64,000 nucleotides of DNA from Rufibacter ruber. Its GTDB lineage: Bacteria; Bacteroidota; Bacteroidia; Cytophagales; Hymenobacteraceae. The notes beneath the pieces are model-generated. The model saw only the letters and a list, made by a program, of their open reading frames with translations, made no database searches and had not been told where the DNA came from. Positions within the stretch are counted from its first letter, which is position 1. Every line of letters begins with the position of its first letter. The stretch lies in contig NZ_LRMM01000006.1 of assembly GCF_001647275.1 (NCBI RefSeq), positions 62,001 to 126,000 of the forward strand. Reading direction: 5' to 3'. The position numbers and the translations under genes were made by a program. Below, piece after piece: positions 1 to 64,000 of the stretch.

Positions 1-443
1 ATGAGTTCATAATAGAATTTCTGCAGCTCTTCGTCTTTGATGTTCTTCCAGAGCAACTTGAACCGTTCGCAGCTCCTGGCCTCAATGAGGGCGTTAACCA
101 GCAGGTGGTCCATGAGCTGGCGCTCCCGCTTATCCCCTTTCCTGATGTGTTTGCTCAGATGCACCACGTACTCGTCTGGGCGGTTGCGGCCCAACTCATA
201 GCCTCGTTTTTTGAGCTCGTCCAGCACCCGCTCAAAATGGCTCCACTCCTCTGCCACCAGGGCGGTCATTTCTTCTACCAGCCTGGTTTTGTCTGGGTAC
301 TTCACTATGAGTGATATACCAGAAGAAGCCGCCTTCTGCTCACAAAAGGCATGGTCCACCAGAATATCTCTGATGTTCATTTCGGCAATGTTTACCCACC
401 GCGGATCTGTTGGCAGCTCAAGTCTCAGGATAGTTTTGGCCAC
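1..443 (-). CDS. miaE: tRNA-(ms2io6A37)-hydroxylase, MiaE-like (3' end outside window)
   Basis: The minus strand reads as a ferritin-like di-iron protein of the MiaE family, which hydroxylates the isopentenyl group of ms2i6A37 in tRNA. Visible pieces are LPTDPRWVNIAEMN near the N-terminus, DHAFCEQKAA (Glu ligand region), EEWSHFERV (ExxH-type ligand motif) and NALIEARSCERFKLL (Glu plus E/R motif). About 147 codons are present and the reading frame is still open at base 1, so the C-terminus is missing. I chose the GTG at 441-443: the family homology begins a few residues later, and further upstream the frame runs into an intergenic palindrome. The start is uncertain because there is no ATG before the conserved block. 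MiaB, which makes the ms2 part of the same nucleoside, is encoded at 7.4 kb in this window. The family call is confident; exact substrate is inferred. Confidence 0.85.
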   Translation of the reverse strand, partial: MAKTILRLELPTDPRWVNIAEMNIRDILVDHAFCEQKAASSGISLIVKYPDKTRLVEEMTALVAEEWSHFERVLDELKKRGYELGRNRPDEYVVHLSKHIRKGDKRERQLMDHLLVNALIEARSCERFKLLWKNIKDEELQKFYYEL

Positions 444-497
444 GATTTCTGGAGAAGTTAAGGGTGAAGGAGAGTTTTTATATGGGAAGAAAATGTC

Positions 498-543
498 TTT
501 CTGTTTTTGGCCTGTTTTTAAGAAAACAGGCAAAAAACAGAAA
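498..543. repeat. Intergenic palindrome, copy 1
   Basis: Imperfect hairpin with TTTCTGTTTTT on the left and AAAAAACAGAAA on the right, between the stop of the porin gene and the start of the miaE-like gene (both minus strand). It belongs to the window-wide family described in the findings; the core reads TGGCC against GGCAA, so this copy is partly decayed. Confidence 0.8.
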
Positions 544-586
544 CTGCACACTGGCTTGTTCTGGGAATTATAGTGAGGTGAAGACC

Positions 587-2542
587 TTAGTCATAGAAAT
601 TCCATTTCACCCCAAACTGGAAGCTGAAGGGGTTGGCAGCATAATACGGGGTGGTGAAGTAGCCTTGCTCCCAGCCGCTGGTTATGTTGTTGATGTGGCT
701 TAGCTTCAGGAACAGGTTCACCGTTTTGATATCTGTGTTCAAGAAGACATCAAACGTGGGGTACCGGGTAATCAGGAAGGAGTTCTGCAGATGGAACTGC
801 TGGGTCACGGGCATGTACCCGTCTGCATAGTAATCAGTATGCCAGTTCATCTCAAGGCCGGCCTGCAGGAAGATGGCTTTTTTGAAGAGCGGCCCTTCCC
901 AGTACGCCTTGGCATTCACGTACCACTCCGGCATCCGAATGGCTTTTGGTCCGCTGGAGCTGTTGTAGTAGAGCGTGTTGTCAAACACAAAATGCTTCAG
1001 ATTGAATTTATGCCGAAGCACCCCCTGCACCAGGTTGATAGCCCCGGACACCTGTTCTGGTTCAGCCCACTTTCCCCCAATAGAATCCTGGTAAAACACG
1101 TAATCACGTATGTTGGAGAACTGCAACTCAGCAAAGAAATAATGATTCTTCACCGTAGCCTCTACGGTTGCGGCTGTCTGGTTCACAGACACGTTTTTAA
1201 AGCTGTTAGACCATTCAAAATGATTGCTGAGCAGCCGCCGCTGCGTGAGTGTGGGTGAGTAAGAGGTACGGGTTTGCCTAAAGGCCAAGTACTTGTATTT
1301 CGCCTCGGCATTGATCCGGTAGTCCCCACCGCCAATCTGGAATTCTGCATCTGTGGTGACATAGATGTCATTTCTGAGCCTGAATTGCGCCTGCCCCCCT
1401 ACAAAGTTTTCGGCAATGTCCAGGGTGGATTTATCCTGTTCATACCCCGCAGAATCTGCAGGCAGCCCGTTACGGGTGATGGGAATCAAAATGGCATCCC
1501 TTGCCTGGGTTTCATACCGGCCATCCCTTCTTTTGGCATATGCCCTGTAAACGAAAAGCCTGGTTGCCCCCATTACCCCGAAGGTGTTTTCCATCTGCCG
1601 GAAGTAGGTATTGTCTTCGGTTTGAGCAGAGTCACGCAAAACGGAAGGATAAAAAATCAACTCTCCTCTTTTAGAGTTATCAATGGACTGAAAGGGAATG
1701 CCATTTTCTGAGAAATCATTGCTCTGGCTGCCGTAGTCTAAGGTATGGTACAGTTGCAGACCAGAACCAATTAACCTAAGCCATTGGGTGGCGTGCAGCT
1801 GGTACCTTTTCTCCTCAGAGGCCGCCTGCTCCAACCAAACCGATTCATCTTTGTAATCAAAAAGGCTGTCCCGGGTATCGCCGGGTTTCGGCCTGATCCC
1901 CCCTAGTTCAATCTGCACATGACTGGTCTGGGCAAAGTTGGCTACCAGGCGGTACCGTTGGTTCGGGCTGAAGTAATGGGTAAACGTCTGCAAACCGTAA
2001 TGGCTTAAGAACCCGTCCTGCCCAATAAGGAACGCCCCAAACTGGCGCTCGGCGCTCAGCCGCTCATACCCAATGCCCACGTTCCAGTTAGGAGAGATGT
2101 TACGGGTGTGCTTTGCCCTGAACACCTGCTCCCCCAGGGTTCCCTGCAGGTAATTCAGATAGGTAAAGGGAGATTTAGTGTCATAGTACTCTATGGTTGC
2201 CGGATTCACGGCGTAGGCGTCAAACGCATTTCTCCCTAACCGGGAACCCAACGTGAGAGGCATCTTCCAGAAAAGGGGCTGGGAAGCAGTGCCTACGTTC
2301 CCTAAATCCTGTTGCAGGGTTTTGTCATAATACCAGTGCCTCACCACCTGCATATTAGTCAGTAATGTGTCAATGGGCGAAAAAACGGTGTCACCCTTAA
2401 AAATATCGCGTTCATAAATGACTTTGACCGTGGCAGAACCATAAATGGCCTTGGTAGAGTCATCTATTACTTGTGCCTCTGAGAAAGAAAAGGTCCCTGC
2501 CCAAAGAAGCATGACAGCAGCTATAAATTTTGAGTACTTCAC
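587..2542 (-). CDS. Putative porin (Bacteroidota outer-membrane beta-barrel)
   Basis: About 651 residues with a cleavable signal peptide (hydrophobic run FIAAVMLLWAGTFSFSEAQ) followed by a protein rich in alternating aromatic and polar strands and ending in FQFGVKWNFYD, an aromatic C-terminal strand typical of outer-membrane barrels. It resembles the Bacteroidota 'putative porin' family (Porin_10 type); the transported solute is unknown. The longest frame opens with TTG six bases further upstream, but the GTG at 2540-2542 gives a better signal-peptide N-region. It follows lpxK with only a few bases between, so the two are probably co-transcribed, which suits an envelope operon (lipid A synthesis plus an outer-membrane protein). 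Family assignment is by memory of the sequence style. Confidence 0.75.
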   Translation of the reverse strand: MKYSKFIAAVMLLWAGTFSFSEAQVIDDSTKAIYGSATVKVIYERDIFKGDTVFSPIDTLLTNMQVVRHWYYDKTLQQDLGNVGTASQPLFWKMPLTLGSRLGRNAFDAYAVNPATIEYYDTKSPFTYLNYLQGTLGEQVFRAKHTRNISPNWNVGIGYERLSAERQFGAFLIGQDGFLSHYGLQTFTHYFSPNQRYRLVANFAQTSHVQIELGGIRPKPGDTRDSLFDYKDESVWLEQAASEEKRYQLHATQWLRLIGSGLQLYHTLDYGSQSNDFSENGIPFQSIDNSKRGELIFYPSVLRDSAQTEDNTYFRQMENTFGVMGATRLFVYRAYAKRRDGRYETQARDAILIPITRNGLPADSAGYEQDKSTLDIAENFVGGQAQFRLRNDIYVTTDAEFQIGGGDYRINAEAKYKYLAFRQTRTSYSPTLTQRRLLSNHFEWSNSFKNVSVNQTAATVEATVKNHYFFAELQFSNIRDYVFYQDSIGGKWAEPEQVSGAINLVQGVLRHKFNLKHFVFDNTLYYNSSSGPKAIRMPEWYVNAKAYWEGPLFKKAIFLQAGLEMNWHTDYYADGYMPVTQQFHLQNSFLITRYPTFDVFLNTDIKTVNLFLKLSHINNITSGWEQGYFTTPYYAANPFSFQFGVKWNFYD

Positions 2543-2550
2543 GTCCAAAA

Positions 2551-3621
2551 TTAAAAATTATTATCTGAACCTTCCGGGAAAACCAACTGCTTCATTGTTG
2601 GCTCAAAAGAAGGCTTTCTTGAAGTGAACGCCACCTCAATGGGAATATAAAACACCGGCAGGTTCTGCCATACAGGAAGAAACGCTGGGGTCTGCCATTT
2701 TACGGCATCTTTTTGCGTCATGACAATACTTTCTGCCGGCTGGCCTGACTTGCCAAAAAAAGAAACCACCTCCTCCAGTTTAGAGTGAGTGAGGTCACTG
2801 TGGTCCGCCCATTCAAAATGGTGCACCACGTCATGCCCTTGCTTTTTTAGGTAGTCAAGTAATGGTTGGGCATTGGCGATGCCGGTTACTAAAACAAGCT
2901 TCTTCCCTAACGTTGCAGCAGCGCCAATTGGTACGGCCGGGGCGTATTGTATATAAGAAAAGAAAATTGGGGTACTGGAGCGGGTATACAGGGCAATCTG
3001 AGCCGTAATCGCCTGCTGTTGTTGGTTTGAAAGAGCAGCAGGGCATTTGGTCACCACTACCGCATCTGCCCGTCCTGCCCCAGCCTTTGGTTCACGCAGA
3101 AGCCCCACAGGGAGTAAAAAGTCTTTGGTAAACAAACGGCCATAGTCAGTGAGCAGGAGGTTCACCTTAGCCTTCACCGCCCGGTGCTGAAAGGCGTCAT
3201 CCAGTAAAATCAGCTCCAGGTCAGGGAACAGTTGCAACAGCTGTTGTATTCCCGCCGCCCGCCGCTCACAGACTGCTACCGCAGCCCAGGGCAGGCTTTG
3301 CACGTACTGGAAAGGTTCATCGCCCAGCGTAGCGGCGGTGGCAGAAGCATCTGCCAAAACAAACCCTTTGGTCTTACGCTTGTACCCCCGGCTCAGGATA
3401 GCCATTTTTTTACCCTTGAATAGTCTGGCCAGATACTCAACCTGAGGGGTTTTGCCGGTGCCGCCCACAGTCAGGTTGCCTACGCAGACCACCGGAATGG
3501 GTGCCGCATACGTATTATACACCTGCCAGTCATAAAGTTTGTTGCGCAGCCACACCACGCCCCCATAGCCCCAGGCAAAGGGCAGCAACAGGAACCGGAA
3601 AGGACGCAATACAGACAGCAT
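2551..3621 (-). CDS. lpxK: Tetraacyldisaccharide 4'-kinase LpxK
   Basis: Transfers phosphate from ATP to the 4' position of the tetraacyldisaccharide-1-phosphate precursor to make lipid IVA, at the inner membrane. About 356 residues, normal for the family. An N-terminal membrane helix (RPFRFLLLPFAWGYGGVVWLR) is followed by the P-loop GNLTVGGTGKTP and by LSRGYKRKTKG and LLDDAFQHR, all LpxK hallmarks. The frame is open to a TTG at 3630, but the ATG at 3619-3621 begins directly before the hydrophobic helix, and a TAnnTTTG promoter element lies at 3628-3635, so I place the start at 3621. This shows the cell makes lipid A in the usual Gram-negative way. The downstream porin gene is probably in the same operon. 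Confidence 0.95.
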   Translation of the reverse strand: MLSVLRPFRFLLLPFAWGYGGVVWLRNKLYDWQVYNTYAAPIPVVCVGNLTVGGTGKTPQVEYLARLFKGKKMAILSRGYKRKTKGFVLADASATAATLGDEPFQYVQSLPWAAVAVCERRAAGIQQLLQLFPDLELILLDDAFQHRAVKAKVNLLLTDYGRLFTKDFLLPVGLLREPKAGAGRADAVVVTKCPAALSNQQQQAITAQIALYTRSSTPIFFSYIQYAPAVPIGAAATLGKKLVLVTGIANAQPLLDYLKKQGHDVVHHFEWADHSDLTHSKLEEVVSFFGKSGQPAESIVMTQKDAVKWQTPAFLPVWQNLPVFYIPIEVAFTSRKPSFEPTMKQLVFPEGSDNNF

Positions 3622-3627
3622 ACCGTG

Positions 3628-3635
3628 CAAAAGTA
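3628..3635 (-). promoter_or_regulatory. Candidate -7 element (TACTTTTG) of the lpxK promoter
   Basis: Exact match to the Bacteroidota -7 consensus TAnnTTTG on the minus strand, ending six bases before the chosen lpxK ATG. If it is real, transcription would begin almost on the start codon and the mRNA would be leaderless or nearly so. No clear -33 TTG was found at the usual distance, so this rests on one element. Confidence 0.4.
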
Positions 3636-3680
3636 GCTGAATTTTACCTTTCTTTGCGCTTCACGCCCTGAAACTAGCTT

Positions 3681-4778
3681 ATGACGAAAATAAAAGAAGT
3701 GGTGCAGGTGCTGGAGCAATACGCTCCGCCTGCCTATCAGGAATCTTATGACAACGCCTCCCTGCAGGTTGGGGACCCGGAAACAAAGGTCACTGGCGTG
3801 CTGGTTACGTTAGATTGTACCTTAGAGGTAGTGCAGGAGGCCATTGAGAGAGGCTGCAATGTAATAGTGGCCCACCATCCGGTTATCTTCAAGCCCCTGA
3901 AGAGCCTGACGGGGAAAACGCCGGTTGAGAGAATCTTATTGAAAGCCCTGCAGCACCAGATTGCCATTTTTGCCTGCCATACCAACTTAGACCATGTGCA
4001 CAACGGGGTCAATGCCAGGCTCTGTGAAAAACTGGGCCTCACCAAGACACGTATTCTGGCCCCCAAGACCCAGATCCTGACCAAGCTGGAAACCTACGTA
4101 CCTCTTGAAGACACAGAGAAAGTACTGGCGGCTCTGCACCAAGCCGGGGCCGGACAGATTGGCGAGTACAGTGACTGCAGTTTTAGGGTAACGGGCACCG
4201 GACGGTTTACCCCTTCGGCGCAAGCCAACCCGCATACGGGAGAGCCCTGCAAAACCGAGGAAACCATTGAGAACAGGATAGAAGTCATCTTTCCCGGTTT
4301 TAAGCAAAACCAGATCATGAAGGCGCTGCTACAGGCGCACCCGTATGAAGAAGTGGCCCATTACCTGGTAACGCTGCAGAACGAGAACCAGGAAGTGGGT
4401 GCCGGCATGGTGGGCGAATTGCCTGACCCCATGGCGGCAGAACAATTTGTGCAGCACGTGAAAGAAACCCTGAGCATCAACACTTTCCGCCACACGGCCT
4501 GGCCAGAGAAACCTATCAAAAAAGTGGCCGTGTGCGGCGGGGCGGGAAGTTTCTTAACCCGCCCCGCCAAAGCCGTCGGCGCCGATGTATTCCTGACCGC
4601 CGACCTGAAATACCATGAGTTTTTTGAGGCCAGCAACCAGATGGCGCTGGTAGATGTAGGGCATTATGAAAGCGAAGTTTACACGAAGGAGCTTTTTTAT
4701 GATATACTTACAAAATCTTTTTCTAATTTTGCAGTCGATTTGTCATATACTAATACAAATCCCGTTAGACACAGCTAA
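3681..4778 (+). CDS. Nif3-like dinuclear metal centre protein (DUF34), long form
   Basis: Member of the Nif3/YbgI/YqfO family: hexameric toroids with a two-metal site; recent work links relatives to GTP cyclohydrolase I-like or metal-handling roles, but the function of this one is not known. 365 residues, the long form with the PII-like insert between the two halves of the metal-binding domain. Seen: NASLQVGDP, IVAHHPVIFKPL (HH metal ligands), FACHTNLDHVHNGVN (His/Asp ligands), an insert with HPYEEVAHYLV, and the C-terminal VDVGHYESEV (H and E ligands). ATG start at 3681, divergent from lpxK 59 bases away. The next gene begins 7 bases after its stop and its likely promoter lies inside this gene's 3' end. 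Confidence 0.9.
   Translation: MTKIKEVVQVLEQYAPPAYQESYDNASLQVGDPETKVTGVLVTLDCTLEVVQEAIERGCNVIVAHHPVIFKPLKSLTGKTPVERILLKALQHQIAIFACHTNLDHVHNGVNARLCEKLGLTKTRILAPKTQILTKLETYVPLEDTEKVLAALHQAGAGQIGEYSDCSFRVTGTGRFTPSAQANPHTGEPCKTEETIENRIEVIFPGFKQNQIMKALLQAHPYEEVAHYLVTLQNENQEVGAGMVGELPDPMAAEQFVQHVKETLSINTFRHTAWPEKPIKKVAVCGGAGSFLTRPAKAVGADVFLTADLKYHEFFEASNQMALVDVGHYESEVYTKELFYDILTKSFSNFAVDLSYTNTNPVRHS
4724..4731 (+). promoter_or_regulatory. Candidate -7 element (TAATTTTG) for the zinc-ribbon gene
   Basis: Exact TAnnTTTG match within the last codons of the Nif3 gene, 54 bases before the ATG of the zinc-ribbon protein gene. It suggests that gene can be transcribed independently of Nif3. No convincing -33 TTG was seen. 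Confidence 0.45.
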
Positions 4779-4785
4779 ATATTAC

Positions 4786-5520
4786 ATGGAAAGTACTGTA
4801 GCAAGTAAGTTAGATGCACTTCTAAGACTTCAGAGCTTAGATTCCCAACTGGACAAAATTCTACAAGTGAGAGGCGACCTTCCTGAAGAGGTAAGAGACC
4901 TGGAAGATGAAATCGCCGGCTACCAAGTACGCGTAAACAAATTTGACGAGGAAATTGCCGAACTTCAGCAAACCATTGCCAATCGTAAGCAGGGTATCAA
5001 AGATGCCGAAAAGCTGATCAAAAAATACGAGGAGCAGCAGGAGAACGTGCGCAACAACCGTGAGTTTGACGCCATCACCAAGGAAATTGAGCTGCAGAAA
5101 CTGGAGATCCAGATCAATGAGAAGAAAATCAGGGAGGCCAACTTCCAGATTGAGCAGAAGAACCAGGATATCCAGGAAACCAAAAACCGCCTGGAAGAGC
5201 GCCAGAAAGACCTGAACACCAAGAATGCAGAACTGCAGGTGATGGTAGACGAGAGCGAGGAAGACGAGCGCAAGCTGAACCAGGAGAAGGAAGAGGCCAC
5301 CAAGCAGATTGAAGAGCGTCTCCTTTTCGCCTACAACAGAATCAGAAAGAACGTGCGCAACGGGTTAGCCGTGGTAACCGTGAAGCGTGACGCCTGCGGC
5401 GGATGTTTCAACACCGTTCCCCCACAGCGCCAGTCAGACATTGCCGCTAAGAAAAAGATAACGGTTTGCGAGCACTGCGGCCGTATCTTGGCAGACGTTG
5501 AGCAGAAAGTGGTTGCGTAA
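4786..5520 (+). CDS. C4-type zinc-ribbon coiled-coil protein
   Basis: 244 residues: a long alpha-helical coiled coil (about residues 15-190, rich in E, K, Q and R heptads) followed by a C-terminal zinc ribbon with the pairs CGGC and CEHC, the zf-RING_7 type. These are widespread in Bacteroidota next to Nif3; the pairing is seen here too (7-base gap). The molecular role is unclear; nucleic-acid or ribosome-associated functions have been suggested for relatives. The open frame extends upstream to 4666 inside the Nif3 gene, but those 40 residues (hydrophobic, overlapping coding sequence) are not family-like and the ATG at 4786 lies just behind a TAnnTTTG promoter element. A strong terminator follows. 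Confidence 0.85.
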   Translation: MESTVASKLDALLRLQSLDSQLDKILQVRGDLPEEVRDLEDEIAGYQVRVNKFDEEIAELQQTIANRKQGIKDAEKLIKKYEEQQENVRNNREFDAITKEIELQKLEIQINEKKIREANFQIEQKNQDIQETKNRLEERQKDLNTKNAELQVMVDESEEDERKLNQEKEEATKQIEERLLFAYNRIRKNVRNGLAVVTVKRDACGGCFNTVPPQRQSDIAAKKKITVCEHCGRILADVEQKVVA

Positions 5521-5545
5521 CGTACCTTCTATATTTGAATCAGGA

Positions 5546-5574
5546 AAAGGATGGCCTCAAGCCATCCTTTTTTG
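5546..5574 (+). terminator. Rho-independent terminator after the zinc-ribbon gene
   Basis: Perfect 10-bp stem AAAGGATGGC / GCCATCCTTT with a 5-base loop, running into T residues, about 25 bases after the stop codon. Confidence 0.85.
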
Positions 5575-5589
5575 TTTAGGCTTTGTGAC

Positions 5590-5633
5590 TTTCTGTTTTG
5601 GCTGTTTTCTTGAAAACAGGCCCAAAACAGAAA
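5590..5633. repeat. Intergenic palindrome, copy 2
   Basis: TTTCTGTTTTGG left arm and GGCCCAAAACAGAAA right arm; the left core is two bases shorter than the right. It lies between a true terminator and the promoter of pabB, so at this place it is not needed as a terminator. Confidence 0.85.
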
Positions 5634-5681
5634 GCAGATACCTCCCTTCGCGCGTTACAACAAGAACCTCCGGAATATGCC

Positions 5682-5689
5682 TATCTTTG
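5682..5689 (+). promoter_or_regulatory. Candidate -7 element (TATCTTTG) of the pabB promoter
   Basis: Exact TAnnTTTG match. It lies between two possible start codons (ATG at 5677 and ATG at 5710), so if it is the promoter, the first ATG would be upstream of the transcript start and the second is the real one. Confidence 0.45.
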
Positions 5690-5709
5690 CAGCCGTTTTT
5701 CACAAGCGT

Positions 5710-7008
5710 ATGCAACAGCTCTCAGTGGCGTTTGATTCTTTGCCCGTTCCTGTCTCCCTCTGGAAACAGAAAGCCCTGGCTTGGGCAGAAGCACACCATG
5801 AGGCGGTGGCTTACTATGAACCTAACCAAATCCCTTACCGCCACCAGGCTTTCCAGAATATATTAGGGGTTAGGGCGCGGGCAGAAGCGACTCCTGGCGT
5901 TGATTGCGCCCATTCCTGGCAAGACCTCAGCCTCCTGCTCCAGCAGCAGCAGCAAACGCCGTTGCTGGGCTTTCTGACCTATGATTTAAAAAACGGGCTG
6001 GAGCAGCTGCAAAGCCACCACCCAGATTTCATTGGGTTCCCCCCACTCTACTTTTTCCGTCCAGAGACATGGTTTGTTTTTGACAAGGCTAAGGTGACCA
6101 TTTTCTCTACCGTAGCACAGCCGCAAGTCATTTTACAGACAATTAATGCATGGGCGTTTTTGACCTCTTTTTCTGAAAACAGGCTAAAAATGCAAGCCCG
6201 GGTATCTAAAGAGAAGTACGTGCAGACCGTGCAGCAACTCAGGCAACATATTCTGGAAGGTGATGTCTACGAGGTTAACTACTGCCAGGAATTTTACGCT
6301 GAAAACGCGCAGCTAGAACCCTCTTCGCTGTTCTGGAAACTGAATGCGGCCTCGCCCACTCCTTTTGCCGGTTTTTTAAAACTGCAGCAGAAGTACCTGC
6401 TGTGCGCCAGCCCTGAGCGGTTCCTGAAAAAAGAAGGGAACCTGTTGGTCTCGCAGCCCATCAAAGGCACCAGCAAGCGCGGCAGTTCTCCGGCAGAAGA
6501 CCTGGCCCGGCGCAGGGCTCTGGCCAGTAACGAGAAAGAGCAGGCCGAAAATATGATGATTGTAGACCTGGTGCGCAATGACCTTAACCGCGTAGCCGAA
6601 ACCGGTAGTGTACAGGTTGAAGAGCTCTTTGGGCTGTATGGGTTCAAATATGTCTGGCAGATGATTTCTACCGTCACCGGTACGCTGCCCGCAGAGGTTT
6701 CTGCCGTTTCTGCGCTACAAGCGGCTTTTCCTATGGGCAGCATGACCGGAGCCCCCAAAATAATGGCCCTGGAGTTAATTGAAACCTATGAGCAAACCAA
6801 GCGGGGGCTCTATTCCGGCAGCTTCGGGTATTTTTTACCTAACAGAGATTTTGATTTCAATGTGGTCATCCGGAGCCTGCAGTACAATGCAACCTCAGGG
6901 TACGTGAGTTTTGAGGTAGGCAGCGCCATTACCTATGACTCTGACCCCGAGCAGGAATACCAGGAGTGCCTGCTCAAGGCGGCTGCCATTCTAAAGATTC
7001 TTTCATAA
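5710..7008 (+). CDS. pabB: Aminodeoxychorismate synthase component I (or anthranilate synthase component I family)
   Basis: Chorismate-binding enzyme; adds the amide nitrogen to chorismate on the way to 4-aminobenzoate and folate. About 432 residues. The C-terminal chorismate-binding domain shows GDVYEVNYCQEF, PIKGTSKRGSSP, NEKEQAENMMIVDLVRNDLNR, FPMGSMTGAPK and GLYSGSFGYF, all signature blocks. PIKGT rather than the PIAGT of anthranilate synthase favours PabB. I prefer the ATG at 5710 over 5677 because of the promoter-like element between them. A degenerate copy of the palindromic element lies in frame at about residues 149-162 (6154-6193). No glutaminase partner (PabA) is next to it; the gene stands alone. 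It could be a dual-use TrpE-like enzyme, but this is less likely. Confidence 0.85.
   Translation: MQQLSVAFDSLPVPVSLWKQKALAWAEAHHEAVAYYEPNQIPYRHQAFQNILGVRARAEATPGVDCAHSWQDLSLLLQQQQQTPLLGFLTYDLKNGLEQLQSHHPDFIGFPPLYFFRPETWFVFDKAKVTIFSTVAQPQVILQTINAWAFLTSFSENRLKMQARVSKEKYVQTVQQLRQHILEGDVYEVNYCQEFYAENAQLEPSSLFWKLNAASPTPFAGFLKLQQKYLLCASPERFLKKEGNLLVSQPIKGTSKRGSSPAEDLARRRALASNEKEQAENMMIVDLVRNDLNRVAETGSVQVEELFGLYGFKYVWQMISTVTGTLPAEVSAVSALQAAFPMGSMTGAPKIMALELIETYEQTKRGLYSGSFGYFLPNRDFDFNVVIRSLQYNATSGYVSFEVGSAITYDSDPEQEYQECLLKAAAILKILS
6154..6193. repeat. Degenerate palindrome inside pabB
   Basis: Arms GCGTTTTTGACCT and AGGCTAAAAATGC around TCTGAAAAC resemble the intergenic family (arm TTTT, core, TGAAAACAGGC). 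It is read through in frame as FLTSFSENRLKM, between two conserved parts of the enzyme. Match is weaker than for the intergenic copies. Confidence 0.4.
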
Positions 7009-7079
7009 AGGCTTCATCCCGTCCTGTACACTTTTGGGCCTGATGAAAGCGTTGCCTGGAACAGGAGCGCCTGCCTGTA

Positions 7080-7126
7080 TTTCTGTTTTCGGGCTGTTTT
7101 TTGAAAAACATGACCCGAAAACAGAA
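7080..7126. repeat. Intergenic palindrome, copy 3
   Basis: TTTCTGTTTTCGGGC left and ACCCGAAAACAGAA right: the variable core pair is C:G. A small insertion (ATG) breaks the inner right arm. Confidence 0.85.
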
Positions 7127-7189
7127 CCGGGCCACCCCATAGGCTCACAGGTACGTGCCTGCACCAGATAGGAAAGGACTGCCCTTGAT

Positions 7190-7229
7190 TGCTTTCCCAG
7201 CATTGATGAAGAACATTCCTGGGAAAGCA
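7190..7229. repeat. 11-bp inverted repeat of unknown role
   Basis: TGCTTTCCCAG at 7190-7200 and its exact complement CTGGGAAAGCA at 7219-7229, separated by 18 bases. No T-run follows, so it is not an obvious terminator; it lies 140 bases before the miaB promoter element. Confidence 0.5.
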
Positions 7230-7370
7230 GGAAGATCCCCCTACCCTCCTGTTTCACGGCAGCCATCATTTTATGATCTGCTTTTTATGCAAAGCGCCTG
7301 CTGGTCAGGGAACAGGCGCCTTGGATTAAAAAATCAACTGCCATTCTGTCACATTCGGGGAGAATTTGAG

Positions 7371-7378
7371 TATCTTTG
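7371..7378 (+). promoter_or_regulatory. Candidate -7 element (TATCTTTG) of the miaB promoter
   Basis: Exact TAnnTTTG match 18 bases before the miaB ATG at 7397. It overlaps the TTG that would open the longer frame, which argues for the ATG as the true start. Confidence 0.5.
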
Positions 7379-7396
7379 CGTTTTAAAGTTAGAGCA

Positions 7397-8833
7397 ATGC
7401 AAGCACCCATTCTGGACTTAGACTTTATAGATAACCGTACCCCTGACCAAGCCGCCGCTTCCTGTGACACCAAGGTGAGCGCAGAAACCAATACCGGCCA
7501 TCAGCGCAAGCTGTACATTGAGAGCTATGGCTGCCAGATGAACTTCTCAGACAGTGAGATTGTGACCTCCATCCTCTTTGAGGCAGGTTTTGACACCACG
7601 GCAGAAGTCACGCAGGCCGACCTGGTTCTGCTCAACACCTGCTCCATCAGAGAAAAGGCAGAGCAGACGGTCCGGCACCGTCTTACCCAGCTGCAGCACC
7701 TGAAAAGGAAAAAGCCGCACATGGTGGTGGGGGTACTGGGCTGTATGGCAGAGCGCCTCAAGAAAAACCTGCTGGAAGAGGAGAAAATGGTTGACCTGGT
7801 GGTGGGGCCAGATGCTTACCGTGATCTACCCGCGCTTATCAATGAAGTGGACGGCGGCCACAAAGCAGTCAACGTGCTCCTTTCACGGGAGGAAACCTAC
7901 GCTGACATCAACCCCGTGCGACTGAACAGCAACGGCGTGAGCGCCTTTGTCTCCATTATGCGGGGGTGTGACAACATGTGCTCCTTCTGCGTGGTACCGT
8001 TCACCCGCGGCCGTGAACGCAGCCGTGACGCCCACTCAGTGGTGCGTGAGGCGCAGGAACTGGTAAACCAGGGCTATAAAGAGGTGACCCTGCTGGGCCA
8101 GAACGTAGACTCGTACAAATGGCAGTCTGAAGACGGTGCCGAGAAGGTGAATTTTGCCCAGCTGCTGGAACGCGTGGCGCTGATCAGCCCAGACCTGCGG
8201 GTGCGGTTCTCCACCTCCCACCCCAAAGACATTACAGATGAAGTGTTGTACACCATGAAAAAGTATGACAACATCTGCAAGTACATCCACCTGCCGGCCC
8301 AGAGCGGGAACTCCCGTATTCTGGAACTCATGAACCGGACCTATGACCGCACCTGGTACATGGAGCGGGTAGATGCCATCAGGAGAATTTTAGGGGTAGA
8401 CTGCGGCATTTCCACTGATATGATTGCCGGCTTCTGCTCTGAAACCGAGGAAGAGCACCAGGACACGCTTTCCCTGATTGATTTCGTGCAGTATGACTAC
8501 GCCTACATGTTCTTCTACTCAGAGCGCCCGGGTACCCTGGCCGCCAGAAAACTGCAGGATGATGTGCCGCTGGAAGTTAAAAAGCGCCGCCTCCAGGAAA
8601 TCATTGACAAACAGCGGGAATACTCGCACCTCCGGAACCAGCTGGCGGTTGGGCAGGTGCACAAAGTGCTGGTAGAAGGTTTCTCCAAGCGTTCAGAGGA
8701 AATGCTCAGTGGCCGCAATGACCAGAACAAGGTGGTCATCTTCCCTAAGATGCATTTCAAGAAAGGCGACTACGTGAACGTTCTGATAAATGAATGTTCA
8801 GTGGGCACCTTGTTTGGGGAACCGGTTCTTTAG
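7397..8833 (+). CDS. miaB: tRNA-2-methylthio-N6-dimethylallyladenosine synthase MiaB
   Basis: Radical-SAM methylthiotransferase acting on i6A37 of tRNAs reading UNN codons. 478 residues. N-terminal MTTase domain with the three Cys that hold one iron-sulfur cluster ([33 protein letters not shown]), the radical-SAM CxxxCxxC in [22 protein letters not shown], and a C-terminal TRAM domain ([15 protein letters not shown]). The start was set at the ATG 7397 because a TAnnTTTG promoter element covers the upstream TTG and the family starts near here. The gene heads a row of plus-strand genes that continues to groEL. Together with the MiaE-like gene at the window's left end it implies ms2io6A37 is made. 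Confidence 0.95.
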
Positions 8834-8912
8834 TGTGCTGCTGAATCAAATCACTCACGGGCTACCAGTAAAACAGCCCTTCAGCACATTTCCACTCTAG
8901 CACATCAGAAAC

Positions 8913-10193
8913 ATGCGCGAATTTGATATACAGTCAGTAAAGCAGCGGTTTGGGATTATTGGTAATTCCCCGTTGCTGAACCATGCCATACAGGTGGCCG
9001 TGCAGGTGGCCCCCACTGAAATGACGGTCCTGATCACCGGGGAGAGTGGCAGCGGAAAAGAATCGTTCTCTAAGATCATTCACCAGCTGAGCCCCCGTAA
9101 ACACGGCCAATTCATTGCCATTAACTGTGGTGCCATCCCTGAAGGAACCATTGACTCAGAATTATTCGGCCACGAAAAAGGTTCGTTCACCGGGGCGCAG
9201 GAAGCCCGGAAAGGCTATTTTGAAGTCACCAACGGCGGCACCATCTTCCTGGATGAGATTGGTGAAATGCCGCTGGGCACCCAGGCGCGTCTGTTGCGGG
9301 TACTGGAGAACGGAGAGTTCATCAAAGTAGGGTCGTCTAAGGTGCAGAAGACAGATGTGCGGGTGGTGGCGGCCACCAATGTGAACCTATTACAGGCAGT
9401 GGAGCGCGGCCAATTCAGAGAGGACCTGTACTACCGCCTGAACACGGTGCCCATCAATGTTCCGCCGTTGCGGGAACGCGGAGAAGACGTGCACCTGCTG
9501 TTCCGGAAGTTTGCCAGTGACTTTGCAGAGCGGTACCACGTGAAGCCCATCATGCTGCAGCCCGAGGCGGTGCAAGAGTTGCTGCGTTACCGGTTCCCGG
9601 GCAACATCAGGCAGTTGAAAAACATTGTGGAGCAGATCTCAGTGCTGGAGCATGAGAAGGAAATTGACCGCGATACGCTGCGCAGGTACCTCCCGCAGGA
9701 GCAGATGAACCAGCTGCCGGCCCTCTTTCACGCTGCCGGGGCGCCTGATAACGCCAGCGGGATCTCAGAGCGCGACTTGCTCTACAAGGTACTCTTTGAC
9801 ATGCGCAAAGACATGAACGACCTCAAGCAGGTGGTGTTTGACTTATTATCACATCAGCAGGAAGACGCGGAACTCCTCAAGGCCAACCGGCATTTGTTTG
9901 ATGAGGTAAGGCCGGCGTATGAGCAGCCGCCGGTGTACCGCGCCCCGGAGCGCAGAGACGGGTATGTTCTCACGGTTGATGAACATGAACCCGATGAATA
10001 CGAGGAAAAAGTAGAGGACATCTCCCATGAAACCGAAGAAGAGAGCCTTTCTTTGGAGCATAAAGAAAAGGAAATGATCCTGAAAGCGTTAAAGAAGCAC
10101 GGGAACAAACGCAAGTATGCCGCCAAAGACCTGGGCATCTCTGAACGCACCCTCTACCGCAAATTAAAACAATATGACCTTGAAGACCTGTAA
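8913..10193 (+). CDS. Sigma-54-dependent AAA+ transcriptional activator without receiver domain
   Basis: 426 residues. The AAA+ domain begins almost at once (about residues 13-240): Walker A GESGSGKE, the sigma-54 contact loop in the form GSFTGA (Ser in place of the commoner Ala of GAFTGA), Walker B GGTIFLDEIGEMP, arginine-finger region REDLYYRLN and PPLRERGEDV. A variable acidic linker (about 280-375) precedes a Fis-type helix-turn-helix at the end (KYAAKDLGISERTLYRKLKQY). There is no N-terminal receiver, PAS or GAF domain, so its activity must be set in another way, for example by level or partner. LptE starts inside its last codons, so it is co-transcribed with envelope genes. I recall this gene order (miaB, sigma-54 activator, lptE, TPR, secG, groESL) from other Cytophagales. 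Confidence 0.9.
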   Translation: MREFDIQSVKQRFGIIGNSPLLNHAIQVAVQVAPTEMTVLITGESGSGKESFSKIIHQLSPRKHGQFIAINCGAIPEGTIDSELFGHEKGSFTGAQEARKGYFEVTNGGTIFLDEIGEMPLGTQARLLRVLENGEFIKVGSSKVQKTDVRVVAATNVNLLQAVERGQFREDLYYRLNTVPINVPPLRERGEDVHLLFRKFASDFAERYHVKPIMLQPEAVQELLRYRFPGNIRQLKNIVEQISVLEHEKEIDRDTLRRYLPQEQMNQLPALFHAAGAPDNASGISERDLLYKVLFDMRKDMNDLKQVVFDLLSHQQEDAELLKANRHLFDEVRPAYEQPPVYRAPERRDGYVLTVDEHEPDEYEEKVEDISHETEEESLSLEHKEKEMILKALKKHGNKRKYAAKDLGISERTLYRKLKQYDLEDL

Positions 10194-10719
10194 GCCCTTT
10201 TTACGCCTGATCCCCTTGCTTTGCCTGGTGCTGCTGCTGGGCGGCTGCTACTCCTTTACCGGCACCAACATCTCACCAGAGATCAAAACCATCTCCATCA
10301 CCAACTTCAGCAACGCCTCTGGGCAGGGGCCTTCCAACCTGCAGCAGTTTATCACAGAAGATTTCAAAGACTATTTCCAGCGCAACACGTCTCTGCGTCT
10401 GGTGCCTCAGGGCGGTGACTTGCAGATTAACGGCCAGATCACCAGTTACTCATTCAGTCCGGCGGCAATACAACGCACAGACGTGCCCGCCGGAGGGAAC
10501 ATTGGCTTAGACCAGGCGGGCGCCAACCGGTTGACCATTGTGATCCAGATCAACTATACAGATACAAAAAACCAGGCCAACAGCTTTGACCGGAGCTTTT
10601 CCGGGTTCTTTGACTTCCCCATTTCCCAGGACATCAACCAGATCCAAAGACCACAGATCCAAAGAATCACGGAGCCAATAATTTATAAGGTCTTTACCAG
10701 TACGGTGGCCAACTGGTAA
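10174..10719 (+). CDS. lptE: LptE family LPS-assembly lipoprotein
   Basis: 181 residues with a lipoprotein signal peptide ending LLLGGC (Cys about residue 25), then the LptE fold region (TISITNFSNASGQGPSNLQQFITEDFKDYF, LVPQGGDLQINGQITSYSFSP). LptE plugs the LptD barrel that puts LPS into the outer leaflet. The gene overlaps the activator gene by 20 bases in another frame, which indicates translational coupling. LptD is not in this window. Confidence 0.85.
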   Translation: MTLKTCKPFLRLIPLLCLVLLLGGCYSFTGTNISPEIKTISITNFSNASGQGPSNLQQFITEDFKDYFQRNTSLRLVPQGGDLQINGQITSYSFSPAAIQRTDVPAGGNIGLDQAGANRLTIVIQINYTDTKNQANSFDRSFSGFFDFPISQDINQIQRPQIQRITEPIIYKVFTSTVANW

Positions 10720-10815
10720 GCAGAAAGAAGGGCTTTTTTAGCGATAAAAGGCTTTCAAGACTTCTTAAAATATACTAATTTCACTTGCCTAAAGAAGGCT
10801 TGAGGCAAAGAATAC

Positions 10816-12423
10816 ATGAACAAAGCGGCATTTTTAAATATAGTACGGCAGGTAGCCCCCATTCAGGACCAGGAAGTGGAAGACCTGGAGAAACTGGTGG
10901 TATCGTTTCCGTATTGCCAGACCGCCCATGTTCTATTGGCCAAAGCAGCCTATGACCGCGGCAGCATGCTCTCCACCCAGAAACTGAGACGGGCGGCGGC
11001 GCATGTTTCAAACCGCCAGCTCCTGAAACGCCTGGTTTACTCCCAGCCCCCAGTGCAGGAAGTGTTGGTGCTGCCGCCTGCGCCAGACGAAACCGCTGTT
11101 CCTGTTTTAGAGCTGGTTTCTGAAAAACAGGCCGAAAACAGCTTCGTGCAGGCTGATGTGGAAGACGTGGTATTGGTTGCCGCAGAAACAGAAGAGCAAG
11201 CTGACGCGTATTTGCAGGACCCCATACCAACAGCCCCTTTCACAGAAGAGGAACTGCATAGCGAAGAAAAGCTTGCCATAGGCTATGACCCTTCTCTAGC
11301 GCCTGAAGCCGCCATTCTGGAGGCCCTTGCCTCTCTGGACGAAGAAGACCTGCAGGAGGTGTTACCCGAAGCACTGGAGGAACCCCAGGAAGCGGCACCA
11401 GAACGTGCAGAGGTGGCAGAGGCAGCGCCAGAAGTTACTCTGGCAGAAGACACCTTTCCCCAACATCCAGAATCACCCGACCTTCCTGAAGAGGATGTCT
11501 TAGAGGCTGTACCGGAGGTAACCAGTGAGGTTGTCTCTGAAGAACCAGAGACAACCGTTGCTTCAGAAGCAGAGAACATTTCTCAGGATACCAGCCAGGA
11601 AGATGAAACTGAGCTCTTTGATTTAATCCAGATCAACAGCCTGTTTACCTATACGGCGCCTAAACCTCCCATCGCTTTTACCCATGAGGAGATTGTTTCT
11701 GAAATTGTATCTACCTCATTAAAAGCCGAAAACAACGCCTTACCTCCTGCTGCAGTGGAGGTAGATTCTGAGCCGGAGGCAGCGTTCACAGAAAACAGCA
11801 CTGAGAACACAGCCGCACTTGAGGTTTCGCTTGCGCCCAATGCCTTTGTAACGGAGCAGCAGCCCACAGAACAACAGGCCTACCAGTACCCAACAGTGGC
11901 CTTCTCTGCTAACGGCCAGGAGGCAGTTGCCGGTACAGAGGCAGCTGATTCCTATCTGAACATATTCTACCAGAACAGCCTGGCCTACTGGATGGACTCC
12001 AGCCGCCTGGGTGAGAGCCTGCAGCTGAAAGATGAGTTAACGTCTGCCAAGCCCTACTACTTCCAGCCTGACCTGATTCTGGAGCATGTAAGGCAGAATG
12101 CAACGGAGAAGCGCGTACCTGCCGCTGAGGCCCCGGCTGCTAAACTGGACCAGCAGCTGGACATCATTAACCAGTTCCTGAAATCTAATTCCCGGTTAAA
12201 GACGCTGGCCAGTGTGCAGCAGAAGAATGAGCCGCAGGAAGACCTTTCAGCGAAGAGCTCTAAAATTAAGAAGAACCTTGCCTCTGAGAACCTGGCGCAG
12301 ATTTACATCAAACAAGGCAAAGGCCGGAAAGCCGTTAAAATTTATGAGCAGCTCATTGTAAAGTTTCCCGAAAAAAAGAGTTACTTTGCACAACAAATTG
12401 AAAAATTAAGAAACGAACCTTAG
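10816..12423 (+). CDS. Acidic low-complexity protein with C-terminal TPR motif
   Basis: 535 residues, function unknown. The N-terminal 75 residues (MNKAAFLNIVRQVAPIQDQE...) form a conserved-looking helical head; residues about 80-380 are a very acidic, Glu/Pro/Ala-rich disordered region; the last 120 residues are helical and end with one clear TPR-like hairpin (ENLAQIYIKQGKGRKAVKIYEQLI). No signal peptide is visible. It sits one base before secG and 96 bases after lptE, so it is probably in the same operon and may serve secretion or the envelope. A palindromic element of the intergenic family is read in frame at residues about 96-109 (11102-11141), inside the disordered part where an insertion would be tolerated. 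Confidence 0.8.
   Translation: MNKAAFLNIVRQVAPIQDQEVEDLEKLVVSFPYCQTAHVLLAKAAYDRGSMLSTQKLRRAAAHVSNRQLLKRLVYSQPPVQEVLVLPPAPDETAVPVLELVSEKQAENSFVQADVEDVVLVAAETEEQADAYLQDPIPTAPFTEEELHSEEKLAIGYDPSLAPEAAILEALASLDEEDLQEVLPEALEEPQEAAPERAEVAEAAPEVTLAEDTFPQHPESPDLPEEDVLEAVPEVTSEVVSEEPETTVASEAENISQDTSQEDETELFDLIQINSLFTYTAPKPPIAFTHEEIVSEIVSTSLKAENNALPPAAVEVDSEPEAAFTENSTENTAALEVSLAPNAFVTEQQPTEQQAYQYPTVAFSANGQEAVAGTEAADSYLNIFYQNSLAYWMDSSRLGESLQLKDELTSAKPYYFQPDLILEHVRQNATEKRVPAAEAPAAKLDQQLDIINQFLKSNSRLKTLASVQQKNEPQEDLSAKSSKIKKNLASENLAQIYIKQGKGRKAVKIYEQLIVKFPEKKSYFAQQIEKLRNEP
11102..11141. repeat. Palindrome copy inside a reading frame
   Basis: CTGTTTTAGAGCTGGTTTCTG on one side and CAGGCCGAAAACAG on the other match the intergenic family closely, yet the sequence is translated as LELVSEKQAENS in the acidic protein. 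Arms pair with a few mismatches. Confidence 0.65.
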
Positions 12424-12424
12424 T

Positions 12425-12805
12425 ATGTACATTGCCCTGATCAGCGTTATCCTCTTCCTTTGTGTGTTGTTGGTGTTGGTAGTATTGTCTCAGAACTCCA
12501 AAGGTGGCGGGTTGTCCAGCCAGTTTGGCGGTGGCGGTACCAGCCAGTTGATGGGGGTGAAACGCACCGGCGACCTTCTAGAGAAACTGACCTGGGGTTT
12601 TGCCATTGGTATTATTGTTTTAACCCTTTGCTCCCACATGATTGTTTCTGATGGAGGCGCAGAGGTACGCAGCGTAAACGAACAGCGCGCCGGGCAAGCA
12701 CCTGCCCCTGCCCCAGCGGCTCCCGCTATTCCGCAGCAAGGCCCGGGAGCAACCGCTCCTGCCCAAACGCCGGCGGCTGCCCCGGCCACAGACACAGCCC
12801 AATAA
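12425..12805 (+). CDS. secG: Preprotein translocase subunit SecG
   Basis: 126 residues: two membrane helices (about 3-22 and 57-76) joined by the Gly-rich loop SQNSKGGGLSSQFGGGG, the SecG hallmark, then a Pro/Ala-rich cytoplasmic tail common in Bacteroidota. Small subunit of the SecYEG channel. It starts one base after the stop of the TPR gene, so it is translationally linked to it, and is followed by a terminator. Confidence 0.95.
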   Translation: MYIALISVILFLCVLLVLVVLSQNSKGGGLSSQFGGGGTSQLMGVKRTGDLLEKLTWGFAIGIIVLTLCSHMIVSDGGAEVRSVNEQRAGQAPAPAPAAPAIPQQGPGATAPAQTPAAAPATDTAQ

Positions 12806-12834
12806 TCAAAACCGTTACTATAGCCCTTTATTGG

Positions 12835-12864
12835 AATCCGACCTTTACCGGTTCGGATTTTTTT
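12835..12864 (+). terminator. Rho-independent terminator after secG
   Basis: AATCCGACC / GGTTCGGATT stem with one bulge and a run of eight or more T residues, 30 bases after the stop. Confidence 0.85.
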
Positions 12865-12875
12865 TTACCCTTTCT

Positions 12876-12911
12876 GTTTCTGGCCTGTTTTTCTGAAAAC
12901 AGGCCAGAAAC
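12876..12911. repeat. Intergenic palindrome, copy 4
   Basis: Variant core: GTTTCTGGCCTG against CAGGCCAGAAAC, fully paired although it differs from the common core at several positions. It follows directly on a true terminator. Confidence 0.85.
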
Positions 12912-12932
12912 GCCACATGGCTCACACTTAAA

Positions 12933-12951
12933 CTGACATTTTTAAAGTCGG
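12933..12951. promoter_or_regulatory. Possible operator upstream of groESL
   Basis: CTGAC and GTCGG, nearly complementary, separated by nine A/T bases. The geometry recalls a dimeric repressor site such as CIRCE, but the sequence is not CIRCE. Only one near-palindrome is seen, so this is weak. Confidence 0.2.
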
Positions 12952-13033
12952 CGGGGCGGGTGGTGTCAGTACAAGCGTAATCTTGGCAGAGTGGCAGGGG
13001 CAGAAAAGCGGCAAAGATGGCAGAGAAGCGGAG

Positions 13034-13050
13034 TTGGCACAGGAATCGCT
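13034..13050 (+). promoter_or_regulatory. Sigma-54-like promoter upstream of groES
   Basis: TTGGCACAGGAATCGCT matches the -24/-12 consensus TTGGCAC-N5-TTGCT except for one base (TCGC for TTGC), and the GG and GC dinucleotides are exactly 12 bases apart as required. It ends 73 bases before the groES ATG. No TAnnTTTG element was found in this gap. Confidence 0.4.
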
Positions 13051-13123
13051 AGTAGCCTTACCGTCTGTGGCAGGTGTGCTGCAGAACATTATCGTTAACT
13101 TAAATAAATCTTATAACAAACCT

Positions 13124-13414
13124 ATGGCCTTAGATCTAAAACCATTGGCAGACAGAGTAATTGTGTTACCTGCTGCGGCTGAAGAAAAAACCAAGTCTGG
13201 TATCATCATCCCAGATACTGCCAAAGAAAAACCACAGCGCGGCGAAGTAGTAGCCGTAGGAGAAGGAAAAATCTCCGATCAAGGTGTTTTAGTAAAGTCA
13301 CAGTTGAAAGTTGGCGACCAAGTATTGTACGGCAAGTATGCCGGTACTGAGATCTCCCTGGAAGGAGCCGACTACCTGATCATGCGGGAGTCTGACATCC
13401 TGGCGGTTCTTTAA
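13124..13414 (+). CDS. groES: Co-chaperonin GroES
   Basis: 96 residues, standard length: [41 protein letters not shown], the mobile loop and the C-terminal [10 protein letters not shown] are classical GroES. It forms the heptameric lid of GroEL. The open frame extends upstream to 12983, but those residues are not GroES-like, so the ATG at 13124 is the start. A 49-base gap separates it from groEL. Upstream there is a sigma-54-like promoter match, and a sigma-54 activator is encoded four genes earlier. Confidence 0.97.
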
Positions 13415-13462
13415 TCTCATCCTGTTAAACACATCAACCACCATAATCTATTTTAAGAAACT

Positions 13463-15106
13463 ATGGCATCTAAAAACATTTCTTTCGACGTAGAAGCGCG
13501 CAATAAGATTAAAAAAGGCGTGGATACTCTGGCAAATGCCGTGAAAGTAACCCTTGGCCCTAAAGGCCGCAACGTGATTATTGACAAGAAATTTGGCGCT
13601 CCCAGCATCACCAAAGACGGTGTAACTGTTGCCAAAGAAATTGAACTCAAAGACGCCGTGGAAAACATGGGCGCACAGCTGGTGAAAGAGGTTGCCTCTA
13701 AAACCGCAGACTCTGCCGGTGACGGTACTACAACTGCCACCGTTCTGGCGCAGGCTATCTACGGTGCCGGTTCTAAGAACGTGGCCGCCGGTGCCAACCC
13801 AATGGACCTGAAACGCGGTATTGACAAAGCCGTTCTGAAAGTGGTAGAGAACCTGAAGGCCCAGTCTAAAAAAATTGAAAACTCTTCTGAGATTGCCCAG
13901 GTAGGTACCATCTCTGCCAACAATGACGTGGAAATTGGTCAGATGATTGCTGACGCCATGGACAAAGTAGGCAAAGACGGTGTGATCACCGTTGAAGAGG
14001 CAAAAGGAACTGAGACCGAAGTAAAAACGGTGGAAGGGATGCAGTTTGACCGCGGTTACCTGTCTCCTTACTTCGTGACCAACCCTGAGAAAATGGAGGC
14101 GGAGTTTGACAACCCGTACATCCTGATCTACGACAAGAAAGTTTCTACCATGAAAGAATTGCTTCCGGTTCTTGAAAAAGTGGTACAAACTGGCAAGCCG
14201 CTGGTCATCATCTCTGAAGACGTTGACGGTGAAGCCCTTGCTACTCTGGTAGTAAACAAACTGCGTGGTTCTTTGAAAATTGCCGCGGTGAAAGCCCCAG
14301 GTTTCGGTGACCGCCGCAAAGCCATGTTGGAAGACATCGCTATCTTGACCGGCGGAACTGTTATCTCTGAAGAGCGTGGTTACAAATTAGAAAATGCAAC
14401 TTTAGAGTCACTAGGTCAGGCTGAGCGCGTGATTATTGACAAAGACAACACTACTATTGTAAATGGTAAAGGAACCAAAGACGGTATTGTTGCCCGCGTG
14501 AACGAAATCAAAGCGCAGATTGAGAAAACCACTTCTGACTATGACCGTGAGAAGTTGCAGGAGCGTTTGGCTAAATTGTCTGGCGGTGTGGCCATTCTTT
14601 ACATTGGTGCCTCTACAGAGGTAGAAATGAAAGAGAAGAAAGACCGCGTTGATGATGCCTTGCACGCTACCAGAGCTGCCGTAGAAGAAGGTATTGTGGC
14701 CGGTGGTGGTGTTGCCCTGATCCGTGCATTAGATGCCCTGGACAGCGTAGAAACCCGTAACGAGGATGAGAAAACCGGAGTGCAGATTATCAGAACTGCC
14801 CTGGAAGCTCCTTTGAGAACCATTGTGGCCAACGCCGGTGGTGAAGGTTCTGTGATTGTAAACCAGGTACGTGCCGGTAAGGCAGACTTCGGTTACAACG
14901 CCCGTGATGACAAGTTTGAGAACATGTTTGCCGCTGGTATCATTGACCCTACCAAAGTGACCCGTCTTGCCTTAGAGAACGCTGCTTCTGTGGCCAGCCT
15001 GCTGCTGACTACTGAGTGCGTGATTGCTGACGAGCCAGAGGAAGCCGGTGCTGGCGCCGGTGCCGGTATGCCAGGTGGCATGGGCGGCATGGGTGGCATG
15101 ATGTAA
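13463..15106 (+). CDS. groEL: Chaperonin GroEL
   Basis: 547 residues, normal for the 60-kDa chaperonin: [33 protein letters not shown], the ATP-site [13 protein letters not shown] (GDGTTT), [12 protein letters not shown], and the C-terminal Gly/Met tail ending [10 protein letters not shown]. It refolds proteins in the cytoplasm with GroES. Operon with groES, followed by a strong terminator. Confidence 0.98.
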
Positions 15107-15132
15107 TCTGTCCCAGCGCACGCTGATAAATA

Positions 15133-15168
15133 AAAAAAGCCCCGGCTGCAAAGCTGGGGCTTTTTTTA
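15133..15168 (+). terminator. Rho-independent terminator after groEL
   Basis: AAAAAAGCCCCGGCT / AGCTGGGGCTTTTTT stem with a GCAA loop; the A-run and T-run make it work on both strands, which suits the convergent gene at 15228. Confidence 0.9.
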
Positions 15169-15178
15169 TTGGCTATGA

Positions 15179-15223
15179 TTTCTGTTTTTCGCTGTTTTGG
15201 CTAAAACAGCCCGAAAACAGAAA
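15179..15223. repeat. Intergenic palindrome, copy 5
   Basis: TTTCTGTTTTTCG left and CCCGAAAACAGAAA right, loop region GTTTTGGCTAAAAC. It lies between convergent genes, next to the groEL terminator and four bases from the stop of the next gene. Confidence 0.85.
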
Positions 15224-15227
15224 CAGG

Positions 15228-15821
15228 CTATTTCTTCTCTTTTATCTTGATGTTGATTTTATGAGGGGCTGTCTCATCACCGCCAAAATAAGGGTATAAT
15301 TGATAGCCGTTGCCCTCACCTGTGCAGCTACGGGAATGTTCCACTGCTTTTTTGCCGTCTACTTTGAACGTGTATTTAGAATCAGACAAAGACAGTTCAC
15401 AGGAGTACCACTTGTTCAGGTCAATGGCGGTGATGAACGTGGATGTGTTCTTTCCGTCAGCATAAGAATACGCCATCAGCTCCAGCCTGTCTTTATACCA
15501 TCTCCACCCAAAGCGGGCGCTGTTGGTGTGGTGAAAGCTGCCGCAGTCAGACATGCCGTAAAGCTTGTTGATGTCTGCCTGGTTTGTAGGGTTCTTGGTT
15601 TTGTAGATGGCGGTAGAGTCAAACTTCACCTCAAAAACCAGTTTGCTCTGCTTTAAGGTTCTCAGTGGATTGGTTGTCTCATGGTCACCTGACTCAATAA
15701 CATAATTGACGCCCTCCTCTCCTGCGGCGGGTTCATCTGAAGAGATCAGGTCTTCCAGTGAACAGGCTGAAAACGCCAGACAAAGAGCCAGGAAGGGTAG
15801 CTTTTTAATAAAGGGGTACAT
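15228..15821 (-). CDS. Lipoprotein of unknown function (possible jelly-roll fold)
   Basis: 197 residues. A lipoprotein signal peptide ends LAFSAC (Cys about residue 19), followed by an acidic linker and a domain of short beta-strands (LVFEVKFDSTAIY, ARFGWRWYKDRLELMAYSY, KWYSCELSLSDSKYTFKVDGK) that recalls concanavalin/LamG-like jelly rolls binding glycans. I do not recognise a named family and see no catalytic motif. The start is the ATG at 15821; the frame is open for 13 codons more, but those precede the signal peptide. It has no operon partner, with 115 bases to the GH25 gene start side. Confidence 0.65.
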   Translation of the reverse strand: MYPFIKKLPFLALCLAFSACSLEDLISSDEPAAGEEGVNYVIESGDHETTNPLRTLKQSKLVFEVKFDSTAIYKTKNPTNQADINKLYGMSDCGSFHHTNSARFGWRWYKDRLELMAYSYADGKNTSTFITAIDLNKWYSCELSLSDSKYTFKVDGKKAVEHSRSCTGEGNGYQLYPYFGGDETAPHKINIKIKEKK

Positions 15822-15936
15822 GTGAATAGTTTTAGGTAGAATGTATGGATACCTAATCAAAAATAGCAGGGGCTTGGTTCCTTAATATCAAGACGTTACA
15901 AAAGAATCTTTATGGAATGGTACCCAGGAAATAAAA

Positions 15937-16776
15937 TTAAAATCTGGCGGGCTCATAGCACATATTGTAGAGGTCTTCCATGGTGCCGTTGAAGACGTTT
16001 AGGTCCAGATTGCCACGCACGCCTTTCAGTTTTCCGGTGCTGGTATGCTGCCAGAAAACCCAATTGCGGTTGCCTATCTCATGACTCTTTTTAGGATTGT
16101 AATGGGCAATCCAGAGGGGATAATCATCAAAGTGCCCGGCCAGGTGCTTTTCATAGAAGGCATAATTGGTATAGATGATGGGCTTGAGGTCATACTCCTC
16201 TTCTACCAGGTCCAGCCAAAGCTGTACTCCGGCTACAATCTCCTCATCAGACTGGTGGTTGGTCACCTCCACATCCAATACCGGCGGCAGGTCTCCCGCC
16301 TCCAGTTTTACTTTGTCCAGAAAGTTCTTCGCCTGCTTTTCAGCGTCTCTTGAGGGTAAAAAGAAATGATATGCCCCGCGCAAAACATCATGCTGCTTCG
16401 CCTGCTTCCAATGTCTGGCAAAGTAGCGGTCCTGGTGGGTAATACCCTCGGTGGCTTTAATAAAGGTGAATTTAATCTTTTGCGCCTTAACCTGTTTCCA
16501 GTTCACGCTGGGCTGGTGATGGGATATGTCCAGGCCCGCCACTTCATAGCCGCTGGGGTGGAACTTGGTCAAGGTATTGGTTTGGGTAGCCTCGTCAATT
16601 TTATGTTTCAGGAAAGCCAGCCTCCCCCCCTCTTTGTAGTATTCAAGGGCCAGGCACAGCAGCAGAAAAGCAGCAATACCCGCAAGTATAGGCTTCCAGA
16701 GGCTGCCTTCTGCCGCCGCCTTCTTTTTAGAAGTGGATTTTCTGGTGCGGGAGGTGGAAGATGATCTGGCGGCCAC
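15937..16776 (-). CDS. Membrane-anchored GH25 lysozyme-like muramidase
   Basis: 279 residues. A basic Ser/Lys-rich N-terminal tail and one membrane helix (about residues 27-44) anchor a glycoside hydrolase family 25 domain that would cut the MurNAc-GlcNAc bond of peptidoglycan in the periplasm. Family landmarks are present: GLDISHHQP at the start, FTFIKATEG, GAYHFFLP, the catalytic DVEV (acidic pair), PIIYTNYAFYEKHL and FWQHTS near the end. The start codon is GTG at 16776; there is no nearby ATG. Likely used in cell-wall remodelling rather than as a secreted lysozyme because it has the anchor. Confidence 0.88.
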   Translation of the reverse strand: MAARSSSTSRTRKSTSKKKAAAEGSLWKPILAGIAAFLLLCLALEYYKEGGRLAFLKHKIDEATQTNTLTKFHPSGYEVAGLDISHHQPSVNWKQVKAQKIKFTFIKATEGITHQDRYFARHWKQAKQHDVLRGAYHFFLPSRDAEKQAKNFLDKVKLEAGDLPPVLDVEVTNHQSDEEIVAGVQLWLDLVEEEYDLKPIIYTNYAFYEKHLAGHFDDYPLWIAHYNPKKSHEIGNRNWVFWQHTSTGKLKGVRGNLDLNVFNGTMEDLYNMCYEPARF

Positions 16777-16880
16777 TGCAAGTCAACTAAAGGTGAAACG
16801 ATGGTAGAACCGAAAGATTTTTAGACAGTGCCTACCCCGCTGCAAAATTAAGAATTCTTCTGGCTTGCGGGGTTAAAATA

Positions 16881-16912
16881 AAAAAAGCCTCTGCCACCTT
16901 GGTGGCAGAGGC
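16881..16912 (-). terminator. Terminator of the POT transporter gene
   Basis: Perfect 12-bp stem GCCTCTGCCACC / GGTGGCAGAGGC with a 2-base loop, followed on the minus strand by seven T residues, 22 bases after the transporter's stop. Confidence 0.9.
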
Positions 16913-16933
16913 TTCCCTAAGGAGTGAAGCTAA

Positions 16934-18517
16934 CTATTCAATACCGTGCATTTTTCTTTTCAAGGTTCCGTTCAAACCTAACATTACCAAGCCGGCCAAA
17001 ATAGGCAGGGCGGTGAAGATCAGGAAGAAGGTTGTGATAGAATACGCCTCGGTGATTTTATCAATATAAGATCCCGTCCAACCGGCCAACGTGTTCGCAA
17101 CGAAGTTGGCAACAAACCAGATACCGAACATTAAGCCTACCAGACGCGCAGGAGACAGTTTGCTCACATAAGATAAACCTACCGGCGAGATGCACAATTC
17201 ACCCAGGGTATGGAAGAAATAAGCCAAGATTAGCCAAATCATACTCACAGAGGCGGTTTTGGCACCCTGCGGAATATCAAGACCTCCAAATGCCAATATC
17301 CCAAAACCTAACCCCAGGAGGAATAAACCAATGGCAAATTTCACGGGAGCAGATGGGTTGTATTTGCTTTCCCAGATTTTGGAGAAGAGCGGGGCACAGG
17401 AAATGATAAAGAACGAGTTCAGGATCTGGAACCAGGACGCCGGCACCTCGGTCGCATCAGAGATGAACTCTCTCCTCAGCATCCAGATGATGATACCCCA
17501 GATTATGACAAAGCTGGTACCCAGAAAAAGGTTTGAAAAAGGAATACGGCTGTACGTCTCCTTAAAGAGATTCCAGAGAACAACAGTCAGAATGAGCATA
17601 GGCACTACCACCAGAATAGCATTGGCCCATTTAAAGAGGTTAGCACTGTCTCCCTGCAACAGGCGGTTGGTATAGTCTTTGGCAAAGATGGTCATAGAGC
17701 CACCTGCCTGCTCAAAGGCCATCCAGAAGAAGATCACAAAGAAGGCGAGCACAGAGATCACAATCAGCCTGTCCCTAACAATATGAGCGGGTGCCTCTTC
17801 TGCTTTGGCAGCTGCGGCACTTCCTGAGTCTAACAGTGTTTTGGGGGATAATCCAATGTTCCCGAATAATTTCTTGGAGAAGGCAAACTGCAACATGCCA
17901 AACAGCATAAAGATACCCGCCAAACCAAAGCCCCAGCTCCAGCCTACTTTCTCGCCAATGTACCCGCAAAGAAGAATGCCCAGGAAAGCGCCTGAATTAA
18001 TCCCCATATAGAAGATGGTATAAGCCGCATCTTTCTTTTCTGGGTTCTTTGTATACAGCTGACCCACCATGGTTGAAATATTTGGTTTAAACAACCCGTT
18101 CCCTAAAATGATCAGGACCAAACCAATGTAGAAGAAAACTTCTGTTTCAACAGCTAAGCTGGCATGGCCCAGAGTCATCAGCAATGCGCCCAGAATAATG
18201 GCCGTGCGGTAGCCGGTAAACCTGTCTGCAATAAAACCGCCAATAATAGGAGTAAGGTACACCAAGCCTGTATAAATACCGTACAGTTGCAAGGCAGAAT
18301 CCCTCTCCCATGCCCATCCGCCGTCTGCCAGGGAGGAAGTTAGAAAGAGCACGAATAAAGCCCGCATCCCGTAGTAGCTAAAGCGTTCCCACATCTCTGT
18401 AAAAAAGAGTACGAACAATCCGCTGGGGTGCTTTTTCCCAAGATTCATTTCTTGCTCGCCATACGGAATATTATGCTTGCTGACTTGATCAGTAAGTGGA
18501 TGATCTTTTTCAGACAT
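16934..18517 (-). CDS. POT/PTR family proton-coupled oligopeptide transporter
   Basis: 527 residues with about 12-14 membrane helices. Takes up di- and tripeptides with protons across the inner membrane. Seen: FTEMWERFSYYGMRALFVLFL (the ExxERF-Y motif for proton coupling), GGFIADRFTGYRTAIILGALL, the PTR2 signature FYMGINSGAFLGILLCGYIGE and LGELCISPVGLSYVSKLSP. Transcribed alone, with its own terminator. Upstream 200 bases are shared with the divergent pckA gene. Confidence 0.95.
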   Translation of the reverse strand: MSEKDHPLTDQVSKHNIPYGEQEMNLGKKHPSGLFVLFFTEMWERFSYYGMRALFVLFLTSSLADGGWAWERDSALQLYGIYTGLVYLTPIIGGFIADRFTGYRTAIILGALLMTLGHASLAVETEVFFYIGLVLIILGNGLFKPNISTMVGQLYTKNPEKKDAAYTIFYMGINSGAFLGILLCGYIGEKVGWSWGFGLAGIFMLFGMLQFAFSKKLFGNIGLSPKTLLDSGSAAAAKAEEAPAHIVRDRLIVISVLAFFVIFFWMAFEQAGGSMTIFAKDYTNRLLQGDSANLFKWANAILVVVPMLILTVVLWNLFKETYSRIPFSNLFLGTSFVIIWGIIIWMLRREFISDATEVPASWFQILNSFFIISCAPLFSKIWESKYNPSAPVKFAIGLFLLGLGFGILAFGGLDIPQGAKTASVSMIWLILAYFFHTLGELCISPVGLSYVSKLSPARLVGLMFGIWFVANFVANTLAGWTGSYIDKITEAYSITTFFLIFTALPILAGLVMLGLNGTLKRKMHGIE

Positions 18518-18650
18518 AAAAAAAGAGTTGTTTGAATAGTAAGTGATGTTACAAAGAAGGTAAATATACCATATTCAGAATAGACACACAAAATTTACCC
18601 CCGCCTGTGCAACTTTTGCGTAAAAAAGATAACATGTGTTAGTTTTTTTA

Positions 18651-18658
18651 TAATTTTG
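18651..18658 (+). promoter_or_regulatory. Candidate -7 element (TAATTTTG) of the pckA promoter
   Basis: Exact TAnnTTTG match 60 bases before the pckA ATG, in an A/T-rich divergent region. No certain -33 element. Confidence 0.45.
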
Positions 18659-18717
18659 TCAGCTGAAAAGGAAAATAACGCTTTCGGTTTAAGAAATTAA
18701 AAATAAATACTTCCTTT

Positions 18718-20331
18718 ATGAAAGAATTTGGCAACAAACGGACCGGTATGGATCTTAGTAGTTTAGGGATTACAGAAGCCAAAGAAATTCTTTGGAATTT
18801 GACTCCAGCAGAGTTGGTTGAGGCGGCTCTACAGAACGGCGAAGGGTTCTTAACTGACACTGGGGCTTTGATGTGCGATACCGGCAAGTTTACCGGCCGC
18901 TCCCCCAAAGACCGCTTTGTGGTGCGGGATGAGAACACCCAGGATTCAGTATGGTGGGGTGATGTGAACATAGCCTTTGAACCAGCCAAATTTGATGCCC
19001 TTTACCAGAAGATGGTGGCCCACCTCTCTGGCTGTACCCTTTATGTGCGGGATGCCTATGCCGGCGCCCATCCAGAATACCGGTTGAACCTTCGTATTGT
19101 CAATACCCAAGCTTGGCATAACCTCTTCTGCAACAATATGTTCCTGCGGCCTTCCGCCAAAGAACTTGAAACCATCACTCCTGATTTCACCATTATCTGT
19201 GCCCCTGAGTTTGAAGCTGATCCAGCCGTAGACGGAACCAGACAGGCCAACTTTGCCATCATCAATTTCAGCCGCAAGATGATCCTGATTGGGGGTACGG
19301 GTTATGCCGGTGAAATGAAGAAAGGCATTTTCTCAGTCTTGAATTACCTCTTACCGCATGAGAAAAACACCCTCTCAATGCACTGTTCTGCCAACGTGGG
19401 CAAAGACGGTGACACCGCTATTTTCTTCGGATTATCTGGAACGGGCAAAACGACGCTTTCTGCCGACCCTGAACGCGGTCTCATTGGCGATGACGAACAC
19501 GGCTGGACCAAAGACAGTGTCTTCAACTTTGAAGGCGGCTGTTACGCCAAAGTGATTGACCTGACCCGGGAAAAAGAGCCCCAGATCTGGGATGCCATTA
19601 AGTTTGGGGCAATTGTAGAGAACACCCGTTTTATAGAGGGCACCCGCACCGTTGACTACACAAACAAATCAGTCACGGAGAATACCCGTACCGCCTACCC
19701 TATTTATCACATTGAGAATGCCGTTGAACCGTCACGGGCCGGTATTCCCAAAAATATCTTCTTCCTGACGGCAGATGCCTTTGGGGTGCTGCCTCCTATC
19801 TCCCGCCTGAACAAGTGCCAGGCCATGTACCACTTTATCTCTGGCTATACAGCCAAAGTAGCCGGGACAGAGGTGGGGGTTACAGAGCCACAGACTACCT
19901 TCTCGGCTTGTTTCGGGGCCGCTTTCCTGCCACTCCACCCTACCCGCTACGCAGAGATGCTGGGTAAGAAAATGACAGAAAACAATGTGAATGTGTGGCT
20001 GGTGAATACGGGTTGGACAGGTGGTGCCTACGGAACCGGGTCCCGCATGAAGCTTAGCTATACCCGGGCCATGATCACTGCTGCCCTTAACGGTGCCTTA
20101 GACCAGGTTTCTTTTGTGAAACACCCTGTATTTGGAGTGGAGATGCCAGAAAGCTGCCCACACGTTCCGGCCGACATCCTGAACCCGCGCAACACCTGGT
20201 CTGACAAAGAGGCCTATGACCACAAGGCTAATGAATTGGCCCGTTCATTTATTAAAAACTTCAGCAAGTATGCTGATTTCGCAAACGATGAAATACTAGT
20301 CGGCGCCCCTGAGGTGGCGGTTGAGGTATAA
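18718..20331 (+). CDS. pckA: Phosphoenolpyruvate carboxykinase (ATP)
   Basis: 537 residues, standard for the ATP-dependent enzyme that converts oxaloacetate to PEP in gluconeogenesis. Seen: TGRSPKDRFVV, the P-loop (kinase-1a) GLSGTGKTTLSADP, kinase-2 LIGDDEHGW, metal-site region EGGCYAKVIDL, and the substrate loop NTGWTGGAYGTGSRMKL. The start ATG at 18718 lies behind a TAnnTTTG element. Monocistronic, with a terminator downstream. Confidence 0.97.
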   Translation: MKEFGNKRTGMDLSSLGITEAKEILWNLTPAELVEAALQNGEGFLTDTGALMCDTGKFTGRSPKDRFVVRDENTQDSVWWGDVNIAFEPAKFDALYQKMVAHLSGCTLYVRDAYAGAHPEYRLNLRIVNTQAWHNLFCNNMFLRPSAKELETITPDFTIICAPEFEADPAVDGTRQANFAIINFSRKMILIGGTGYAGEMKKGIFSVLNYLLPHEKNTLSMHCSANVGKDGDTAIFFGLSGTGKTTLSADPERGLIGDDEHGWTKDSVFNFEGGCYAKVIDLTREKEPQIWDAIKFGAIVENTRFIEGTRTVDYTNKSVTENTRTAYPIYHIENAVEPSRAGIPKNIFFLTADAFGVLPPISRLNKCQAMYHFISGYTAKVAGTEVGVTEPQTTFSACFGAAFLPLHPTRYAEMLGKKMTENNVNVWLVNTGWTGGAYGTGSRMKLSYTRAMITAALNGALDQVSFVKHPVFGVEMPESCPHVPADILNPRNTWSDKEAYDHKANELARSFIKNFSKYADFANDEILVGAPEVAVEV

Positions 20332-20360
20332 AGCTTTTTTTAATTACTTCCTTCACTTAA

Positions 20361-20392
20361 TAAAGCCTTCCATTTAGTGGGAGGCTTTTTTT
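20361..20392 (+). terminator. Terminator after pckA
   Basis: AAAGCCTTCC / GGGAGGCTTT stem (one G-T pair) with a 6-7 base loop, running into seven T residues. Confidence 0.85.
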
Positions 20393-20408
20393 ATAATAAG
20401 GCACAACC

Positions 20409-20451
20409 TTTCTGTTTTTGGCTTATTTTTGGAAAAACGGCTCCAAAACAG
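20409..20451. repeat. Intergenic palindrome, copy 6
   Basis: TTTCTGTTTTTGGCTTATTTT left and CGGCTCCAAAACAG right, partly decayed. It ends only 6 bases before the rsmE start codon, so it would be part of that gene's 5' leader. Confidence 0.75.
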
Positions 20452-20457
20452 CAACCT

Positions 20458-21171
20458 ATGCATCTCTTTTATACACCAGACCTTGCGCCAGACGCCCAGG
20501 AATACACCTTGTCTGAAGAGGAATCCAAGCATTGCTCCAAGGTGCTGAGACTGGGAATGGGTGATCAGGTAACGCTTGTAGATGGCAAAGGCGGCTTCTA
20601 TACCGCTGAGATCACAGAGGCCACTGCCAAAAAGACCAGGCTTCAGGTAGTACATAGACAGATGCAGTTTGGTCAGCGCCCTTACTCTATTCACGTGGCG
20701 GTGGCGCCCACCAAAAATATGGACCGCATGGAGTGGTTTGTAGAGAAAGCCGTAGAGATGGGCATTGATGAGATCACTTTCCTGCAGTGTGCCCGCTCTG
20801 AAAGGAAAGCACTGAACCTGGACCGGATTGAGAAAATTGCCGTCAGTGCCATGAAGCAGTCCTTGAAGGCTTATCTTCCAAAGCTCAATGGCCTAATACG
20901 TTATAAGGAGTTTATCCAGAATAACCACCACGGTGATAAGTTTATTGCCCATTTGGTAGAAGGCCAGGAGCGGCAGGCGCTTTCAAAACGTATCACGGGG
21001 CAGGGTGAATTTCTGGTTCTTATTGGTCCAGAAGGAGACTTCACCCCAGAGGAGGTAGAACAGGCTTTACAGGCAGGTTTTGCCCCTGTCACCCTTGGCT
21101 CCAGCCGCCTCCGCACTGAGACGGCTGCCCTGGCTGCCTGTCATACCATACATGTCCTACTGGACGTTTAA
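20458..21171 (+). CDS. rsmE: 16S rRNA (uracil(1498)-N3)-methyltransferase RsmE
   Basis: 237 residues. SPOUT-family methyltransferase for m3U1498 of 16S rRNA. N-terminal PUA-like domain (SEEESKHCSKVLRLGMGDQVTLVDGKGG), then the knotted SAM domain with TKNMDRMEWFVEKAVEMG, LIGPEGDFTPEEVE and LGSSRLRTETAALAA. The long open frame starts at 20377, but its first 27 residues are translated palindrome repeat (typical FCFWLIFGKTAPKQQ), so the ATG at 20458, where homology begins, is the start. The hairpin lies directly before it and could affect initiation. Confidence 0.95.
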   Translation: MHLFYTPDLAPDAQEYTLSEEESKHCSKVLRLGMGDQVTLVDGKGGFYTAEITEATAKKTRLQVVHRQMQFGQRPYSIHVAVAPTKNMDRMEWFVEKAVEMGIDEITFLQCARSERKALNLDRIEKIAVSAMKQSLKAYLPKLNGLIRYKEFIQNNHHGDKFIAHLVEGQERQALSKRITGQGEFLVLIGPEGDFTPEEVEQALQAGFAPVTLGSSRLRTETAALAACHTIHVLLDV

Positions 21172-21356
21172 CATTGTAGAGCCTTTCTACACTATAGATT
21201 TATATGTGACCATTAGGGGCAACATTCACCTGAGGTGTTTTTGGGCCTGGTGACAGCGCTGCATAGGTGGTGATTGGATGAGGGCAGTTATATACCAAAC
21301 TTTCAGCCTGTAAATTAAAAATGGGAATAGGGTCCCTGGCTTTTTTACTGAATACA

Positions 21357-22022
21357 ATGCACAAACAGCTTATACTTCTTTCGCTACTTTTACTTCTGGG
21401 CTGCAGTACCGGGTGGGCGCAACGGTCCAGCTTTGCCATAGCCCGTCTTAAGTATGGCGGCGGCGGCGATTGGTATGCCAATAAAACCGCTTTGCCCAAC
21501 CTCATTACTTTCTGCAACCGGGAATTGAAGGCCAATATCAAGCCACAGGAAGAAAGTGTAGAGCCCGGCAGCCCTGAGATCTTTGACTACCCTTTTGTGC
21601 ACATGACGGGCCACGGGAACGTGGTATTCACAGAAGCAGAGGTTCAGAACCTGCGCAAGTACCTCACCAGCGGGGGCTTTCTGCACATTGATGACAACTA
21701 CGGCCTGGATAAATTTGCCCGGCGGGAAATGAAAAAGATTTTCCCCGATCTTGATTTCATTGAGCTTCCCTTCAACCATCCGGTGTACCACCAGAAATTT
21801 GATTTTCCCCGTGGCCTGCCTAAAATACATGAGCATGACAACAAGCCCCCGCAAGGCTTCGGGATCATCTACCAGGGGCGACTCGTGTGCTTCTACTCCT
21901 ATGAGAGTGATCTGGGAAACGGCTGGGAAGACCAATCAGTGCATAATGATCCCATAGAAAAGCACCAGGCGGCTCTACGCATGGGCGCCAATCTGATATC
22001 GTATGCGTTGACTAGCTTTTAG
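21357..22022 (+). CDS. DUF4159 domain protein, exported
   Basis: 221 residues. Signal peptide MHKQLILLSLLLLLGCSTGWAQ (possible lipobox LLGC, or SPase I cleavage after AQ), then a DUF4159 domain: FAIARLKYGGGGDWYANKT, LITFCNRELKANI, FVHMTGHGNVVFTEAEVQNLRKYL, GGFLHIDDNYGLD, and the end IEKHQAALRMGANLISYALT. DUF4159 proteins have a glutamine-amidotransferase-like fold and often sit with MoxR/BatA systems in Bacteroidota; here no such neighbours exist. Function unknown. Start chosen at the ATG just before the signal peptide. Confidence 0.85.
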   Translation: MHKQLILLSLLLLLGCSTGWAQRSSFAIARLKYGGGGDWYANKTALPNLITFCNRELKANIKPQEESVEPGSPEIFDYPFVHMTGHGNVVFTEAEVQNLRKYLTSGGFLHIDDNYGLDKFARREMKKIFPDLDFIELPFNHPVYHQKFDFPRGLPKIHEHDNKPPQGFGIIYQGRLVCFYSYESDLGNGWEDQSVHNDPIEKHQAALRMGANLISYALTSF

Positions 22023-22172
22023 CTTTAAACATGTCCAGAATTCATTTCCAGCTTCTTTAGGTTTAAGCCAACTACTCATAAACCCCATCCATCACTAGGG
22101 AGGTTAAAAGTGTAAGAGTCTTCTTCTGCCTCTCAGGCGAAAACCTGTGTTTATGTCATAAGGCGAAGCGTG

Positions 22173-22213
22173 TTTCTGTTTTCGGGCTGTTTTACAGAAA
22201 ACAGGCTAAAAAC
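22173..22213. repeat. Intergenic palindrome, copy 7
   Basis: TTTCTGTTTTCGGGCTGTTTT left and AAAACAGGCTAAAAAC right; the right core has lost pairing with the left core. Confidence 0.8.
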
Positions 22214-22309
22214 GCCTGCTTAAATGCGCCTCGCCAGAAACCGTACCTTTAAATCTACCAGGTGGCTTTTCTTTAAAGCTATTTCATTGTTGACGCAGTA
22301 GACCTCTCC

Positions 22310-22351
22310 TTCTGTTTTACACCTGATTTCAGAAAAATGGCTCATAAACAG
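22310..22351. repeat. Intergenic palindrome, copy 8 (degenerate)
   Basis: TTCTGTTTTACACCTGATTTC and AGAAAAATGGCTCATAAACAG keep the layout of the family but pair poorly. Taken as a decayed copy because of its place between two good copies. Confidence 0.45.
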
Positions 22352-22483
22352 CGTTGCCGGTTGGTTCCTTCTTCAGCTTTTGGGCAGGTCAAAATGAGAA
22401 TTCTTTCCTTGTTCCTTTGGAGCCGTTAGGAAGGTCTTAATGTCTCTGGCCCCAGTATACGCTTATGCCTTTAGATAAAAGTG

Positions 22484-22529
22484 TTTCTGTTTTGAGGCTG
22501 TTTTCTGGAAAACAGCCTCAAAACAGAAA
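22484..22529. repeat. Intergenic palindrome, copy 9
   Basis: Perfectly paired arms with core GAGGC / GCCTC, a compensated variant of the usual GGGGC / GCCCC. Confidence 0.9.
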
Positions 22530-22654
22530 TTTTGTCTAAAACCGAAAGTTGGGGCAGTTAGTATCGCTCACGTTTAACATGGATAAAGCTGAAAAAGTAT
22601 CAGATTCCTGAACGGGGACTCTCTACTTGCATGCTCATGCTGGTGAAACCACAT

Positions 22655-22685
22655 AAAAAAAGCCCAGCAAAAAATGCTGGGCTTT
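22655..22685 (-). terminator. Terminator of the thrS-infC-rpmI-rplT operon
   Basis: AGCCCAGCA / TGCTGGGCT stem with an A-rich 5-base loop; on the minus strand it is followed by seven T residues, about 25 bases after the rplT stop. Confidence 0.9.
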
Positions 22686-22706
22686 CATATGTATAGTCAG
22701 GAAAGT

Positions 22707-23051
22707 CTATTTCACTTTCTCAACAATTCCAGTGAACGCTTCAGGATGATTCATTGCTAAATCAGCCAAAACTTTACGGTTCAGGTTGATGTTTGCTTTT
22801 TTCAGACCGCCCATCAACTGGGAGTAAGAAAGGCCGTTTATACGGGCAGCAGCGTTGATACGTTGGATCCAAAGCGCACGGAAGTCTCTCTTCTTCACTT
22901 TTCTGTCGCGGTACGCGTACAGTAAGCCTTTTTCTACCGCGTTTTTAGCTACGGTCCAAACGTTTTTTCTACGACCAAAGTACCCTTTGGCCAATTTCAT
23001 GATTCTCTTTCTCTTGTGGCGGGCCGCCACGGTGTTTACCGATCTAGGCAT
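22707..23051 (-). CDS. rplT: 50S ribosomal protein L20
   Basis: 114 residues: [32 protein letters not shown] and the end with [12 protein letters not shown] and [10 protein letters not shown] are clear L20. Binds 23S rRNA early in assembly of the large subunit. Last gene of the thrS-infC-rpmI-rplT operon; in other bacteria L20 represses translation of rpmI and itself, but no such leader was identified here. Confidence 0.98.
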
Positions 23052-23136
23052 TTCTACTTTTTTTTGGGGCTGGTGATTTCGGTTTAATACTTAGGTACCA
23101 GTTCCCGATGAAACAATTTGTTAAAAATTGAATGGG

Positions 23137-23331
23137 TTAAGACGCAAGCATTCTCAACACATTGGCGTGGTCAGCTTCGCTTACCAGTCCGGTGTGCGTA
23201 AGATTTCTCTTCTGCTTGGTGGTCTTCTTGGTCAGGATGTGGCTTTTGAAGGCGTGTTTACGCTTTACTTTGCCAGTTCCTGTCAGGGTGAATCGCTTCT
23301 TAGCCCCTGATTTGCTTTTCATTTTTGGCAT
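23137..23331 (-). CDS. rpmI: 50S ribosomal protein L35
   Basis: 64 residues: [24 protein letters not shown] and the C-terminal [21 protein letters not shown], classical L35. Small basic protein of the large subunit, between infC and rplT as in most bacteria. Confidence 0.97.
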
Positions 23332-23355
23332 TTGGGTGTATATAAAGTGTACTGG

Positions 23356-23910
23356 TTATTTCTTCACTTTCGGGCCCAGGAACAGGAACATCCGTTTCCC
23401 TTCCAGCTTAGGCAACTGTTCTACTTTGGCTACTTCTTCCAAGGCCTGGGCAAATTTGAGTAACAGCATCTCACCGCGTTCTTTGAAGACAATGGTACGG
23501 CCCACAAAATGTACGTAGGCTTTTACCTTGGCACCCTCTGCCAGGAACTGGCGGGCGTGCTTCAGTTTGAATTCAAAGTCATGGTCATCTGTGTTCGGCC
23601 CAAAGCGGATCTCTTTCATCACCACTTTGCTGGTTTTGGCCTTCATCTCCCGCTGTTTCTTCTTCTGCTCGTATTTAAACTTGGAGTAGTCAATAATACG
23701 GCAAACCGGAGGATCAGCCTTAGGGGAAATTTCCACCAGGTCCAGGTTTTGCTCCTGCGCCAAACGGCGCGCCTCTTCAATACTGTAAATACCAGGCTCC
23801 ACGTTCTCGCCCACTACCCTCACTTCTCTTAAACCGGTAATGCGCTGGTTGATTCTGTGCGCTTCTTCAACCTTGCCACGTGGCACGTAGCGTCTATTAT
23901 TCGTAGAAAT
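23356..23910 (-). CDS. infC: Translation initiation factor IF-3, with ATT start codon
   Basis: 184 residues from the ATT at 23908-23910. IF-3 keeps 30S subunits free and checks codon-anticodon pairing at initiation. N-terminal domain [58 protein letters not shown]-terminal domain [41 protein letters not shown] plain start search gives the GTG eight codons downstream, but the reading frame continues to an ATT preceded at the right distance by AAGGAGGT (23917-23924), a rare full Shine-Dalgarno for this phylum. An AUU start is the known autoregulatory device of infC in other bacteria: IF-3 rejects its own start codon when abundant. Confidence 0.93.
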
Positions 23911-23916
23911 AGTTGT

Positions 23917-23924
23917 ACCTCCTT
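23917..23924 (-). promoter_or_regulatory. Strong Shine-Dalgarno (AAGGAGGT) before the infC ATT start
   Basis: Eight-base match to the anti-SD of 16S rRNA, six bases before ATT. Most genes in this window have no SD, so its presence here supports ATT as the true start. Confidence 0.8.
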
Positions 23925-23996
23925 AATTAAGGTTTCACAATCAGGGTGCGAATATCGCATAAAACCCCGTAAAATAAAAGTAATTCTCTATAATTT

Positions 23997-25934
23997 TTAT
24001 CCTAACAAGTCTGCCAGCACCGCTTTGAAGTTATCTACAAAGGCATCTACCCGCATATTGCCCATGTCACCAAGGCCATGCTTACGCACGGAGACAATCT
24101 CATTCTCCTGCTCCTTCTCCCCTACAATGAGCATGTACGGCACTTTTCCAACTTCGGCATCCCTGATTTTACGGCCAATCTTCTCGTCACGGGTGTCTAC
24201 ATGGCCTCTTATATCCTGCTCGGCCAGCTGGTCTAACACTTTTTGGGCGTAGTCATGGTATTTCTCAGAGATAGGCAGAATGGCTACCTGCTCCGGGCTC
24301 AGCCACAGCGGGAAGTGCCCCCCGCAATGCTCAATCAAAACCGCCACAAAGCGTTCCAAGGAACCAAAAGGTGCGCGGTGAATCATGACCGGACGGTGCT
24401 TTTCATTGTCTGAGCCAATATACTCCAACTGGAAGCGCTCCGGCAAATTGTAGTCCACCTGAATGGTACCTAACTGCCATTTGCGGCCCAAGGCATCTTT
24501 CACCATGAAGTCCAGCTTAGGTCCATAGAACGCAGCCTCGCCCAACTCGGTTACGGTGCGCAGGCCTTTCTCTTCGGCGGCTTCAATGATGGCGCGCTCG
24601 GCTTTCTCCCAAACATCATCTGATCCAATGTATTTGGTTTTGTTCTCAGGGTCCCGCAAGGAGATCTGGGCCGTATAATCTTCAAAGCCCAGCGCCCTGA
24701 AGACATAGAACACCAGGTCAATTACTTTCTTGAACTCCTCTTTCACCTGGTCTGGGCGGCAGAAAATGTGGGCGTCATCCTGGGTAAAACCCCGCACCCT
24801 GGTCAAGCCATGCAGCTCGCCGCTCTGCTCGTACCGGTACACCGTCCCAAACTCGGCCAGCCGCACCGGAAGCTCTTTGTAGGAGCGCGGGCGGGTCTTA
24901 TAGATTTCGCAGTGGTGCGGACAGTTCATGGGCTTCAGCAAGAACTCCTCATTTTCATTTGGCGTCTTGATGGGCTGGAACGAGTCTGCCCCATATTTCT
25001 CATAGTGCCCAGAGGTCACATACAGCTCTTTGCTGCCTATGTGCGGAGTTACCACCGGCTGATATCCTGCCTTCTGTTGGGCCCGGCGCATGAACTGCTC
25101 TAAACGCTCACGCAGCATGGTTCCCTTGGGCAGCCACAGCGGTAACCCCATGCCTACTTTCTCTGAGAAGGCGAACAGCTCCAGTTCTTTGCCCAACTTA
25201 CGGTGGTCTCGGCGTTTTGCCTCCTCCAGACGCTCCAGATACTCAGTGAGTTCCTTCTGCTTAGGAAACGTGATGGCATACACCCGGGTCAGCTGCTTAC
25301 TTTTCTCATCACCGCGCCAATAGGCTCCGGCCACGTTCATTAATTTGGCTGCCTTGATAAACCCGGTGTTCGGAATATGGGGGCCGCGGCAAAGGTCAGT
25401 GAAGTTACCTTGGGTATAAAAGGTTATGGAACCGTCTTCCAGCCCTTCCAGGAGGTCTAGCTTATAAGGATCGTTTTTCTCAGTGAAATAAGCAATGGCC
25501 TCATCTTTACTGATAGGTTTGCGCACGAACTCACTTTTCTGACGGGCCAACTCCAGCATTTTCTGCTCAATGGCAGGGAAATCCTCCTGTGAAAGGGTGC
25601 GGTCATCTCCCAAGTCAATGTCATAATAGAAGCCGTTGTCTATGGCAGGGCCAATACCCAGCTTAACACCGGGGTACAGCGCCTCCAGCGCCTCTGCCAT
25701 CAAGTGGGCCGAGGAGTGCCAGTAGGTAGCTTTTCCTTCATCATCATTCCAGGTGAGCAGCTGTACAGAGGCGTCTTGGGTAATGGGGCGCGTCAGGTCC
25801 CACACTGATCCATTTACTTTTACTGCCAGCACGTTGCGTGCCAGCCCCTCACTAATGGATGCGGCAATTTCAATGCCGCTTACGCCCTCCTGGTACTCCC
25901 TGATGGATCCGTCGGGTAAGGTGATCTTAATCAT
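23997..25934 (-). CDS. thrS: Threonine--tRNA ligase
   Basis: 645 residues. N-terminal TGS domain ([20 protein letters not shown]), editing domain with [17 protein letters not shown], and class II core: [15 protein letters not shown], zinc site [10 protein letters not shown], motif 2 [28 protein letters not shown], motif 3 [11 protein letters not shown], and the anticodon domain with [17 protein letters not shown]. First gene of the translation operon, 86 bases before infC; no T-box or operator hairpin seen in front of it, only a palindrome copy. Confidence 0.98.
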
Positions 25935-25950
25935 ATGGCAAGTGTATAAC

Positions 25951-25997
25951 TTCTCGTTTTCGGCTTGTTTTTCGCAAAATAGCTAAAAAACAGATTT
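25951..25997. repeat. Palindrome copy 10, overlapping the end of a gene
   Basis: TTCTCGTTTTCGGCTTGTTTTT left and AGCTAAAAAACAGATTT right. The right arm covers the last codons and stop of the TPR lipoprotein gene (stop at 25983-25985), so the element is partly translated. Confidence 0.75.
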
Positions 25998-27050
25998 CGC
26001 CGCTATAGTATCAATGAATGTTCTTCTTATGGGGCGGGTGATCCGCTGCAAAGCAGCGGCATACCGGGGGTTCTCCGGGTGCTTTCTCACCAGTAAATGA
26101 TAGTGCTGCCGGGCTAATTCGCGTTGCCCTGTCCATTCAAAACAGGTGGCCAGTAGCCAACGGGTGTTGTCATTGAGTTTCAAGCCCAGTTCCTGCGCCT
26201 TCAGGAGGTTCTCTAAAGCCAGGCTATACTGCCGTTTCTTATACCAGCCCTCGGCTATGCCGGCATACGCCTCTGCGTCTTTAGGTTCCAGGTCAATGGC
26301 TTTGGCAAAGGTGGCCATGGCCGTGTCAGTGAGCCGTTGGTTTAACAAAACCTGACCTAACCTGCGCCACCAGATACCATCCTGGGGCTCCTGCTTTACA
26401 CCAGCCTGTACCATGGGGTACGCTTCTTCAAACCTGCTCTGGGCGGTATAAATAGAGCTGAGCTCTCTGAACGCCGCCAGGTTGGTAGAATCCCGCTGCA
26501 GTGCCCGTTTTAAATTATACAACGCCCTGGTGGTGTCACCAGTTCCCGCCTGCGCGCGTGCGAGCAATACATAATACGTAGGCTCCCCCGGTCTGAGCCT
26601 GACCGCCCGGGCGCTTGGGGTTAACGCTTTTTCATAAAGCGCGAGCCCCACGTAGGTCTGCGCCAGTACAGCTTCTGATTCTGGAGTGTAATAGTTGAAG
26701 GCCTTGGCCTGCATCATGCTTTTCATGGCCTCCTGATATTCTTTGCGGGCCACCTGTATCTTTGCCTGCAGAAAATAAGCCTCTCCCAGGGAAGGGTTCA
26801 AGGCCGTGGCAGTAGACAGGTCCTGAAAAGCTGCCTGCTGGTTGCCACCGGCCAGATATAGCCTGGCCCTTTTCAGGAACCACTCCGGCTCCTCGTTGCC
26901 TTTCTCCAGAGCCCTGGATATTTCCTGAATCTGAGTTTTTAAGCTGCTGTCTACCTTGGAAGGCAGAAACATACGTTCCTGCATAGTCTCTTGGGAACAA
27001 GAGGCCAGGCCGAGGAAGGAGAAAAGAACCAGCTTTACAGGATAACGCAT
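25983..27050 (-). CDS. TPR-repeat lipoprotein
   Basis: 355 residues. Lipoprotein signal MRYPVKLVLFSFLGLASC (Cys 18), then about eight tetratricopeptide repeats (for example AAFQDLSTATALNPSLGEAYFLQAKIQ, ALYNLKRALQRDSTNLAAFRELSSIY, AMATFAKAIDLEPKDAEAYAGIAEGWY). It is a protein-protein scaffold at the membrane; partner unknown. The last few residues (SVF) are encoded by an arm of a palindrome element, which also supplies the TAG stop, suggesting the original C-terminus was altered when the element arrived. 48 bases upstream of thrS and on the same strand, so co-transcription is possible. Confidence 0.85.
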   Translation of the reverse strand: MRYPVKLVLFSFLGLASCSQETMQERMFLPSKVDSSLKTQIQEISRALEKGNEEPEWFLKRARLYLAGGNQQAAFQDLSTATALNPSLGEAYFLQAKIQVARKEYQEAMKSMMQAKAFNYYTPESEAVLAQTYVGLALYEKALTPSARAVRLRPGEPTYYVLLARAQAGTGDTTRALYNLKRALQRDSTNLAAFRELSSIYTAQSRFEEAYPMVQAGVKQEPQDGIWWRRLGQVLLNQRLTDTAMATFAKAIDLEPKDAEAYAGIAEGWYKKRQYSLALENLLKAQELGLKLNDNTRWLLATCFEWTGQRELARQHYHLLVRKHPENPRYAAALQRITRPIRRTFIDTIAAKSVF

Positions 27051-27110
27051 GCCGCGAGTGAATCTACCAAAGACGTTCGGGCGAAGATACAGGATTAAGG
27101 GCTTTTTTTA

Positions 27111-27148
27111 CGTTTTGGGGCTGTTTTTCTCAAAACAGCCCCAAAACG
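27111..27148. repeat. Intergenic palindrome, copy 11
   Basis: CGTTTTGGGGCTGTTTT left and AAAACAGCCCCAAAACG right, perfectly paired with a short loop; core pair G:C. It ends four bases before the stop of the DUF5686 gene. Confidence 0.9.
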
Positions 27149-27151
27149 CAG

Positions 27152-29626
27152 TTATGGATTGACCGCTATTGCCAGTTTCACCCCCCACAGCGGAGCGTCT
27201 AAGTTACGGTAGGTCAACCGGTGTATTACGTCTACCCTGATCAACTGGAAAATATTCTTCAGGCCAATGTTCACCTCAGCGTACGGGTCTTTGCCTAGGC
27301 CTCTGAATTCTCCCTGCTCCAGCTCGTTGACTACCCCAGCCGATTTGTTTTTATCACTCAGGCTGCCGTATAAGACGGCACCGCCTGCCACCAGGCGCAT
27401 TCTGGTTTTTTTGAGCAAGGGCAAGCGGTTGGTAAGGGAAAAGGCTCCCTCAAAATGGTGGTCATACCGCAGAGACACGTATTGATCTGTGGCGAAAGCG
27501 AAAAAAGGCATCAGGTTGTACCCGTGCAGAATGAAAAATGGGGTCTCATTGCCTGTGGGCACCTGCAGCATTGGCAGCGGCACGCGGTTAAACGTTTTGC
27601 CTGCCCTGAAATAATAACGCCCATACCCCAGCACCCCGGCCCGTACCCGCTGGTCTACAGACAGAGTCACTTGCTGGTAGTTCAGGTCAGAATTCAAAAC
27701 ACCGTTTACCCCGGCAGAAACCTCCAGCCCTATCACCGGGGAGTTTGAATTTGAGATAGGGAATTTCTGGTGGTGCCTGATCAGCATTTTCAGATCAGGT
27801 GAATACGTAAGGTTAAGGGTAATGTCTGTGCTTCTGAAGCCGGCAAATTTTGGGTCTACCCCTTCATCCCCCGCCGGGGCTACTTCAAACACTGGGCGGT
27901 AGTTGGTATGGCTAAGCGTAAGGCGCTGCCTGAAATTCTGAAACCACTCCCGCTCTGCCCATACCTGAGCCCGCTCCTGCTCATAGGGGAAATTTAACTT
28001 ACCCCACCTGAAGGCCGAAAAGAAAAGGCTGTTTACCTGGGTGTTGTTCAGGTCCATAGCAGCTGGCCCTACATCATTGAGGTAGCTCATACCCCACTCT
28101 GTCCATCTTTCCCGCTCCGCCACGTACCGCACGTTCAAGAGGCTTTTGATTGACTTGTCACGGGTTCCATAAGCGGCGTAACCATTGAGAATCCAGTTCG
28201 GGTGAAACTCTTCAGTGGTCCGGCCCCCAAACTGGAACCGGCTTCCCTCCACGTTATTGAACACGTACGCCCCAAACACCGGTCCCCATTCAAACTTTTC
28301 GCCAATAGGCATGTGGCCCTCTACAATGACTCTGATTAACTTAACGGTGCTCTGGATTTCTGGCAATCTGTTTATCTGCCTGATCTGCTCTGCCCGCTTT
28401 ATTTCAGCCACAGAAAAGGCCTGCGGTCTCACTTCCTGCCAGAAAGACTCTTTGTATTTCATGGCAGAGTCTGCAATCTGATGGGTACTGGAGTAAAAAT
28501 CAGTGGGTTTAGGGTTGTTCAGCTGCAGATCTGAGTAATTGGTGATGGTCTCCACGTAAATGCGTACGTCTGTGCCCGGTAAGCCAGAAATCTGGAATTT
28601 ACGTTTACTGGACAACGGCAGCATGGTGGGGTTCTTGGCATCCCAGGCCTGCACAATCTGCAGGTCGCTTACAAAGTTAAGCCGTACGTCTTTGTTCATT
28701 TTGAGCTCTATGCGGCGTAGCGAAAAAGAGCCGTCAGCAATCCACATATACCCTTCAAACGTCAGATCTTGCGGACGCTTGGGGATAATTTTGAGACGGA
28801 AGACTTTGCCATTCTCCGTCTCCACGCTATCCATGAGGTCATAGTCATAATAGTTTGCCCAGCCGTTGGCAATAGGGCTGACAAACTCTTTGTCAAACAT
28901 GCGCATGTGGTTCTGGTTGAGCGAGAAATGCTCTGCCTGCGCATTCAATAACTGGGAGATCTGGTTCTCTTTCTCAATACCCACCCCCACTACGTTACTG
29001 GCCAATAACACTTCTTTTGATTTACGGGGGGCATTGGTATAAAAGGTCTCTTTTATGGTCTCAGACTGAAACACAGGGAGAGACGCCATGCGCTGGGGGG
29101 TGTCACTCACAGAAACACTGTCTAAATAGGGGGCATACCGTTTGGAGAAGCCCCTTTTCTTATCTTTTGCCTCCCTCTCCAGAATACTTCCCTTCATAAG
29201 GGTATAGGTTCTGAACTGAGCGGCTGGCTGGTTCTCTGGCAGGTGCAGGTGTTTGTTCCGGGCTGCGGCGCGTACAATACGGTAAGCAGGATTTTCCTGG
29301 GGCCTGATCACTATTTCCTGAATGGCGTAACTCTGCCGGTCTAAACTAATCAAACCGTTTTTCTGGAGAGCCTTGATGGATCTGGAGACAGGCGTATACC
29401 CAAGCAAAGTAAAGATAACAGAGTCAGTGAGGGAATAATTGCGCAACTCATACCGCCCAGCCTCATCTGTGAAAACGGGAACTTTAGCCCCTGAAAGGTG
29501 CACTGTCACGTAATCTAAAGGCTGTTTGGTATCAACGTCAATGACCTTGCCGGTAATGGGGGCATTTTGGGCCATAACGGCCTGTATGCCTTGTACCAGC
29601 AGGACAAAAAGCAAAATTTTTTTCAC
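27152..29626 (-). CDS. DUF5686 outer-membrane protein with carboxypeptidase-like regulatory domain
   Basis: 824 residues. Signal peptide (KKILLFVLLVQGIQAVMAQ), a CarboxypepD_reg-like beta-sandwich (ITGKVIDVDTKQPLDYVTVHLSGAKVPVFTDEAGRYEL), then the DUF5686 region, rich in aromatic beta-strands in the second half and ending GVKLAIAVNP, consistent with an outer-membrane barrel. This architecture is common and uncharacterised in Bacteroidota. The start is a GTG at 29626. Alone in its transcript: 243 bases upstream is the terminator of another unit. Confidence 0.85.
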   Translation of the reverse strand: MKKILLFVLLVQGIQAVMAQNAPITGKVIDVDTKQPLDYVTVHLSGAKVPVFTDEAGRYELRNYSLTDSVIFTLLGYTPVSRSIKALQKNGLISLDRQSYAIQEIVIRPQENPAYRIVRAAARNKHLHLPENQPAAQFRTYTLMKGSILEREAKDKKRGFSKRYAPYLDSVSVSDTPQRMASLPVFQSETIKETFYTNAPRKSKEVLLASNVVGVGIEKENQISQLLNAQAEHFSLNQNHMRMFDKEFVSPIANGWANYYDYDLMDSVETENGKVFRLKIIPKRPQDLTFEGYMWIADGSFSLRRIELKMNKDVRLNFVSDLQIVQAWDAKNPTMLPLSSKRKFQISGLPGTDVRIYVETITNYSDLQLNNPKPTDFYSSTHQIADSAMKYKESFWQEVRPQAFSVAEIKRAEQIRQINRLPEIQSTVKLIRVIVEGHMPIGEKFEWGPVFGAYVFNNVEGSRFQFGGRTTEEFHPNWILNGYAAYGTRDKSIKSLLNVRYVAERERWTEWGMSYLNDVGPAAMDLNNTQVNSLFFSAFRWGKLNFPYEQERAQVWAEREWFQNFRQRLTLSHTNYRPVFEVAPAGDEGVDPKFAGFRSTDITLNLTYSPDLKMLIRHHQKFPISNSNSPVIGLEVSAGVNGVLNSDLNYQQVTLSVDQRVRAGVLGYGRYYFRAGKTFNRVPLPMLQVPTGNETPFFILHGYNLMPFFAFATDQYVSLRYDHHFEGAFSLTNRLPLLKKTRMRLVAGGAVLYGSLSDKNKSAGVVNELEQGEFRGLGKDPYAEVNIGLKNIFQLIRVDVIHRLTYRNLDAPLWGVKLAIAVNP

Positions 29627-29808
29627 TAGGCTTGTTTTGAAACACGAATATAGGAATTAGGAAAACTTTTCCATGTGACGCACTTCTATAATTTGATGAA
29701 TATCAGCAAATTCATTAGAAGTAAGTAGTGCAAACCTTCCCTTGAATAGTAATTTCCTTTTCAGTAGACAGATGGAAAGCAAAAACCCCTACGTTGGAAT
29801 GATAATTC

Positions 29809-29853
29809 AATAAAACAGCAAAGGTGCCCTGTAGGCACCTTTGCTGTTTTATT
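29809..29853. terminator. Long perfect terminator hairpin
   Basis: 20-bp perfect stem (AATAAAACAGCAAAGGTGCC and complement) with a 5-base loop, A-run on one side and T-run on the other, 17 bases after the stop of the TPR gene at 29870. It works best as terminator for that minus-strand gene. It is not one of the palindrome family although the outer arm contains AAAACAG. Confidence 0.85.
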
Positions 29854-29869
29854 GACCTGTGCTGAAGAT

Positions 29870-30658
29870 CTAAGAACGTACGTTCATTACTTCTTGAAGC
29901 AGTACTTTACATTTCCTGTTCAGTTCCAGGTCTTCAGTGGTGATGAGTTTTTGATCCAGGGCTTTTTGCAAAGTAGTCACGCATTCTGTCTTCTGGTTCA
30001 CTTCCCGCTGCACCCGGGCTAAGTCATAGTAATATAGCAGATTAGACGGGGCTAGTTCAATTGACTTTTTAATGGCTTCAATGGCTTGTTCATTGGTCTC
30101 TACTGGCAACTGTGAGATGTTGAACAACTTGCTGGCGGTACGTTCTGCAAAGGAAAGGTTGGCTAGCTTATACTTCAGGCGGCCAAGCAAATGCCAGGAA
30201 GCCGCATGTTCAGGGTCTGAGGCAAGGGCCGCATCTAAATGGTATTTAACTTGCACCATCTGCTCCATACGGACCTTTAGAGAGGCGGTATGGCACAGAT
30301 AGCTGAGGGCAAGTGCCATAACATAGTTAGGTTCTGCCTTAGCAGGTTCAGCGGCTACAGCACGCTCAGCAAAAGCAAACGCTTTCTTAAAATATATGCC
30401 TTTAGAAGTGTCATCAGAAAAGCGGTTGCCAATACGGCCGCTCACAAGGCTGGCCTTGCACAGTGCCTCCATCTGTAAAGGGTCATTGGCAAGGACCTGT
30501 TCATATTTTTCCAGGGCCTCTGAGTCTTTGTAATCTCTGAATAACTGATTCGCCTCCCATAATAGTTTATCCGAACCTAACCCACCCGCCAGGATGGGCA
30601 GGTTCGGTAAACTAATGAGCAAGGCTAGCAATAAAATAACCTTAGTAGTGCTTCGCAT
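29870..30658 (-). CDS. Exported TPR protein
   Basis: 262 residues. Signal peptide MRSTTKVILLLALLISLPNLPILAGG, then helical repeats of TPR type (KDSEALEKYEQVLANDPLQMEALCKASLVSG, LDAALASDPEHAASWHLLGRLKYKLANLS, AIEAIKKSIELAPSNLLYYYDLARVQREV). Similar in style to periplasmic TPR proteins of Bacteroidota, function unknown. Gene lies 65 bases downstream of parC and in the same direction, followed by a strong terminator, so it may be the last gene of the parE-parC unit. Confidence 0.8.
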   Translation of the reverse strand: MRSTTKVILLLALLISLPNLPILAGGLGSDKLLWEANQLFRDYKDSEALEKYEQVLANDPLQMEALCKASLVSGRIGNRFSDDTSKGIYFKKAFAFAERAVAAEPAKAEPNYVMALALSYLCHTASLKVRMEQMVQVKYHLDAALASDPEHAASWHLLGRLKYKLANLSFAERTASKLFNISQLPVETNEQAIEAIKKSIELAPSNLLYYYDLARVQREVNQKTECVTTLQKALDQKLITTEDLELNRKCKVLLQEVMNVRS

Positions 30659-30723
30659 GCTCCCCTTCTTATTATTGTTTAATTACAACGTAAGGGTAAT
30701 CTACAAATTGCAGTTTGCTTTTC

Positions 30724-33471
30724 CTAGAAAAGGTTCAACTGTTTTTTTCCGGCCTTGGCAGGCGTTGGTAGATCCCCGTTTTGTTCAGTTTCTACGGTTG
30801 CAACTGCTTTAGGTTGTGTAGGTTGAATATCTAATTTAATTTCATCTCCACTGGAAAAAGACGGTGCCAGTTGATCAATAACAGGTGGCTCTATCTTTAA
30901 AGGTTTTATTGTTTTAGTGCTATTTTTGACTGATAAAACCTCTGTTTGCTCAAGTTTCTGCACCGTTACGCCAAATATCTTGTAGTAATTCAGTTTGTTA
31001 CCCATGGCGCGCCATCCCTTCACATCAATGAAATCACTCAGCAGCAGAACTTCTGTTTCTTTATCAGATTTCTTGTCCCGCTGAAATTTGATCTCCGCTT
31101 TAGGTGCTGGATGCACCGTGGCTGCCAACAATTTAGAACCTTTGGTTTCGCTGATAAACATAAAACGTTTCCCAACGGTGCTCGTCTCCACTACAAAGCG
31201 CTTCACGTAAGTGACCTTGGTCTCCCCTTCTGTATAGACAGCAGATACCACCAGTTCTGGTGAATACTTATGAATGGCTTCAATATTCTGCACATCATAG
31301 TGGTTTGACAGTTCAAAGGAAGTCAATTCATACGAACCATCTTTGTAGATCACCAATATAGTATCATCTGTGTTGAAAGAGCCCAGGTAGCGGCCCCTGC
31401 TCTCTGTGTTCAGACGGCCAATCACCTCGTCATAATAGATTTCACGACCGCCGCGGGTAGACTCACCCAGCGCTTTCTGCACTACTTTTTTGATAGGGTG
31501 CTTGGTCACAATATTGCCTTGCGAACCCTTTCCTTTAATGAGAAGTTCGGCAAAATCAAAGTCAAACTGTTTTACCCGGGCCGTACTGGCGGGTTGTAGC
31601 GTAATGCTCACCAATTCAGACTCAGAGTTAGGGTTGGCGGTCAGGTATACTACTTTTGAGTTCTTCTCCCCTTTGGTCAAGTCATACTCCTTGTCACGGG
31701 TAATAGAGGTCACGGCAAAACGCTTGGCAAACGAGATACCGGTCTTCCCGTCTACGTAGATCATGTTGTACACCATGTGCTCGTCATTCTTGTTATAGAC
31801 GCCCACATAAATGATGTCTTTGCCCATGAAGATCTTGTCACTGATGCGGCTCACCATGAACTTGCCATCTTTTCTAATGGCAATAATGTCATCCATGTCA
31901 GAGCAATCGCATACAAATTCGTCTTTTTTGAGGCCATAGCCCACAAAGCCGTCTTTGCGGTTCACATAAAGCTTCTGGTTGGCCACGGCCACTTTCTGGG
32001 CAGACACCACATCAAAGGTTCTGATCTGGGTTTTGCGTTCTTTGCCTTTACCGTACTTGGCCAGCAGCCCTTCAAAGTAGCTGATGGCGTAACGGGTCAG
32101 GTTAGCCAGGTTATCCAGCACCTCGGCCATTTCGACTTCCAGCTTCTTGATGTACTCATCTGCCTTGAAAGCATCAAACTTAGAGATACGCTTGATTTTA
32201 ATCTCTGTTAGGCGAATGATATCGTCTTGCGTCACCTCGCGCCGAAGCAGCGGTTTATATGGATCCAGGCCTTTGTCAATGGCTTCCAGAACGGCCTCCC
32301 AGGTCTCGCATTCTTCAATGTCGCGGTAGATCCGGTTCTCAATAAAGATTTTCTCCAGCGAAGACTGGTGCCACCGGTCTTCCAGCTCCCCCATCTTAAT
32401 CTCCAGCTCGCGCTCCAGCAACCGCACTGTCTTCACCGTTGACATTTGCAGCAAATCATCTACGGTCATGAAGCGGGGCTTGTCTTCAATGATCACGCAG
32501 GTGTTGGGCGAAATGGAAATCTCACAATCTGTGAAGGCGTACAAGGCGTCAATGGTCAGGTCAGGAGAAATCCCGGGCGGAATATGCACCTGTATCTCCA
32601 CGTTGGCCGCGGTGTTGTCTACCACCTTCTTGATCTTGATCTTGTTGTTCTCACTGGCCTTCACAATAGAGTCCATGAGCGCCGTGGTAGTGGTACCGTA
32701 CGGCACGTCTCTAATGATCAGGAGCGATTTGTCAACCTTTTCAATGGTAGCGCGCAGACGTATTTTGCTGCCTTTTGAGCCTCCGTTGTAATTAGTGAAA
32801 TCACCTAAACCTCCCGTTGGGAAATCAGGTAACAGCTGCGTCTTCCGGCCTTTAAGCACGTCAATAGAACCTTTGATCAGCTCCCTGAAGTTGTGGGGCA
32901 TGATCTTGGTAGACAAGCCTACGGCAATCCCCTCCACCCCTTGCGCGAGCAAGAGCGGGAATTTAACGGGCAGGGTCACCGGCTCATTTTTGCGGCCGTC
33001 ATAGCTCAGCTGCCACTCGGTGGTCTGCGGGTTGAACACCACATCCAGGGCGAATTTAGTCAGACGGGCCTCAATATAACGGGCCGCCGCGGCACTGTCG
33101 CCGGTACGTACATCGCCCCAGTTTCCCTGGGTGTCAATGAGCAGGTCTTTTTGCCCCAGGTTGACAATGGCGTCCCCAATAGAGGCATCGCCGTGCGGGT
33201 GGTACTGCATGGTCTGGCCAATGATGTTCGCCACTTTGTTGAAACGGCCATCGTCCATTTCCTTCATGGCGTGCATAATGCGGCGCTGAACCGGCTTGAA
33301 ACCGTCTTCCAGGGCAGGCACGGCCCGCTCCAGAATCACATAAGAGGCATAGTCCAGAAACCAGTTCTCGTACAGACCAGAAACCGAGGCAATGTCATGG
33401 ATAGTCTCTTCCCCTTCCAATTGCCCTTCCAGTTCCAGGTTGTTCTCGTTTTCCAATTCTTCGTTAAGCAT
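30724..33471 (-). CDS. parC: DNA topoisomerase IV subunit A
   Basis: 915 residues. Breakage-reunion subunit of the type IIA enzyme that unlinks daughter chromosomes. Seen: [46 protein letters not shown], and the active-site tyrosine in [15 protein letters not shown]; the C-terminal half has beta-pinwheel-like blades and an acidic tail ending [10 protein letters not shown]. It is longer than the E. coli protein, as usual in this phylum where it is annotated as gyrase/topoisomerase IV A. The start overlaps the parE stop by 8 bases. Confidence 0.95.
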
Positions 33472-35335
33472 ATACCTCCTCTACTATATCTTTTTCAATC
33501 TTCAAATTCTCAATAATAAACTGCTGGCGCTCCGGTGTGTTCTTGCCCATGTAGTAAGACAGGATCTTCTGCAGGTTCTGTTCGGTCTTACCCAAAATTA
33601 CCGGCTCCAGACGGATATTCTCGCCAATGAATTTCCCGAACTCCTCCGGTGAGATCTCTCCTAACCCTTTGAACCGGGTGATCTCCGGGTTCTTGCCCAG
33701 TTTGCGCATGGCGTTCTGCTTTTCCTGCTCATCATAGCAGTAAATGGTTTCCTTCTTATTCCGCACGCGGAACAAAGGAGTCTCCAAGATATACAAGTGC
33801 CCGTTCTTCACCAGGTCAGGGAAAAACTGCAGGAAGAACGTCATCATGAGCAGCCTGATGTGCATGCCGTCCACGTCGGCATCGGTGGCAATGACCACGC
33901 GGTTATAGCGAAGCCCTTCCAGCCCTTCTTCAATATTGAGGGCGTGTTGCAGCAGGTTAAACTCTTCGTTCTCGTACACAATCTTCTTTTTCAGCCCAAA
34001 GCAGTTCAACGGCTTTCCGCGCAAACTGAACACCGCCTCTAACTCCACGTTTCTGGACTTTGTGATAGATCCGGAAGCTGAATCCCCCTCCGTGATGAAC
34101 AGGGTAGTCAACGCTTCTTTTTCCAAATCTTTACCTTCGCCTAAGTGGAACCGGCAGTCGCGCAGTTTCTTATTGTGCAGGTTGGCTTTCTTGGCGCGCT
34201 GGTTAGCCAGTTTCTTGATCCCGGCCATGTCTTTGCGCTCGCGCTCGCTCTGCTCTATCCTTTTCTTCAGCGCCTCGGCTACCGTGGGGTTCTTGTGCAG
34301 GTAGTTGTCCAGGTGCTCCTTGACATAGTCATTCACGAAGTTCCGCACCGTAGGCCCTTCATGGGCCACATTGATGGAACCCAACTTAGTCTTGGTCTGG
34401 CTTTCAAACACCGGTTCCTGCACGCGTATGGCAATGGCGCCTACAATAGAACCTCTGATGTCTGTGGCATCATAGTCTTTTTTGTAGAACTCGCGCACCG
34501 TCTTCACCACCGCCTCCCGGAAAGCCGCTAAGTGGGTCCCGCCCTGGGTGGTGTACTGGCCGTTCACAAAGGAATAATATTCCTCGCCATAGTCATTCCC
34601 GTGGGTCAGGGCAAACTCTATATCATCCCCCTTCAGGTGAATGATGGGGTACCGCATACTCTCTTCATCAATCTTGCGGCTCAGAAGGTCTTTCAGGCCA
34701 TTCTCTGAGTAGTACTTCTGCCCGTTAAAGTGGATGGTGAGGCCTGCATTGAGGTACACGTAGTTCCAGATCTGGTTCTCCAGGAACTCCGGAATGAAGT
34801 GGTAGTTCTTGAAGATGGTGTCATCTGGCACAAAGGTGGTGGTGGTACCGTTGCGCTGATTGGTCTCCTGCAGCGGCTCATCATTCACCAACTCGCCGCG
34901 CACAAACTCGGCCACTTTGGTCTGCCCGTCACGCACAGACTGGATTCTGAAGTGGGTTGACAAAGCGTTCACCGCTTTGGTACCCACCCCGTTCAGACCC
35001 ACTGATTTCTGGAAGGCGCGGCTGTCATACTTACCGCCGGTGTTGATCTTGCTTACGCAATCAATCACCTTGCCCAACGGAATACCGCGGCCGTAGTCAC
35101 GCACCACCACTTTATGGTCTGAAATTTTAACTTCTATGGTGCGACCATGCCCCATCATGTGCTCATCAATGGAGTTGTCTATCACCTCTTTCACCAGAAT
35201 GTAGATACCATCATCAGGAGAGGAGCCATCACCCAGCTTGCCAATATACATACCCGGCCTCAGCCGGATGTGCTCTCGCCAGTCAAGGGAACGGATGCTA
35301 TCCTCATTGTAAGTAACATTGCTCGGTTCTGCCAT
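33464..35335 (-). CDS. parE: DNA topoisomerase IV subunit B
   Basis: 623 residues, the ATPase subunit. GHKL domain: [52 protein letters not shown] domain: [18 protein letters not shown] and [16 protein letters not shown]. First gene of the parE-parC pair, with a TAnnTTTG promoter match about 170 bases upstream. Confidence 0.96.
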
Positions 35336-35661
35336 GGGGAACGTTTGGGTTTAGTAGAATTCGGTAAAATAAATGAAAATTTGCGTGTACTTTGCTATGC
35401 TCTGATCAGTGACAATGATTTTAGAAAGCCGGCGCACAGGTGGCTTTCCAGGAATTTAACCCCTGAAAAGGAGGAGTAGGTGTCTGTTTCATAGCTACTA
35501 TGTAACCAAATATAGCGGTTTCCAGTTCATTCAGAACAACCTTTTGTGCTTATTTTTTTAGCCAAAATAGATTTTAAAGCCTAAAAAACATTTTCATACT
35601 AATATTATTAGCAATTTCTACTCTAATTCCTGCTCCTTTAAGACGTTACGCACCACCACCT
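35336..35661. other. Divergent intergenic region, parE and AI-2E permease
   Basis: 326 A/T-rich bases. It contains the candidate parE promoter (35507-35514) and otherwise nothing recognised; no palindrome copy here. Confidence 0.6.
35507..35514 (-). promoter_or_regulatory. Candidate -7 element (TATATTTG) of the parE promoter
   Basis: Exact TAnnTTTG on the minus strand, with a TTG 22 bases upstream (35537-35539) near the expected -33 position. It would give a leader of about 165 bases. Confidence 0.45.
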
Positions 35662-36759
35662 ATGGAAATTAAATTACCAAACTATGTAAGATATGTTGTG
35701 ATCCTGATAGGGCTTTACCTGCTGCTCTTTTTCTTGCAGTCGTTCAGCTCCATTCTGATCCCTATCTGTTTTTCAGCTCTGTTTGCGCTGTTGCTGCTGC
35801 CCATGGCCCGGGCCCTGGAGAAACACATGCCGCGGGCGCTGTCCATTACTATTTCGCTGGTGGTGGTAATTCTCATATTGGGCCTGTTGGTTTGGTTCCT
35901 TTCCTCACAGATTGCCAGTTTTTCAGCGGAACTGCAGGAGATTAACGCAAAGATTTCACTGCTCATCGCCAAGTTTCAGCAGATGCTGTATGAGCGTTTC
36001 GGGATTAAGCCCACCAACAAGAATGAGTTCCTGCAGAAGGCAATGGGCAGCATTACCCAAACGGGAACCGCATTTCTGGGCAGCACCATCTCCCTCACCA
36101 CCGGGGCCTTGACCGTGCTCACGCTTATCCCCATCTATGTGTTCTGTATGCTCTACTACAGAGACCACCTGCGCCAGTTCATGTTCCAGTTTATCTCAGT
36201 TGACCGCCGGGGCAGCCTGATGAGCACCGTAGACAATATTCAGCATGTGGTGCAGGGATATCTCTCCGGTTTGCTGATCGTGATTGTGATTGTGTCTGTG
36301 CTCAACTCTACCGGGCTGCTCATCATGGGCGTGAAGTACGCCATCTTCTTTGGGGTATTGGCCTCCATCCTGACCATCATACCTTATATAGGCATTTTGA
36401 TAGGGGCTCTTTTACCGGCTTTGTTTGTGTTTGTAAGCACGGGTTCTGTGGGGCAAATGCTCATTGTAGTGGGGATATTTGCCTTTGTGCAGTTTCTGGA
36501 AGGCAATTTCATTACGCCGTTTGTGGTGGGTTCCCGCGTGAGTATAAACCCGTTTGCCGCCATTGTGGCCCTGATTCTGGGCGGGGAGGTCTGGGGTGCC
36601 CCGGGCATGATCCTGTCCATTCCGCTTATTGCTATTCTCAAGGTGCTGTTTGATGCCTCTGAGCCGTTGAAGCCGTTCGGTTATCTGCTGGGCGACATAC
36701 AGGCAGAGGAAAAAGGGAACAAGCTGTTGCAACGGTTTAACCGCCGGAGAAAGAAATAG
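35662..36759 (+). CDS. AI-2E family transporter (PerM type permease)
   Basis: 365 residues with seven or eight membrane helices, an amphipathic segment in the middle (FSAELQEINAKISLLIAKFQQML) and the family features YRDHLRQF, GYLSGLLIVIVIVSVLNSTGLLIMGVKYAIFFGVLASILTIIPYIG and NFITPFVVGSRVSINPF. Members export autoinducer-2, sodium/protons or other small molecules; the substrate here cannot be told. Monocistronic, followed immediately by a perfect palindrome copy. Confidence 0.88.
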   Translation: MEIKLPNYVRYVVILIGLYLLLFFLQSFSSILIPICFSALFALLLLPMARALEKHMPRALSITISLVVVILILGLLVWFLSSQIASFSAELQEINAKISLLIAKFQQMLYERFGIKPTNKNEFLQKAMGSITQTGTAFLGSTISLTTGALTVLTLIPIYVFCMLYYRDHLRQFMFQFISVDRRGSLMSTVDNIQHVVQGYLSGLLIVIVIVSVLNSTGLLIMGVKYAIFFGVLASILTIIPYIGILIGALLPALFVFVSTGSVGQMLIVVGIFAFVQFLEGNFITPFVVGSRVSINPFAAIVALILGGEVWGAPGMILSIPLIAILKVLFDASEPLKPFGYLLGDIQAEEKGNKLLQRFNRRRKK

Positions 36760-36760
36760 C

Positions 36761-36812
36761 CTTTTCCTGTTTTTGGGCTGTTTTTGTAAAAACAGCCCAA
36801 AAACAGGAAAAG
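36761..36812. repeat. Palindrome copy 12, perfect 25-bp stem
   Basis: A 52-base element in which 25 bases on each side pair without mismatch around a GT loop. Core is TGGGC / GCCCA (core pair T:A) and the outer flank is CTTTTCC / GGAAAAG instead of the common TTTCTG / CAGAAA, so both parts are compensated. It begins one base after the permease stop. Confidence 0.95.
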
Positions 36813-36920
36813 CGGTTATGGGAACCTTGCCGCACAGAAAAGGCACATGAAACGAAATGCTAAAAATAATGGTTTAGGTATGGGCGGAGGTACCGCCTTC
36901 AAACCCTTTAGATGTAGCGC

Positions 36921-38319
36921 GTGTACGCCATAGTTGACATAGAAACCACCGGCAGCCAGCCTGCTGAAGACCGCATCACAGAGATAGCGGTTTTCATTCA
37001 TGACGGAAACCAGGTGGTAGACCAGTTCCATAGCCTCATCAACCCCGGCAGGCCCATTCCTTTCTTTATTTCCCAACTCACCGGCATCACAGATGAGATG
37101 GTGAAAGACGCCCCCCGGTTTCATGAGGTGGCCAAGCAGATTGTGCAGATCACAGAAGGCAATGTGTTTGTAGCCCACAATGTGCGCTTTGACTATTCCT
37201 TCCTGAAAAAGGAGTTTGCCGACCTTGGCTTTACCTTTCAGCGCAAAACCCTTTGCACGGTTCGGCTTAGCCGTAAACTGATGCCGGGGCTCCCCTCCTA
37301 CAGCCTGGGCAAGCTTTGCCAGAGCGTGGGCATTCCGTTACAGATGCGCCACCGTGCCATTGGGGACGCAGAGGCGACTTCAGTCCTGTTTGACCGGCTC
37401 CTTAAAATAGACGCTGACAAGGTGAATGACCATCAGGAGGAGAAACCAGATACAGCCTCTACTATCTCTTCTGAAATCAAGACCTCTCTCCTGCCGCCCG
37501 CTATCTCACGTGAGATGGTGCAGGCGCTTCCGCTGGAGGCGGGGGTGTATTACTTTCATGATGAGCACGGCGAGGTCATCTACGTAGGCAAGAGCAAGAG
37601 CATTAGAAAGCGCATCATACAACACTTCAACATTGACTATAAAAGCAAGAAGTCTGTAGAGTTCAAGAACCGCATTGCCAGCATCACCTATGAACGCACC
37701 GGCAGTGAACTGGTGGCCCTGCTCTTTGAGTCTGATGAGATAAAGAAGCGCAAACCCTACTACAACCGGGCCCAGCGGCGCAGCGTCTACCACTCCGGCA
37801 TCTACTCCTACTATGACCAGCAGGGCTACCTGCGCCTCACCTATCAGAAAGCCAAGACCGAAGTGGCTCCCATGCTCACCATGGCCAACCAGTTTCAGGC
37901 CAAGAACTTCCTGTTCAGCCGCGTGGCCAAGTACAACCTCTGCCAGAAACTCTGCGACCTGTACAAGTCAAACGGAGCCTGTTTTGACTACCAGGTGCAC
38001 CAGTGCAAAGGCGCCTGCATAGGCAAAGAGTCGCCAGAAGAATACAACCAGCGGGTGCTGGAGGCGGTAGAGGCCTTTAAGTATGACCATGACTCGTTTG
38101 TGATCATCCGCCGCGGCAAACCAGGAGGAGAAGTCTGTGGTGGTGGTAGACAACGGCTGCTACCTGGGGTTTGGGTACGTAGATGAAACCTTCACGGCCA
38201 CCGGTCTGGAAGATTTTAAAGGGGCCATCAAGCCCTACAATGACAACAAAGACACCCAGCAGATCATCAGGGGGTATCTGCGCACCAAACACAATGACAA
38301 GGTGCTGGTGTTTTCTTAA
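36921..38319 (+). pseudogene. DnaQ-like exonuclease plus GIY-YIG nuclease protein, frameshifted near the 3' end
   Basis: The first 400 codons read a DEDDh 3'-5' exonuclease domain (AIVDIETTGSQPAEDRITEIAVF at the start, HNVRFDYSFLKKEF, and HRAIGDAEATSVLFDRL with the catalytic His and Asp) followed by a GIY-YIG nuclease domain at about 203-285 (GVYYFHDEHGEVIYVGKSKSIRKRIIQHFN) and a UvrC-like Cys region (KYNLCQKLCDLYKSNGACFDYQVHQCKGAC). At about 38,118 the frame shifts: downstream, family-like sequence (NQEEKSVVVVDNGCYLGFGYVDETF) continues in another frame to a stop at 38,317-38,319, while the original frame ends at 38,186 with unrelated residues. The defect lies at a run of A (GGCAAACC), consistent with loss of two bases or gain of one. 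It may be a real mutation or a sequencing error; all domains before it are intact. Start GTG at 36921. Confidence 0.75.
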
Positions 38320-38326
38320 GCGGCGG

Positions 38327-38372
38327 TTTCTGTTTTCGGCTTGTTTTTGAAAAAACAGCCCGAAAACGGAGT
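38327..38372. repeat. Intergenic palindrome, copy 13
   Basis: TTTCTGTTTTCGGCTTGTTTTT left and AAACAGCCCGAAAACGGA right, between convergent genes; nearly touches the stop of the gene at 38375. Confidence 0.85.
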
Positions 38373-38374
38373 TT

Positions 38375-39949
38375 CTAATGCAAACGGTGGCGCAGGAGCC
38401 AGCCTTCTACGGTAAATTCATTGGCTTTGGGAGAATAACCCCTGTAGTGGATGCGCTTGTGGGCAGGGTATTCATTCCCGTCTTCCTCATCCAGCACTTG
38501 TATTTTTTTGCCAGAGAGATCAAAAGAATCTGCCAGGGAGATCTTGTCTGTGTCTTCGCCGCCGTACCAGGAAATTTTCATCTGGCTTTTACCTTTTCCG
38601 GTGAGCTTTAACTCATCTTCCTCCCCCAGCCCGTAGATCGCTAAAGACCTGGTTTCTGCCGGATAAAACGTTTTCTGGTGCCACAACTGCCGCTCCCCGC
38701 CCTTGGGCTGGGACCAGTGCTGCACGGTCAAGCTCCCGTCTGGGCGGAACTCCAGCTGGAACAGGTCCCGCTCTGCCGTTCCCGCCAGTTTTACGTGCCT
38801 GTTGAGCTGCCTGTAAAAGGCGGTGGCTGCCTCTGGCAGGTCTTGCCTGCGGTCTTTCAGCTTTTTGGTGAATTCGGCCTGGGTGAGTTCTTTTATCTGG
38901 GGCGGCCAGTTTTGCAGCGCCCCCGCAATGACCTGGTCATTCAATTTTTGCTGTAAGGCAAGGGCTTCCTGCGTGAATTCCTGCTCAGAGAGGTAGGCCA
39001 GCAGGTAAGAGTCCATCTGCTTTGAGGCCATTATCAACCCCGCTACATTACTGCCCACAATGCTGCCGTCAAAACTCTGGTAATTTTTCTTGAACAGCGA
39101 GACCAGTTTGGTCAATACCCCGTCATTGAACTTGAAAAAAGCGTGGTCCCGGTCCCGGGGTATGGGTGCATACGTCACGGTTTCGTTCTCCCCGCCCACT
39201 CCCCAGCGCCACTGGTCTTCGCGGCGGCTCCAGTCACTGAGCCACATGTCAAACAACCGGGACCGCAGATACCGCCGGGCGTCTACCTGGTGCTCCGGGT
39301 GCTTCAACAGTTCCCCAAATGCCTTTCTGGAGCTGACAATCAGGGAAGGGTTCCCAAAGCTGTTCAGGTTTTCCCAGTTGCCGTCTGGTCGCTCTTCCAG
39401 AAGGGCCAGCATGTTGGCAAAATCTTTCCGGAAGGGCCCTAACCCAGCATCATCTGCTATAACAACCAACCTGGGGTTGGTGTGGTAAACATTGGCTGCG
39501 GAAGCCAGGGCGGGTACAATAAACGCCCCGTACGGGTGAATCACACTGGTCTGGTCCCGCATAAGCCGCGCTACAAAGGTCTTCTGCAGAAACTCAGGCA
39601 AAGCGACGGAGGGGTCTTTGTCAATGGAGCGCAGCACGTATTCATGCCCCACAGAATCTACCAGCCGCAGGTTTTTGGTCTGAAAGCTGCCTCCTTCTTT
39701 AACCGGCTTCACCCCGCCCTGAAAAGTACTGACCCAGAGCAGCGGCGCCTGCACCGGCTGTGCCCATACTTTTCTATAATGGCTCCCCCACCAGAACCGG
39801 TGGAACCCGCTCCGCAGATAGTGCTTTCCGGCGGCCACGGTCACGGTGGAGTCTGGAGACTGGGCGCTGCCAAAAGACGGGGTGAGCAGCAGAAAAAGCA
39901 GGGACAGCCATAAACAGTTGCACCTCATCTTCCTGAAATCCGTATTCAT
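38375..39949 (-). CDS. Exported kinase-fold-like protein, paralogue A
   Basis: About 524 residues with a signal peptide (CLWLSLLFLLLTPSFGSAQ). It is clearly homologous along its whole length to the divergent gene at 40101: AAGKHYLRSGFHRFWWGSHYRKVWAQPVQ, EYVLRSIDKDP, LMRDQTSVIHPYGAFIVP, then RLFDMWLSDWSRREDQWRW and PIPRDRDHAFFKFNDG, and finally SLAIYGLGEEDELKLTGKG. The block order (a Lys in LRSxDK, an acidic/His catalytic-like loop, a DRD before a Phe-rich stretch) resembles HipA/CotH/Fam20-type atypical kinases; this is inference. Compared with paralogue B, the loop reads DWSRRE instead of DWDRHE, so A may be inactive. The start (39949 or 39928) is not certain. No Pfam name recognised. Confidence 0.7.
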   Translation of the reverse strand: MNTDFRKMRCNCLWLSLLFLLLTPSFGSAQSPDSTVTVAAGKHYLRSGFHRFWWGSHYRKVWAQPVQAPLLWVSTFQGGVKPVKEGGSFQTKNLRLVDSVGHEYVLRSIDKDPSVALPEFLQKTFVARLMRDQTSVIHPYGAFIVPALASAANVYHTNPRLVVIADDAGLGPFRKDFANMLALLEERPDGNWENLNSFGNPSLIVSSRKAFGELLKHPEHQVDARRYLRSRLFDMWLSDWSRREDQWRWGVGGENETVTYAPIPRDRDHAFFKFNDGVLTKLVSLFKKNYQSFDGSIVGSNVAGLIMASKQMDSYLLAYLSEQEFTQEALALQQKLNDQVIAGALQNWPPQIKELTQAEFTKKLKDRRQDLPEAATAFYRQLNRHVKLAGTAERDLFQLEFRPDGSLTVQHWSQPKGGERQLWHQKTFYPAETRSLAIYGLGEEDELKLTGKGKSQMKISWYGGEDTDKISLADSFDLSGKKIQVLDEEDGNEYPAHKRIHYRGYSPKANEFTVEGWLLRHRLH

Positions 39950-40100
39950 CTCCATCATAGCCGTACTTATACTGAGAAGGAAGGGCTCATGTTCTTCTTT
40001 TCCTGATTTCGTGCCTCCCCCCCAGTCCAAAACCAGGCTCACCGGGAAAGTAAAACCTTTGGCTTCGGCTTTCTGTATGGCAAAAGGTGAATATTAAAAT

Positions 40101-41693
40101 ATGCGAAGATATCTATTCCTTTTTATCTGTACTATTCTCCTGTTAGAAGGATGCGCCCGCAAAAACTTTTTTCAGGAGTCTGCCCTGGTGGGCACCATTG
40201 AAAAGGAGAACAATGCCCAATGGGATTCTGCCACAGTGGTGGCCGGGAAACACTATGACCGCAGCTGGTGGCACAACCTCTGGTGGGGCAAACACTACCG
40301 TGATGTCTGGGCCCAGCCGGTGAGGCTCCCCGTGCTGGACCTGCAGCGAATGCACGGCGGGCTTTCGCCCGAAAAACTTGGCGGCGGCATGCAAACCACC
40401 AGCCTGACCCTGGAAGACGACAACGGCAAGCAGTTTGCCTTGCGCTCAGTTGACAAAGATCCGCAGGAAATCCTGCCCAAGGGGCTCCGTAAGACCTTTC
40501 TCACCAACCTGCTGCGCGACCAGACCTCAGCGGCCCACCCGTATGGGGCGGTAGTGGTGTCTCAGTTGGCCGCAGGCGCCAGAATCTACCACAGCCACCC
40601 CCGCTTTGTGTACATCAGGAAGAACGCCAAAGGGTTGGGCGACAGCGCCAGCGCGTTTCAGGACAAAGTGTTTCTGCTGGAAGAGAAAAACGAAGGGAAG
40701 GAAGCCCTCACCCGCTACTTTGGGAAAGCCAAAGACTTGGTTGACTCAGAAGATTTCCTGAAGAACCGGTTCACCCGGCACTCCCATCTGCCCAACCAGC
40801 AGGCCTTTGCCAAAGCCCGCCTCTTTGATGTGTTCATAGGTGACTGGGACCGGCATGAAGGGCAATGGCAGTGGGCGGTGTATGACACGGGCCGGGTCAC
40901 TTCCTACTCCCCCGTGCCCAAAGACCGGGATCAGGCTTTCTTCAAATTTGATGACGGCTTTTTCCCGTGGCTGCTCTCCCGCCGGTGGGCTCCCCTGCGT
41001 AAAATGAAAAGCTTCCATACCAATATTTCCTCTGTCAAAGGCTACCTGGAGAATGCCCAGTTCATTGATGCCCGCGTACTCAATGAAGTCACCGCTGAGC
41101 AATGGCAACAGGCGGCCCTGGAACTCCAGCGCCAGCTCACAGACAGTGTTTTAGAAGCCTCGGTAGCCGCCCTCCCTGCCGCGGTGTATGACCTCTCCGG
41201 GAAAAAAATCCTGGCCAAGCTCAAGTCACGCCGGCAACAGCTGCCTAAAGCCGCCGCGCACCTATACCGGCGCCTGGCCGCAGAGGTACTCATTGCAGGT
41301 ACAGACCAGCAGGAGAAATTTATAGTAGAACGCCAACCCAACGGAAACACCCTGGTGCAAGTGTTCCAGGTGCCGGAAGATGAAAAACAGAAACCGCTCA
41401 AAGTCTATGAGCGGCTGCTTGAAAAAGATCACACCCGCTCTGTTAATCTCTACGGATTGGGCGAGGAAGACGAATTTGAACTGACCGGCAAAGCCAGCAA
41501 AGGCATTAGGGTGAACATCTACGGCGGCATGGGCGAAGATGAGGTGAAAGACAAATCAGAGGTGAGGGGCTGGGGCAGGAAAACCAGAGTCTATGACACC
41601 AGACAAGGCATTGAGGTAGAAAAAAGCAAAGAAACCAGAGTCAAAAAGTCAAAAGACGTAGCCATTCATGCCTTTGACCGCGAAGGGTTGTAA
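40101..41693 (+). CDS. Lipoprotein with kinase-fold-like domain, paralogue B
   Basis: 530 residues. Lipoprotein signal ending LLLEGC (Cys about 18), whereas paralogue A has an ordinary signal peptide. Conserved blocks: VVAGKHYDRSWWHNLWWGKHYRDVWAQPVR, FALRSVDKDP, LLRDQTSAAHPYGAVVVSQLAAGARIYHSHPRFVYI, RLFDVFIGDWDRHEGQWQW, PVPKDRDQAFFKFDDG, and SVNLYGLGEEDEFELTGKA plus NIYGGMGEDEV. The D-W-D-R-H-E loop followed about 25 residues later by P-x-D-x-D recalls the catalytic and metal sites of CotH, HipA and Fam20 kinases. I recall the same blocks in very long Bacteroidota proteins that also carry a metallophosphoesterase and a BamA-like barrel; here the domain stands alone. Substrate and activity unknown. 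Charged tail (KSKETRVKKSKD) at the end. Confidence 0.75.
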   Translation: MRRYLFLFICTILLLEGCARKNFFQESALVGTIEKENNAQWDSATVVAGKHYDRSWWHNLWWGKHYRDVWAQPVRLPVLDLQRMHGGLSPEKLGGGMQTTSLTLEDDNGKQFALRSVDKDPQEILPKGLRKTFLTNLLRDQTSAAHPYGAVVVSQLAAGARIYHSHPRFVYIRKNAKGLGDSASAFQDKVFLLEEKNEGKEALTRYFGKAKDLVDSEDFLKNRFTRHSHLPNQQAFAKARLFDVFIGDWDRHEGQWQWAVYDTGRVTSYSPVPKDRDQAFFKFDDGFFPWLLSRRWAPLRKMKSFHTNISSVKGYLENAQFIDARVLNEVTAEQWQQAALELQRQLTDSVLEASVAALPAAVYDLSGKKILAKLKSRRQQLPKAAAHLYRRLAAEVLIAGTDQQEKFIVERQPNGNTLVQVFQVPEDEKQKPLKVYERLLEKDHTRSVNLYGLGEEDEFELTGKASKGIRVNIYGGMGEDEVKDKSEVRGWGRKTRVYDTRQGIEVEKSKETRVKKSKDVAIHAFDREGL

Positions 41694-41740
41694 GGCAAGG
41701 AAGGTTACAAAGGAAAGTACTAATTTTACCCATGCATAAT

Positions 41741-41786
41741 TTTCTGTTTTCGGGCTGGTTTAGCCAAAACAGCCCGAAAACAGAAA
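41741..41786. repeat. Intergenic palindrome, copy 14
   Basis: TTTCTGTTTTCGGGCTG left and CAGCCCGAAAACAGAAA right, core pair C:G, between convergent genes; a tetranucleotide tract begins one base after it. Confidence 0.9.
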
Positions 41787-41787
41787 A

Positions 41788-41835
41788 CACTCACTCACTC
41801 ACTCACTCACTCACTCACTCACTCACTCACTCACT
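41788..41835. repeat. Tetranucleotide tract (CACT) of about 12 units
   Basis: 48 bases of uninterrupted CACT repeats, one base before the stop codon of the SGNH hydrolase gene (41837-41839) and one base after palindrome copy 14. Such tracts usually change length by slippage. It is outside any real gene here; the open frame that runs through it on the plus strand (THSLTHSL...) is not credible. Confidence 0.9.
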
Positions 41836-41836
41836 A

Positions 41837-42925
41837 CTACCTCAACAGTTTTTTAAGTTGTTTCCCTACTTTATCCGCCAGGCGGGTGAAGCCTACATCA
41901 GTGAGGTGGCTCCCGTCCAGGGTGGCCTCATGGTCATGGCCAATCAAGTCTTTGGTGGGCAGGTAATACAGGTTGGCAAACTTTTCCTTTTTAAGCTGGT
42001 CAAAAGCTTTTCTGAACTCCTGGTTCTGGCGGGTCACCGTCACTTTCTTCTCCTGGTCCCAGTGCGCGTTTTCCCTGAAGATGCTTTCCACCATGAGAAT
42101 GGGCGTGTTAGGTCTGAGCTCCCGCAGCCGTTTGATGAAGGGCACCGCCCGTTCCTTTATCTGCTCCGGTGAGGGGTTGGGCACGCAGTCCAGCACGTAC
42201 ACATCGGCCTCCATTTGACCTAGAATATCAGCCAGGGGCAGCTCCATTTTGCCGCTTCCGCTGAAACCCAGATTAAACGTCTCCAGGTTGAGCTGGCGGC
42301 TGAGAATAGCCGGATACGCCATACCGGGCCGGCTGGCAGATGCCCCCTGGGTAATGCTGGAGCCGTAAATCACCACTTTCTTACGGGGAATAAAATCCTG
42401 GGAGGCTTTTTCAAGGGTGGCGCTCTCCTCCACCCCTACCTGCACCTGTTCAGCGGCCGCATACAGCGGGAGGTGCACCCGGTAATGGCGCAGCTGTCCG
42501 TCCAGGTTGCTCACCACCAGGTCTTCGTTCTGGAGGGCGGTGGGGCGGGCGGTGGCCACATATTGCCAGTTTTTGCCGTTCCAGCCGTACAGGTCCAGCC
42601 CGTTGATGGCCGCAGGGGTCATGTTCCAGAGGGTGTTGAACTTGGCCAATGCCCACTTCAGCTTGATTGCCTTGGAGTTGGTCTGAAACTGCACCATTAT
42701 CCCCGCCGAATTGGTGGCCAACCCCGCCACGGCCTTGGGCACGTCTTTGCGCTGCGGCTCATAGATACGGTGGTACCCGCTGTCCTGCACCGTGGCAGGT
42801 TTGCCCAGCAGGGTGAGTGCCCGTGCATCCTTGTATTTGAAAGCAGTTTTTAAGGTGTCTTGCGCCGCGGCGGAGAACAAAGGAAGCAATATGCAAAGAA
42901 TCAGCAGGGAAAGACGGGGTTTCAT
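41837..42925 (-). CDS. SGNH/GDSL hydrolase, exported
   Basis: 362 residues. Signal peptide (RLSLLILCILLPLFSAAAQ), an N-terminal beta-sandwich of about 150 residues, then an SGNH hydrolase domain: block I VVIYGSSITQGASASRPGMAY (nucleophile Ser in GSS), block II GFSGSGKM, block III VLDCVPNPSPE, block V DGSHLTDVG (Asp-His). Such enzymes deacetylate glycans or cut ester bonds outside the inner membrane. The open frame extends 20 codons upstream, but these are translated palindrome repeat, so the ATG at 42925 is taken. It lies at the far end of a minus-strand series of carbohydrate-related genes. Confidence 0.85.
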   Translation of the reverse strand: MKPRLSLLILCILLPLFSAAAQDTLKTAFKYKDARALTLLGKPATVQDSGYHRIYEPQRKDVPKAVAGLATNSAGIMVQFQTNSKAIKLKWALAKFNTLWNMTPAAINGLDLYGWNGKNWQYVATARPTALQNEDLVVSNLDGQLRHYRVHLPLYAAAEQVQVGVEESATLEKASQDFIPRKKVVIYGSSITQGASASRPGMAYPAILSRQLNLETFNLGFSGSGKMELPLADILGQMEADVYVLDCVPNPSPEQIKERAVPFIKRLRELRPNTPILMVESIFRENAHWDQEKKVTVTRQNQEFRKAFDQLKKEKFANLYYLPTKDLIGHDHEATLDGSHLTDVGFTRLADKVGKQLKKLLR

Positions 42926-42959
42926 AGGGTAAAGGAGAAGGGTTTTGCGTGAAACAGGT

Positions 42960-43005
42960 TTTCTGTTTCGGGGCTGTTTTTCCAAAAACAGCCCTAAAAC
43001 AGAAA
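42960..43005. repeat. Intergenic palindrome, copy 15
   Basis: TTTCTGTTTCGGGGCTGTTTTT left and AAACAGCCCTAAAACAGAAA right; two core mismatches. It separates the YdcF-like gene from the SGNH gene. Confidence 0.85.
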
Positions 43006-43012
43006 GTTAAAA

Positions 43013-44287
43013 TTAGGGATCCAGGTGGTCAAGGGGATCAATGTGCCGGGACGCGGGTACAGAGTAGTATTCGGTCTCCACCTCAGACAGCTTTTTCAGG
43101 TTGGCGAAAGGGGCGTAGCCCAGCTCCTGGATCGCCTTTTTCTCGAACCTCAGAATATAGCTGCTCTGGCTTTCATCTGTCACCACCAGAATGGGTTTCT
43201 CCAGCGGCAACTGGAGCAGGTACAGCAGCCGGTTGGTGTTGCGCAGGTTGGTGGTGGTGTGGCGGGCGTGCGTTTCAATGATCACCACTTCTTCGGCTAC
43301 CCCCAGGTTGTCTACCATGTACTTTTTCATTTCCACGGCTTCATTGTAAGGAGTCTTGTTGGGGTGCACGTTCCCGCCAGAAACTACAATAAACGGGGCC
43401 AGTCCCTTTTCAAACCGCTCCAGTGCCATGCGGCAGCGCACTTTGGCTTTCTCTTCCAGCACAATGGCCGGGTCCTCCGGCCCGAAACCGGGCACCAGAA
43501 TCACACTGTATGTATACTTCTTCCAGGGGGTGGTTTTGGCCTGTCTGAATGGGGCGGCATTCATCCCTTCCTGCAGCGGCTCATAACGCGCCGCTTCGTC
43601 GCGGCCGTTAATAGCCAGCGCCTGGAGCGCCGCATGAAGCGGAATTTTAAAGAACAGCCCTTTGCCGTGGTCATTGGCAACCTTCTCCAGGGTTTGCCGC
43701 ACCGTCTGCTGAAAAGCGGGATCTGTCCCTTCAAAACTGATGGCGTCAATCTTGGGGTAGCGCGGTTTCTTTCCTTTGAGATACACATCGGTGGCGTGGT
43801 TCATGGCCTGCGTGGCGTGCTGCCACGCACTGCGCAAAAAGGCGGTATCTGGCTGGCTGGCGTAGAGGGCATAGGCCCCGCTCTCGCGCAATGGTTGAAT
43901 GGCTTCTTTCAGGGCCGGGCTGCCGGCATAGGCTTTTACCAGGGCGTTGCCGGCTTCCTGCACATCTGCAGAACTCCATTGCACGGCATTGGCCAGACAG
44001 GGCACATCCTGGCAGTTCTGGGTGGCCTGCCGAACCCGCTGCGCGCGCTGCCGGGCCACCCCCTGTAGCACCGCGTTCTTCTGTAGCTCATTTCTGAGGC
44101 GGTCTTTCTGCAAAGCCACCAGCACCGGGTAAATTTTCTGCTGCAGGATCTGCTGAGTGTTATTTGGGGCAGCGGCAGGGTCGGTTGCCGGAACTTTGGA
44201 GGTACAGGACCACAGGAGGCCCAGGCCGACCAGCCCGGCAGCCAGCAGATTTTTTTTATGGATATGGTAATTTGTTCTGTTCGTCAT
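43013..44287 (-). CDS. YdcF/SanA-type (DUF218) lipoprotein with N-terminal extension
   Basis: 424 residues. Lipoprotein signal NLLAAGLVGLGLLWSC, a helical region of about 230 residues (not recognised) and a C-terminal DUF218 domain: ILVPGFGPEDPAIVLEEKAKVRCRMALERFEKGLAPFIVVSGGNVHPNKTPYNEA, EVVIIETHARHTTTNLRN and PILVVTDESQSSYI. DUF218 proteins such as SanA and ElyC act in envelope integrity and undecaprenyl-linked glycan metabolism, usually from the inner membrane; a lipidated version is less usual. The ATG at 44287 is chosen because it directly precedes the signal peptide. Confidence 0.82.
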   Translation of the reverse strand: MTNRTNYHIHKKNLLAAGLVGLGLLWSCTSKVPATDPAAAPNNTQQILQQKIYPVLVALQKDRLRNELQKNAVLQGVARQRAQRVRQATQNCQDVPCLANAVQWSSADVQEAGNALVKAYAGSPALKEAIQPLRESGAYALYASQPDTAFLRSAWQHATQAMNHATDVYLKGKKPRYPKIDAISFEGTDPAFQQTVRQTLEKVANDHGKGLFFKIPLHAALQALAINGRDEAARYEPLQEGMNAAPFRQAKTTPWKKYTYSVILVPGFGPEDPAIVLEEKAKVRCRMALERFEKGLAPFIVVSGGNVHPNKTPYNEAVEMKKYMVDNLGVAEEVVIIETHARHTTTNLRNTNRLLYLLQLPLEKPILVVTDESQSSYILRFEKKAIQELGYAPFANLKKLSEVETEYYSVPASRHIDPLDHLDP

Positions 44288-44434
44288 GGGTGAGGGAAAG
44301 GAATCTGTCAAGATCTAAAGATAAAGGTAAACGTTGAACAAAAAGGTGAACTAAGAAACTTCCAGCAGGAAAACTGAGGAGCACTTTCTGGTGTAGCCGT
44401 GGCGCAAGCGTTTGCTCAGGTCTATTGGGACTCC

Positions 44435-44473
44435 CTGTTTCTGGGCTGTTTTCTGAAAAACAGGCCAGAAACG
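44435..44473. repeat. Intergenic palindrome, copy 16
   Basis: CTGTTTCTGGGCTGTTTT left and CAGGCCAGAAACGG right; related to the GTTTCTGGCC subtype of copy 4. Confidence 0.8.
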
Positions 44474-44532
44474 GCGGCATAAGCAAACGCCGGAACTTTA
44501 GTAAAGAAAAAGGAGAAGCCCTCAACAGGAGC

Positions 44533-44572
44533 TTTGTTTTGGGGCCAATTTCAGAAAAACAGCTCCAAAACA
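44533..44572. repeat. Intergenic palindrome, copy 17 (decayed)
   Basis: TTTGTTTTGGGGCCAATTTC left and AACAGCTCCAAAACA right. Outer arm pairs well, the inner part is worn. Confidence 0.65.
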
Positions 44573-44612
44573 TAAAAGACAAGCAAATGGTGGTTAAGCC
44601 TTTGGCAGCGTG

Positions 44613-45566
44613 TTACTGTTTTATTTGCTGCCGTTGCGCCAGGTAGGCTGAGTACAAAGAGAGGTAACATTCCTTCAGCTCTTTCTCGTCTTTGTATGCG
44701 CTTTCAAACAGGAAAGGCCCACGGTAGCCGGCTTCTTCCAGGGCCGCCAGAATAGCCGACCAGTTATTGCTTCCCTGGCCGGAGCAGGGGAAATAATGGT
44801 TTTCTTTCTCACCGTGCCCATCTGCGGCATGAATGGATTTCACCCTACCGCCCAGCGCTCTGATGAGCAGCTCCGGATGCTTAATGTGGTTCATGTCTAC
44901 CGCCGAGTAAATGTCTTTGGGCAGGCGGTTCATGATTTCCAGCGTCTCTTCTACCGAGCGGCAAAGCGGGCGTTCGCGCTTTGCATCGGCCATCAGCTCA
45001 GGGCCCAGCATGTTCTCTATGACCATGGTGGCGTTGATGGCTTTCACCGCGGGCAACAGCTCCAGGCTGGAGGTGATCAGCTGCTTTTTGCGCTGTTCCC
45101 GTTCGCCCGGCGTGAGGTAGTAGCTGGGGTGGAACAGAATGACCTGGGGTTCCAGTATTTGGCAGAACGCCAGCACTTTCTTGTGCAGCCCCACTACCTT
45201 CTGCCGCTCGGTTTCATCTGTCAGCGAGAGGTCAATCTTCTGGTTGTACGGCATGTGCACCGACCAGAATCTGATACCGGCCTTGTCAGCGGTGGCTTTC
45301 ACCTTCTGCACCTCCTCCGTTATTTCGGCCTCACTTTTTTTCAAGTTCAGGTCTTTGTCAATGTAGGCCTGAAACGAGGTTTCCAGATAATCAATGCCCA
45401 CAGATTTAGCGTAAGCCAGCTTTTCTGGCGTAATGTTCACCAGGGCCACTGAGTAGCCTATTTTCAAGGGCGCGGGTGTTTTTCCCTGCGGCGCTTTGAT
45501 GGCGCACGCAGCCAGAAGCAAGCAAGACAGTACCACCAGCAAGGGTAAGTTTATCGTTTTTCTCAT
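44613..45566 (-). CDS. Sugar phosphate isomerase/epimerase-like TIM-barrel lipoprotein
   Basis: 317 residues. Lipoprotein signal ending LLLAAC (Cys about 21). The rest is an AP-endonuclease-2/xylose-isomerase-like TIM barrel: GIDYLETSFQAYID, RFWSVHMPYNQKIDLS, VILFHPSYYLTPGER (His), TMVIENMLGP (Glu), YSAVDMNHIKHPELLIRALG (Asp, His), IKSIHAADGHGEKENHYFPCSGQGSNNWSAILAALEEAGYRGPFLFES (His, Glu). The metal-binding residues of the family are in place. Acting on a sugar or inositol-type compound outside the inner membrane is unusual but common for such lipoproteins in Bacteroidota glycan loci. Downstream end of the SusCD series. Confidence 0.85.
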   Translation of the reverse strand: MRKTINLPLLVVLSCLLLAACAIKAPQGKTPAPLKIGYSVALVNITPEKLAYAKSVGIDYLETSFQAYIDKDLNLKKSEAEITEEVQKVKATADKAGIRFWSVHMPYNQKIDLSLTDETERQKVVGLHKKVLAFCQILEPQVILFHPSYYLTPGEREQRKKQLITSSLELLPAVKAINATMVIENMLGPELMADAKRERPLCRSVEETLEIMNRLPKDIYSAVDMNHIKHPELLIRALGGRVKSIHAADGHGEKENHYFPCSGQGSNNWSAILAALEEAGYRGPFLFESAYKDEKELKECYLSLYSAYLAQRQQIKQ

Positions 45567-45657
45567 GCGTACAAGAAGTAGGATATTCCGCTGGAATTAA
45601 GGAATCATATTTACCAGTTTCACGGCGCGGAAAGATAATGAGTCAAGAAAAAGCGGC

Positions 45658-45702
45658 TTCTGTTTTCGGGCTGTTTTCCTGAAAACAGCCCGAAAACAGA
45701 AA
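45658..45702. repeat. Intergenic palindrome, copy 18
   Basis: Perfectly paired TTCTGTTTTCGGGCTGTTTTC arm; core pair C:G. It separates the NHL lipoprotein gene from the isomerase-like gene. Confidence 0.95.
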
Positions 45703-45713
45703 ACAGAAAAACT

Positions 45714-47033
45714 TTACAACGGCCTGATGACCCGAATGCGGTTGTTGCCTAGATCCGCCACGTACACATAGCCGTCTGGCCCCACGGTAACATCAGTGGG
45801 TTGGTTGAAACGGGCGCTGGTACCGGGACCATCCCCAAAGCCCGACGATGTGCCGCCCATGGTGGTCACCGCGCCCGCCGTAGAGATTTTCCTGATTTTG
45901 TGGTTACCCAAATCTGCCACTACAATGTTGCCCTGTTTGTCTACCGCCACGCCATAAGGCTGGCTGAAGCGGGCGGTGGCCGCCGCGCCGTCTACTGAAC
46001 CCACGGTGCCGGTGCCGGCCACGGTGCTGGTCTGGCCTTGGGGCGTTACCAGCCGTATGCGGTGGTTGTTACGGTCTGCCACTACAATATTGCCGTTCAG
46101 ATCCAGGGTGAGGCCAGACGGATTCCGGAACGCGGCGGTGGCGGCATCTCCATCCCCAAAACTGGCCTGTCCGTTTCCGGCCACGGTGCTCACGGTGCCA
46201 TCTGTGCTGATTTTCCTGATGCGGTGGTTCAGGTTGTCGGCTACGTAAATATTGCCGTCTTTGTCTACCGCCACGTCTAGCGGCTGGTTGAAACGGGCGG
46301 TAGCCACCGGACCATCTGCGTAGCCGGCGGAACCCGTTCCGGCAATGGTGGTCATGACGCCCGCCGGAGAGACTTTCCTGATTTTGTGGTTGTCTCGGTC
46401 AGCAATGATGATGTTGCCTTGGCCGTCAACGGTAGATTTCCAGGGCAGGTTCAGCTGCGCCACCGCCAACGGACCGTCTACGTTTCCGGCAGCCCCGCCC
46501 ATGAGTGTAGACACCAGTCCCGCCGGGGTAATGCGCCGAATGCCGTTGTTGCCCCGGTCAATCACAATTACATTTCCCTGTAGGTCAAACGCCACCCCTT
46601 CCGGACTCCGGAAAGAAGCCTCTTCGGCCATGCCGTCTACCAGGCCAGCGGTACCGCTTCCTGCAAAGGTGCTGACCATAAATTCTTCTTGTGGTTCAGC
46701 ATACGTAAAGGCAGGTCCTGTCAATTCTTGGCCGGCAACGGTTACCGTCACGTTTCCGGTGGTGCCGTTCTCGGGTACCACCACCTGCAGCTCCCCTTCA
46801 GAAGCTTCAATGACCACGGCTGCTGTTCCGTTAAACTTCACCACGTTGTTGGAGCGCACGGGGCTGAAATGGCGGCCCATGATGGTGACAATGGTTGAGG
46901 GTGTGCCCGTTTCAGGCGAAAGGGAGACAATTACAGGAGTTGCGTTGGTGGTGGGGTCGTTGTCTTCATCACAGGCGGCCAGAAACAGGACCGCCAGAAG
47001 AAACACCACATATTTATTTATTTTCAATAACAT
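45714..47033 (-). CDS. IPT/TIG domain plus NHL-repeat lipoprotein
   Basis: 439 residues. Lipoprotein signal ending LFLAAC (Cys about 21), one IPT/TIG beta-sandwich (VIVSLSPETGTPSTIVTIMGRHF ... GNVTVTVAGQELTGPAFTY, about residues 34-112), then six NHL repeats about 53 residues apart with the repeated phrases PxGVAVDxxGNIxVADxxNHxIRKI and TxAGTGxxGxxDGxxxxAxF. It forms a six-bladed propeller on a stalk at the cell surface. In SusCD loci such proteins often act as extra surface glycan-binding proteins (SusE/F position), which fits its place here. The frame is open for 44 codons upstream, part of it palindrome sequence; the ATG at 47033 is the start. Confidence 0.88.
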   Translation of the reverse strand: MLLKINKYVVFLLAVLFLAACDEDNDPTTNATPVIVSLSPETGTPSTIVTIMGRHFSPVRSNNVVKFNGTAAVVIEASEGELQVVVPENGTTGNVTVTVAGQELTGPAFTYAEPQEEFMVSTFAGSGTAGLVDGMAEEASFRSPEGVAFDLQGNVIVIDRGNNGIRRITPAGLVSTLMGGAAGNVDGPLAVAQLNLPWKSTVDGQGNIIIADRDNHKIRKVSPAGVMTTIAGTGSAGYADGPVATARFNQPLDVAVDKDGNIYVADNLNHRIRKISTDGTVSTVAGNGQASFGDGDAATAAFRNPSGLTLDLNGNIVVADRNNHRIRLVTPQGQTSTVAGTGTVGSVDGAAATARFSQPYGVAVDKQGNIVVADLGNHKIRKISTAGAVTTMGGTSSGFGDGPGTSARFNQPTDVTVGPDGYVYVADLGNNRIRVIRPL

Positions 47034-47116
47034 AGTTCTGTTTTTTGAAGGTGTGTGGTCTGTCCGGCTCCCGCCGAAATACCTTTCCTGAAAGAAATTT
47101 CTGGCAGAACCCGGGG

Positions 47117-47160
47117 TTCTGTTTTGGGGCTGTTTTTCAGAAAACAGCCCCAAAACAGAA
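47117..47160. repeat. Intergenic palindrome, copy 19
   Basis: Perfectly paired TTCTGTTTTGGGGCTGTTTT arm; core pair G:C. In the 160-base gap between the phosphodiester glycosidase gene and the NHL gene. Confidence 0.95.
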
Positions 47161-47192
47161 AACAAACCTATTTTATCTAAACATGCTCTTGC

Positions 47193-48116
47193 TTAAGGCA
47201 AATCTGCCACAATAGTCCAACCGTTGGCCACTGCCCGCGGCTTGCCGTCTGACGACCAGTTGCGCACTTGCCACACGTCTGCCAGCGGGTGCTTGATGAG
47301 AAACGTGTTGGAACCGCCGCCGTCCAGGTTGAGCGCTTCCTTTGCGCCCAGTGCCAGCAGGAACCGGCCCATGTTTTCAATGGTGCTCCCGTTGGCGTAA
47401 TCAAACCGGCGGCCGTCAATCATCACAAAGTAGACCACCTTGTCCTCGGTGTAGCCCACGGCCGTTCTGGGTTCTATGGACACGTCTGTCTGGCTGACCA
47501 CCTGGTAATTGTTCAGGAGGCGGTGGTGGCCGCCCAGAGCGTGTAGAAGGTTGTCTTTCTGGGCATCATAGGTTTCCAGATTCCCAATTAAGGGGTTGCC
47601 TTGTTTGTCCACGCCAAAGTAGCCGCGGCCGCCCGCCTGTATGGCGGTCTTTACCGCTTTGCCATTGATAAACACCAGGCTGCGGGGCTCCCCGGTGCTG
47701 GTATTGAAGAAGTCTGAGTTCACAGCGGCCACTACCCTTCTGCCCGCTTTGTCAATATACTTCACCATGTCTGGAATGGTCTGCATGGCAAAGCTGGTGC
47801 CGCCGTAGGGAGTGGCAGGGAACAAGGAGACGCCGGGCTGCTTCAAATCTACCTTTAAGATAAAGGCGCGGTTGGTATAGCCGTCAGCAGTCAGATAGTG
47901 CATATCGGTTTCCTCTACGCCAGGGTGCAGCTGAAACGTGGTGTCATAGAAGACGCGGGCCACCAGGCTGGATTTCTCAACCAATTGCTGGGCAACTTGC
48001 GTGACCGGCGCTCGCTCTACCGGAACGGGGGCATCATCCTCTTCACATCCGCTGAAGACGGTCACCCCGCCCACCAAGCTGAGAAGAAGTATATATTTTT
48101 TAAAGGTCTGTAACAT
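47193..48116 (-). CDS. Phosphodiester glycosidase (NAGPA domain) lipoprotein
   Basis: 307 residues. Lipoprotein signal ending TVFSGC (Cys about 24), then a NAGPA domain: NRAFILKVDLKQPGVSLFP, VVAAVNSDFFNTSTGEPRSLVFINGKAV, FGVDKQGNPLIG, NYQVVSQTDVSIEPRTAVGYTEDKVVYFVMIDGRR, and LGAKEALNLDGGGSNTFLI. Family members cleave GlcNAc from GlcNAc-1-phospho-6-mannose or related phosphodiester-linked sugars. The position directly behind susD (20 bases) says its substrate is what the SusCD pair takes up, so the locus may handle phosphodiester-linked glycans; that is inference. The start is the ATG before the signal peptide. Confidence 0.88.
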   Translation of the reverse strand: MLQTFKKYILLLSLVGGVTVFSGCEEDDAPVPVERAPVTQVAQQLVEKSSLVARVFYDTTFQLHPGVEETDMHYLTADGYTNRAFILKVDLKQPGVSLFPATPYGGTSFAMQTIPDMVKYIDKAGRRVVAAVNSDFFNTSTGEPRSLVFINGKAVKTAIQAGGRGYFGVDKQGNPLIGNLETYDAQKDNLLHALGGHHRLLNNYQVVSQTDVSIEPRTAVGYTEDKVVYFVMIDGRRFDYANGSTIENMGRFLLALGAKEALNLDGGGSNTFLIKHPLADVWQVRNWSSDGKPRAVANGWTIVADLP

Positions 48117-48135
48117 GTCTGGTCTGGTTAAAGGA

Positions 48136-49413
48136 TTAATAATCATTGTTTTGCTCCAGCAAATCATTCAGGATCAACTCGTTTTCGGGCAACGGTAATT
48201 TGAGTTGATACTCCTTCAGGCCCAGCGTAGCAACAGCCCTCCCGGTTCTCACCAGATCATACCACCTGAAGCCCTCACCCAAAAACTCGCGGCGCCTTTC
48301 TTCCAGCACAGCATCTACCATTTCTTCCGGCGTGGTGGGGTTGACAGGTCCTAAGTTGCGGGCAGCGCGCAGCTCATTCAACCGGGGCAGACCGGCCAGT
48401 CCCTGCGCCTCGGCGCTGATGAGGTACATTTCCGCAAGGCGGAGAACCACAAACGGGTCGGTGCCGGCCTGGCCGCTGGGGTATTTGTTCACCACGTTCA
48501 GGCCCTGGTAGGTGTCAATGGAAATGGCTCGCCGGTTGTCATTGGCCTCATACATCTGCATGGCGGCATCTGTGGGCTTGTACACGTAAGAACCTTTTAC
48601 CGGGTGGGCATAGGTATAAAACAAAGTGCTCAGCGTGATGCTGGACTCCTCGGTGTTGTTCTCAAAAGCGAAGATGACCTCGCGGTTCTGCTGCTTCCGG
48701 AAGATTTTCTCAAAACTGTCCAGCTGGTAACGGCCAGACGTGATGAAGCCTTCGGCCAGTGCCGCCGCCTCCTGCATTTTGTTCTGCGCCAGCTTTACGC
48801 GGGCAGACAGCGCCTGCACCGCGTCTTTGTTCACGTAGTAGTAATTGTTGACCACGTAGACCGGCGCATCTGGCAAGGCCAGCGTGAGTTCCTTCTCAAT
48901 GAAGGCCCAGGTTTCAGCCTCAGAGTTGCGGGCTACTTTCTCAGTGGTGTTCACTTCCAGCACCGGCACACCGCCCCAGCGGGTGACCATGTTGTAGTAC
49001 AGGTACGCCCTGAAAAAGTGGGCGGTACCCAGAATCTCACGCTTCTTCTGGGAGTCTGGGAATTTCCCTACCGTTTCCAGCACGTTGTTCACCTGATACA
49101 GGGCGCGGAAATACCCGTTCCAGGAGGCGCTGATCATGGAGTATTCAGGACGCAGAATGTTGCTGATGAAGGCCTGCACATTTCCGCCAGAGGCGGCGAA
49201 GAGGTCACCGCCCAACAAGTCAAACGTAATGTAAGCTTCTCTGCCCGGGGCATTCTGCATGGTGTTGTACATGCCGTAGAGCAGCGCGTCCATGTCCTTC
49301 TCGGTGGTATTGTCTGGTGACACCGAGGAGTGCGGATAGAAGTCTAACTGGTCATTGCAGGACGTGAACAGCAGCGCGCCTGCCATCACTATGTATTTAA
49401 GAATATTTTTCAT
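48136..49413 (-). CDS. SusD/RagB-type nutrient-binding lipoprotein
   Basis: 425 residues, shorter than most SusD. Lipoprotein signal MKNILKYIVMAGALLFTSC (Cys 19); helical TPR-like core (AHFFRAYLYYNMVTRWGGVPVLEV, ARVKLAQNKMQEAAALAEGFITSGRY) and the C-terminal SusD signature (DPFVVLRLAEMYLISAEAQGLAG, VLEERRREFLGEGFRWYDLVRTGRA). It closes over the paired SusC barrel to trap a glycan. 11 bases downstream of susC. Confidence 0.95.
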   Translation of the reverse strand: MKNILKYIVMAGALLFTSCNDQLDFYPHSSVSPDNTTEKDMDALLYGMYNTMQNAPGREAYITFDLLGGDLFAASGGNVQAFISNILRPEYSMISASWNGYFRALYQVNNVLETVGKFPDSQKKREILGTAHFFRAYLYYNMVTRWGGVPVLEVNTTEKVARNSEAETWAFIEKELTLALPDAPVYVVNNYYYVNKDAVQALSARVKLAQNKMQEAAALAEGFITSGRYQLDSFEKIFRKQQNREVIFAFENNTEESSITLSTLFYTYAHPVKGSYVYKPTDAAMQMYEANDNRRAISIDTYQGLNVVNKYPSGQAGTDPFVVLRLAEMYLISAEAQGLAGLPRLNELRAARNLGPVNPTTPEEMVDAVLEERRREFLGEGFRWYDLVRTGRAVATLGLKEYQLKLPLPENELILNDLLEQNNDY

Positions 49414-49424
49414 GGGAAGGGGCT

Positions 49425-52400
49425 TTAAAATCTAAGGTTCACACCCAGGTTCACGGTTCTCAGCTGAGGCAGGATTAAGTTGTCCTCCCCAATGAACTGC
49501 GGGTCAAAGTCACTGGTCACCTCTGGGTCCATGCCAGAATAGTTGGTCCAGAGGAAGAGGTTGTCTGCCTGCACATATACCCGTAGCCGGTCAAGGCGCA
49601 CTTTTGACACCAGGTTCTTAGGCAGGGTATACCCCAGAATGATGGAGCGCAGACGCAGGAAAGAGCCGTCTTCTAAAAAGCGGGTGGAGTTCTGGGTGTT
49701 CCAGCCGGTGCCATAAATGGCACGGGGCACGGTATTGCTGGTGCCGGGGCCGGTCCAGCGGGTGAGGGCAATTTCTTCGCGCATGTTGAAGAAGTTGTTG
49801 GCCAGCCGCTCTATGGTGATTCGGCCGGAAGAATACACCTCTGCCCCTTGGCTGTAGTTCAGGAACACGCTCAAGTCAAAGTTCTTGTACCGGAACGTGT
49901 TGTTCCAGCCCCCAAAGAAGTTGGGGTTGGAGGTGCCTACAATCTGGCGGTCATCCACGTTAATGAGGCCGTCATTGTTTAGGTCTTCATATTGCACATC
50001 ACCTGCCCTAACCCCTTGGTTAAAGAAGGCTGCCGGCACTTCTTCATCGGTCTGGTAAATGCCCAGCATTTTGTACATATAGAAACTGCCTACTTCCTCC
50101 CCTACTTTCAATGTGCGGTTGGCACCAATGAGCAAGGCATCATCACCCAGCAACGAGGTGAGTTTGTTCTTGATGAACGAGATGTTGAAGTCTGAGCTCC
50201 AGGTCAAATCCCCAAAGGTGAGGTTAGACCCCAGCAGGAATTCCCACCCCCAGTTGCGCATGGAGCCAATGTTGCTGGTAATGCTGGTGAACCCGGTGGT
50301 AGCCGGCGTTGGGCGGCTGTAAAGCAGGTTGTTGGTGTTCTTTACAAAGTAGTCTACCGTAAAATGGAACATGCCCCGCTTAAAGCTGAAGTCTGCCCCC
50401 ACGTCAAACTGATCGGCGGTTTCCCAGGTAAGATCACGGTTGCCGTTGGTGCTCACTCCTATCCCGCTTTTATACCCGTAGTTCCGCCCCCCGCTCATCT
50501 GGGCCTGGTAGGCATAAGAACTGATGCCGTCCTGGTTACCCGTTGAGCCGTAGCTGGCGCGCACTTTCAGGTCCAGCAGCGAGACCGGCCAGAATTCCTC
50601 CCGCGAAATATGCCAGCCTGTTGACACTGACGGGAAATACCCGAACCTGTTCTCTGGGGCAAACTTAGAGGAGCCGTCTACGCGGTAAGACAGGTTGAGC
50701 AGGTATTTGTCTTTAAAGGTGAAACTGGTTCTTCCAAAGTAAGAGGCAATGGCACTTTCAGTTAAACCGGTTCCGGCCTCGGTGATCTCAGCGGCCACTG
50801 ACAGCACATCAAAAGAAGGCGAAGGGAATCCACGCCCATAAATGCTGATGCTGGAGTTGTTCACTTTCTGGTAAGACTGCCCGGCCAGGGCCGAAAACGA
50901 AAGCTCCCCAAACTGTTTGTTGTACGTGAGGGTGTTTTCTATTAGTAAGTTGGAAATGCTGCGGCGGCTGTCAATCAGGCGGCCTACGCCGGTGCCGTAC
51001 GGGTGGTCTTCATTGTAATAGACTTTGTCTACCGTATAAATCTGGTCAAGGCCCAATGAGGTTTTGAAATCAAGCCCTTTGAACAAGTGGAACGTGGCAA
51101 AGAAATTACCCAGGTAACGATAATTCTCAATGTCTGCGTCTTCCTCATTCAGGATATGGAGCGGATTGTGGTACAGCAGGTCAGGCGTTCCGCCCATGTA
51201 GTAGTCACCGTTGGGTTTGTAGGGACGGTCAAAAGGCCGCTGCGGAATGCTGCGCGCCATTACGGTGGCCCCCGAGTTAGAACCTGGAACGCGCGAATTG
51301 TGGGTGTAGCTCAAGTTTGAGTTAGTGCCTACCTCCAGCCAGTCAAACATCTGGTGCGAAAGATTGATCTTACCGGTGTACTTTTTGTACTCACTGGTAA
51401 TGATGGCCCCCTCCTGGGTTAAGTAGTTCCCTGAAATAAATACGCGGGTTTTATCAGTACCTCCGGAGAAGGACAGATTGTAACTGGAGGTTCTCGCGGT
51501 TTGGGTTACCAAATCAAACCAGTCTGTGTCTGGCATGCCCGGGTATGGGTTCAGCTTGCGCAACATGTAGTTGGTATCACCGGGCTTATACCCAAATTGC
51601 TGGTTGTAATTGTCAATGCCTTCATTTATCACCTCCAGGTACAGGTCTGAGTCGGCCATTTTTACCTTGTCTGTATTAGGCACGTCCTGCACGCCGGTGT
51701 AGAAGTCAAAGTTGAGGTTGGTCTTGCCTTTCTTCCCGGTTTTGGTGGTGATGATGATGACGCCGTTGGTGGCCCGTGACCCGTAAATAGCCGAGGAAGC
51801 CGCGTCTTTCAACACCTCAATAGATTCAATGTCATTGGGGTTGAGCTGCGAAAGCGGGTTCATGTTTTCGCCCAGGTTGAAGAGCGCGGCGTTGTGCGGT
51901 ACTACCGGAATTCCGTCAATGACGTAGAGCGGCTCATTGCTGGCGCTCAAGGACCCGATACCGCGTATGCTCACCCGGTTAGAGGAGCCGGGCGCCCCTG
52001 ACCCCGCTGACACGTTTACACCGGGCATGCGGCCTTGAATCAACTGGTCTGGCCCTAATACCGGCCGGCTTGTTTCTTCACTGGGTTTAAAGGAACTGAT
52101 GGCGCTGGTCACATCTTCGCGCTCCTGCTGGCCATAGCCCACCACCACAATCTCCTTCAGGGCCTGGTTGTCTTCCAGTAAATCTAAGGTGAGTTCGGCG
52201 GGGCCGTTAAAAGGGAGTTCTTTGTTTTGAAACCCGATGAAGGAAAAAACCAGCACCCCCTGGTCTACCGGTACTGGCAGACTAAAATTCCCGTTTCCGT
52301 CTGTAGAGGTGGCTACGGTAGTGCCTTTCAAGGTAATGGTCACCCCAGGCATGGGTTCGCCTTTGCTGTCCCGCACCCTGCCTTTTACCAGGGTGGGCGG

Positions 52401-52781
52401 CGCCACCGCCGCCCGCGTACTTTCTTTCCTTTTGACCACCACCGTTTTCTGGTTCAGGGTATAGGTGAGCGGTTGGTCGGCAAAGCTGCGCTCCAAGGCT
52501 TCCTCCAAAGAGGCATCTGCCAGGTGGAGCGTGACCGGTTTGGCTTCTTTCAGCATTTGCACGTTGTAGAGAAAATTGTAGCCACTCTGCTTTTTCACTT
52601 CTTTGAGAACCTGCTCCAGTGGGGCGTTTCGGTAAGAAAGCGAAATGCTTTGGCTATGACTGGCGGCACTCACCTGCAAGAGGGCGGCCACCATTAAAAA
52701 AACGGTAAGTTTCATACCCAAGATTAGCTTTTGCGGTATACTCCCTGGAAACCTACTCTTAGAAAGAGTATAAATTTTCAT
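49425..52781 (-). CDS. SusC/RagA TonB-linked outer-membrane transporter with STN domain
   Basis: 1118 residues. N-terminal region with the signal anchor (LGMKLTVFLMVAALLQVSAASHSQ), then an STN (secretin/TonB N-terminal) domain SLSYRNAPLEQVLKEVKKQSGYNFLYN, a carboxypeptidase-like sandwich VKGRVRDSKGEPMPGVTITLKGT, the plug (VVVGYGQQEREDVTSAISSF, VSIRGIGSLSASNEPLYVIDGIP) and a 22-strand barrel ending LRTVNLGVNLRF. The STN domain is the signalling part that contacts a FecR-type anti-sigma factor, which is encoded upstream. Start at the ATG 52781; 38 more codons are open upstream but do not fit. Ligand likely the same glycan as SusD and NAGPA. Confidence 0.95.
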   Translation of the reverse strand: MKIYTLSKSRFPGSIPQKLILGMKLTVFLMVAALLQVSAASHSQSISLSYRNAPLEQVLKEVKKQSGYNFLYNVQMLKEAKPVTLHLADASLEEALERSFADQPLTYTLNQKTVVVKRKESTRAAVAPPTLVKGRVRDSKGEPMPGVTITLKGTTVATSTDGNGNFSLPVPVDQGVLVFSFIGFQNKELPFNGPAELTLDLLEDNQALKEIVVVGYGQQEREDVTSAISSFKPSEETSRPVLGPDQLIQGRMPGVNVSAGSGAPGSSNRVSIRGIGSLSASNEPLYVIDGIPVVPHNAALFNLGENMNPLSQLNPNDIESIEVLKDAASSAIYGSRATNGVIIITTKTGKKGKTNLNFDFYTGVQDVPNTDKVKMADSDLYLEVINEGIDNYNQQFGYKPGDTNYMLRKLNPYPGMPDTDWFDLVTQTARTSSYNLSFSGGTDKTRVFISGNYLTQEGAIITSEYKKYTGKINLSHQMFDWLEVGTNSNLSYTHNSRVPGSNSGATVMARSIPQRPFDRPYKPNGDYYMGGTPDLLYHNPLHILNEEDADIENYRYLGNFFATFHLFKGLDFKTSLGLDQIYTVDKVYYNEDHPYGTGVGRLIDSRRSISNLLIENTLTYNKQFGELSFSALAGQSYQKVNNSSISIYGRGFPSPSFDVLSVAAEITEAGTGLTESAIASYFGRTSFTFKDKYLLNLSYRVDGSSKFAPENRFGYFPSVSTGWHISREEFWPVSLLDLKVRASYGSTGNQDGISSYAYQAQMSGGRNYGYKSGIGVSTNGNRDLTWETADQFDVGADFSFKRGMFHFTVDYFVKNTNNLLYSRPTPATTGFTSITSNIGSMRNWGWEFLLGSNLTFGDLTWSSDFNISFIKNKLTSLLGDDALLIGANRTLKVGEEVGSFYMYKMLGIYQTDEEVPAAFFNQGVRAGDVQYEDLNNDGLINVDDRQIVGTSNPNFFGGWNNTFRYKNFDLSVFLNYSQGAEVYSSGRITIERLANNFFNMREEIALTRWTGPGTSNTVPRAIYGTGWNTQNSTRFLEDGSFLRLRSIILGYTLPKNLVSKVRLDRLRVYVQADNLFLWTNYSGMDPEVTSDFDPQFIGEDNLILPQLRTVNLGVNLRF

Positions 52782-52907
52782 ACATTTGTTTGTTTGGGTT
52801 TTAGAAAATAGATGTGACACATGTATTGCCTCTAGTAGCCCAACTATAGCCAGGGGCGCTGCAACGCCCCTGGTTCTTTTTTTGGCTCCGGGCATATTTT
52901 TTTCCTG

Positions 52908-54059
52908 TTATGCCTTTACATAGAGCCTCCTTCCTTTTTGTTCAAAATGTACAGTTCCTGTTAACTCCAGCATCTCCAGCACATCTTCAATTTTTTCAAA
53001 CCGGGAAATGGTGCCGGTAAAGCTTTTCTCGCCTATTTCACTCTGGTACACCACGTCCACGTCATACCAGCGGGCAATTTTGCGCATTACGCTTTTGAGG
53101 TCTTCGTCATGAAAGAGGAACTGGCCGTTTTTCCAGGCGATGCTCTCAGAAGCATCTACCTGGTGCACTTGCAAGGCGTGGGAATTCTTTTGCAGCACGG
53201 CCTCCTGGTTAGGTTGGAGCACCACCTGTTTCTGAGTGCTGCTTACTCTCACGGAGCCTTCCAGCAATGAAGTGCGCAGGCGGTCTTCGTCTTCATAGGC
53301 CATGAGGTTGAAATGGGTACCCAATACTTCCACCTCCATTTCATTGGCCACTACTTTGAAAGGCATGTGCTTATTTTTGGCTACTTCAAAGTACGCCTCG
53401 CCCTGTAGCTGCACCACCCGCTCCTTGCCCGCAAACGCCGCCGGAAAACGCAGGCTGGAGGTGGCATTTAACCATACCTTGGTACCGTCTGACAAGGTGA
53501 TTTGGTACTGTCCGCCGCGCGGGGTAGACAAGGTGTTATAGAGCGCCAGCTGCTGATCATTGTTTGGTCCCTGGTAAGACAGCCGCCCGTTTACCTTGAT
53601 GATCTTGACAGCCCCCTGATGGGTTACATTGCCGTTTTGGGTTTCGTCTAAGTCTACCACCGTACCGTCTGCCAGTGTGAGATAGGCTCTGTCACGGCCC
53701 GGGGTGACTTCTGCCTCAGGAGCGCTTTTCTGTACCAAGGCCTGAGGCGGTGTGGCTTCGCCTCTGTTCAACCAGAAGAACACGCCCGTAGAAAGCAGGA
53801 GAACGGCCACTGCGGCCGCAACAGAATAGGAGAAGGCAAAGCCGGGCCGCTTCTCTGACTGTTGCCGCGCCATATCTTCCTGCAGCCGGGTCAAAAGCGC
53901 GTGTTTCACGTCATGCTGCGCCCCCATCTGCTGATCATTCCAGGGGAGTTCTTCCAGCTCAAACTCATCCTGGTGCTCTTCCAGTTGCTGCATCTCCTCT
54001 GGGGTACAGGAGCCGTTCAGGTATTTCTGATATAAATGGAGATATTCTTCTCTGGTCAT
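52908..54059 (-). CDS. FecR family anti-sigma factor
   Basis: 383 residues. Cytoplasmic N-terminal domain (MTREEYLHLYQKYLNGSCTPEEMQQLEEH) that binds the sigma factor, one membrane helix at about 85-105 (AAAVAVLLLSTGVFFWLNRG), and the periplasmic FecR domain (YQITLSDGTKVWLNATSSLRFP, VQLQGEAYFEVAKNKHMPFKV, VEVLGTHFNLMAY, RTSLLEGSVRV) plus a C-terminal domain that meets the STN domain of SusC. Divergent from the ECF sigma gene, with susC 126 bases downstream, so the whole set is one signalling circuit. Confidence 0.95.
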   Translation of the reverse strand: MTREEYLHLYQKYLNGSCTPEEMQQLEEHQDEFELEELPWNDQQMGAQHDVKHALLTRLQEDMARQQSEKRPGFAFSYSVAAAVAVLLLSTGVFFWLNRGEATPPQALVQKSAPEAEVTPGRDRAYLTLADGTVVDLDETQNGNVTHQGAVKIIKVNGRLSYQGPNNDQQLALYNTLSTPRGGQYQITLSDGTKVWLNATSSLRFPAAFAGKERVVQLQGEAYFEVAKNKHMPFKVVANEMEVEVLGTHFNLMAYEDEDRLRTSLLEGSVRVSSTQKQVVLQPNQEAVLQKNSHALQVHQVDASESIAWKNGQFLFHDEDLKSVMRKIARWYDVDVVYQSEIGEKSFTGTISRFEKIEDVLEMLELTGTVHFEQKGRRLYVKA

Positions 54060-54535
54060 GGATGAGGTGCCTTATACCTTACAAGAGACAAGTGTAGGCT
54101 GGCACACACACATTCTTTTACAATTTTTTTTTCGAAAGGGGAAATGTAGCCAGGAACGGCAGATGCGCACACCGGTGGCTGGCGGGGAGAAGAAAATCCT
54201 GTTTTGGGGCTGTTTTTCTAAAAACAGGCCTAAAACGCACAGCAAAACCAATTACCCCCGTTTCACCCGTTAGGCTGACGGCCTTCCCGTGCAGGCTCTG
54301 TACTAGCCCTGGGGGCGGGGGAAATTTTTACAAGAATTTTTCTTTATATTGCTCAGGCCTGAATAGAAGGCAAAGGAAAGACTTCGTAATCAAAAGATAA
54401 CCTGGCCGTAACATTGGCTTGACGAAGTTTCCCGTGTTTTGTGGCAAGAGAAGGTCAGGTGAAGAGTAACCAGTAGTGGCGTTTCCCTCTTAGGGCATGA
54501 TTGAATATGCTCAAATCTGAGTTCAAAGAAGCAGT
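54060..54535. other. Divergent control region of the sigma/FecR locus
   Basis: 476 bases between fecR and the sigma gene. It holds palindrome copy 20, a perfect 10-bp palindrome TCAGGCCTGA at 54353-54362 that might be an operator, and A/T-rich sequence around 54325-54350. The promoter itself was not identified. Confidence 0.5.
54198..54237. repeat. Intergenic palindrome, copy 20
   Basis: CCTGTTTTGGGGCTGTTTT left and AAACAGGCCTAAAACG right, two core mismatches. It lies between divergent genes, where no terminator is needed. Confidence 0.8.
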
Positions 54536-55108
54536 ATGTATCAGCAACAACCAGATGCAGAAGTATGGCAGGCCATCCAGCAGGATGACACTAAAGCCTT
54601 TACTGCCTTGTTTGAACGTTACTGGTCCCGTATTTTCACCACGGCCTTTGCCCACCTGAAAGACCGCGAAGCCAGTGAGGAGATTGTGCACGCCATTTTC
54701 CTGAACCTCTGGAACAAACGCCACCAGCTGCAGATAGAGTCTTTCCCGGCCTACCTCAAAGCAGCCGCCCGCTACCACGTGTACCGCCAGATGAAGCAAG
54801 CCAGGGTGATCCCGCTGTACTATACAGACCAGCTGGAGGCCCTTCCCCCCCTCACCCAGGCCAACACCGGCGAAGAGGCCCTTCGCGTGCAGGAACTGGA
54901 CCATCAGTTAGACTATGAACTGGAGAAACTGCCCAAACGGTGCCAGGAGATTTTCCTGCTCAGCAGAAAAGAACAGCTGTCAAACGAGGAGATTGCGCAG
55001 CAGCTGGGCATTTCCAAGCGCAGCGTAGAAAACCAGATTACCGTAGCCCTGCGCCATCTCAGACTCTTCCTGAAGAATGCGGCCATGCTGCTTCCTTTCA
55101 TATTCTAA
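54536..55108 (+). CDS. ECF-type RNA polymerase sigma factor (FecI-like)
   Basis: 190 residues. Region 2 (AFTALFERYWSRIFTTAFAHLKDREASEEIVHAIFLNLWNKR) and region 4 helix-turn-helix (LPKRCQEIFLLSRKEQLSNEEIAQQLGISKRSVENQITVALRHLR). Sequence-specific partner of core RNA polymerase, held by FecR until SusC binds ligand. Divergent from fecR and 476 bases apart. Directly followed by a perfect palindrome copy. Confidence 0.95.
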   Translation: MYQQQPDAEVWQAIQQDDTKAFTALFERYWSRIFTTAFAHLKDREASEEIVHAIFLNLWNKRHQLQIESFPAYLKAAARYHVYRQMKQARVIPLYYTDQLEALPPLTQANTGEEALRVQELDHQLDYELEKLPKRCQEIFLLSRKEQLSNEEIAQQLGISKRSVENQITVALRHLRLFLKNAAMLLPFIF

Positions 55109-55125
55109 TAGAAAGGGGTTACCTC

Positions 55126-55171
55126 ATGCTGTTTTGGGGCTGTTTTTCAGAAAACAGCCCCAAAACAGCAT
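55126..55171. repeat. Intergenic palindrome, copy 21
   Basis: Perfectly paired over 20 bases per arm, with the outer flank ATGCTG / CAGCAT replacing TTTCTG / CAGAAA, again compensated. Core pair G:C. Between convergent genes. Confidence 0.95.
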
Positions 55172-55193
55172 ACGGGGCAGCGGCAAATCTCTG

Positions 55194-56270
55194 CTACACC
55201 GCCCCCTTCACCTCCTGCAGCATTTTGATCACAAACGCCTCTGTGCGGGACAGGAACGGGTTCTCTTTCCGTTTCTTGGCGTCATGCCTGCGCAAGTAGT
55301 CAATTAACTTGTCTTGTTTAAACAGGTTCACCACCTCTGGGTGAATGTAGTACTTGCTGCAGACAGTGGGCGTGTTGCCCAGCTCATGCGCCACCATCTT
55401 GGCGGCTTCTTTCACAGACTTCTCCTTCTCAATCTCAGGGTTCTCGTCTATCAGCTGTTCCAGGCATTCTACCATCATCACGGTGCCGCCCCAGGTTCTG
55501 AAATCTTTGGCGGTGAACTCCTCGGCACTCAGGCTGCGCAGGTAGTCGTTCACGTCTCCAGATTCTATGGGCTGGCGGTTGCCGTCTTCATCATAGTACT
55601 GGAACAGGTCATACCCGGGAATATCCTGGCACTGCTTCACCAGCTTGGCCAACCGCCGGTCTTTGATGGTGATTTCATGCTGAATGCCTTTCTTGCCCAC
55701 AAACTCCAGCTTAAGGTTACTGCCCTCAATCTTCACGTGCCGGTCCCGCAGCGTGGTGAGCCCGAAAGACTTGTTTTCTTTGGCGTAGGCCTTGTTGCCA
55801 ATCCTGATAAAGGAATTGTCCAGCAGTTCTACCACAATGGCCAGGATCTTGCGTTTCTCCAGCTTCTTCCGCTTCAGGTCTTTCTCCACCTGCTTCCTGA
55901 TCTCGGGCAAGGCTTTGCCAAACGCAATCATGCGGCCAAACTTGTTCAGGCTGCGCACTTCCTTCCACTGGGCGTGGTAGAGGTACTGTTTGCGCCCCTT
56001 GTCATCCCGGCCGGTGGCTTGTATGTGGCCGTTGGCCGAAGGGCAGATCCATACCTCTGTCCAGGCGGGCGGAATCACCAGACGGTTGATCCGGTCAAGG
56101 GTCTTCCCGTCTTCCACCGGCTCCCCTTTCGGGGTGAAATACGCTACCTTCTTGCCGTTGCTGCGGCGCGTGATTCCTGGTTTGGTGTCTGGATAATAGC
56201 GCAAGCCGGCTAGCTGGGCAGAGGCGGCCACATCAGCGTAAACAGCAGCGGGTGAAAGTTCTTGTTCCAT
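55194..56270 (-). CDS. DNA topoisomerase IB (poxvirus-type)
   Basis: 358 residues. Relaxes supercoils by making a 3'-phosphotyrosyl link. Seen: KEPV-like start SNGKKVAYFTPKGEPV, RINRLVIPPAWTEVWICPSANGHIQATGRDDKGRKQYLYHAQW, KRKILAIVVELLDNSFIRIGN, SFGLTTLRDRHVKIEG, the active-site helix AKDFRTWGGTVMMVECL and the nucleophile in TPTVCSKYYIHPEVVNLF (the second Tyr of SKYY aligns with the usual catalytic residue, as I recall). Sporadic in bacteria, often with patchy spread, so horizontal origin is possible, but base composition is like its neighbours. Stands alone. Confidence 0.93.
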   Translation of the reverse strand: MEQELSPAAVYADVAASAQLAGLRYYPDTKPGITRRSNGKKVAYFTPKGEPVEDGKTLDRINRLVIPPAWTEVWICPSANGHIQATGRDDKGRKQYLYHAQWKEVRSLNKFGRMIAFGKALPEIRKQVEKDLKRKKLEKRKILAIVVELLDNSFIRIGNKAYAKENKSFGLTTLRDRHVKIEGSNLKLEFVGKKGIQHEITIKDRRLAKLVKQCQDIPGYDLFQYYDEDGNRQPIESGDVNDYLRSLSAEEFTAKDFRTWGGTVMMVECLEQLIDENPEIEKEKSVKEAAKMVAHELGNTPTVCSKYYIHPEVVNLFKQDKLIDYLRRHDAKKRKENPFLSRTEAFVIKMLQEVKGAV

Positions 56271-56327
56271 GGGTGGTTCTTGGTCTGGGTATGTCCTTTA
56301 ACTGCCAGGGAGGGTAAAAGTTTCTTT

Positions 56328-56369
56328 TTCTGTTTTGGGGCCGTTTTCTCAAAAACAGCCCCAAAACAG
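56328..56369. repeat. Intergenic palindrome, copy 22
   Basis: TTCTGTTTTGGGGCCGTTTT left and AACAGCCCCAAAACAGGA right; between divergent genes. Confidence 0.85.
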
Positions 56370-56471
56370 GAGGCCTTGGCCTTTGCTCTAAATATATTTT
56401 CTTTGCCCCCTGATCTACCTGCCCCAGGTCTGCGTAGTAGGCGGAGACCTGATACTTTCTGACCAATTTGT

Positions 56472-57317
56472 ATGCGACTTTCACCTGAACCATTCTCCCG
56501 TTATTCCTTTGTTATTCTCCTGGCGCTTCTGCTGGGAACCGGCGCCTGCAGCACAGATAAGAACGGTGACCGGGTTTTGTTCGCCATTGAGGAAGACCTG
56601 AAACTGGGCGAGCAGGTAGCCCTGCAGGTAGACTCCACGTACCGTGCCAAGGGCCAGCTGCTGGAACGGTCAAACCCGCGCTACAGAACCGCCTACGCCT
56701 TCCTGGACAACATTGTAGAACGTATCTTAAGCAGCGGCGAAGTAAGCTACCGCGAAGAATTCCCCTGGAAAGTGACCATCATCAACGACCCGGAAACCCA
56801 GAACGCCTTTGCCACCCCCGGCGGGCATATCTATGTGTTTACCGGCCTGATCAAAACCTTAGACAATGAAGACCAGCTGGCGGGCGTGCTGGGCCATGAG
56901 ATTGCCCACGCAGACCAGCGGCACACAGTGAAGCAGCTGCAGAAGCAGTACGGCATTTCGTTTGTACTCTCCCTGTTCCTTGATGAGAACTCTGGCGACC
57001 TGCAGCGCACGGTGGCGCAGATTGCCGGACAAATGGCCGGCCTGAAGTTCAGCCGGGATTATGAGCGGGAGTCAGACGCGTTTTCAGTGGTGTACCTGGC
57101 GGGTACCAACTACTACGCCTGTGACGGCGCGGCCGGCTTTTTCCAGAAGATGCAGGCGTTGGAACAGAGCGGAAACATGCCTGAGTTCATCAGCACCCAC
57201 CCGTCGCCGGGCAACCGCATACATGACATTGAGCAAAAGGCGCAGCAGGTGGGCTGCAGCACTGAGCAGAAACCAACTTCGGGCTATGCCCAGTTTAAAA
57301 GCTCGCTGGGGCTGTAG
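56472..57317 (+). CDS. M48 family metalloprotease, lipoprotein
   Basis: 281 residues. Lipoprotein signal ending GTGAC (Cys about 26) and an M48 domain with the zinc motif GHEIAHADQRH, the third ligand in FSRDYERESDAFSVVYL, and the gatekeeper text AFATPGGHIYVFTGLIKTL. This is the BepA/YfgC-like periplasmic type that degrades or helps assemble outer-membrane proteins such as LptD. A second M48 lipoprotein is at 63011. App1 gene 61 bases downstream, same strand. Confidence 0.92.
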   Translation: MRLSPEPFSRYSFVILLALLLGTGACSTDKNGDRVLFAIEEDLKLGEQVALQVDSTYRAKGQLLERSNPRYRTAYAFLDNIVERILSSGEVSYREEFPWKVTIINDPETQNAFATPGGHIYVFTGLIKTLDNEDQLAGVLGHEIAHADQRHTVKQLQKQYGISFVLSLFLDENSGDLQRTVAQIAGQMAGLKFSRDYERESDAFSVVYLAGTNYYACDGAAGFFQKMQALEQSGNMPEFISTHPSPGNRIHDIEQKAQQVGCSTEQKPTSGYAQFKSSLGL

Positions 57318-57378
57318 CGCCCTCTATATCTGTTGCCGCTTCTTTACCGTACAAACAGACTAAACAAGACACTATTCC

Positions 57379-58569
57379 ATGCAAGACTGGCGAAAACTGG
57401 TGGGTTCTGCGGTAGAAAAGGCAGACTTGACGTTTGACCTCATGATGCAGCGGTTCCGGAACCGGTTCAACCTCTACAAGCCGCTGCACATTGTGCCCTA
57501 CCGCAGCTACGGCACCAGCACCCGCCTGTATGTAAAGGGCCGGGTGCTGGCCAACAAAGGTATTTCCTCTGCCGCTGACAATGACACCCTCTGGAAAAAC
57601 CTGGTGAACATGTACCGCCGTTTTGAAAGTGATGAGGTGCCCAATGCCCAGTTGCGGGTAAAGTTTGAGGGGCAGGACCACCAGGTGGTGACAGACAAGG
57701 AAGGCTATTTTGTGCTGAACCTGGCTCCTGCCACCCCCCTGGTAGAAGAAAAGAGCTGGCATGAAATTGAAATAGAACTGCTGGCGGCTAACATCTCCTC
57801 TTTTGAGCCCGGTATCAAAACCGAAGCCCATGTGCTGGTGCCGCCGCCAGATGCTGAGTATGGCATTATCTCAGACATTGATGATACCATTGTCCTGACC
57901 TCGGCCACAGACCTGATCAAGATGTCTCAGAACACCTTCATGAACAACGCGCGCACCCGTTTACCGTTTGCCGGGGTCTCTGCCTTTTACCGCTCCCTGC
58001 AGTTGGGCCGCAACGGCAAGCGCAACAACCCGTTCTTCTACGTGAGCAGCAGCCCCTGGAACCTCTATGACCTGCTGCATGACTTTCTGGACATCCATGA
58101 TATTCCGGCAGGGCCGTTGCTGCTGCGGGACTTCGGGCTGCTGCAGAACAAGTTCTTTGGGGCAGACCACATGAGCCACAAGTTTAAGGAAATCCAGAAC
58201 ATTCTGCTCACGTACCCGCACCTCAACTTCGTGCTCATTGGCGACAGCGGCCAGGAAGACGCTCCCATTTACCGGGAGGTGATCAAGGAGTTTCCCGGCA
58301 GAATCATCTGCGCCTACATCAGGGATGTGGAGCTGCCGGAGCGGGCAAAGATGGTGGAGGAAATTACGCAGGAACTGAAAGGAACCGTTGAGATGATCCT
58401 GGTAAAAGACACCGCCGCCGCCGCCCAGCACGCCGCAGACAACGGTTTGATCTTCCAGGAAGAGGTGAAAGAGGTAGAGGCGCAGAAAGAGGTAGATAGC
58501 AGTGATGCGCCGGGCACCCCCACTAACCTGCCTCCCGCCCCTATCAGCAAAGACACGAGGAAGAAATAA
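57379..58569 (+). CDS. App1 family (DUF2183) phosphatidate phosphatase-like protein
   Basis: 396 residues. Two parts: an N-terminal beta-rich domain (RFNLYKPLHIVPYRSYGTSTRLYVKGRVL, TDKEGYFVLNLAP) and a HAD-like App1 catalytic domain with the DxDxT motif ISDIDDTIVLTSATD, then FFYVSSSPWNLYDLLHDFLDIH and NFVLIGDSGQEDAPIYREV. Yeast App1 dephosphorylates phosphatidate at actin patches; the bacterial substrate is not known. The C-terminus has an acidic/Pro-rich tail. Confidence 0.88.
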   Translation: MQDWRKLVGSAVEKADLTFDLMMQRFRNRFNLYKPLHIVPYRSYGTSTRLYVKGRVLANKGISSAADNDTLWKNLVNMYRRFESDEVPNAQLRVKFEGQDHQVVTDKEGYFVLNLAPATPLVEEKSWHEIEIELLAANISSFEPGIKTEAHVLVPPPDAEYGIISDIDDTIVLTSATDLIKMSQNTFMNNARTRLPFAGVSAFYRSLQLGRNGKRNNPFFYVSSSPWNLYDLLHDFLDIHDIPAGPLLLRDFGLLQNKFFGADHMSHKFKEIQNILLTYPHLNFVLIGDSGQEDAPIYREVIKEFPGRIICAYIRDVELPERAKMVEEITQELKGTVEMILVKDTAAAAQHAADNGLIFQEEVKEVEAQKEVDSSDAPGTPTNLPPAPISKDTRKK

Positions 58570-58610
58570 TGAGTGAATGCGTGAAGGGGTGAAGGTGTGA
58601 ATGGGCGAGA

Positions 58611-58652
58611 GCTGTTTTAGGGCAGTTTTCAGAAAAGGAGGCTAAAAACAGC
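58611..58652. repeat. Intergenic palindrome, copy 23 (decayed)
   Basis: GCTGTTTTAGGGCAGTTTTC left and GGAGGCTAAAAACAGC right; outer arm intact, core damaged. Confidence 0.65.
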
Positions 58653-58694
58653 AGACCACAGAATTTGGGGTGAATGGGGTTAGGTATTCAAATT

Positions 58695-58811
58695 TAGAGA
58701 CCAGGCACTGCCTTGTCTCTTTGCGATGGCCGCTCCAGGAAAGGAAGCGTCAGCAAATATCTTATCCAAAAACCAGCAATGCGTAAGAGTCAAGGCGGTG
58801 CCTGGTCTCTA
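58695..58811. repeat. REP/BIME-like double hairpin
   Basis: The arm GAGACCAGGCACTGCCTTG at 58697-58715 has its inverted counterpart CAAGGCGGTGCCTGGTCTC at 58791-58809, with one G-T difference, and the pairing extends a few bases outward (TA at each end). Each arm is also a small hairpin by itself (AGGC..GCCT between AGAG and CTCT). It lies between the App1 stop and the end of the broken DUF4440 gene; the 75 bases inside contain no gene. Confidence 0.7.
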
Positions 58812-58855
58812 CCAACGTACCTAACCTATAACCTTCCTAAGAATCCCTTCGGCAC

Positions 58856-59317
58856 TCAACTGGAGTGGTCAGCCAATATTTTCCATTTTCCGGCTATTTT
58901 TCTGAAAACAAGCGAAAAGTGGCCGCCAATGTCTCCCATGCTCCGCTTCAGGTGCCATTGGCCCACCACCAGCAGCACGTCTTTTGCCAACTCCTTAGTT
59001 TGCAGCAGGGTGAACGTGAGTTCGCCCATGGCTTCTCAGGTTGGATAGCCTTTGCGGTAGTTTTGCAGGGTTTGGTCCCAGCCATAGGTAAGGCCGCTCT
59101 TGCCAATGAACATTAGGGAATCTGAGTGCCAGTACGGTTCCATATAGCTTTCCAGGTCGCCCCGGTTCCAGGCCTGGCTTTGCGCCTGCATGATAGCGGC
59201 AATCTCAGTTGGGGCCTGTGAAGGGGATGTTCTGGTGCTGCGGCAGTTGGTGAAACCCAGGGCCAAAGCAGAGGCTACCATGTATAAACAGACACGGGTA
59301 AGGAAAGCGTTTTTCAT
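58856..59317 (-). pseudogene. DUF4440/SnoaL-like exported protein, broken by in-frame TGA
   Basis: From the ATG at 59317 the frame gives a signal peptide (FLTRVCLYMVASALALGFTNC) and an NTF2-fold domain (EIAAIMQAQSQAWNRGDLESYMEPYW, SLMFIGKSGLTYGWDQTLQNYRKGYPT), then TGA at 59036-59038, codon 94. Beyond the TGA the same frame continues without another stop for 60 codons with the rest of the family domain (MGELTFTLLQTKEL, LVVGQWHLKRSMGDIGGHFSLVFRKIAGKWKILADHSS) to a TGA at 58856-58858. One substitution (for example CGA to TGA) explains it. The start overlaps the mtgA stop in ATGA form, so it was translationally coupled to mtgA. Function of the family here unknown. Confidence 0.85.
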
Positions 59318-60039
59318 TGCATCCACTTTTTAATGTAGTCACTCCCGCCTAACCTGTTCATGTTGCGCACTATATTCCGGCGCCGCCGAAGGGTGTAGCC
59401 GCTGGGGTTTTTCACGGAATATTTGATTGGGTTAGGCAAGACAGCGGCTAACAGAGCCGCCTGTTGGCGGCCTAGTTTGTCTGGGGTTGTTTTAAAGAAG
59501 TACTGGCTGGCGGCGTGCACCCCAAAGACATGGTCCCCCATTTCGGCAATGTTCAGGTACACCTCCATGATGCGCTCCTTGCCCCAAAGCAGTTCAATCA
59601 AAAAGGTAAAATACATCTCCACTGCCTTTCTGAGGTAGCTGCGGCCATGCCACAGAAATACGTTTTTGGCCACCTGCTGACTGATTGTGCTCCCGCCGTA
59701 GGTTTTCTTACTGGAGAGATTGCGCTGAAACGCCTGCTTGATCGCCTTAAAGTCAAAGCCGGAATGGGTGATAAACAACTGGTCTTCGGCGGCAATGGCG
59801 GCCAGGGGCAGCTGTTGGGACATGTCTTCCAGCTCCACAAACCTGTACTGGATCACCTCTACTTTCTCTGTCTTGGGAGACGGCTCAGAGCGTTTGGAGA
59901 GCATGTGCAGCGTCACCGGCGGGTCAATCCAGCGGTACACCAGCACCCAGAGAACAGACGTGAGAAACAGCACCAGACACAGCTTCCAGAACAACCGCCG
60001 CGCATCTGCCCACGTGAAAGAAATAGTTGGTTTAGCCAT
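59314..60039 (-). CDS. mtgA: Monofunctional peptidoglycan transglycosylase MtgA
   Basis: 241 residues. One N-terminal membrane helix (LCLVLFLTSVLWVLVYRW) and a GT51 domain that polymerises lipid II: AAIAAEDQLFITHSGFDFKAIKQAFQRNL (catalytic Glu), GGSTISQQVAKNVFLWHGRSYLRKAVEMYFTFLIELLWGKERIMEVYLNIAEMG, GVHAASQYFF. No transpeptidase domain. The frame opens with TTG one codon earlier, but the ATG at 60039 is better. The broken DUF4440 gene follows with a 4-base overlap. Confidence 0.95.
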   Translation of the reverse strand: MAKPTISFTWADARRLFWKLCLVLFLTSVLWVLVYRWIDPPVTLHMLSKRSEPSPKTEKVEVIQYRFVELEDMSQQLPLAAIAAEDQLFITHSGFDFKAIKQAFQRNLSSKKTYGGSTISQQVAKNVFLWHGRSYLRKAVEMYFTFLIELLWGKERIMEVYLNIAEMGDHVFGVHAASQYFFKTTPDKLGRQQAALLAAVLPNPIKYSVKNPSGYTLRRRRNIVRNMNRLGGSDYIKKWMQ

Positions 60040-60155
60040 CAAATCAATAGTTTCCAGACACTAGAGCGCCTCAATGAAAGACAAAAATAAAGAATTACTG
60101 GCAGCATCTGGAAAGCGTTCTTAAATTAGTAGCCTTACTCATCAATACTAGCAGC

Positions 60156-60791
60156 ATGAGCAGATTTCTGCCTTTCTTCCCGTTGAATATTGTGGTGTTT
60201 CCGGGGGAGAAATTAAACCTTCACATTTTTGAGCCCCGTTACAAACAACTGGTCATGGAATGCCAGACCAATGACTCCACCTTCGGGATTCCCGTTTACC
60301 TGGACAACGGGGTGGGTGACTATGGCACTGAGATTAAGATCCTGAGCATTGAGAAGAAATACGCCAACGGCGAAATGGACATTAAAACCAAAGGGCTGGG
60401 CATATTTAAAGTAAAGGAGTTCCAGCGGCAGATGCCGGGCAGGCTGTATGCCGGCGGGGAGATTGAAGACGTGCCCCTGATTCTGGATGAGGAGCCCCTG
60501 CATAGGCTGCAGGTGCTGGAACTGCTCCGGCAGCTGTACGTGGCCCTGGGCATACAGTCTTTGATGATCAGCCTTAAACCTGATTTTCTGGCTTATGACG
60601 TGGCCCACCACCTGGGTTTGTCTACTGAGCAGGAATATGCGCTGCTGCAATTACACAGGGAGAGTGAGCGCATGGAATTTATCTTAGAACACCTTACTGG
60701 CATTTTACCCGTGGAGCTGGAGACCGAGCGGCTAAAGGAACGGGTGAAACTGAACGGGCACTTTAAGCATTTGCTCCCGCCTAACTTTTAA
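60156..60791 (+). CDS. LON peptidase substrate-binding (N-terminal) domain protein
   Basis: 211 residues, LON-N domain only, no AAA+ or protease part: FLPFFPLNIVVFPGEKLNLHIFEPRYKQLVMEC, IKTKGLGIFKVKEFQ, and helical C-terminus (LLQLHRESERMEFILEHLTGILP). Stand-alone LON-N proteins are common in bacteria; function unknown, perhaps adaptor-like. The next gene follows 48 bases later, same strand. Confidence 0.88.
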   Translation: MSRFLPFFPLNIVVFPGEKLNLHIFEPRYKQLVMECQTNDSTFGIPVYLDNGVGDYGTEIKILSIEKKYANGEMDIKTKGLGIFKVKEFQRQMPGRLYAGGEIEDVPLILDEEPLHRLQVLELLRQLYVALGIQSLMISLKPDFLAYDVAHHLGLSTEQEYALLQLHRESERMEFILEHLTGILPVELETERLKERVKLNGHFKHLLPPNF

Positions 60792-60839
60792 CCTGCTTCT
60801 TCAGTAAGAGGAAGACCAACCAACACTCCCGCCCCTGTA

Positions 60840-62201
60840 ATGCTGCTTTATGTGCTTCTAGCCTTTTTTCTGCTGTTTTCCCTCTGGCTGTTGTGGTCTT
60901 ACCTGCAGGAGCGCAAGTTCAGGAAGAAGCCGTATTATGCATTGGCAGAGATAGGCTGGCGCACGGTGACCCCTCCCCCTTTTTCAGAGCGTATCCATTC
61001 TGTGGCGCTGGTAGGGGATTTGGGAAATGCCGGGCCGGTGAGCCAGGATCCGGTGATGAAATCTATTCAAGGGTGGCTGGAGGAGGCTGGGGAGCAAAGC
61101 ACTATTGTTTTTCTGGGGGACAATGTGTACCCGGTGGGGATCCCTCCGCAGGAACACAGGCTGCACCAGGCGTCTGTCCAAAAACTCCAGTACCAGCTGG
61201 ACCTGCTAAAGGCCTACAGATCCAAAGTGATTTACCTGGGCGGAAACCATGACTGGAACAAAGGCCGGAAAAACGGGTATGACTACCTGATGCGGCAACA
61301 GCAACTGGTGCAGGAGCAGCTGCAGGACCCCCATGCCTATCTGCCCAAAGACGGCTGCCTGGGCCCTGTCTCCTGGGAGATAAATGAAGGGCTGCTGCTG
61401 ATCATCATCAATACCCAATGGTGGGTACAACGGGGGTTCAGGCCAATTGGGGAGAAGTACGGCTGCTCCCTCAAACTTCCCACTGATTTTTATAGTAGGC
61501 TTGACAGTCTTTTAACGCAAAACAAGCACCGGTTTGTAGTGATTGCCGCGCATCACCCATTGTACAGCAATGCCCTGCACGGCGGCAAGTTTACGGTGAA
61601 ACAGCAGGTTTTTCCGTTGACATTTGTCAATAAAAGGGCGCTGATCCCATTGCCCCTGATGGGCACCATTTTCAGATATTACCGGAAGTACCTGGGGGCT
61701 AATGAAGACATGTCGTACCCTCCGTACAGGCGGTTGAGAAAGCGGCTGCTAAAGATGTTGCACCAGCACCAGAACCTCTTTTATGTGGCGGGGCATGACC
61801 ATAACCTGCAGTACTTTCAGGTGCAGGGGAATCATTACGCGGTGAGCGGGTCAGGGAGCAAGACTAATTTTGTGGCCAAAGGCGGAAAAGCCTCTTTCTC
61901 ACACGAGAATAAAGGGTTTATGGTGCTGGACCAGTACCGCGACGGGACCATCTGGTTACGGGTACTGGAACCCTCCCTCACTCCCGGGGCCCTTCTGTGT
62001 TGGCATTTCAAAAATGCGTGTATGCGCCCTCTACCCCTCCTGCTCCCCGGGGGTAGGAAGCAGCACGTGCAAACTTTGGGGACGCACCTTGAATTCAATC
62101 TTTTCAGGCAGGTCTACCGGTTCGCCGTCTATGTGTGTGACTTCCCGGGCATGGTTCAAGATGGTGGCAGAGCGGCAACTGAACCGTTGGGTGTAAATTG
62201 A
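60840..62201 (+). CDS. Calcineurin-like metallophosphoesterase, 3' end antisense to the lipid kinase gene
   Basis: The first ~380 residues have one membrane helix (LYVLLAFFLLFSLWLLWSYLQ) and all phosphoesterase motifs: VALVGDLGNAG, VFLGDNVYP, YLGGNHDWN, VIAAHHPLYS and VAGHDHNLQY. After TIWLRVLEP (about 61,970) the translation becomes a low-complexity tail that is exactly antisense to the 3' end of the lipid kinase gene (62031-62201 overlap, 171 bases). The natural stop seems to have been lost. I recall this phosphoesterase type as the front part of ~1200-residue Bacteroidota proteins that continue with a kinase-like domain (as at 38-41 kb) and a BamA-like barrel; the truncation here may have removed these. 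Predicted to face the periplasm; substrate unknown. Confidence 0.8.
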   Translation: MLLYVLLAFFLLFSLWLLWSYLQERKFRKKPYYALAEIGWRTVTPPPFSERIHSVALVGDLGNAGPVSQDPVMKSIQGWLEEAGEQSTIVFLGDNVYPVGIPPQEHRLHQASVQKLQYQLDLLKAYRSKVIYLGGNHDWNKGRKNGYDYLMRQQQLVQEQLQDPHAYLPKDGCLGPVSWEINEGLLLIIINTQWWVQRGFRPIGEKYGCSLKLPTDFYSRLDSLLTQNKHRFVVIAAHHPLYSNALHGGKFTVKQQVFPLTFVNKRALIPLPLMGTIFRYYRKYLGANEDMSYPPYRRLRKRLLKMLHQHQNLFYVAGHDHNLQYFQVQGNHYAVSGSGSKTNFVAKGGKASFSHENKGFMVLDQYRDGTIWLRVLEPSLTPGALLCWHFKNACMRPLPLLLPGGRKQHVQTLGTHLEFNLFRQVYRFAVYVCDFPGMVQDGGRAATEPLGVN

Positions 62202-62927
62202 GTCATCAATACTGTCTGTGTACATCCGGTAAAGGATTCCCAGGCTGGCGGTCTTGGGGAACGGCTCCAGAATGCAGATCTCAAATTTGCCGTCATTGAT
62301 CACGCCATTGGGGTTAATGGTGGCATTGCTCCCAAAGGCTTTGGCATTGGTAACGGTAAGCATAAAGGCCTCCCCGTCAAAAAGGGTCTCCCCTTCAGAA
62401 ATAACCGTATACCGTTTGGGTTCATAGCTCATATATTCCTGCATGGCTATCCAGGCGTAAGCGCCGGGGCCGCGGGTGTCTCCCTCGCAGAACCTTTTCA
62501 CCACCAGGGCATTGAAGCCCATGTCACAGAGATGGATGGAATGGTGGCCAGAAACTTGCAGCGTATCTATCGCTTTCACCTTATGCTCTGCCAATAAATG
62601 GAGCGCCTCCTCAAAGTCCTGGGGAATGTCCAGATCTTTTGACAAGCCATTGCCAGACCCCTGCGGAATAATAGCCAGTTGAGTAGGAGAATCAATCAGG
62701 AGTTTGGCCACCAGATTCACGGTGCCATCTCCCCCCATAGCCACCACCACATCAGGTTGTCCCTGTTCTATCTCCTGCTGGAGCTTTTGTTCATCCTGCT
62801 CCCCGGTGGTTCTGAAAAAAGAAGCAGAGATCTGGTGGCGTTGGCAGAACGCCACCAGATCCTCTTCCAGGTCTTCTTTGTCTATGTCTCCTGAAATGGG
62901 ATTGATTACAAAAAGAATCTTGGTCAT
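62031..62927 (-). CDS. Diacylglycerol/lipid kinase family protein (YegS/BmrU type)
   Basis: 298 residues, full length. LFVINPISGDIDKEDL at the start, the GGDGT motif in VVAMGGDGTVNLVAKLLID, IIPQGSGNGLSKDLDIP, and the C-terminal domain with ITVTNAKAFGSNATINPNGVINDGKFEI and HIDGEPVDLPEKIEFKV. Phosphorylates a lipid such as diacylglycerol, sphingoid base or undecaprenol at the membrane. Its last 57 codons overlap the antisense end of the phosphoesterase gene; the kinase sequence looks normal to the end, so the overlap arose on the other strand. Confidence 0.93.
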   Translation of the reverse strand: MTKILFVINPISGDIDKEDLEEDLVAFCQRHQISASFFRTTGEQDEQKLQQEIEQGQPDVVVAMGGDGTVNLVAKLLIDSPTQLAIIPQGSGNGLSKDLDIPQDFEEALHLLAEHKVKAIDTLQVSGHHSIHLCDMGFNALVVKRFCEGDTRGPGAYAWIAMQEYMSYEPKRYTVISEGETLFDGEAFMLTVTNAKAFGSNATINPNGVINDGKFEICILEPFPKTASLGILYRMYTDSIDDSIYTQRFSCRSATILNHAREVTHIDGEPVDLPEKIEFKVRPQSLHVLLPTPGEQEG

Positions 62928-62945
62928 GGCAGTTTTCAGCTTGGG

Positions 62946-62985
62946 CTGTTTTAGGGCTGTTTTTCAGAAAACAGCCCTAAAACAG
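62946..62985. repeat. Intergenic palindrome, copy 24
   Basis: Perfect arms CTGTTTTAGGGCTGTTTT / AAAACAGCCCTAAAACAG, core pair A:T. Between the M48 and lipid kinase genes on the minus strand. Confidence 0.95.
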
Positions 62986-63010
62986 GTTAAAGTTATTGAT
63001 TAGGCAAGTA

Positions 63011-63868
63011 TCAGCAAGTAACCAGGAGTTTTTTTATCTGGAAGGGAAAGCCGGTTTCCTTACTCCACCAGCCCGGCCGCACCCCACAGGGAAACTCCTT
63101 TCCAATGGCCTGCTGGAGCCTGGTATTTCTGTTCTCAGGATTGGGGTGCGTTTGGAAGATCTCTGGTCCGCCGCCGCCCCCTCCGGCCTGGGCCAGTATC
63201 TCCATCACGCCTATCATGGACCTGGGGTCATAGCCCGCCTGGGCCGTAAAAGCGACAGACAAACGGTCAGATTCCAATTCATCATCCCTGCCGTACTTAA
63301 GGTTCAGGTGTCTTCCTACCATAGCCGCCGCTGCGGCAGTACTCGCCGAGGAAGGGTTCTCCGGATCATACGTGGCCACCGCCGTTGCCCCTGAAAGCCC
63401 CTGGGTAAGTTTAGATTTGACTGTTTGCTCAGCAGAGTGCCGTGCTACCACATGCCCCACCTCATGGCCCAGGACCCCGGCCACCTGGCCTTCGGTTTGC
63501 AGTCTGCGCAGGAGACCGGCCGTAATGAATATCTGCCTGCCGGGCAAGGCAAAGGCATTCACTGTGTTTTCATCTGCCAGCAAGTGGAAGTCAAACGCGT
63601 ACGGTGTTTCTCTGGCTTTGGTATTTTGTACTATGCGCTGCCCAAACTCCTTGACTTTGGCAACGGCCTGCTGGTCTGGGTGCCGCCCCCCATACTGGGC
63701 GGCCATTTGGGGGGCGGCCTGTAACCCCAGGGCAATCTCCTGATCTGCGCTCATGTTCACATGCTGGTTTTCGCCGGTCACAGGATTGTACTCTCTGTTA
63801 CACCAATAGGTCAGCATGGGAAAAGCCGCAATCACAATGCCCACCAAAATGCGCATAGAGCCTCTCAT
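63011..63868 (-). CDS. M48 family metalloprotease (BepA/Loi-like), exported
   Basis: 285 residues. N-terminal signal (RILVGIVIAAFPMLTYWC, a possible lipobox), then VNMSADQEIALGLQAAPQMAAQYGG, AFALPGRQIFITAGLL, the zinc motif GHEVGHVVARH, and the third ligand in YGRDDELESDRLSVAF. The end has a Gly-rich loop (LAQAGGGGGGPEIFQTHPNPENR) with the conserved HPxPxxR. Periplasmic zinc protease; together with the one at 56472 it would serve outer-membrane quality control. The open frame extends 25 codons upstream of the ATG at 63868; those do not fit a signal peptide. No gene starts between 63,944 and the window end. Confidence 0.9.
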   Translation of the reverse strand: MRGSMRILVGIVIAAFPMLTYWCNREYNPVTGENQHVNMSADQEIALGLQAAPQMAAQYGGRHPDQQAVAKVKEFGQRIVQNTKARETPYAFDFHLLADENTVNAFALPGRQIFITAGLLRRLQTEGQVAGVLGHEVGHVVARHSAEQTVKSKLTQGLSGATAVATYDPENPSSASTAAAAAMVGRHLNLKYGRDDELESDRLSVAFTAQAGYDPRSMIGVMEILAQAGGGGGGPEIFQTHPNPENRNTRLQQAIGKEFPCGVRPGWWSKETGFPFQIKKLLVTC

Positions 63869-64000
63869 ATTGCAAAATTTTAATGTAGCTACGGGTTTAC
63901 CCCCTGATTCAGATTTATTATCACTCAGAAAGTATTCCTCCAAGAACGGCTCTAGCGGTAGTTGGTTGCGTGTTTATACGTATTGCTTTTGGCTGATTCT

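What the first reader, a model, noticed from the sequence alone, without database searches (positions are those of the whole stretch)
498..62985. A dense family of intergenic palindromes with covarying cores
24 intergenic elements of about 40-50 nt share the arm CTGTTTT-N-GGGC-TGTTTT and a small loop. The base N is C:G in copies 3, 14 and 18, G:C in 11, 19 and 21, A:T in 24 and T:A in 12; copy 9 changes two core bases with both partners changed (GAGGC/GCCTC). Outer flanks also change together (TTTCTG/CAGAAA, ATGCTG/CAGCAT, CTTTTCC/GGAAAAG). This is covariation, seen directly: the stem is kept while sequence drifts. The arm itself repeats CTGTTTT twice, so a smaller alternative hairpin is possible. 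Copies lie next to real terminators and also between divergent genes, so simple termination is not enough. I do not recognise the family.
Basis: partly seen in the sequence, partly recalled or inferred. Interest (0 to 1): 0.78.

Follow-up and report, generated by a model that had tools for sequence, protein, structure and literature searches.

The report
Genus-wide repeated DNA palindromes with dialects
A bacterium of the Rufibacter group and its 15 tested relatives each carry about 150 to 1,800 copies of a 40-letter mirror-image DNA site, often just after genes, that stays at the same places while species rewrite its spelling, which suggests binding sites for an unknown co-evolving protein.

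Summary
In detail: 27 copies in the window, about 1,800 in the genome, none in shuffled controls. The family occurs in all 16 tested genomes of one genus (that of Rufibacter immobilis; 146-1,822 copies) and is nearly absent (0-3) from 134 genomes of five sister genera. Each copy is a dyad of four A/T tracts (GTTT-N9-TTT-N4-AAA-N9-AAAC) with a 4-nt centre. About half of the intergenic copies lie within 90 nt after a stop codon; occupied sites are shared between species far above chance, and the tracts diverge much less than the flanks. Yet species carry their own dialect, also at shared sites. Covariation is genuine, strongest in the outer stem and at positions 5-6, weak or undetected at most inner positions, and there is no G.U excess on the mRNA strand. 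I read the elements as DNA recognition sites of an unidentified, co-evolving protein, with arm symmetry perhaps repaired by replication template switching; a functional DNA hairpin remains the main rival. A REP-transposase (RAYT) link was tested and not supported: one genome without the transposase has 1,045 copies, and RAYT flanks are not enriched. Which protein binds, and what it does, is not shown.

The parts
501..540 (.). palindrome copy, 3 mismatches to 40-mer consensus (inside a called gene end)
   Evidence: inverted repeat I7
5591..5630 (.). palindrome copy, 5 mismatches
6154..6193 (.). diverged copy, 10 mismatches, inside a called gene
7083..7122 (.). palindrome copy with indel, 7 mismatches
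11102..11141 (.). palindrome copy, 3 mismatches (inside a called gene)
12874..12913 (.). palindrome copy, GGCC subtype, 6 mismatches
15181..15220 (.). palindrome copy, 6 mismatches
20412..20451 (.). palindrome copy, 5 mismatches
22176..22215 (.). palindrome copy, 4 mismatches
22312..22351 (.). diverged palindrome copy, 8 mismatches
22487..22526 (.). palindrome copy, GAGGC/GCCTC, 2 mismatches
25954..25993 (.). diverged copy, 7 mismatches; scored as occupied in 5 of 14 relatives with the gap
27110..27149 (.). palindrome copy, 4 mismatches; site occupied in 11 of 14 relatives with the gap
36767..36806 (.). perfect copy (25-bp arms)
38330..38369 (.). palindrome copy, 3 mismatches; convergent gap, site occupied in 12 of 15 relatives
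41744..41783 (.). palindrome copy, 1 mismatch
42963..43002 (.). palindrome copy, 1 mismatch
44435..44474 (.). palindrome copy, 4 mismatches
44534..44573 (.). palindrome copy, 6 mismatches
45660..45699 (.). perfect copy, N = C:G
47119..47158 (.). perfect copy, N = G:C (inside a called gene, start probably overlong)
54199..54238 (.). palindrome copy, 3 mismatches
55129..55168 (.). perfect copy, N = G:C
56330..56369 (.). palindrome copy, 1 mismatch; divergent gap, site occupied in 10 of 12 relatives
58612..58651 (.). palindrome copy, 5 mismatches
58883..58922 (.). diverged copy, 10 mismatches, inside a called small gene
62946..62985 (.). perfect copy, N = A:T

Best explanation
These are double-stranded DNA recognition sites of one genus: a fixed-geometry dyad of two half-sites, each with two A/T tracts about one helical turn apart, often placed just behind genes. 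SHOWN: copy number, geometry, genus restriction, enrichment after stop codons, shared sites between species, low divergence of the tracts, species dialects at shared sites, lack of an RNA-strand signature. INFERRED: that an unidentified sequence-specific protein reads the site; that its changing preference drives the dialects; that it marks or insulates ends of transcription units (roadblock, boundary or supercoil sink). INFERRED for the covariation: because the site can fold back, quasipalindrome template switching primed on the inner stem may copy one outer arm onto the other, so that free outer positions become complementary without selection for an RNA stem.
For: 1,822 copies in the own genome and 146-1,673 in 15 congeners, reversed-pattern control 0. 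Centre exactly 4 nt in 303 of 310 own and 249 of 261 relatives' half-site pairs; half-sites at <=1 mismatch have the partner arm at <=5 mismatches in 573 of 596 (own) and 460 of 502 (relatives) cases. Density 4.7-5.5 per kb within 60 nt after stops, 0.6-1.6 beyond 120 nt, 0.15 within 30 nt of starts. Co-occupied orthologous gaps 640 against 397 +- 21 with species, context and gap length controlled. G003/G014 orthologues: 3.9 mismatches to the family pattern against 8.3 +- 0.4 expected at the flank rate; tract positions 0.85-1.00 identical, flanks 0.79. Dialect marks at shared sites: G012 23/32 half-sites against 2/160 at the same sites in other species; G004 26/38 against 6/158. Near-perfect own copies have 29 different loops in 65 and no flank similarity, so they are not fresh duplicates. 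G.U share 0.525 against 0.523 in flanks. Covariation strongest at -6..0, 5, 6 and in copies with intact inner stem.
Against: No binding protein was identified, and none was looked for systematically. Taken whole, elements are no more identical between G003 and G014 than their flanks (0.792 against 0.791; 0.766 against 0.778), because middle and loop change fast. Loop-centre pairing is avoided (0.163 against 0.289, z = -8), natural for a hairpin, unexplained for duplex DNA. Selection for a DNA hairpin predicts much of the same covariation; in the best-paired copies inner positions 7 and 9 covary somewhat too (own 0.84 against 0.75 and 0.76 against 0.51, n = 100), which blurs the polarity argued for template switching. 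A second density bump lies 90-160 nt before starts (2.4-3.1 per kb), and 43 of 354 copies lie between divergent genes, so 3'-end marking is not the whole story. The own dialect mark is weak at shared sites (20/38 against 45/168). Only 27 and 26 ungapped orthologous sites entered the divergence test.
Confidence: 0.47

Rival explanations
1. Functional DNA hairpin or cruciform: the folded strand itself is bound or extruded, and compensatory changes are selected.
For: In-register covariation at outer pairs and N with no matching excess in slid registers; positions 7 and 9 covary somewhat in the best-paired copies; runs of >=12 contiguous outward pairs in 44 elements against 2.5 expected; loop kept unpaired; in outer flanks 8 pairs changed on both sides and still paired between G003 and G014 against about 1.3 expected by chance.
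Against: Mismatches at inner positions 11-13 are frequent and, pooled, uncompensated; in G013 position 12 is paired in only 0.15 of 13 copies paired at 6, 8, 10 and 11; paired stem positions of G003 that differ in G014 changed on one side 46 times, on both sides with pairing kept 3 times and without 3 times.
Confidence: 0.2
2. RNA hairpin at mRNA 3' ends: stabiliser or unusual terminator.
For: 156 of 300 placed intergenic copies lie 0-90 nt after a stop; in 28 of 354 copies a strong hairpin ends at the element edge, in tandem gaps 11 sense to 2 antisense.
Against: G.U not favoured over A.C on the mRNA strand (0.525 against 0.523 in flanks, p = 0.9; own 0.468, relatives 0.567, neither significant); an A tract rather than a U tract follows the stem; in tandem gaps with both, the element lies downstream of the terminator in 69 of 101; no Rfam match at gathering score.
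Confidence: 0.13
3. REP elements mobilised by RAYT transposases.
For: Three own proteins pass the NCBIfam cut-off for REP-associated tyrosine transposase; relatives in 15 of 16 genus genomes, own included; PMC6006769 says that genes of the Bacteroidetes subclass 2.6 are flanked by atypical structures with copies elsewhere (section read); 3 of 28 RAYT loci are flanked on both sides (G013, G005, one own).
Against: Copies within 200 nt at 7 of 28 loci upstream and 7 of 28 downstream against 0.247 and 0.437 of 884 background genes; G006 has no PF01797 match yet 1,045 copies in a homogeneous dialect; G008 and G015 have RAYTs and the fewest copies; no GTAG-like foot seen; shared positions.
Confidence: 0.1
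4. Non-allelic gene conversion or in-place replacement keeps copies alike within a species.
For: Species marks at shared sites; within-species identity 0.722, orthologues 0.713, between species 0.680.
Against: Loops, N and flanks are not shared between near-perfect copies beyond slight loop/N linkage (0.0120 against 0.0078 expected; flank identity 0.338 against 0.348).
Confidence: 0.1

Closest known systems
Repetitive extragenic palindromes (REP/BIME) with RAYT transposases (PMC3733652, passages; PMC6006769, passages and one section)
   Same: Short palindromes, extragenic, hundreds to thousands of copies; a preference for gene 3' ends is recalled for E. coli REPs, not from a call.
   Different: No GTAG- or CGTC-like tag seen, RAYT neither required nor enriched at flanks, fixed dyad geometry, shared sites with species dialects.
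DNA uptake sequences of Neisseriaceae (dialects, PMC3630211, seen in a search listing only)
   Same: Species-specific dialects of one abundant genomic motif.
   Different: A 40-bp compulsory dyad, nearly absent from genes (0.03 per kb). Uptake was not testable.
Highly iterated palindrome HIP1 of cyanobacteria (PMC4390886, abstract and outline seen)
   Same: Very abundant palindrome, replaced by alternate palindromes in some lineages, linked to a sequence-specific enzyme.
   Different: HIP1 is an 8-mer tied to methyltransferases; this is a 40-bp mostly intergenic dyad.
Hairpins created and maintained by template switching (PMC8794818, abstract and first paragraphs seen)
   Same: Offers a mutational source for compensatory changes in stems.
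   Different: Described there for RNA genes; proposed here for intergenic DNA sites.

Membership tests
REP in the broad sense | short palindrome, extragenic, high copy number | tested here: met
   354 copies <=8 mismatches in 864 kb, 19 inside called genes; 1,822 genome-wide by the degenerate pattern
RAYT-linked REP | tetranucleotide tag (GTAG type) at one foot | tested here: not met
   flank columns show only T-rich positions next to the arm; copies could not be oriented, so a tag in half the flanks would show at reduced frequency, and none did
RAYT-linked REP | repeats flank the transposase gene | tested here: not met
   7/28 and 7/28 against background 0.247 and 0.437; 28 of the 30 loci fetched; three loci are flanked on both sides
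RAYT-linked REP | transposase present where repeats are maintained | tested here: not met
   G006: no PF01797 match, 1,045 copies; the other 15 genus genomes have RAYT relatives
Structured RNA element | covariation throughout the stem | tested here: inconclusive
   pooled: -6..0, 5, 6, mild at 9; some at 7 and 9 in best-paired copies; inner stem has little free variation
Structured RNA element | G.U tolerated on the transcribed sense strand | tested here: not met
   0.525 against 0.523
Structured RNA element | member of a described RNA family | tested here: not met
   no Rfam match at gathering score in the window
Intrinsic terminator | hairpin followed by U tract | tested here: not met
   stem ends in AAAACAG; no association with terminators in convergent (p=0.47) and tandem (p=0.22) gaps, mild positive one in divergent gaps (p=0.03)
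DNA uptake sequence | species dialects of one motif | tested here: met
DNA uptake sequence | drives uptake through a receptor | not testable with these tools
Protein-binding site | fixed spacing and conserved contact positions at orthologous sites | tested here: met
Protein-binding site | a protein that binds it | not tested

The most novel reading that the evidence does not exclude
A genus-specific, genome-wide set of about 150-1,800 DNA boundary sites, often behind genes, read by an unknown protein whose changing specificity has rewritten the sites in place, species by species, while replication template switching keeps the arms symmetrical.
Probability: 0.33. Interest if true: 0.8.

Novelty: new variant of a known kind. 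Interest (0 to 1): 0.62.

Why it matters
Repeats that keep their address but change their spelling as a set are a clean natural experiment on co-evolution of a DNA reader with its thousand sites. The family also warns that covariation in a palindrome need not mean a selected RNA stem: the strand test helps to separate the two. With 16 genomes of one genus at hand, both questions become testable.

Tried and rejected
RAYT/REP was my first reading after finding RAYT proteins and copies around one of them; flank counts and the RAYT-less genome G006 removed it. I first thought that the context densities (convergent 2.64, tandem 1.46, divergent 1.04 per kb) could come from simple avoidance of promoters; the distance profile with its peak just after stops shows a real enrichment there. 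An early orthologue/paralogue comparison (0.713 against 0.750) let paralogues choose their better orientation; with one rule for all the gap shrank (orthologues 0.713, paralogues 0.722, between species 0.680; without sister pairs 0.705, 0.722, 0.678), so the dialect claim rests. A G.U excess in relatives (323 to 237; 305 to 233 after rebuilding the set) was not significant against flank composition (p = 0.15). Terminators as substitutes for elements: no association in convergent and tandem gaps, mild positive association in divergent gaps (p = 0.03). On re-checking, the results (some covariation at positions 7 and 9 in best-paired copies) made me lower the best explanation from 0.50 to 0.47 and the novel case from 0.35 to 0.33, and raise the DNA-hairpin rival from 0.17 to 0.20. 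Literature, judged by listings: palindromic + intergenic repeats + Bacteroidetes + Hymenobacter, 0 papers; Rufibacter + palindrom, 2 papers, not about this; REP / orthologous / conserved position / concerted evolution, 30 papers, 12 listed, none about this; extragenic palindrom / Cytophag / repeat family, 13 papers, 12 listed, none about this. No claim that it is unpublished goes beyond these searches.
Full report
OBSERVATION. The window holds 27 copies of the 40-mer CTGTTTTNGGGCTGTTTT-N4-AAAACAGCCCNAAAACAG at up to 10 mismatches; ten shuffles give none at that level. In 864 kb of the own genome (the window and 40 tiles) there are 402 such copies; one shuffle gives 0.

DISTRIBUTION. With the own dialect (<=3 mismatches of a 38-mer) there are 782 copies in the own genome; of 59 genomes searched, own included, 15 have matches, all in one genus, whose G008 has none; 0 of 43 outside it. 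With a degenerate pattern each of the 16 genus genomes has 146-1,822 copies; of 134 genomes drawn from five other genera of the family 8 have 1-3 and 126 have 0; the reversed-pattern control is 0 throughout. The genus is that of Rufibacter immobilis: contig C10 of G004 has the length of its record NZ_RJJE01000017.1. The name of the own species is not known to me.

ANATOMY. The own dialect can be read as four heptamers CTGTTTT, CTGTTTT, AAAACAG, AAAACAG separated by four bases each, so that tracts recur every 11 bp within an arm. The centre is 4 nt in 303 of 310 own and 249 of 261 relatives' half-site pairs (spacings 0-15 tried), and half-sites hardly ever stand alone (partner at <=5 mismatches in 573 of 596 and 460 of 502). 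Between G003 and G014 (86% identical in the first 60 kb compared) orthologous elements have 3.9 mismatches to the family pattern where 8.3 +- 0.4 would be expected at the divergence of their flanks (27 sites; 4.2 against 8.5 +- 0.4 for 26 sites the other way). The GTTT, TTT, AAA and AAAC positions are 0.85-1.00 identical, the middle 0.50-0.85, the loop 0.46-0.67, the flanks 0.78-0.79; over its whole length the element is no more identical than its flanks (0.792 against 0.791; 0.766 against 0.778). I kept only non-coding sites with equal offset on both sides and at most 5 mismatches in the source; 78 and 83 hits at <=6 mismatches, coding ones included, were found in the two 260-kb blocks.

PLACE. 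Of 354 own copies (<=8 mismatches) 185 lie in tandem gaps, 89 in convergent, 43 in divergent, 19 inside called genes (some probably mis-called) and 18 at stretch edges (gene calls are my own simple ones). For 300 copies placed by the nearest gene end, 156 lie 0-90 nt after a stop; density is 4.7 and 5.5 per kb in the first two 30-nt bins after stops, 0.6-1.6 beyond 120 nt, 0.15 in the 30 nt before starts, with a second bump of 2.4-3.1 at 90-160 nt before starts. In 113 orthologous gap clusters co-occupied species pairs number 640 against 397 +- 21 when occupancy is shuffled within species, context and gap-length class. Examples: gap 38186-38374 occupied in 12 of 15 relatives, 56270-56471 in 10 of 12, 27050-27151 in 11 of 14, 25934-25982 in 5 of 14.

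DIALECTS. Species differ in spelling, strongly in some (own, G004, G012, G013, G006), less in others such as G003 and G014, whose copies are more mixed. At shared sites 23 of 32 half-sites of G012 carry its CTCATTT mark, while 2 of 160 half-sites at the same sites in other species do; for G004 (GTTTAG) 26 of 38 against 6 of 158; for G013 and G006 (sisters with a common dialect) 47/52 and 33/40 against 37/204 and 43/180; the own mark is weaker, 20/38 against 45/168. So old sites were rewritten in place. Near-perfect own copies are not fresh duplicates: 29 different loops among 65, flanks no more alike when loop and N agree (0.338 against 0.348), with only slight loop/N linkage. A common reader with drifting preference explains this most simply; conversion of the arms alone is not excluded.

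COVARIATION. Shuffling right arms within each species (726 of 730 elements, 15 genomes; G002 with 4 elements left out) gives excess pairing at -6..0 (z 2.2-5.9), 5 (4.5) and 6 (8.3), mild at 9 (2.0), none beyond z 1.6 at 7, 8, 10-16, and avoidance of pairing at the loop centre (-8.0); the +1 slid register shows no excess in the stem (its one high value, 6.6 at the loop centre, I put down to the preferred loop motif). The excess sits in 180 elements with at least 9 of 10 inner pairs (position 6: 0.74 against 0.38; position 5: 0.93 against 0.74) and is nearly gone in the other 527 (single values up to z 3.9 at -2). Runs of at least 12 outward pairs occur in 44 elements against 2.5 expected. An outward polarity is what fold-back synthesis primed on the inner stem would leave, a mechanism described for compensatory changes in PMC8794818 (abstract and first paragraphs seen). 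It is an inference, and two results weaken it: the own genome alone has slight inner covariation (z 2.0 over positions 7-13), and in copies paired at 6, 8, 10 and 11 positions 7 and 9 covary somewhat (own, n = 100: 0.84 against 0.75 and 0.76 against 0.51), while 12 and 13 do not in the own genome (0.78 against 0.76; 0.80 against 0.80). Selection on RNA is disfavoured because G.U is not preferred to A.C on the mRNA strand in tandem gaps (488 to 441, flanks 645 to 588; p = 0.9).

TERMINATORS. Element presence is not associated with an intrinsic terminator in convergent or tandem gaps. Where both occur in tandem gaps, 69 of 101 elements lie downstream of the terminator. In 28 of 354 copies a strong hairpin ends within 6 nt of the element edge; offsets 0-5 hold 22 cases against a mean of about 5 per 6-nt bin elsewhere, with 7-10 in the neighbouring bins. 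In listed examples the element's first T tract then follows the hairpin directly.

RAYT. Three 182-183 aa proteins pass the cut-off of NF047646, REP-associated tyrosine transposase; relatives occur in 15 of 16 genus genomes. By eye they resemble subclass 2.6 of PMC6006769 in motifs and length (passages and one section read), which is said there to have atypical flanking structures with copies elsewhere. Here 7 of 28 RAYT loci (of 30 fetched, two fragments left out; one search listed more matches than were fetched) have a copy within 200 nt upstream and 7 of 28 downstream, against 0.247 and 0.437 of 884 background genes. G006 lacks any PF01797 match but has 1,045 copies. RAYTs may have played a part in the family's origin; they do not account for its upkeep.

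VERDICT. A real, genus-specific family of repetitive extragenic palindromes that behaves like a large set of conserved DNA recognition sites with species dialects. The reader protein, the function and the cause of arm symmetry remain to be shown.

Noticed in passing
L017:2990, L021:300, L028:485 and other own loci: Strong terminator-like hairpins of the form AAAACAG...CTGTTTT run straight into the first tract of a palindrome copy (examples; 28 of 354 copies have a strong hairpin ending within 6 nt of the edge).
   Followed up: partly
L167:1117, 1854, 2726 (G009); L017:12837, L018:6276 (own): An inside-out relative, AAAAGAGCCCGGAAA-loop-GTTTCCGGGCTCTTTT or close to it, has a half sequence like that of the family in terminator order.
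   Followed up: no
L057, L058, L059: Three RAYT genes in the own genome; L057 has seven palindrome-like hits (<=12 mismatches) within 3.2 kb.
   Followed up: partly
L146, L147, L148, L149, L156, L168: A RAYT gene lies about 1.5-3 kb from the same S41 peptidase gene in six congeners; in the own genome no RAYT match lies on that contig, suggesting vertical inheritance and loss.
   Followed up: no
G003:C2 about 765.7-769.0 kb: Head-to-tail repeats of about 276 bp within a block shared with G014 (offset self-matches).
   Followed up: no
window 25948-25999: The right half of this weak copy (TAG[CT]TAAAAAAC) is kept in own and 14 relatives while the left half drifts, unlike other sites; perhaps a regulatory site of its own.
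   Followed up: no
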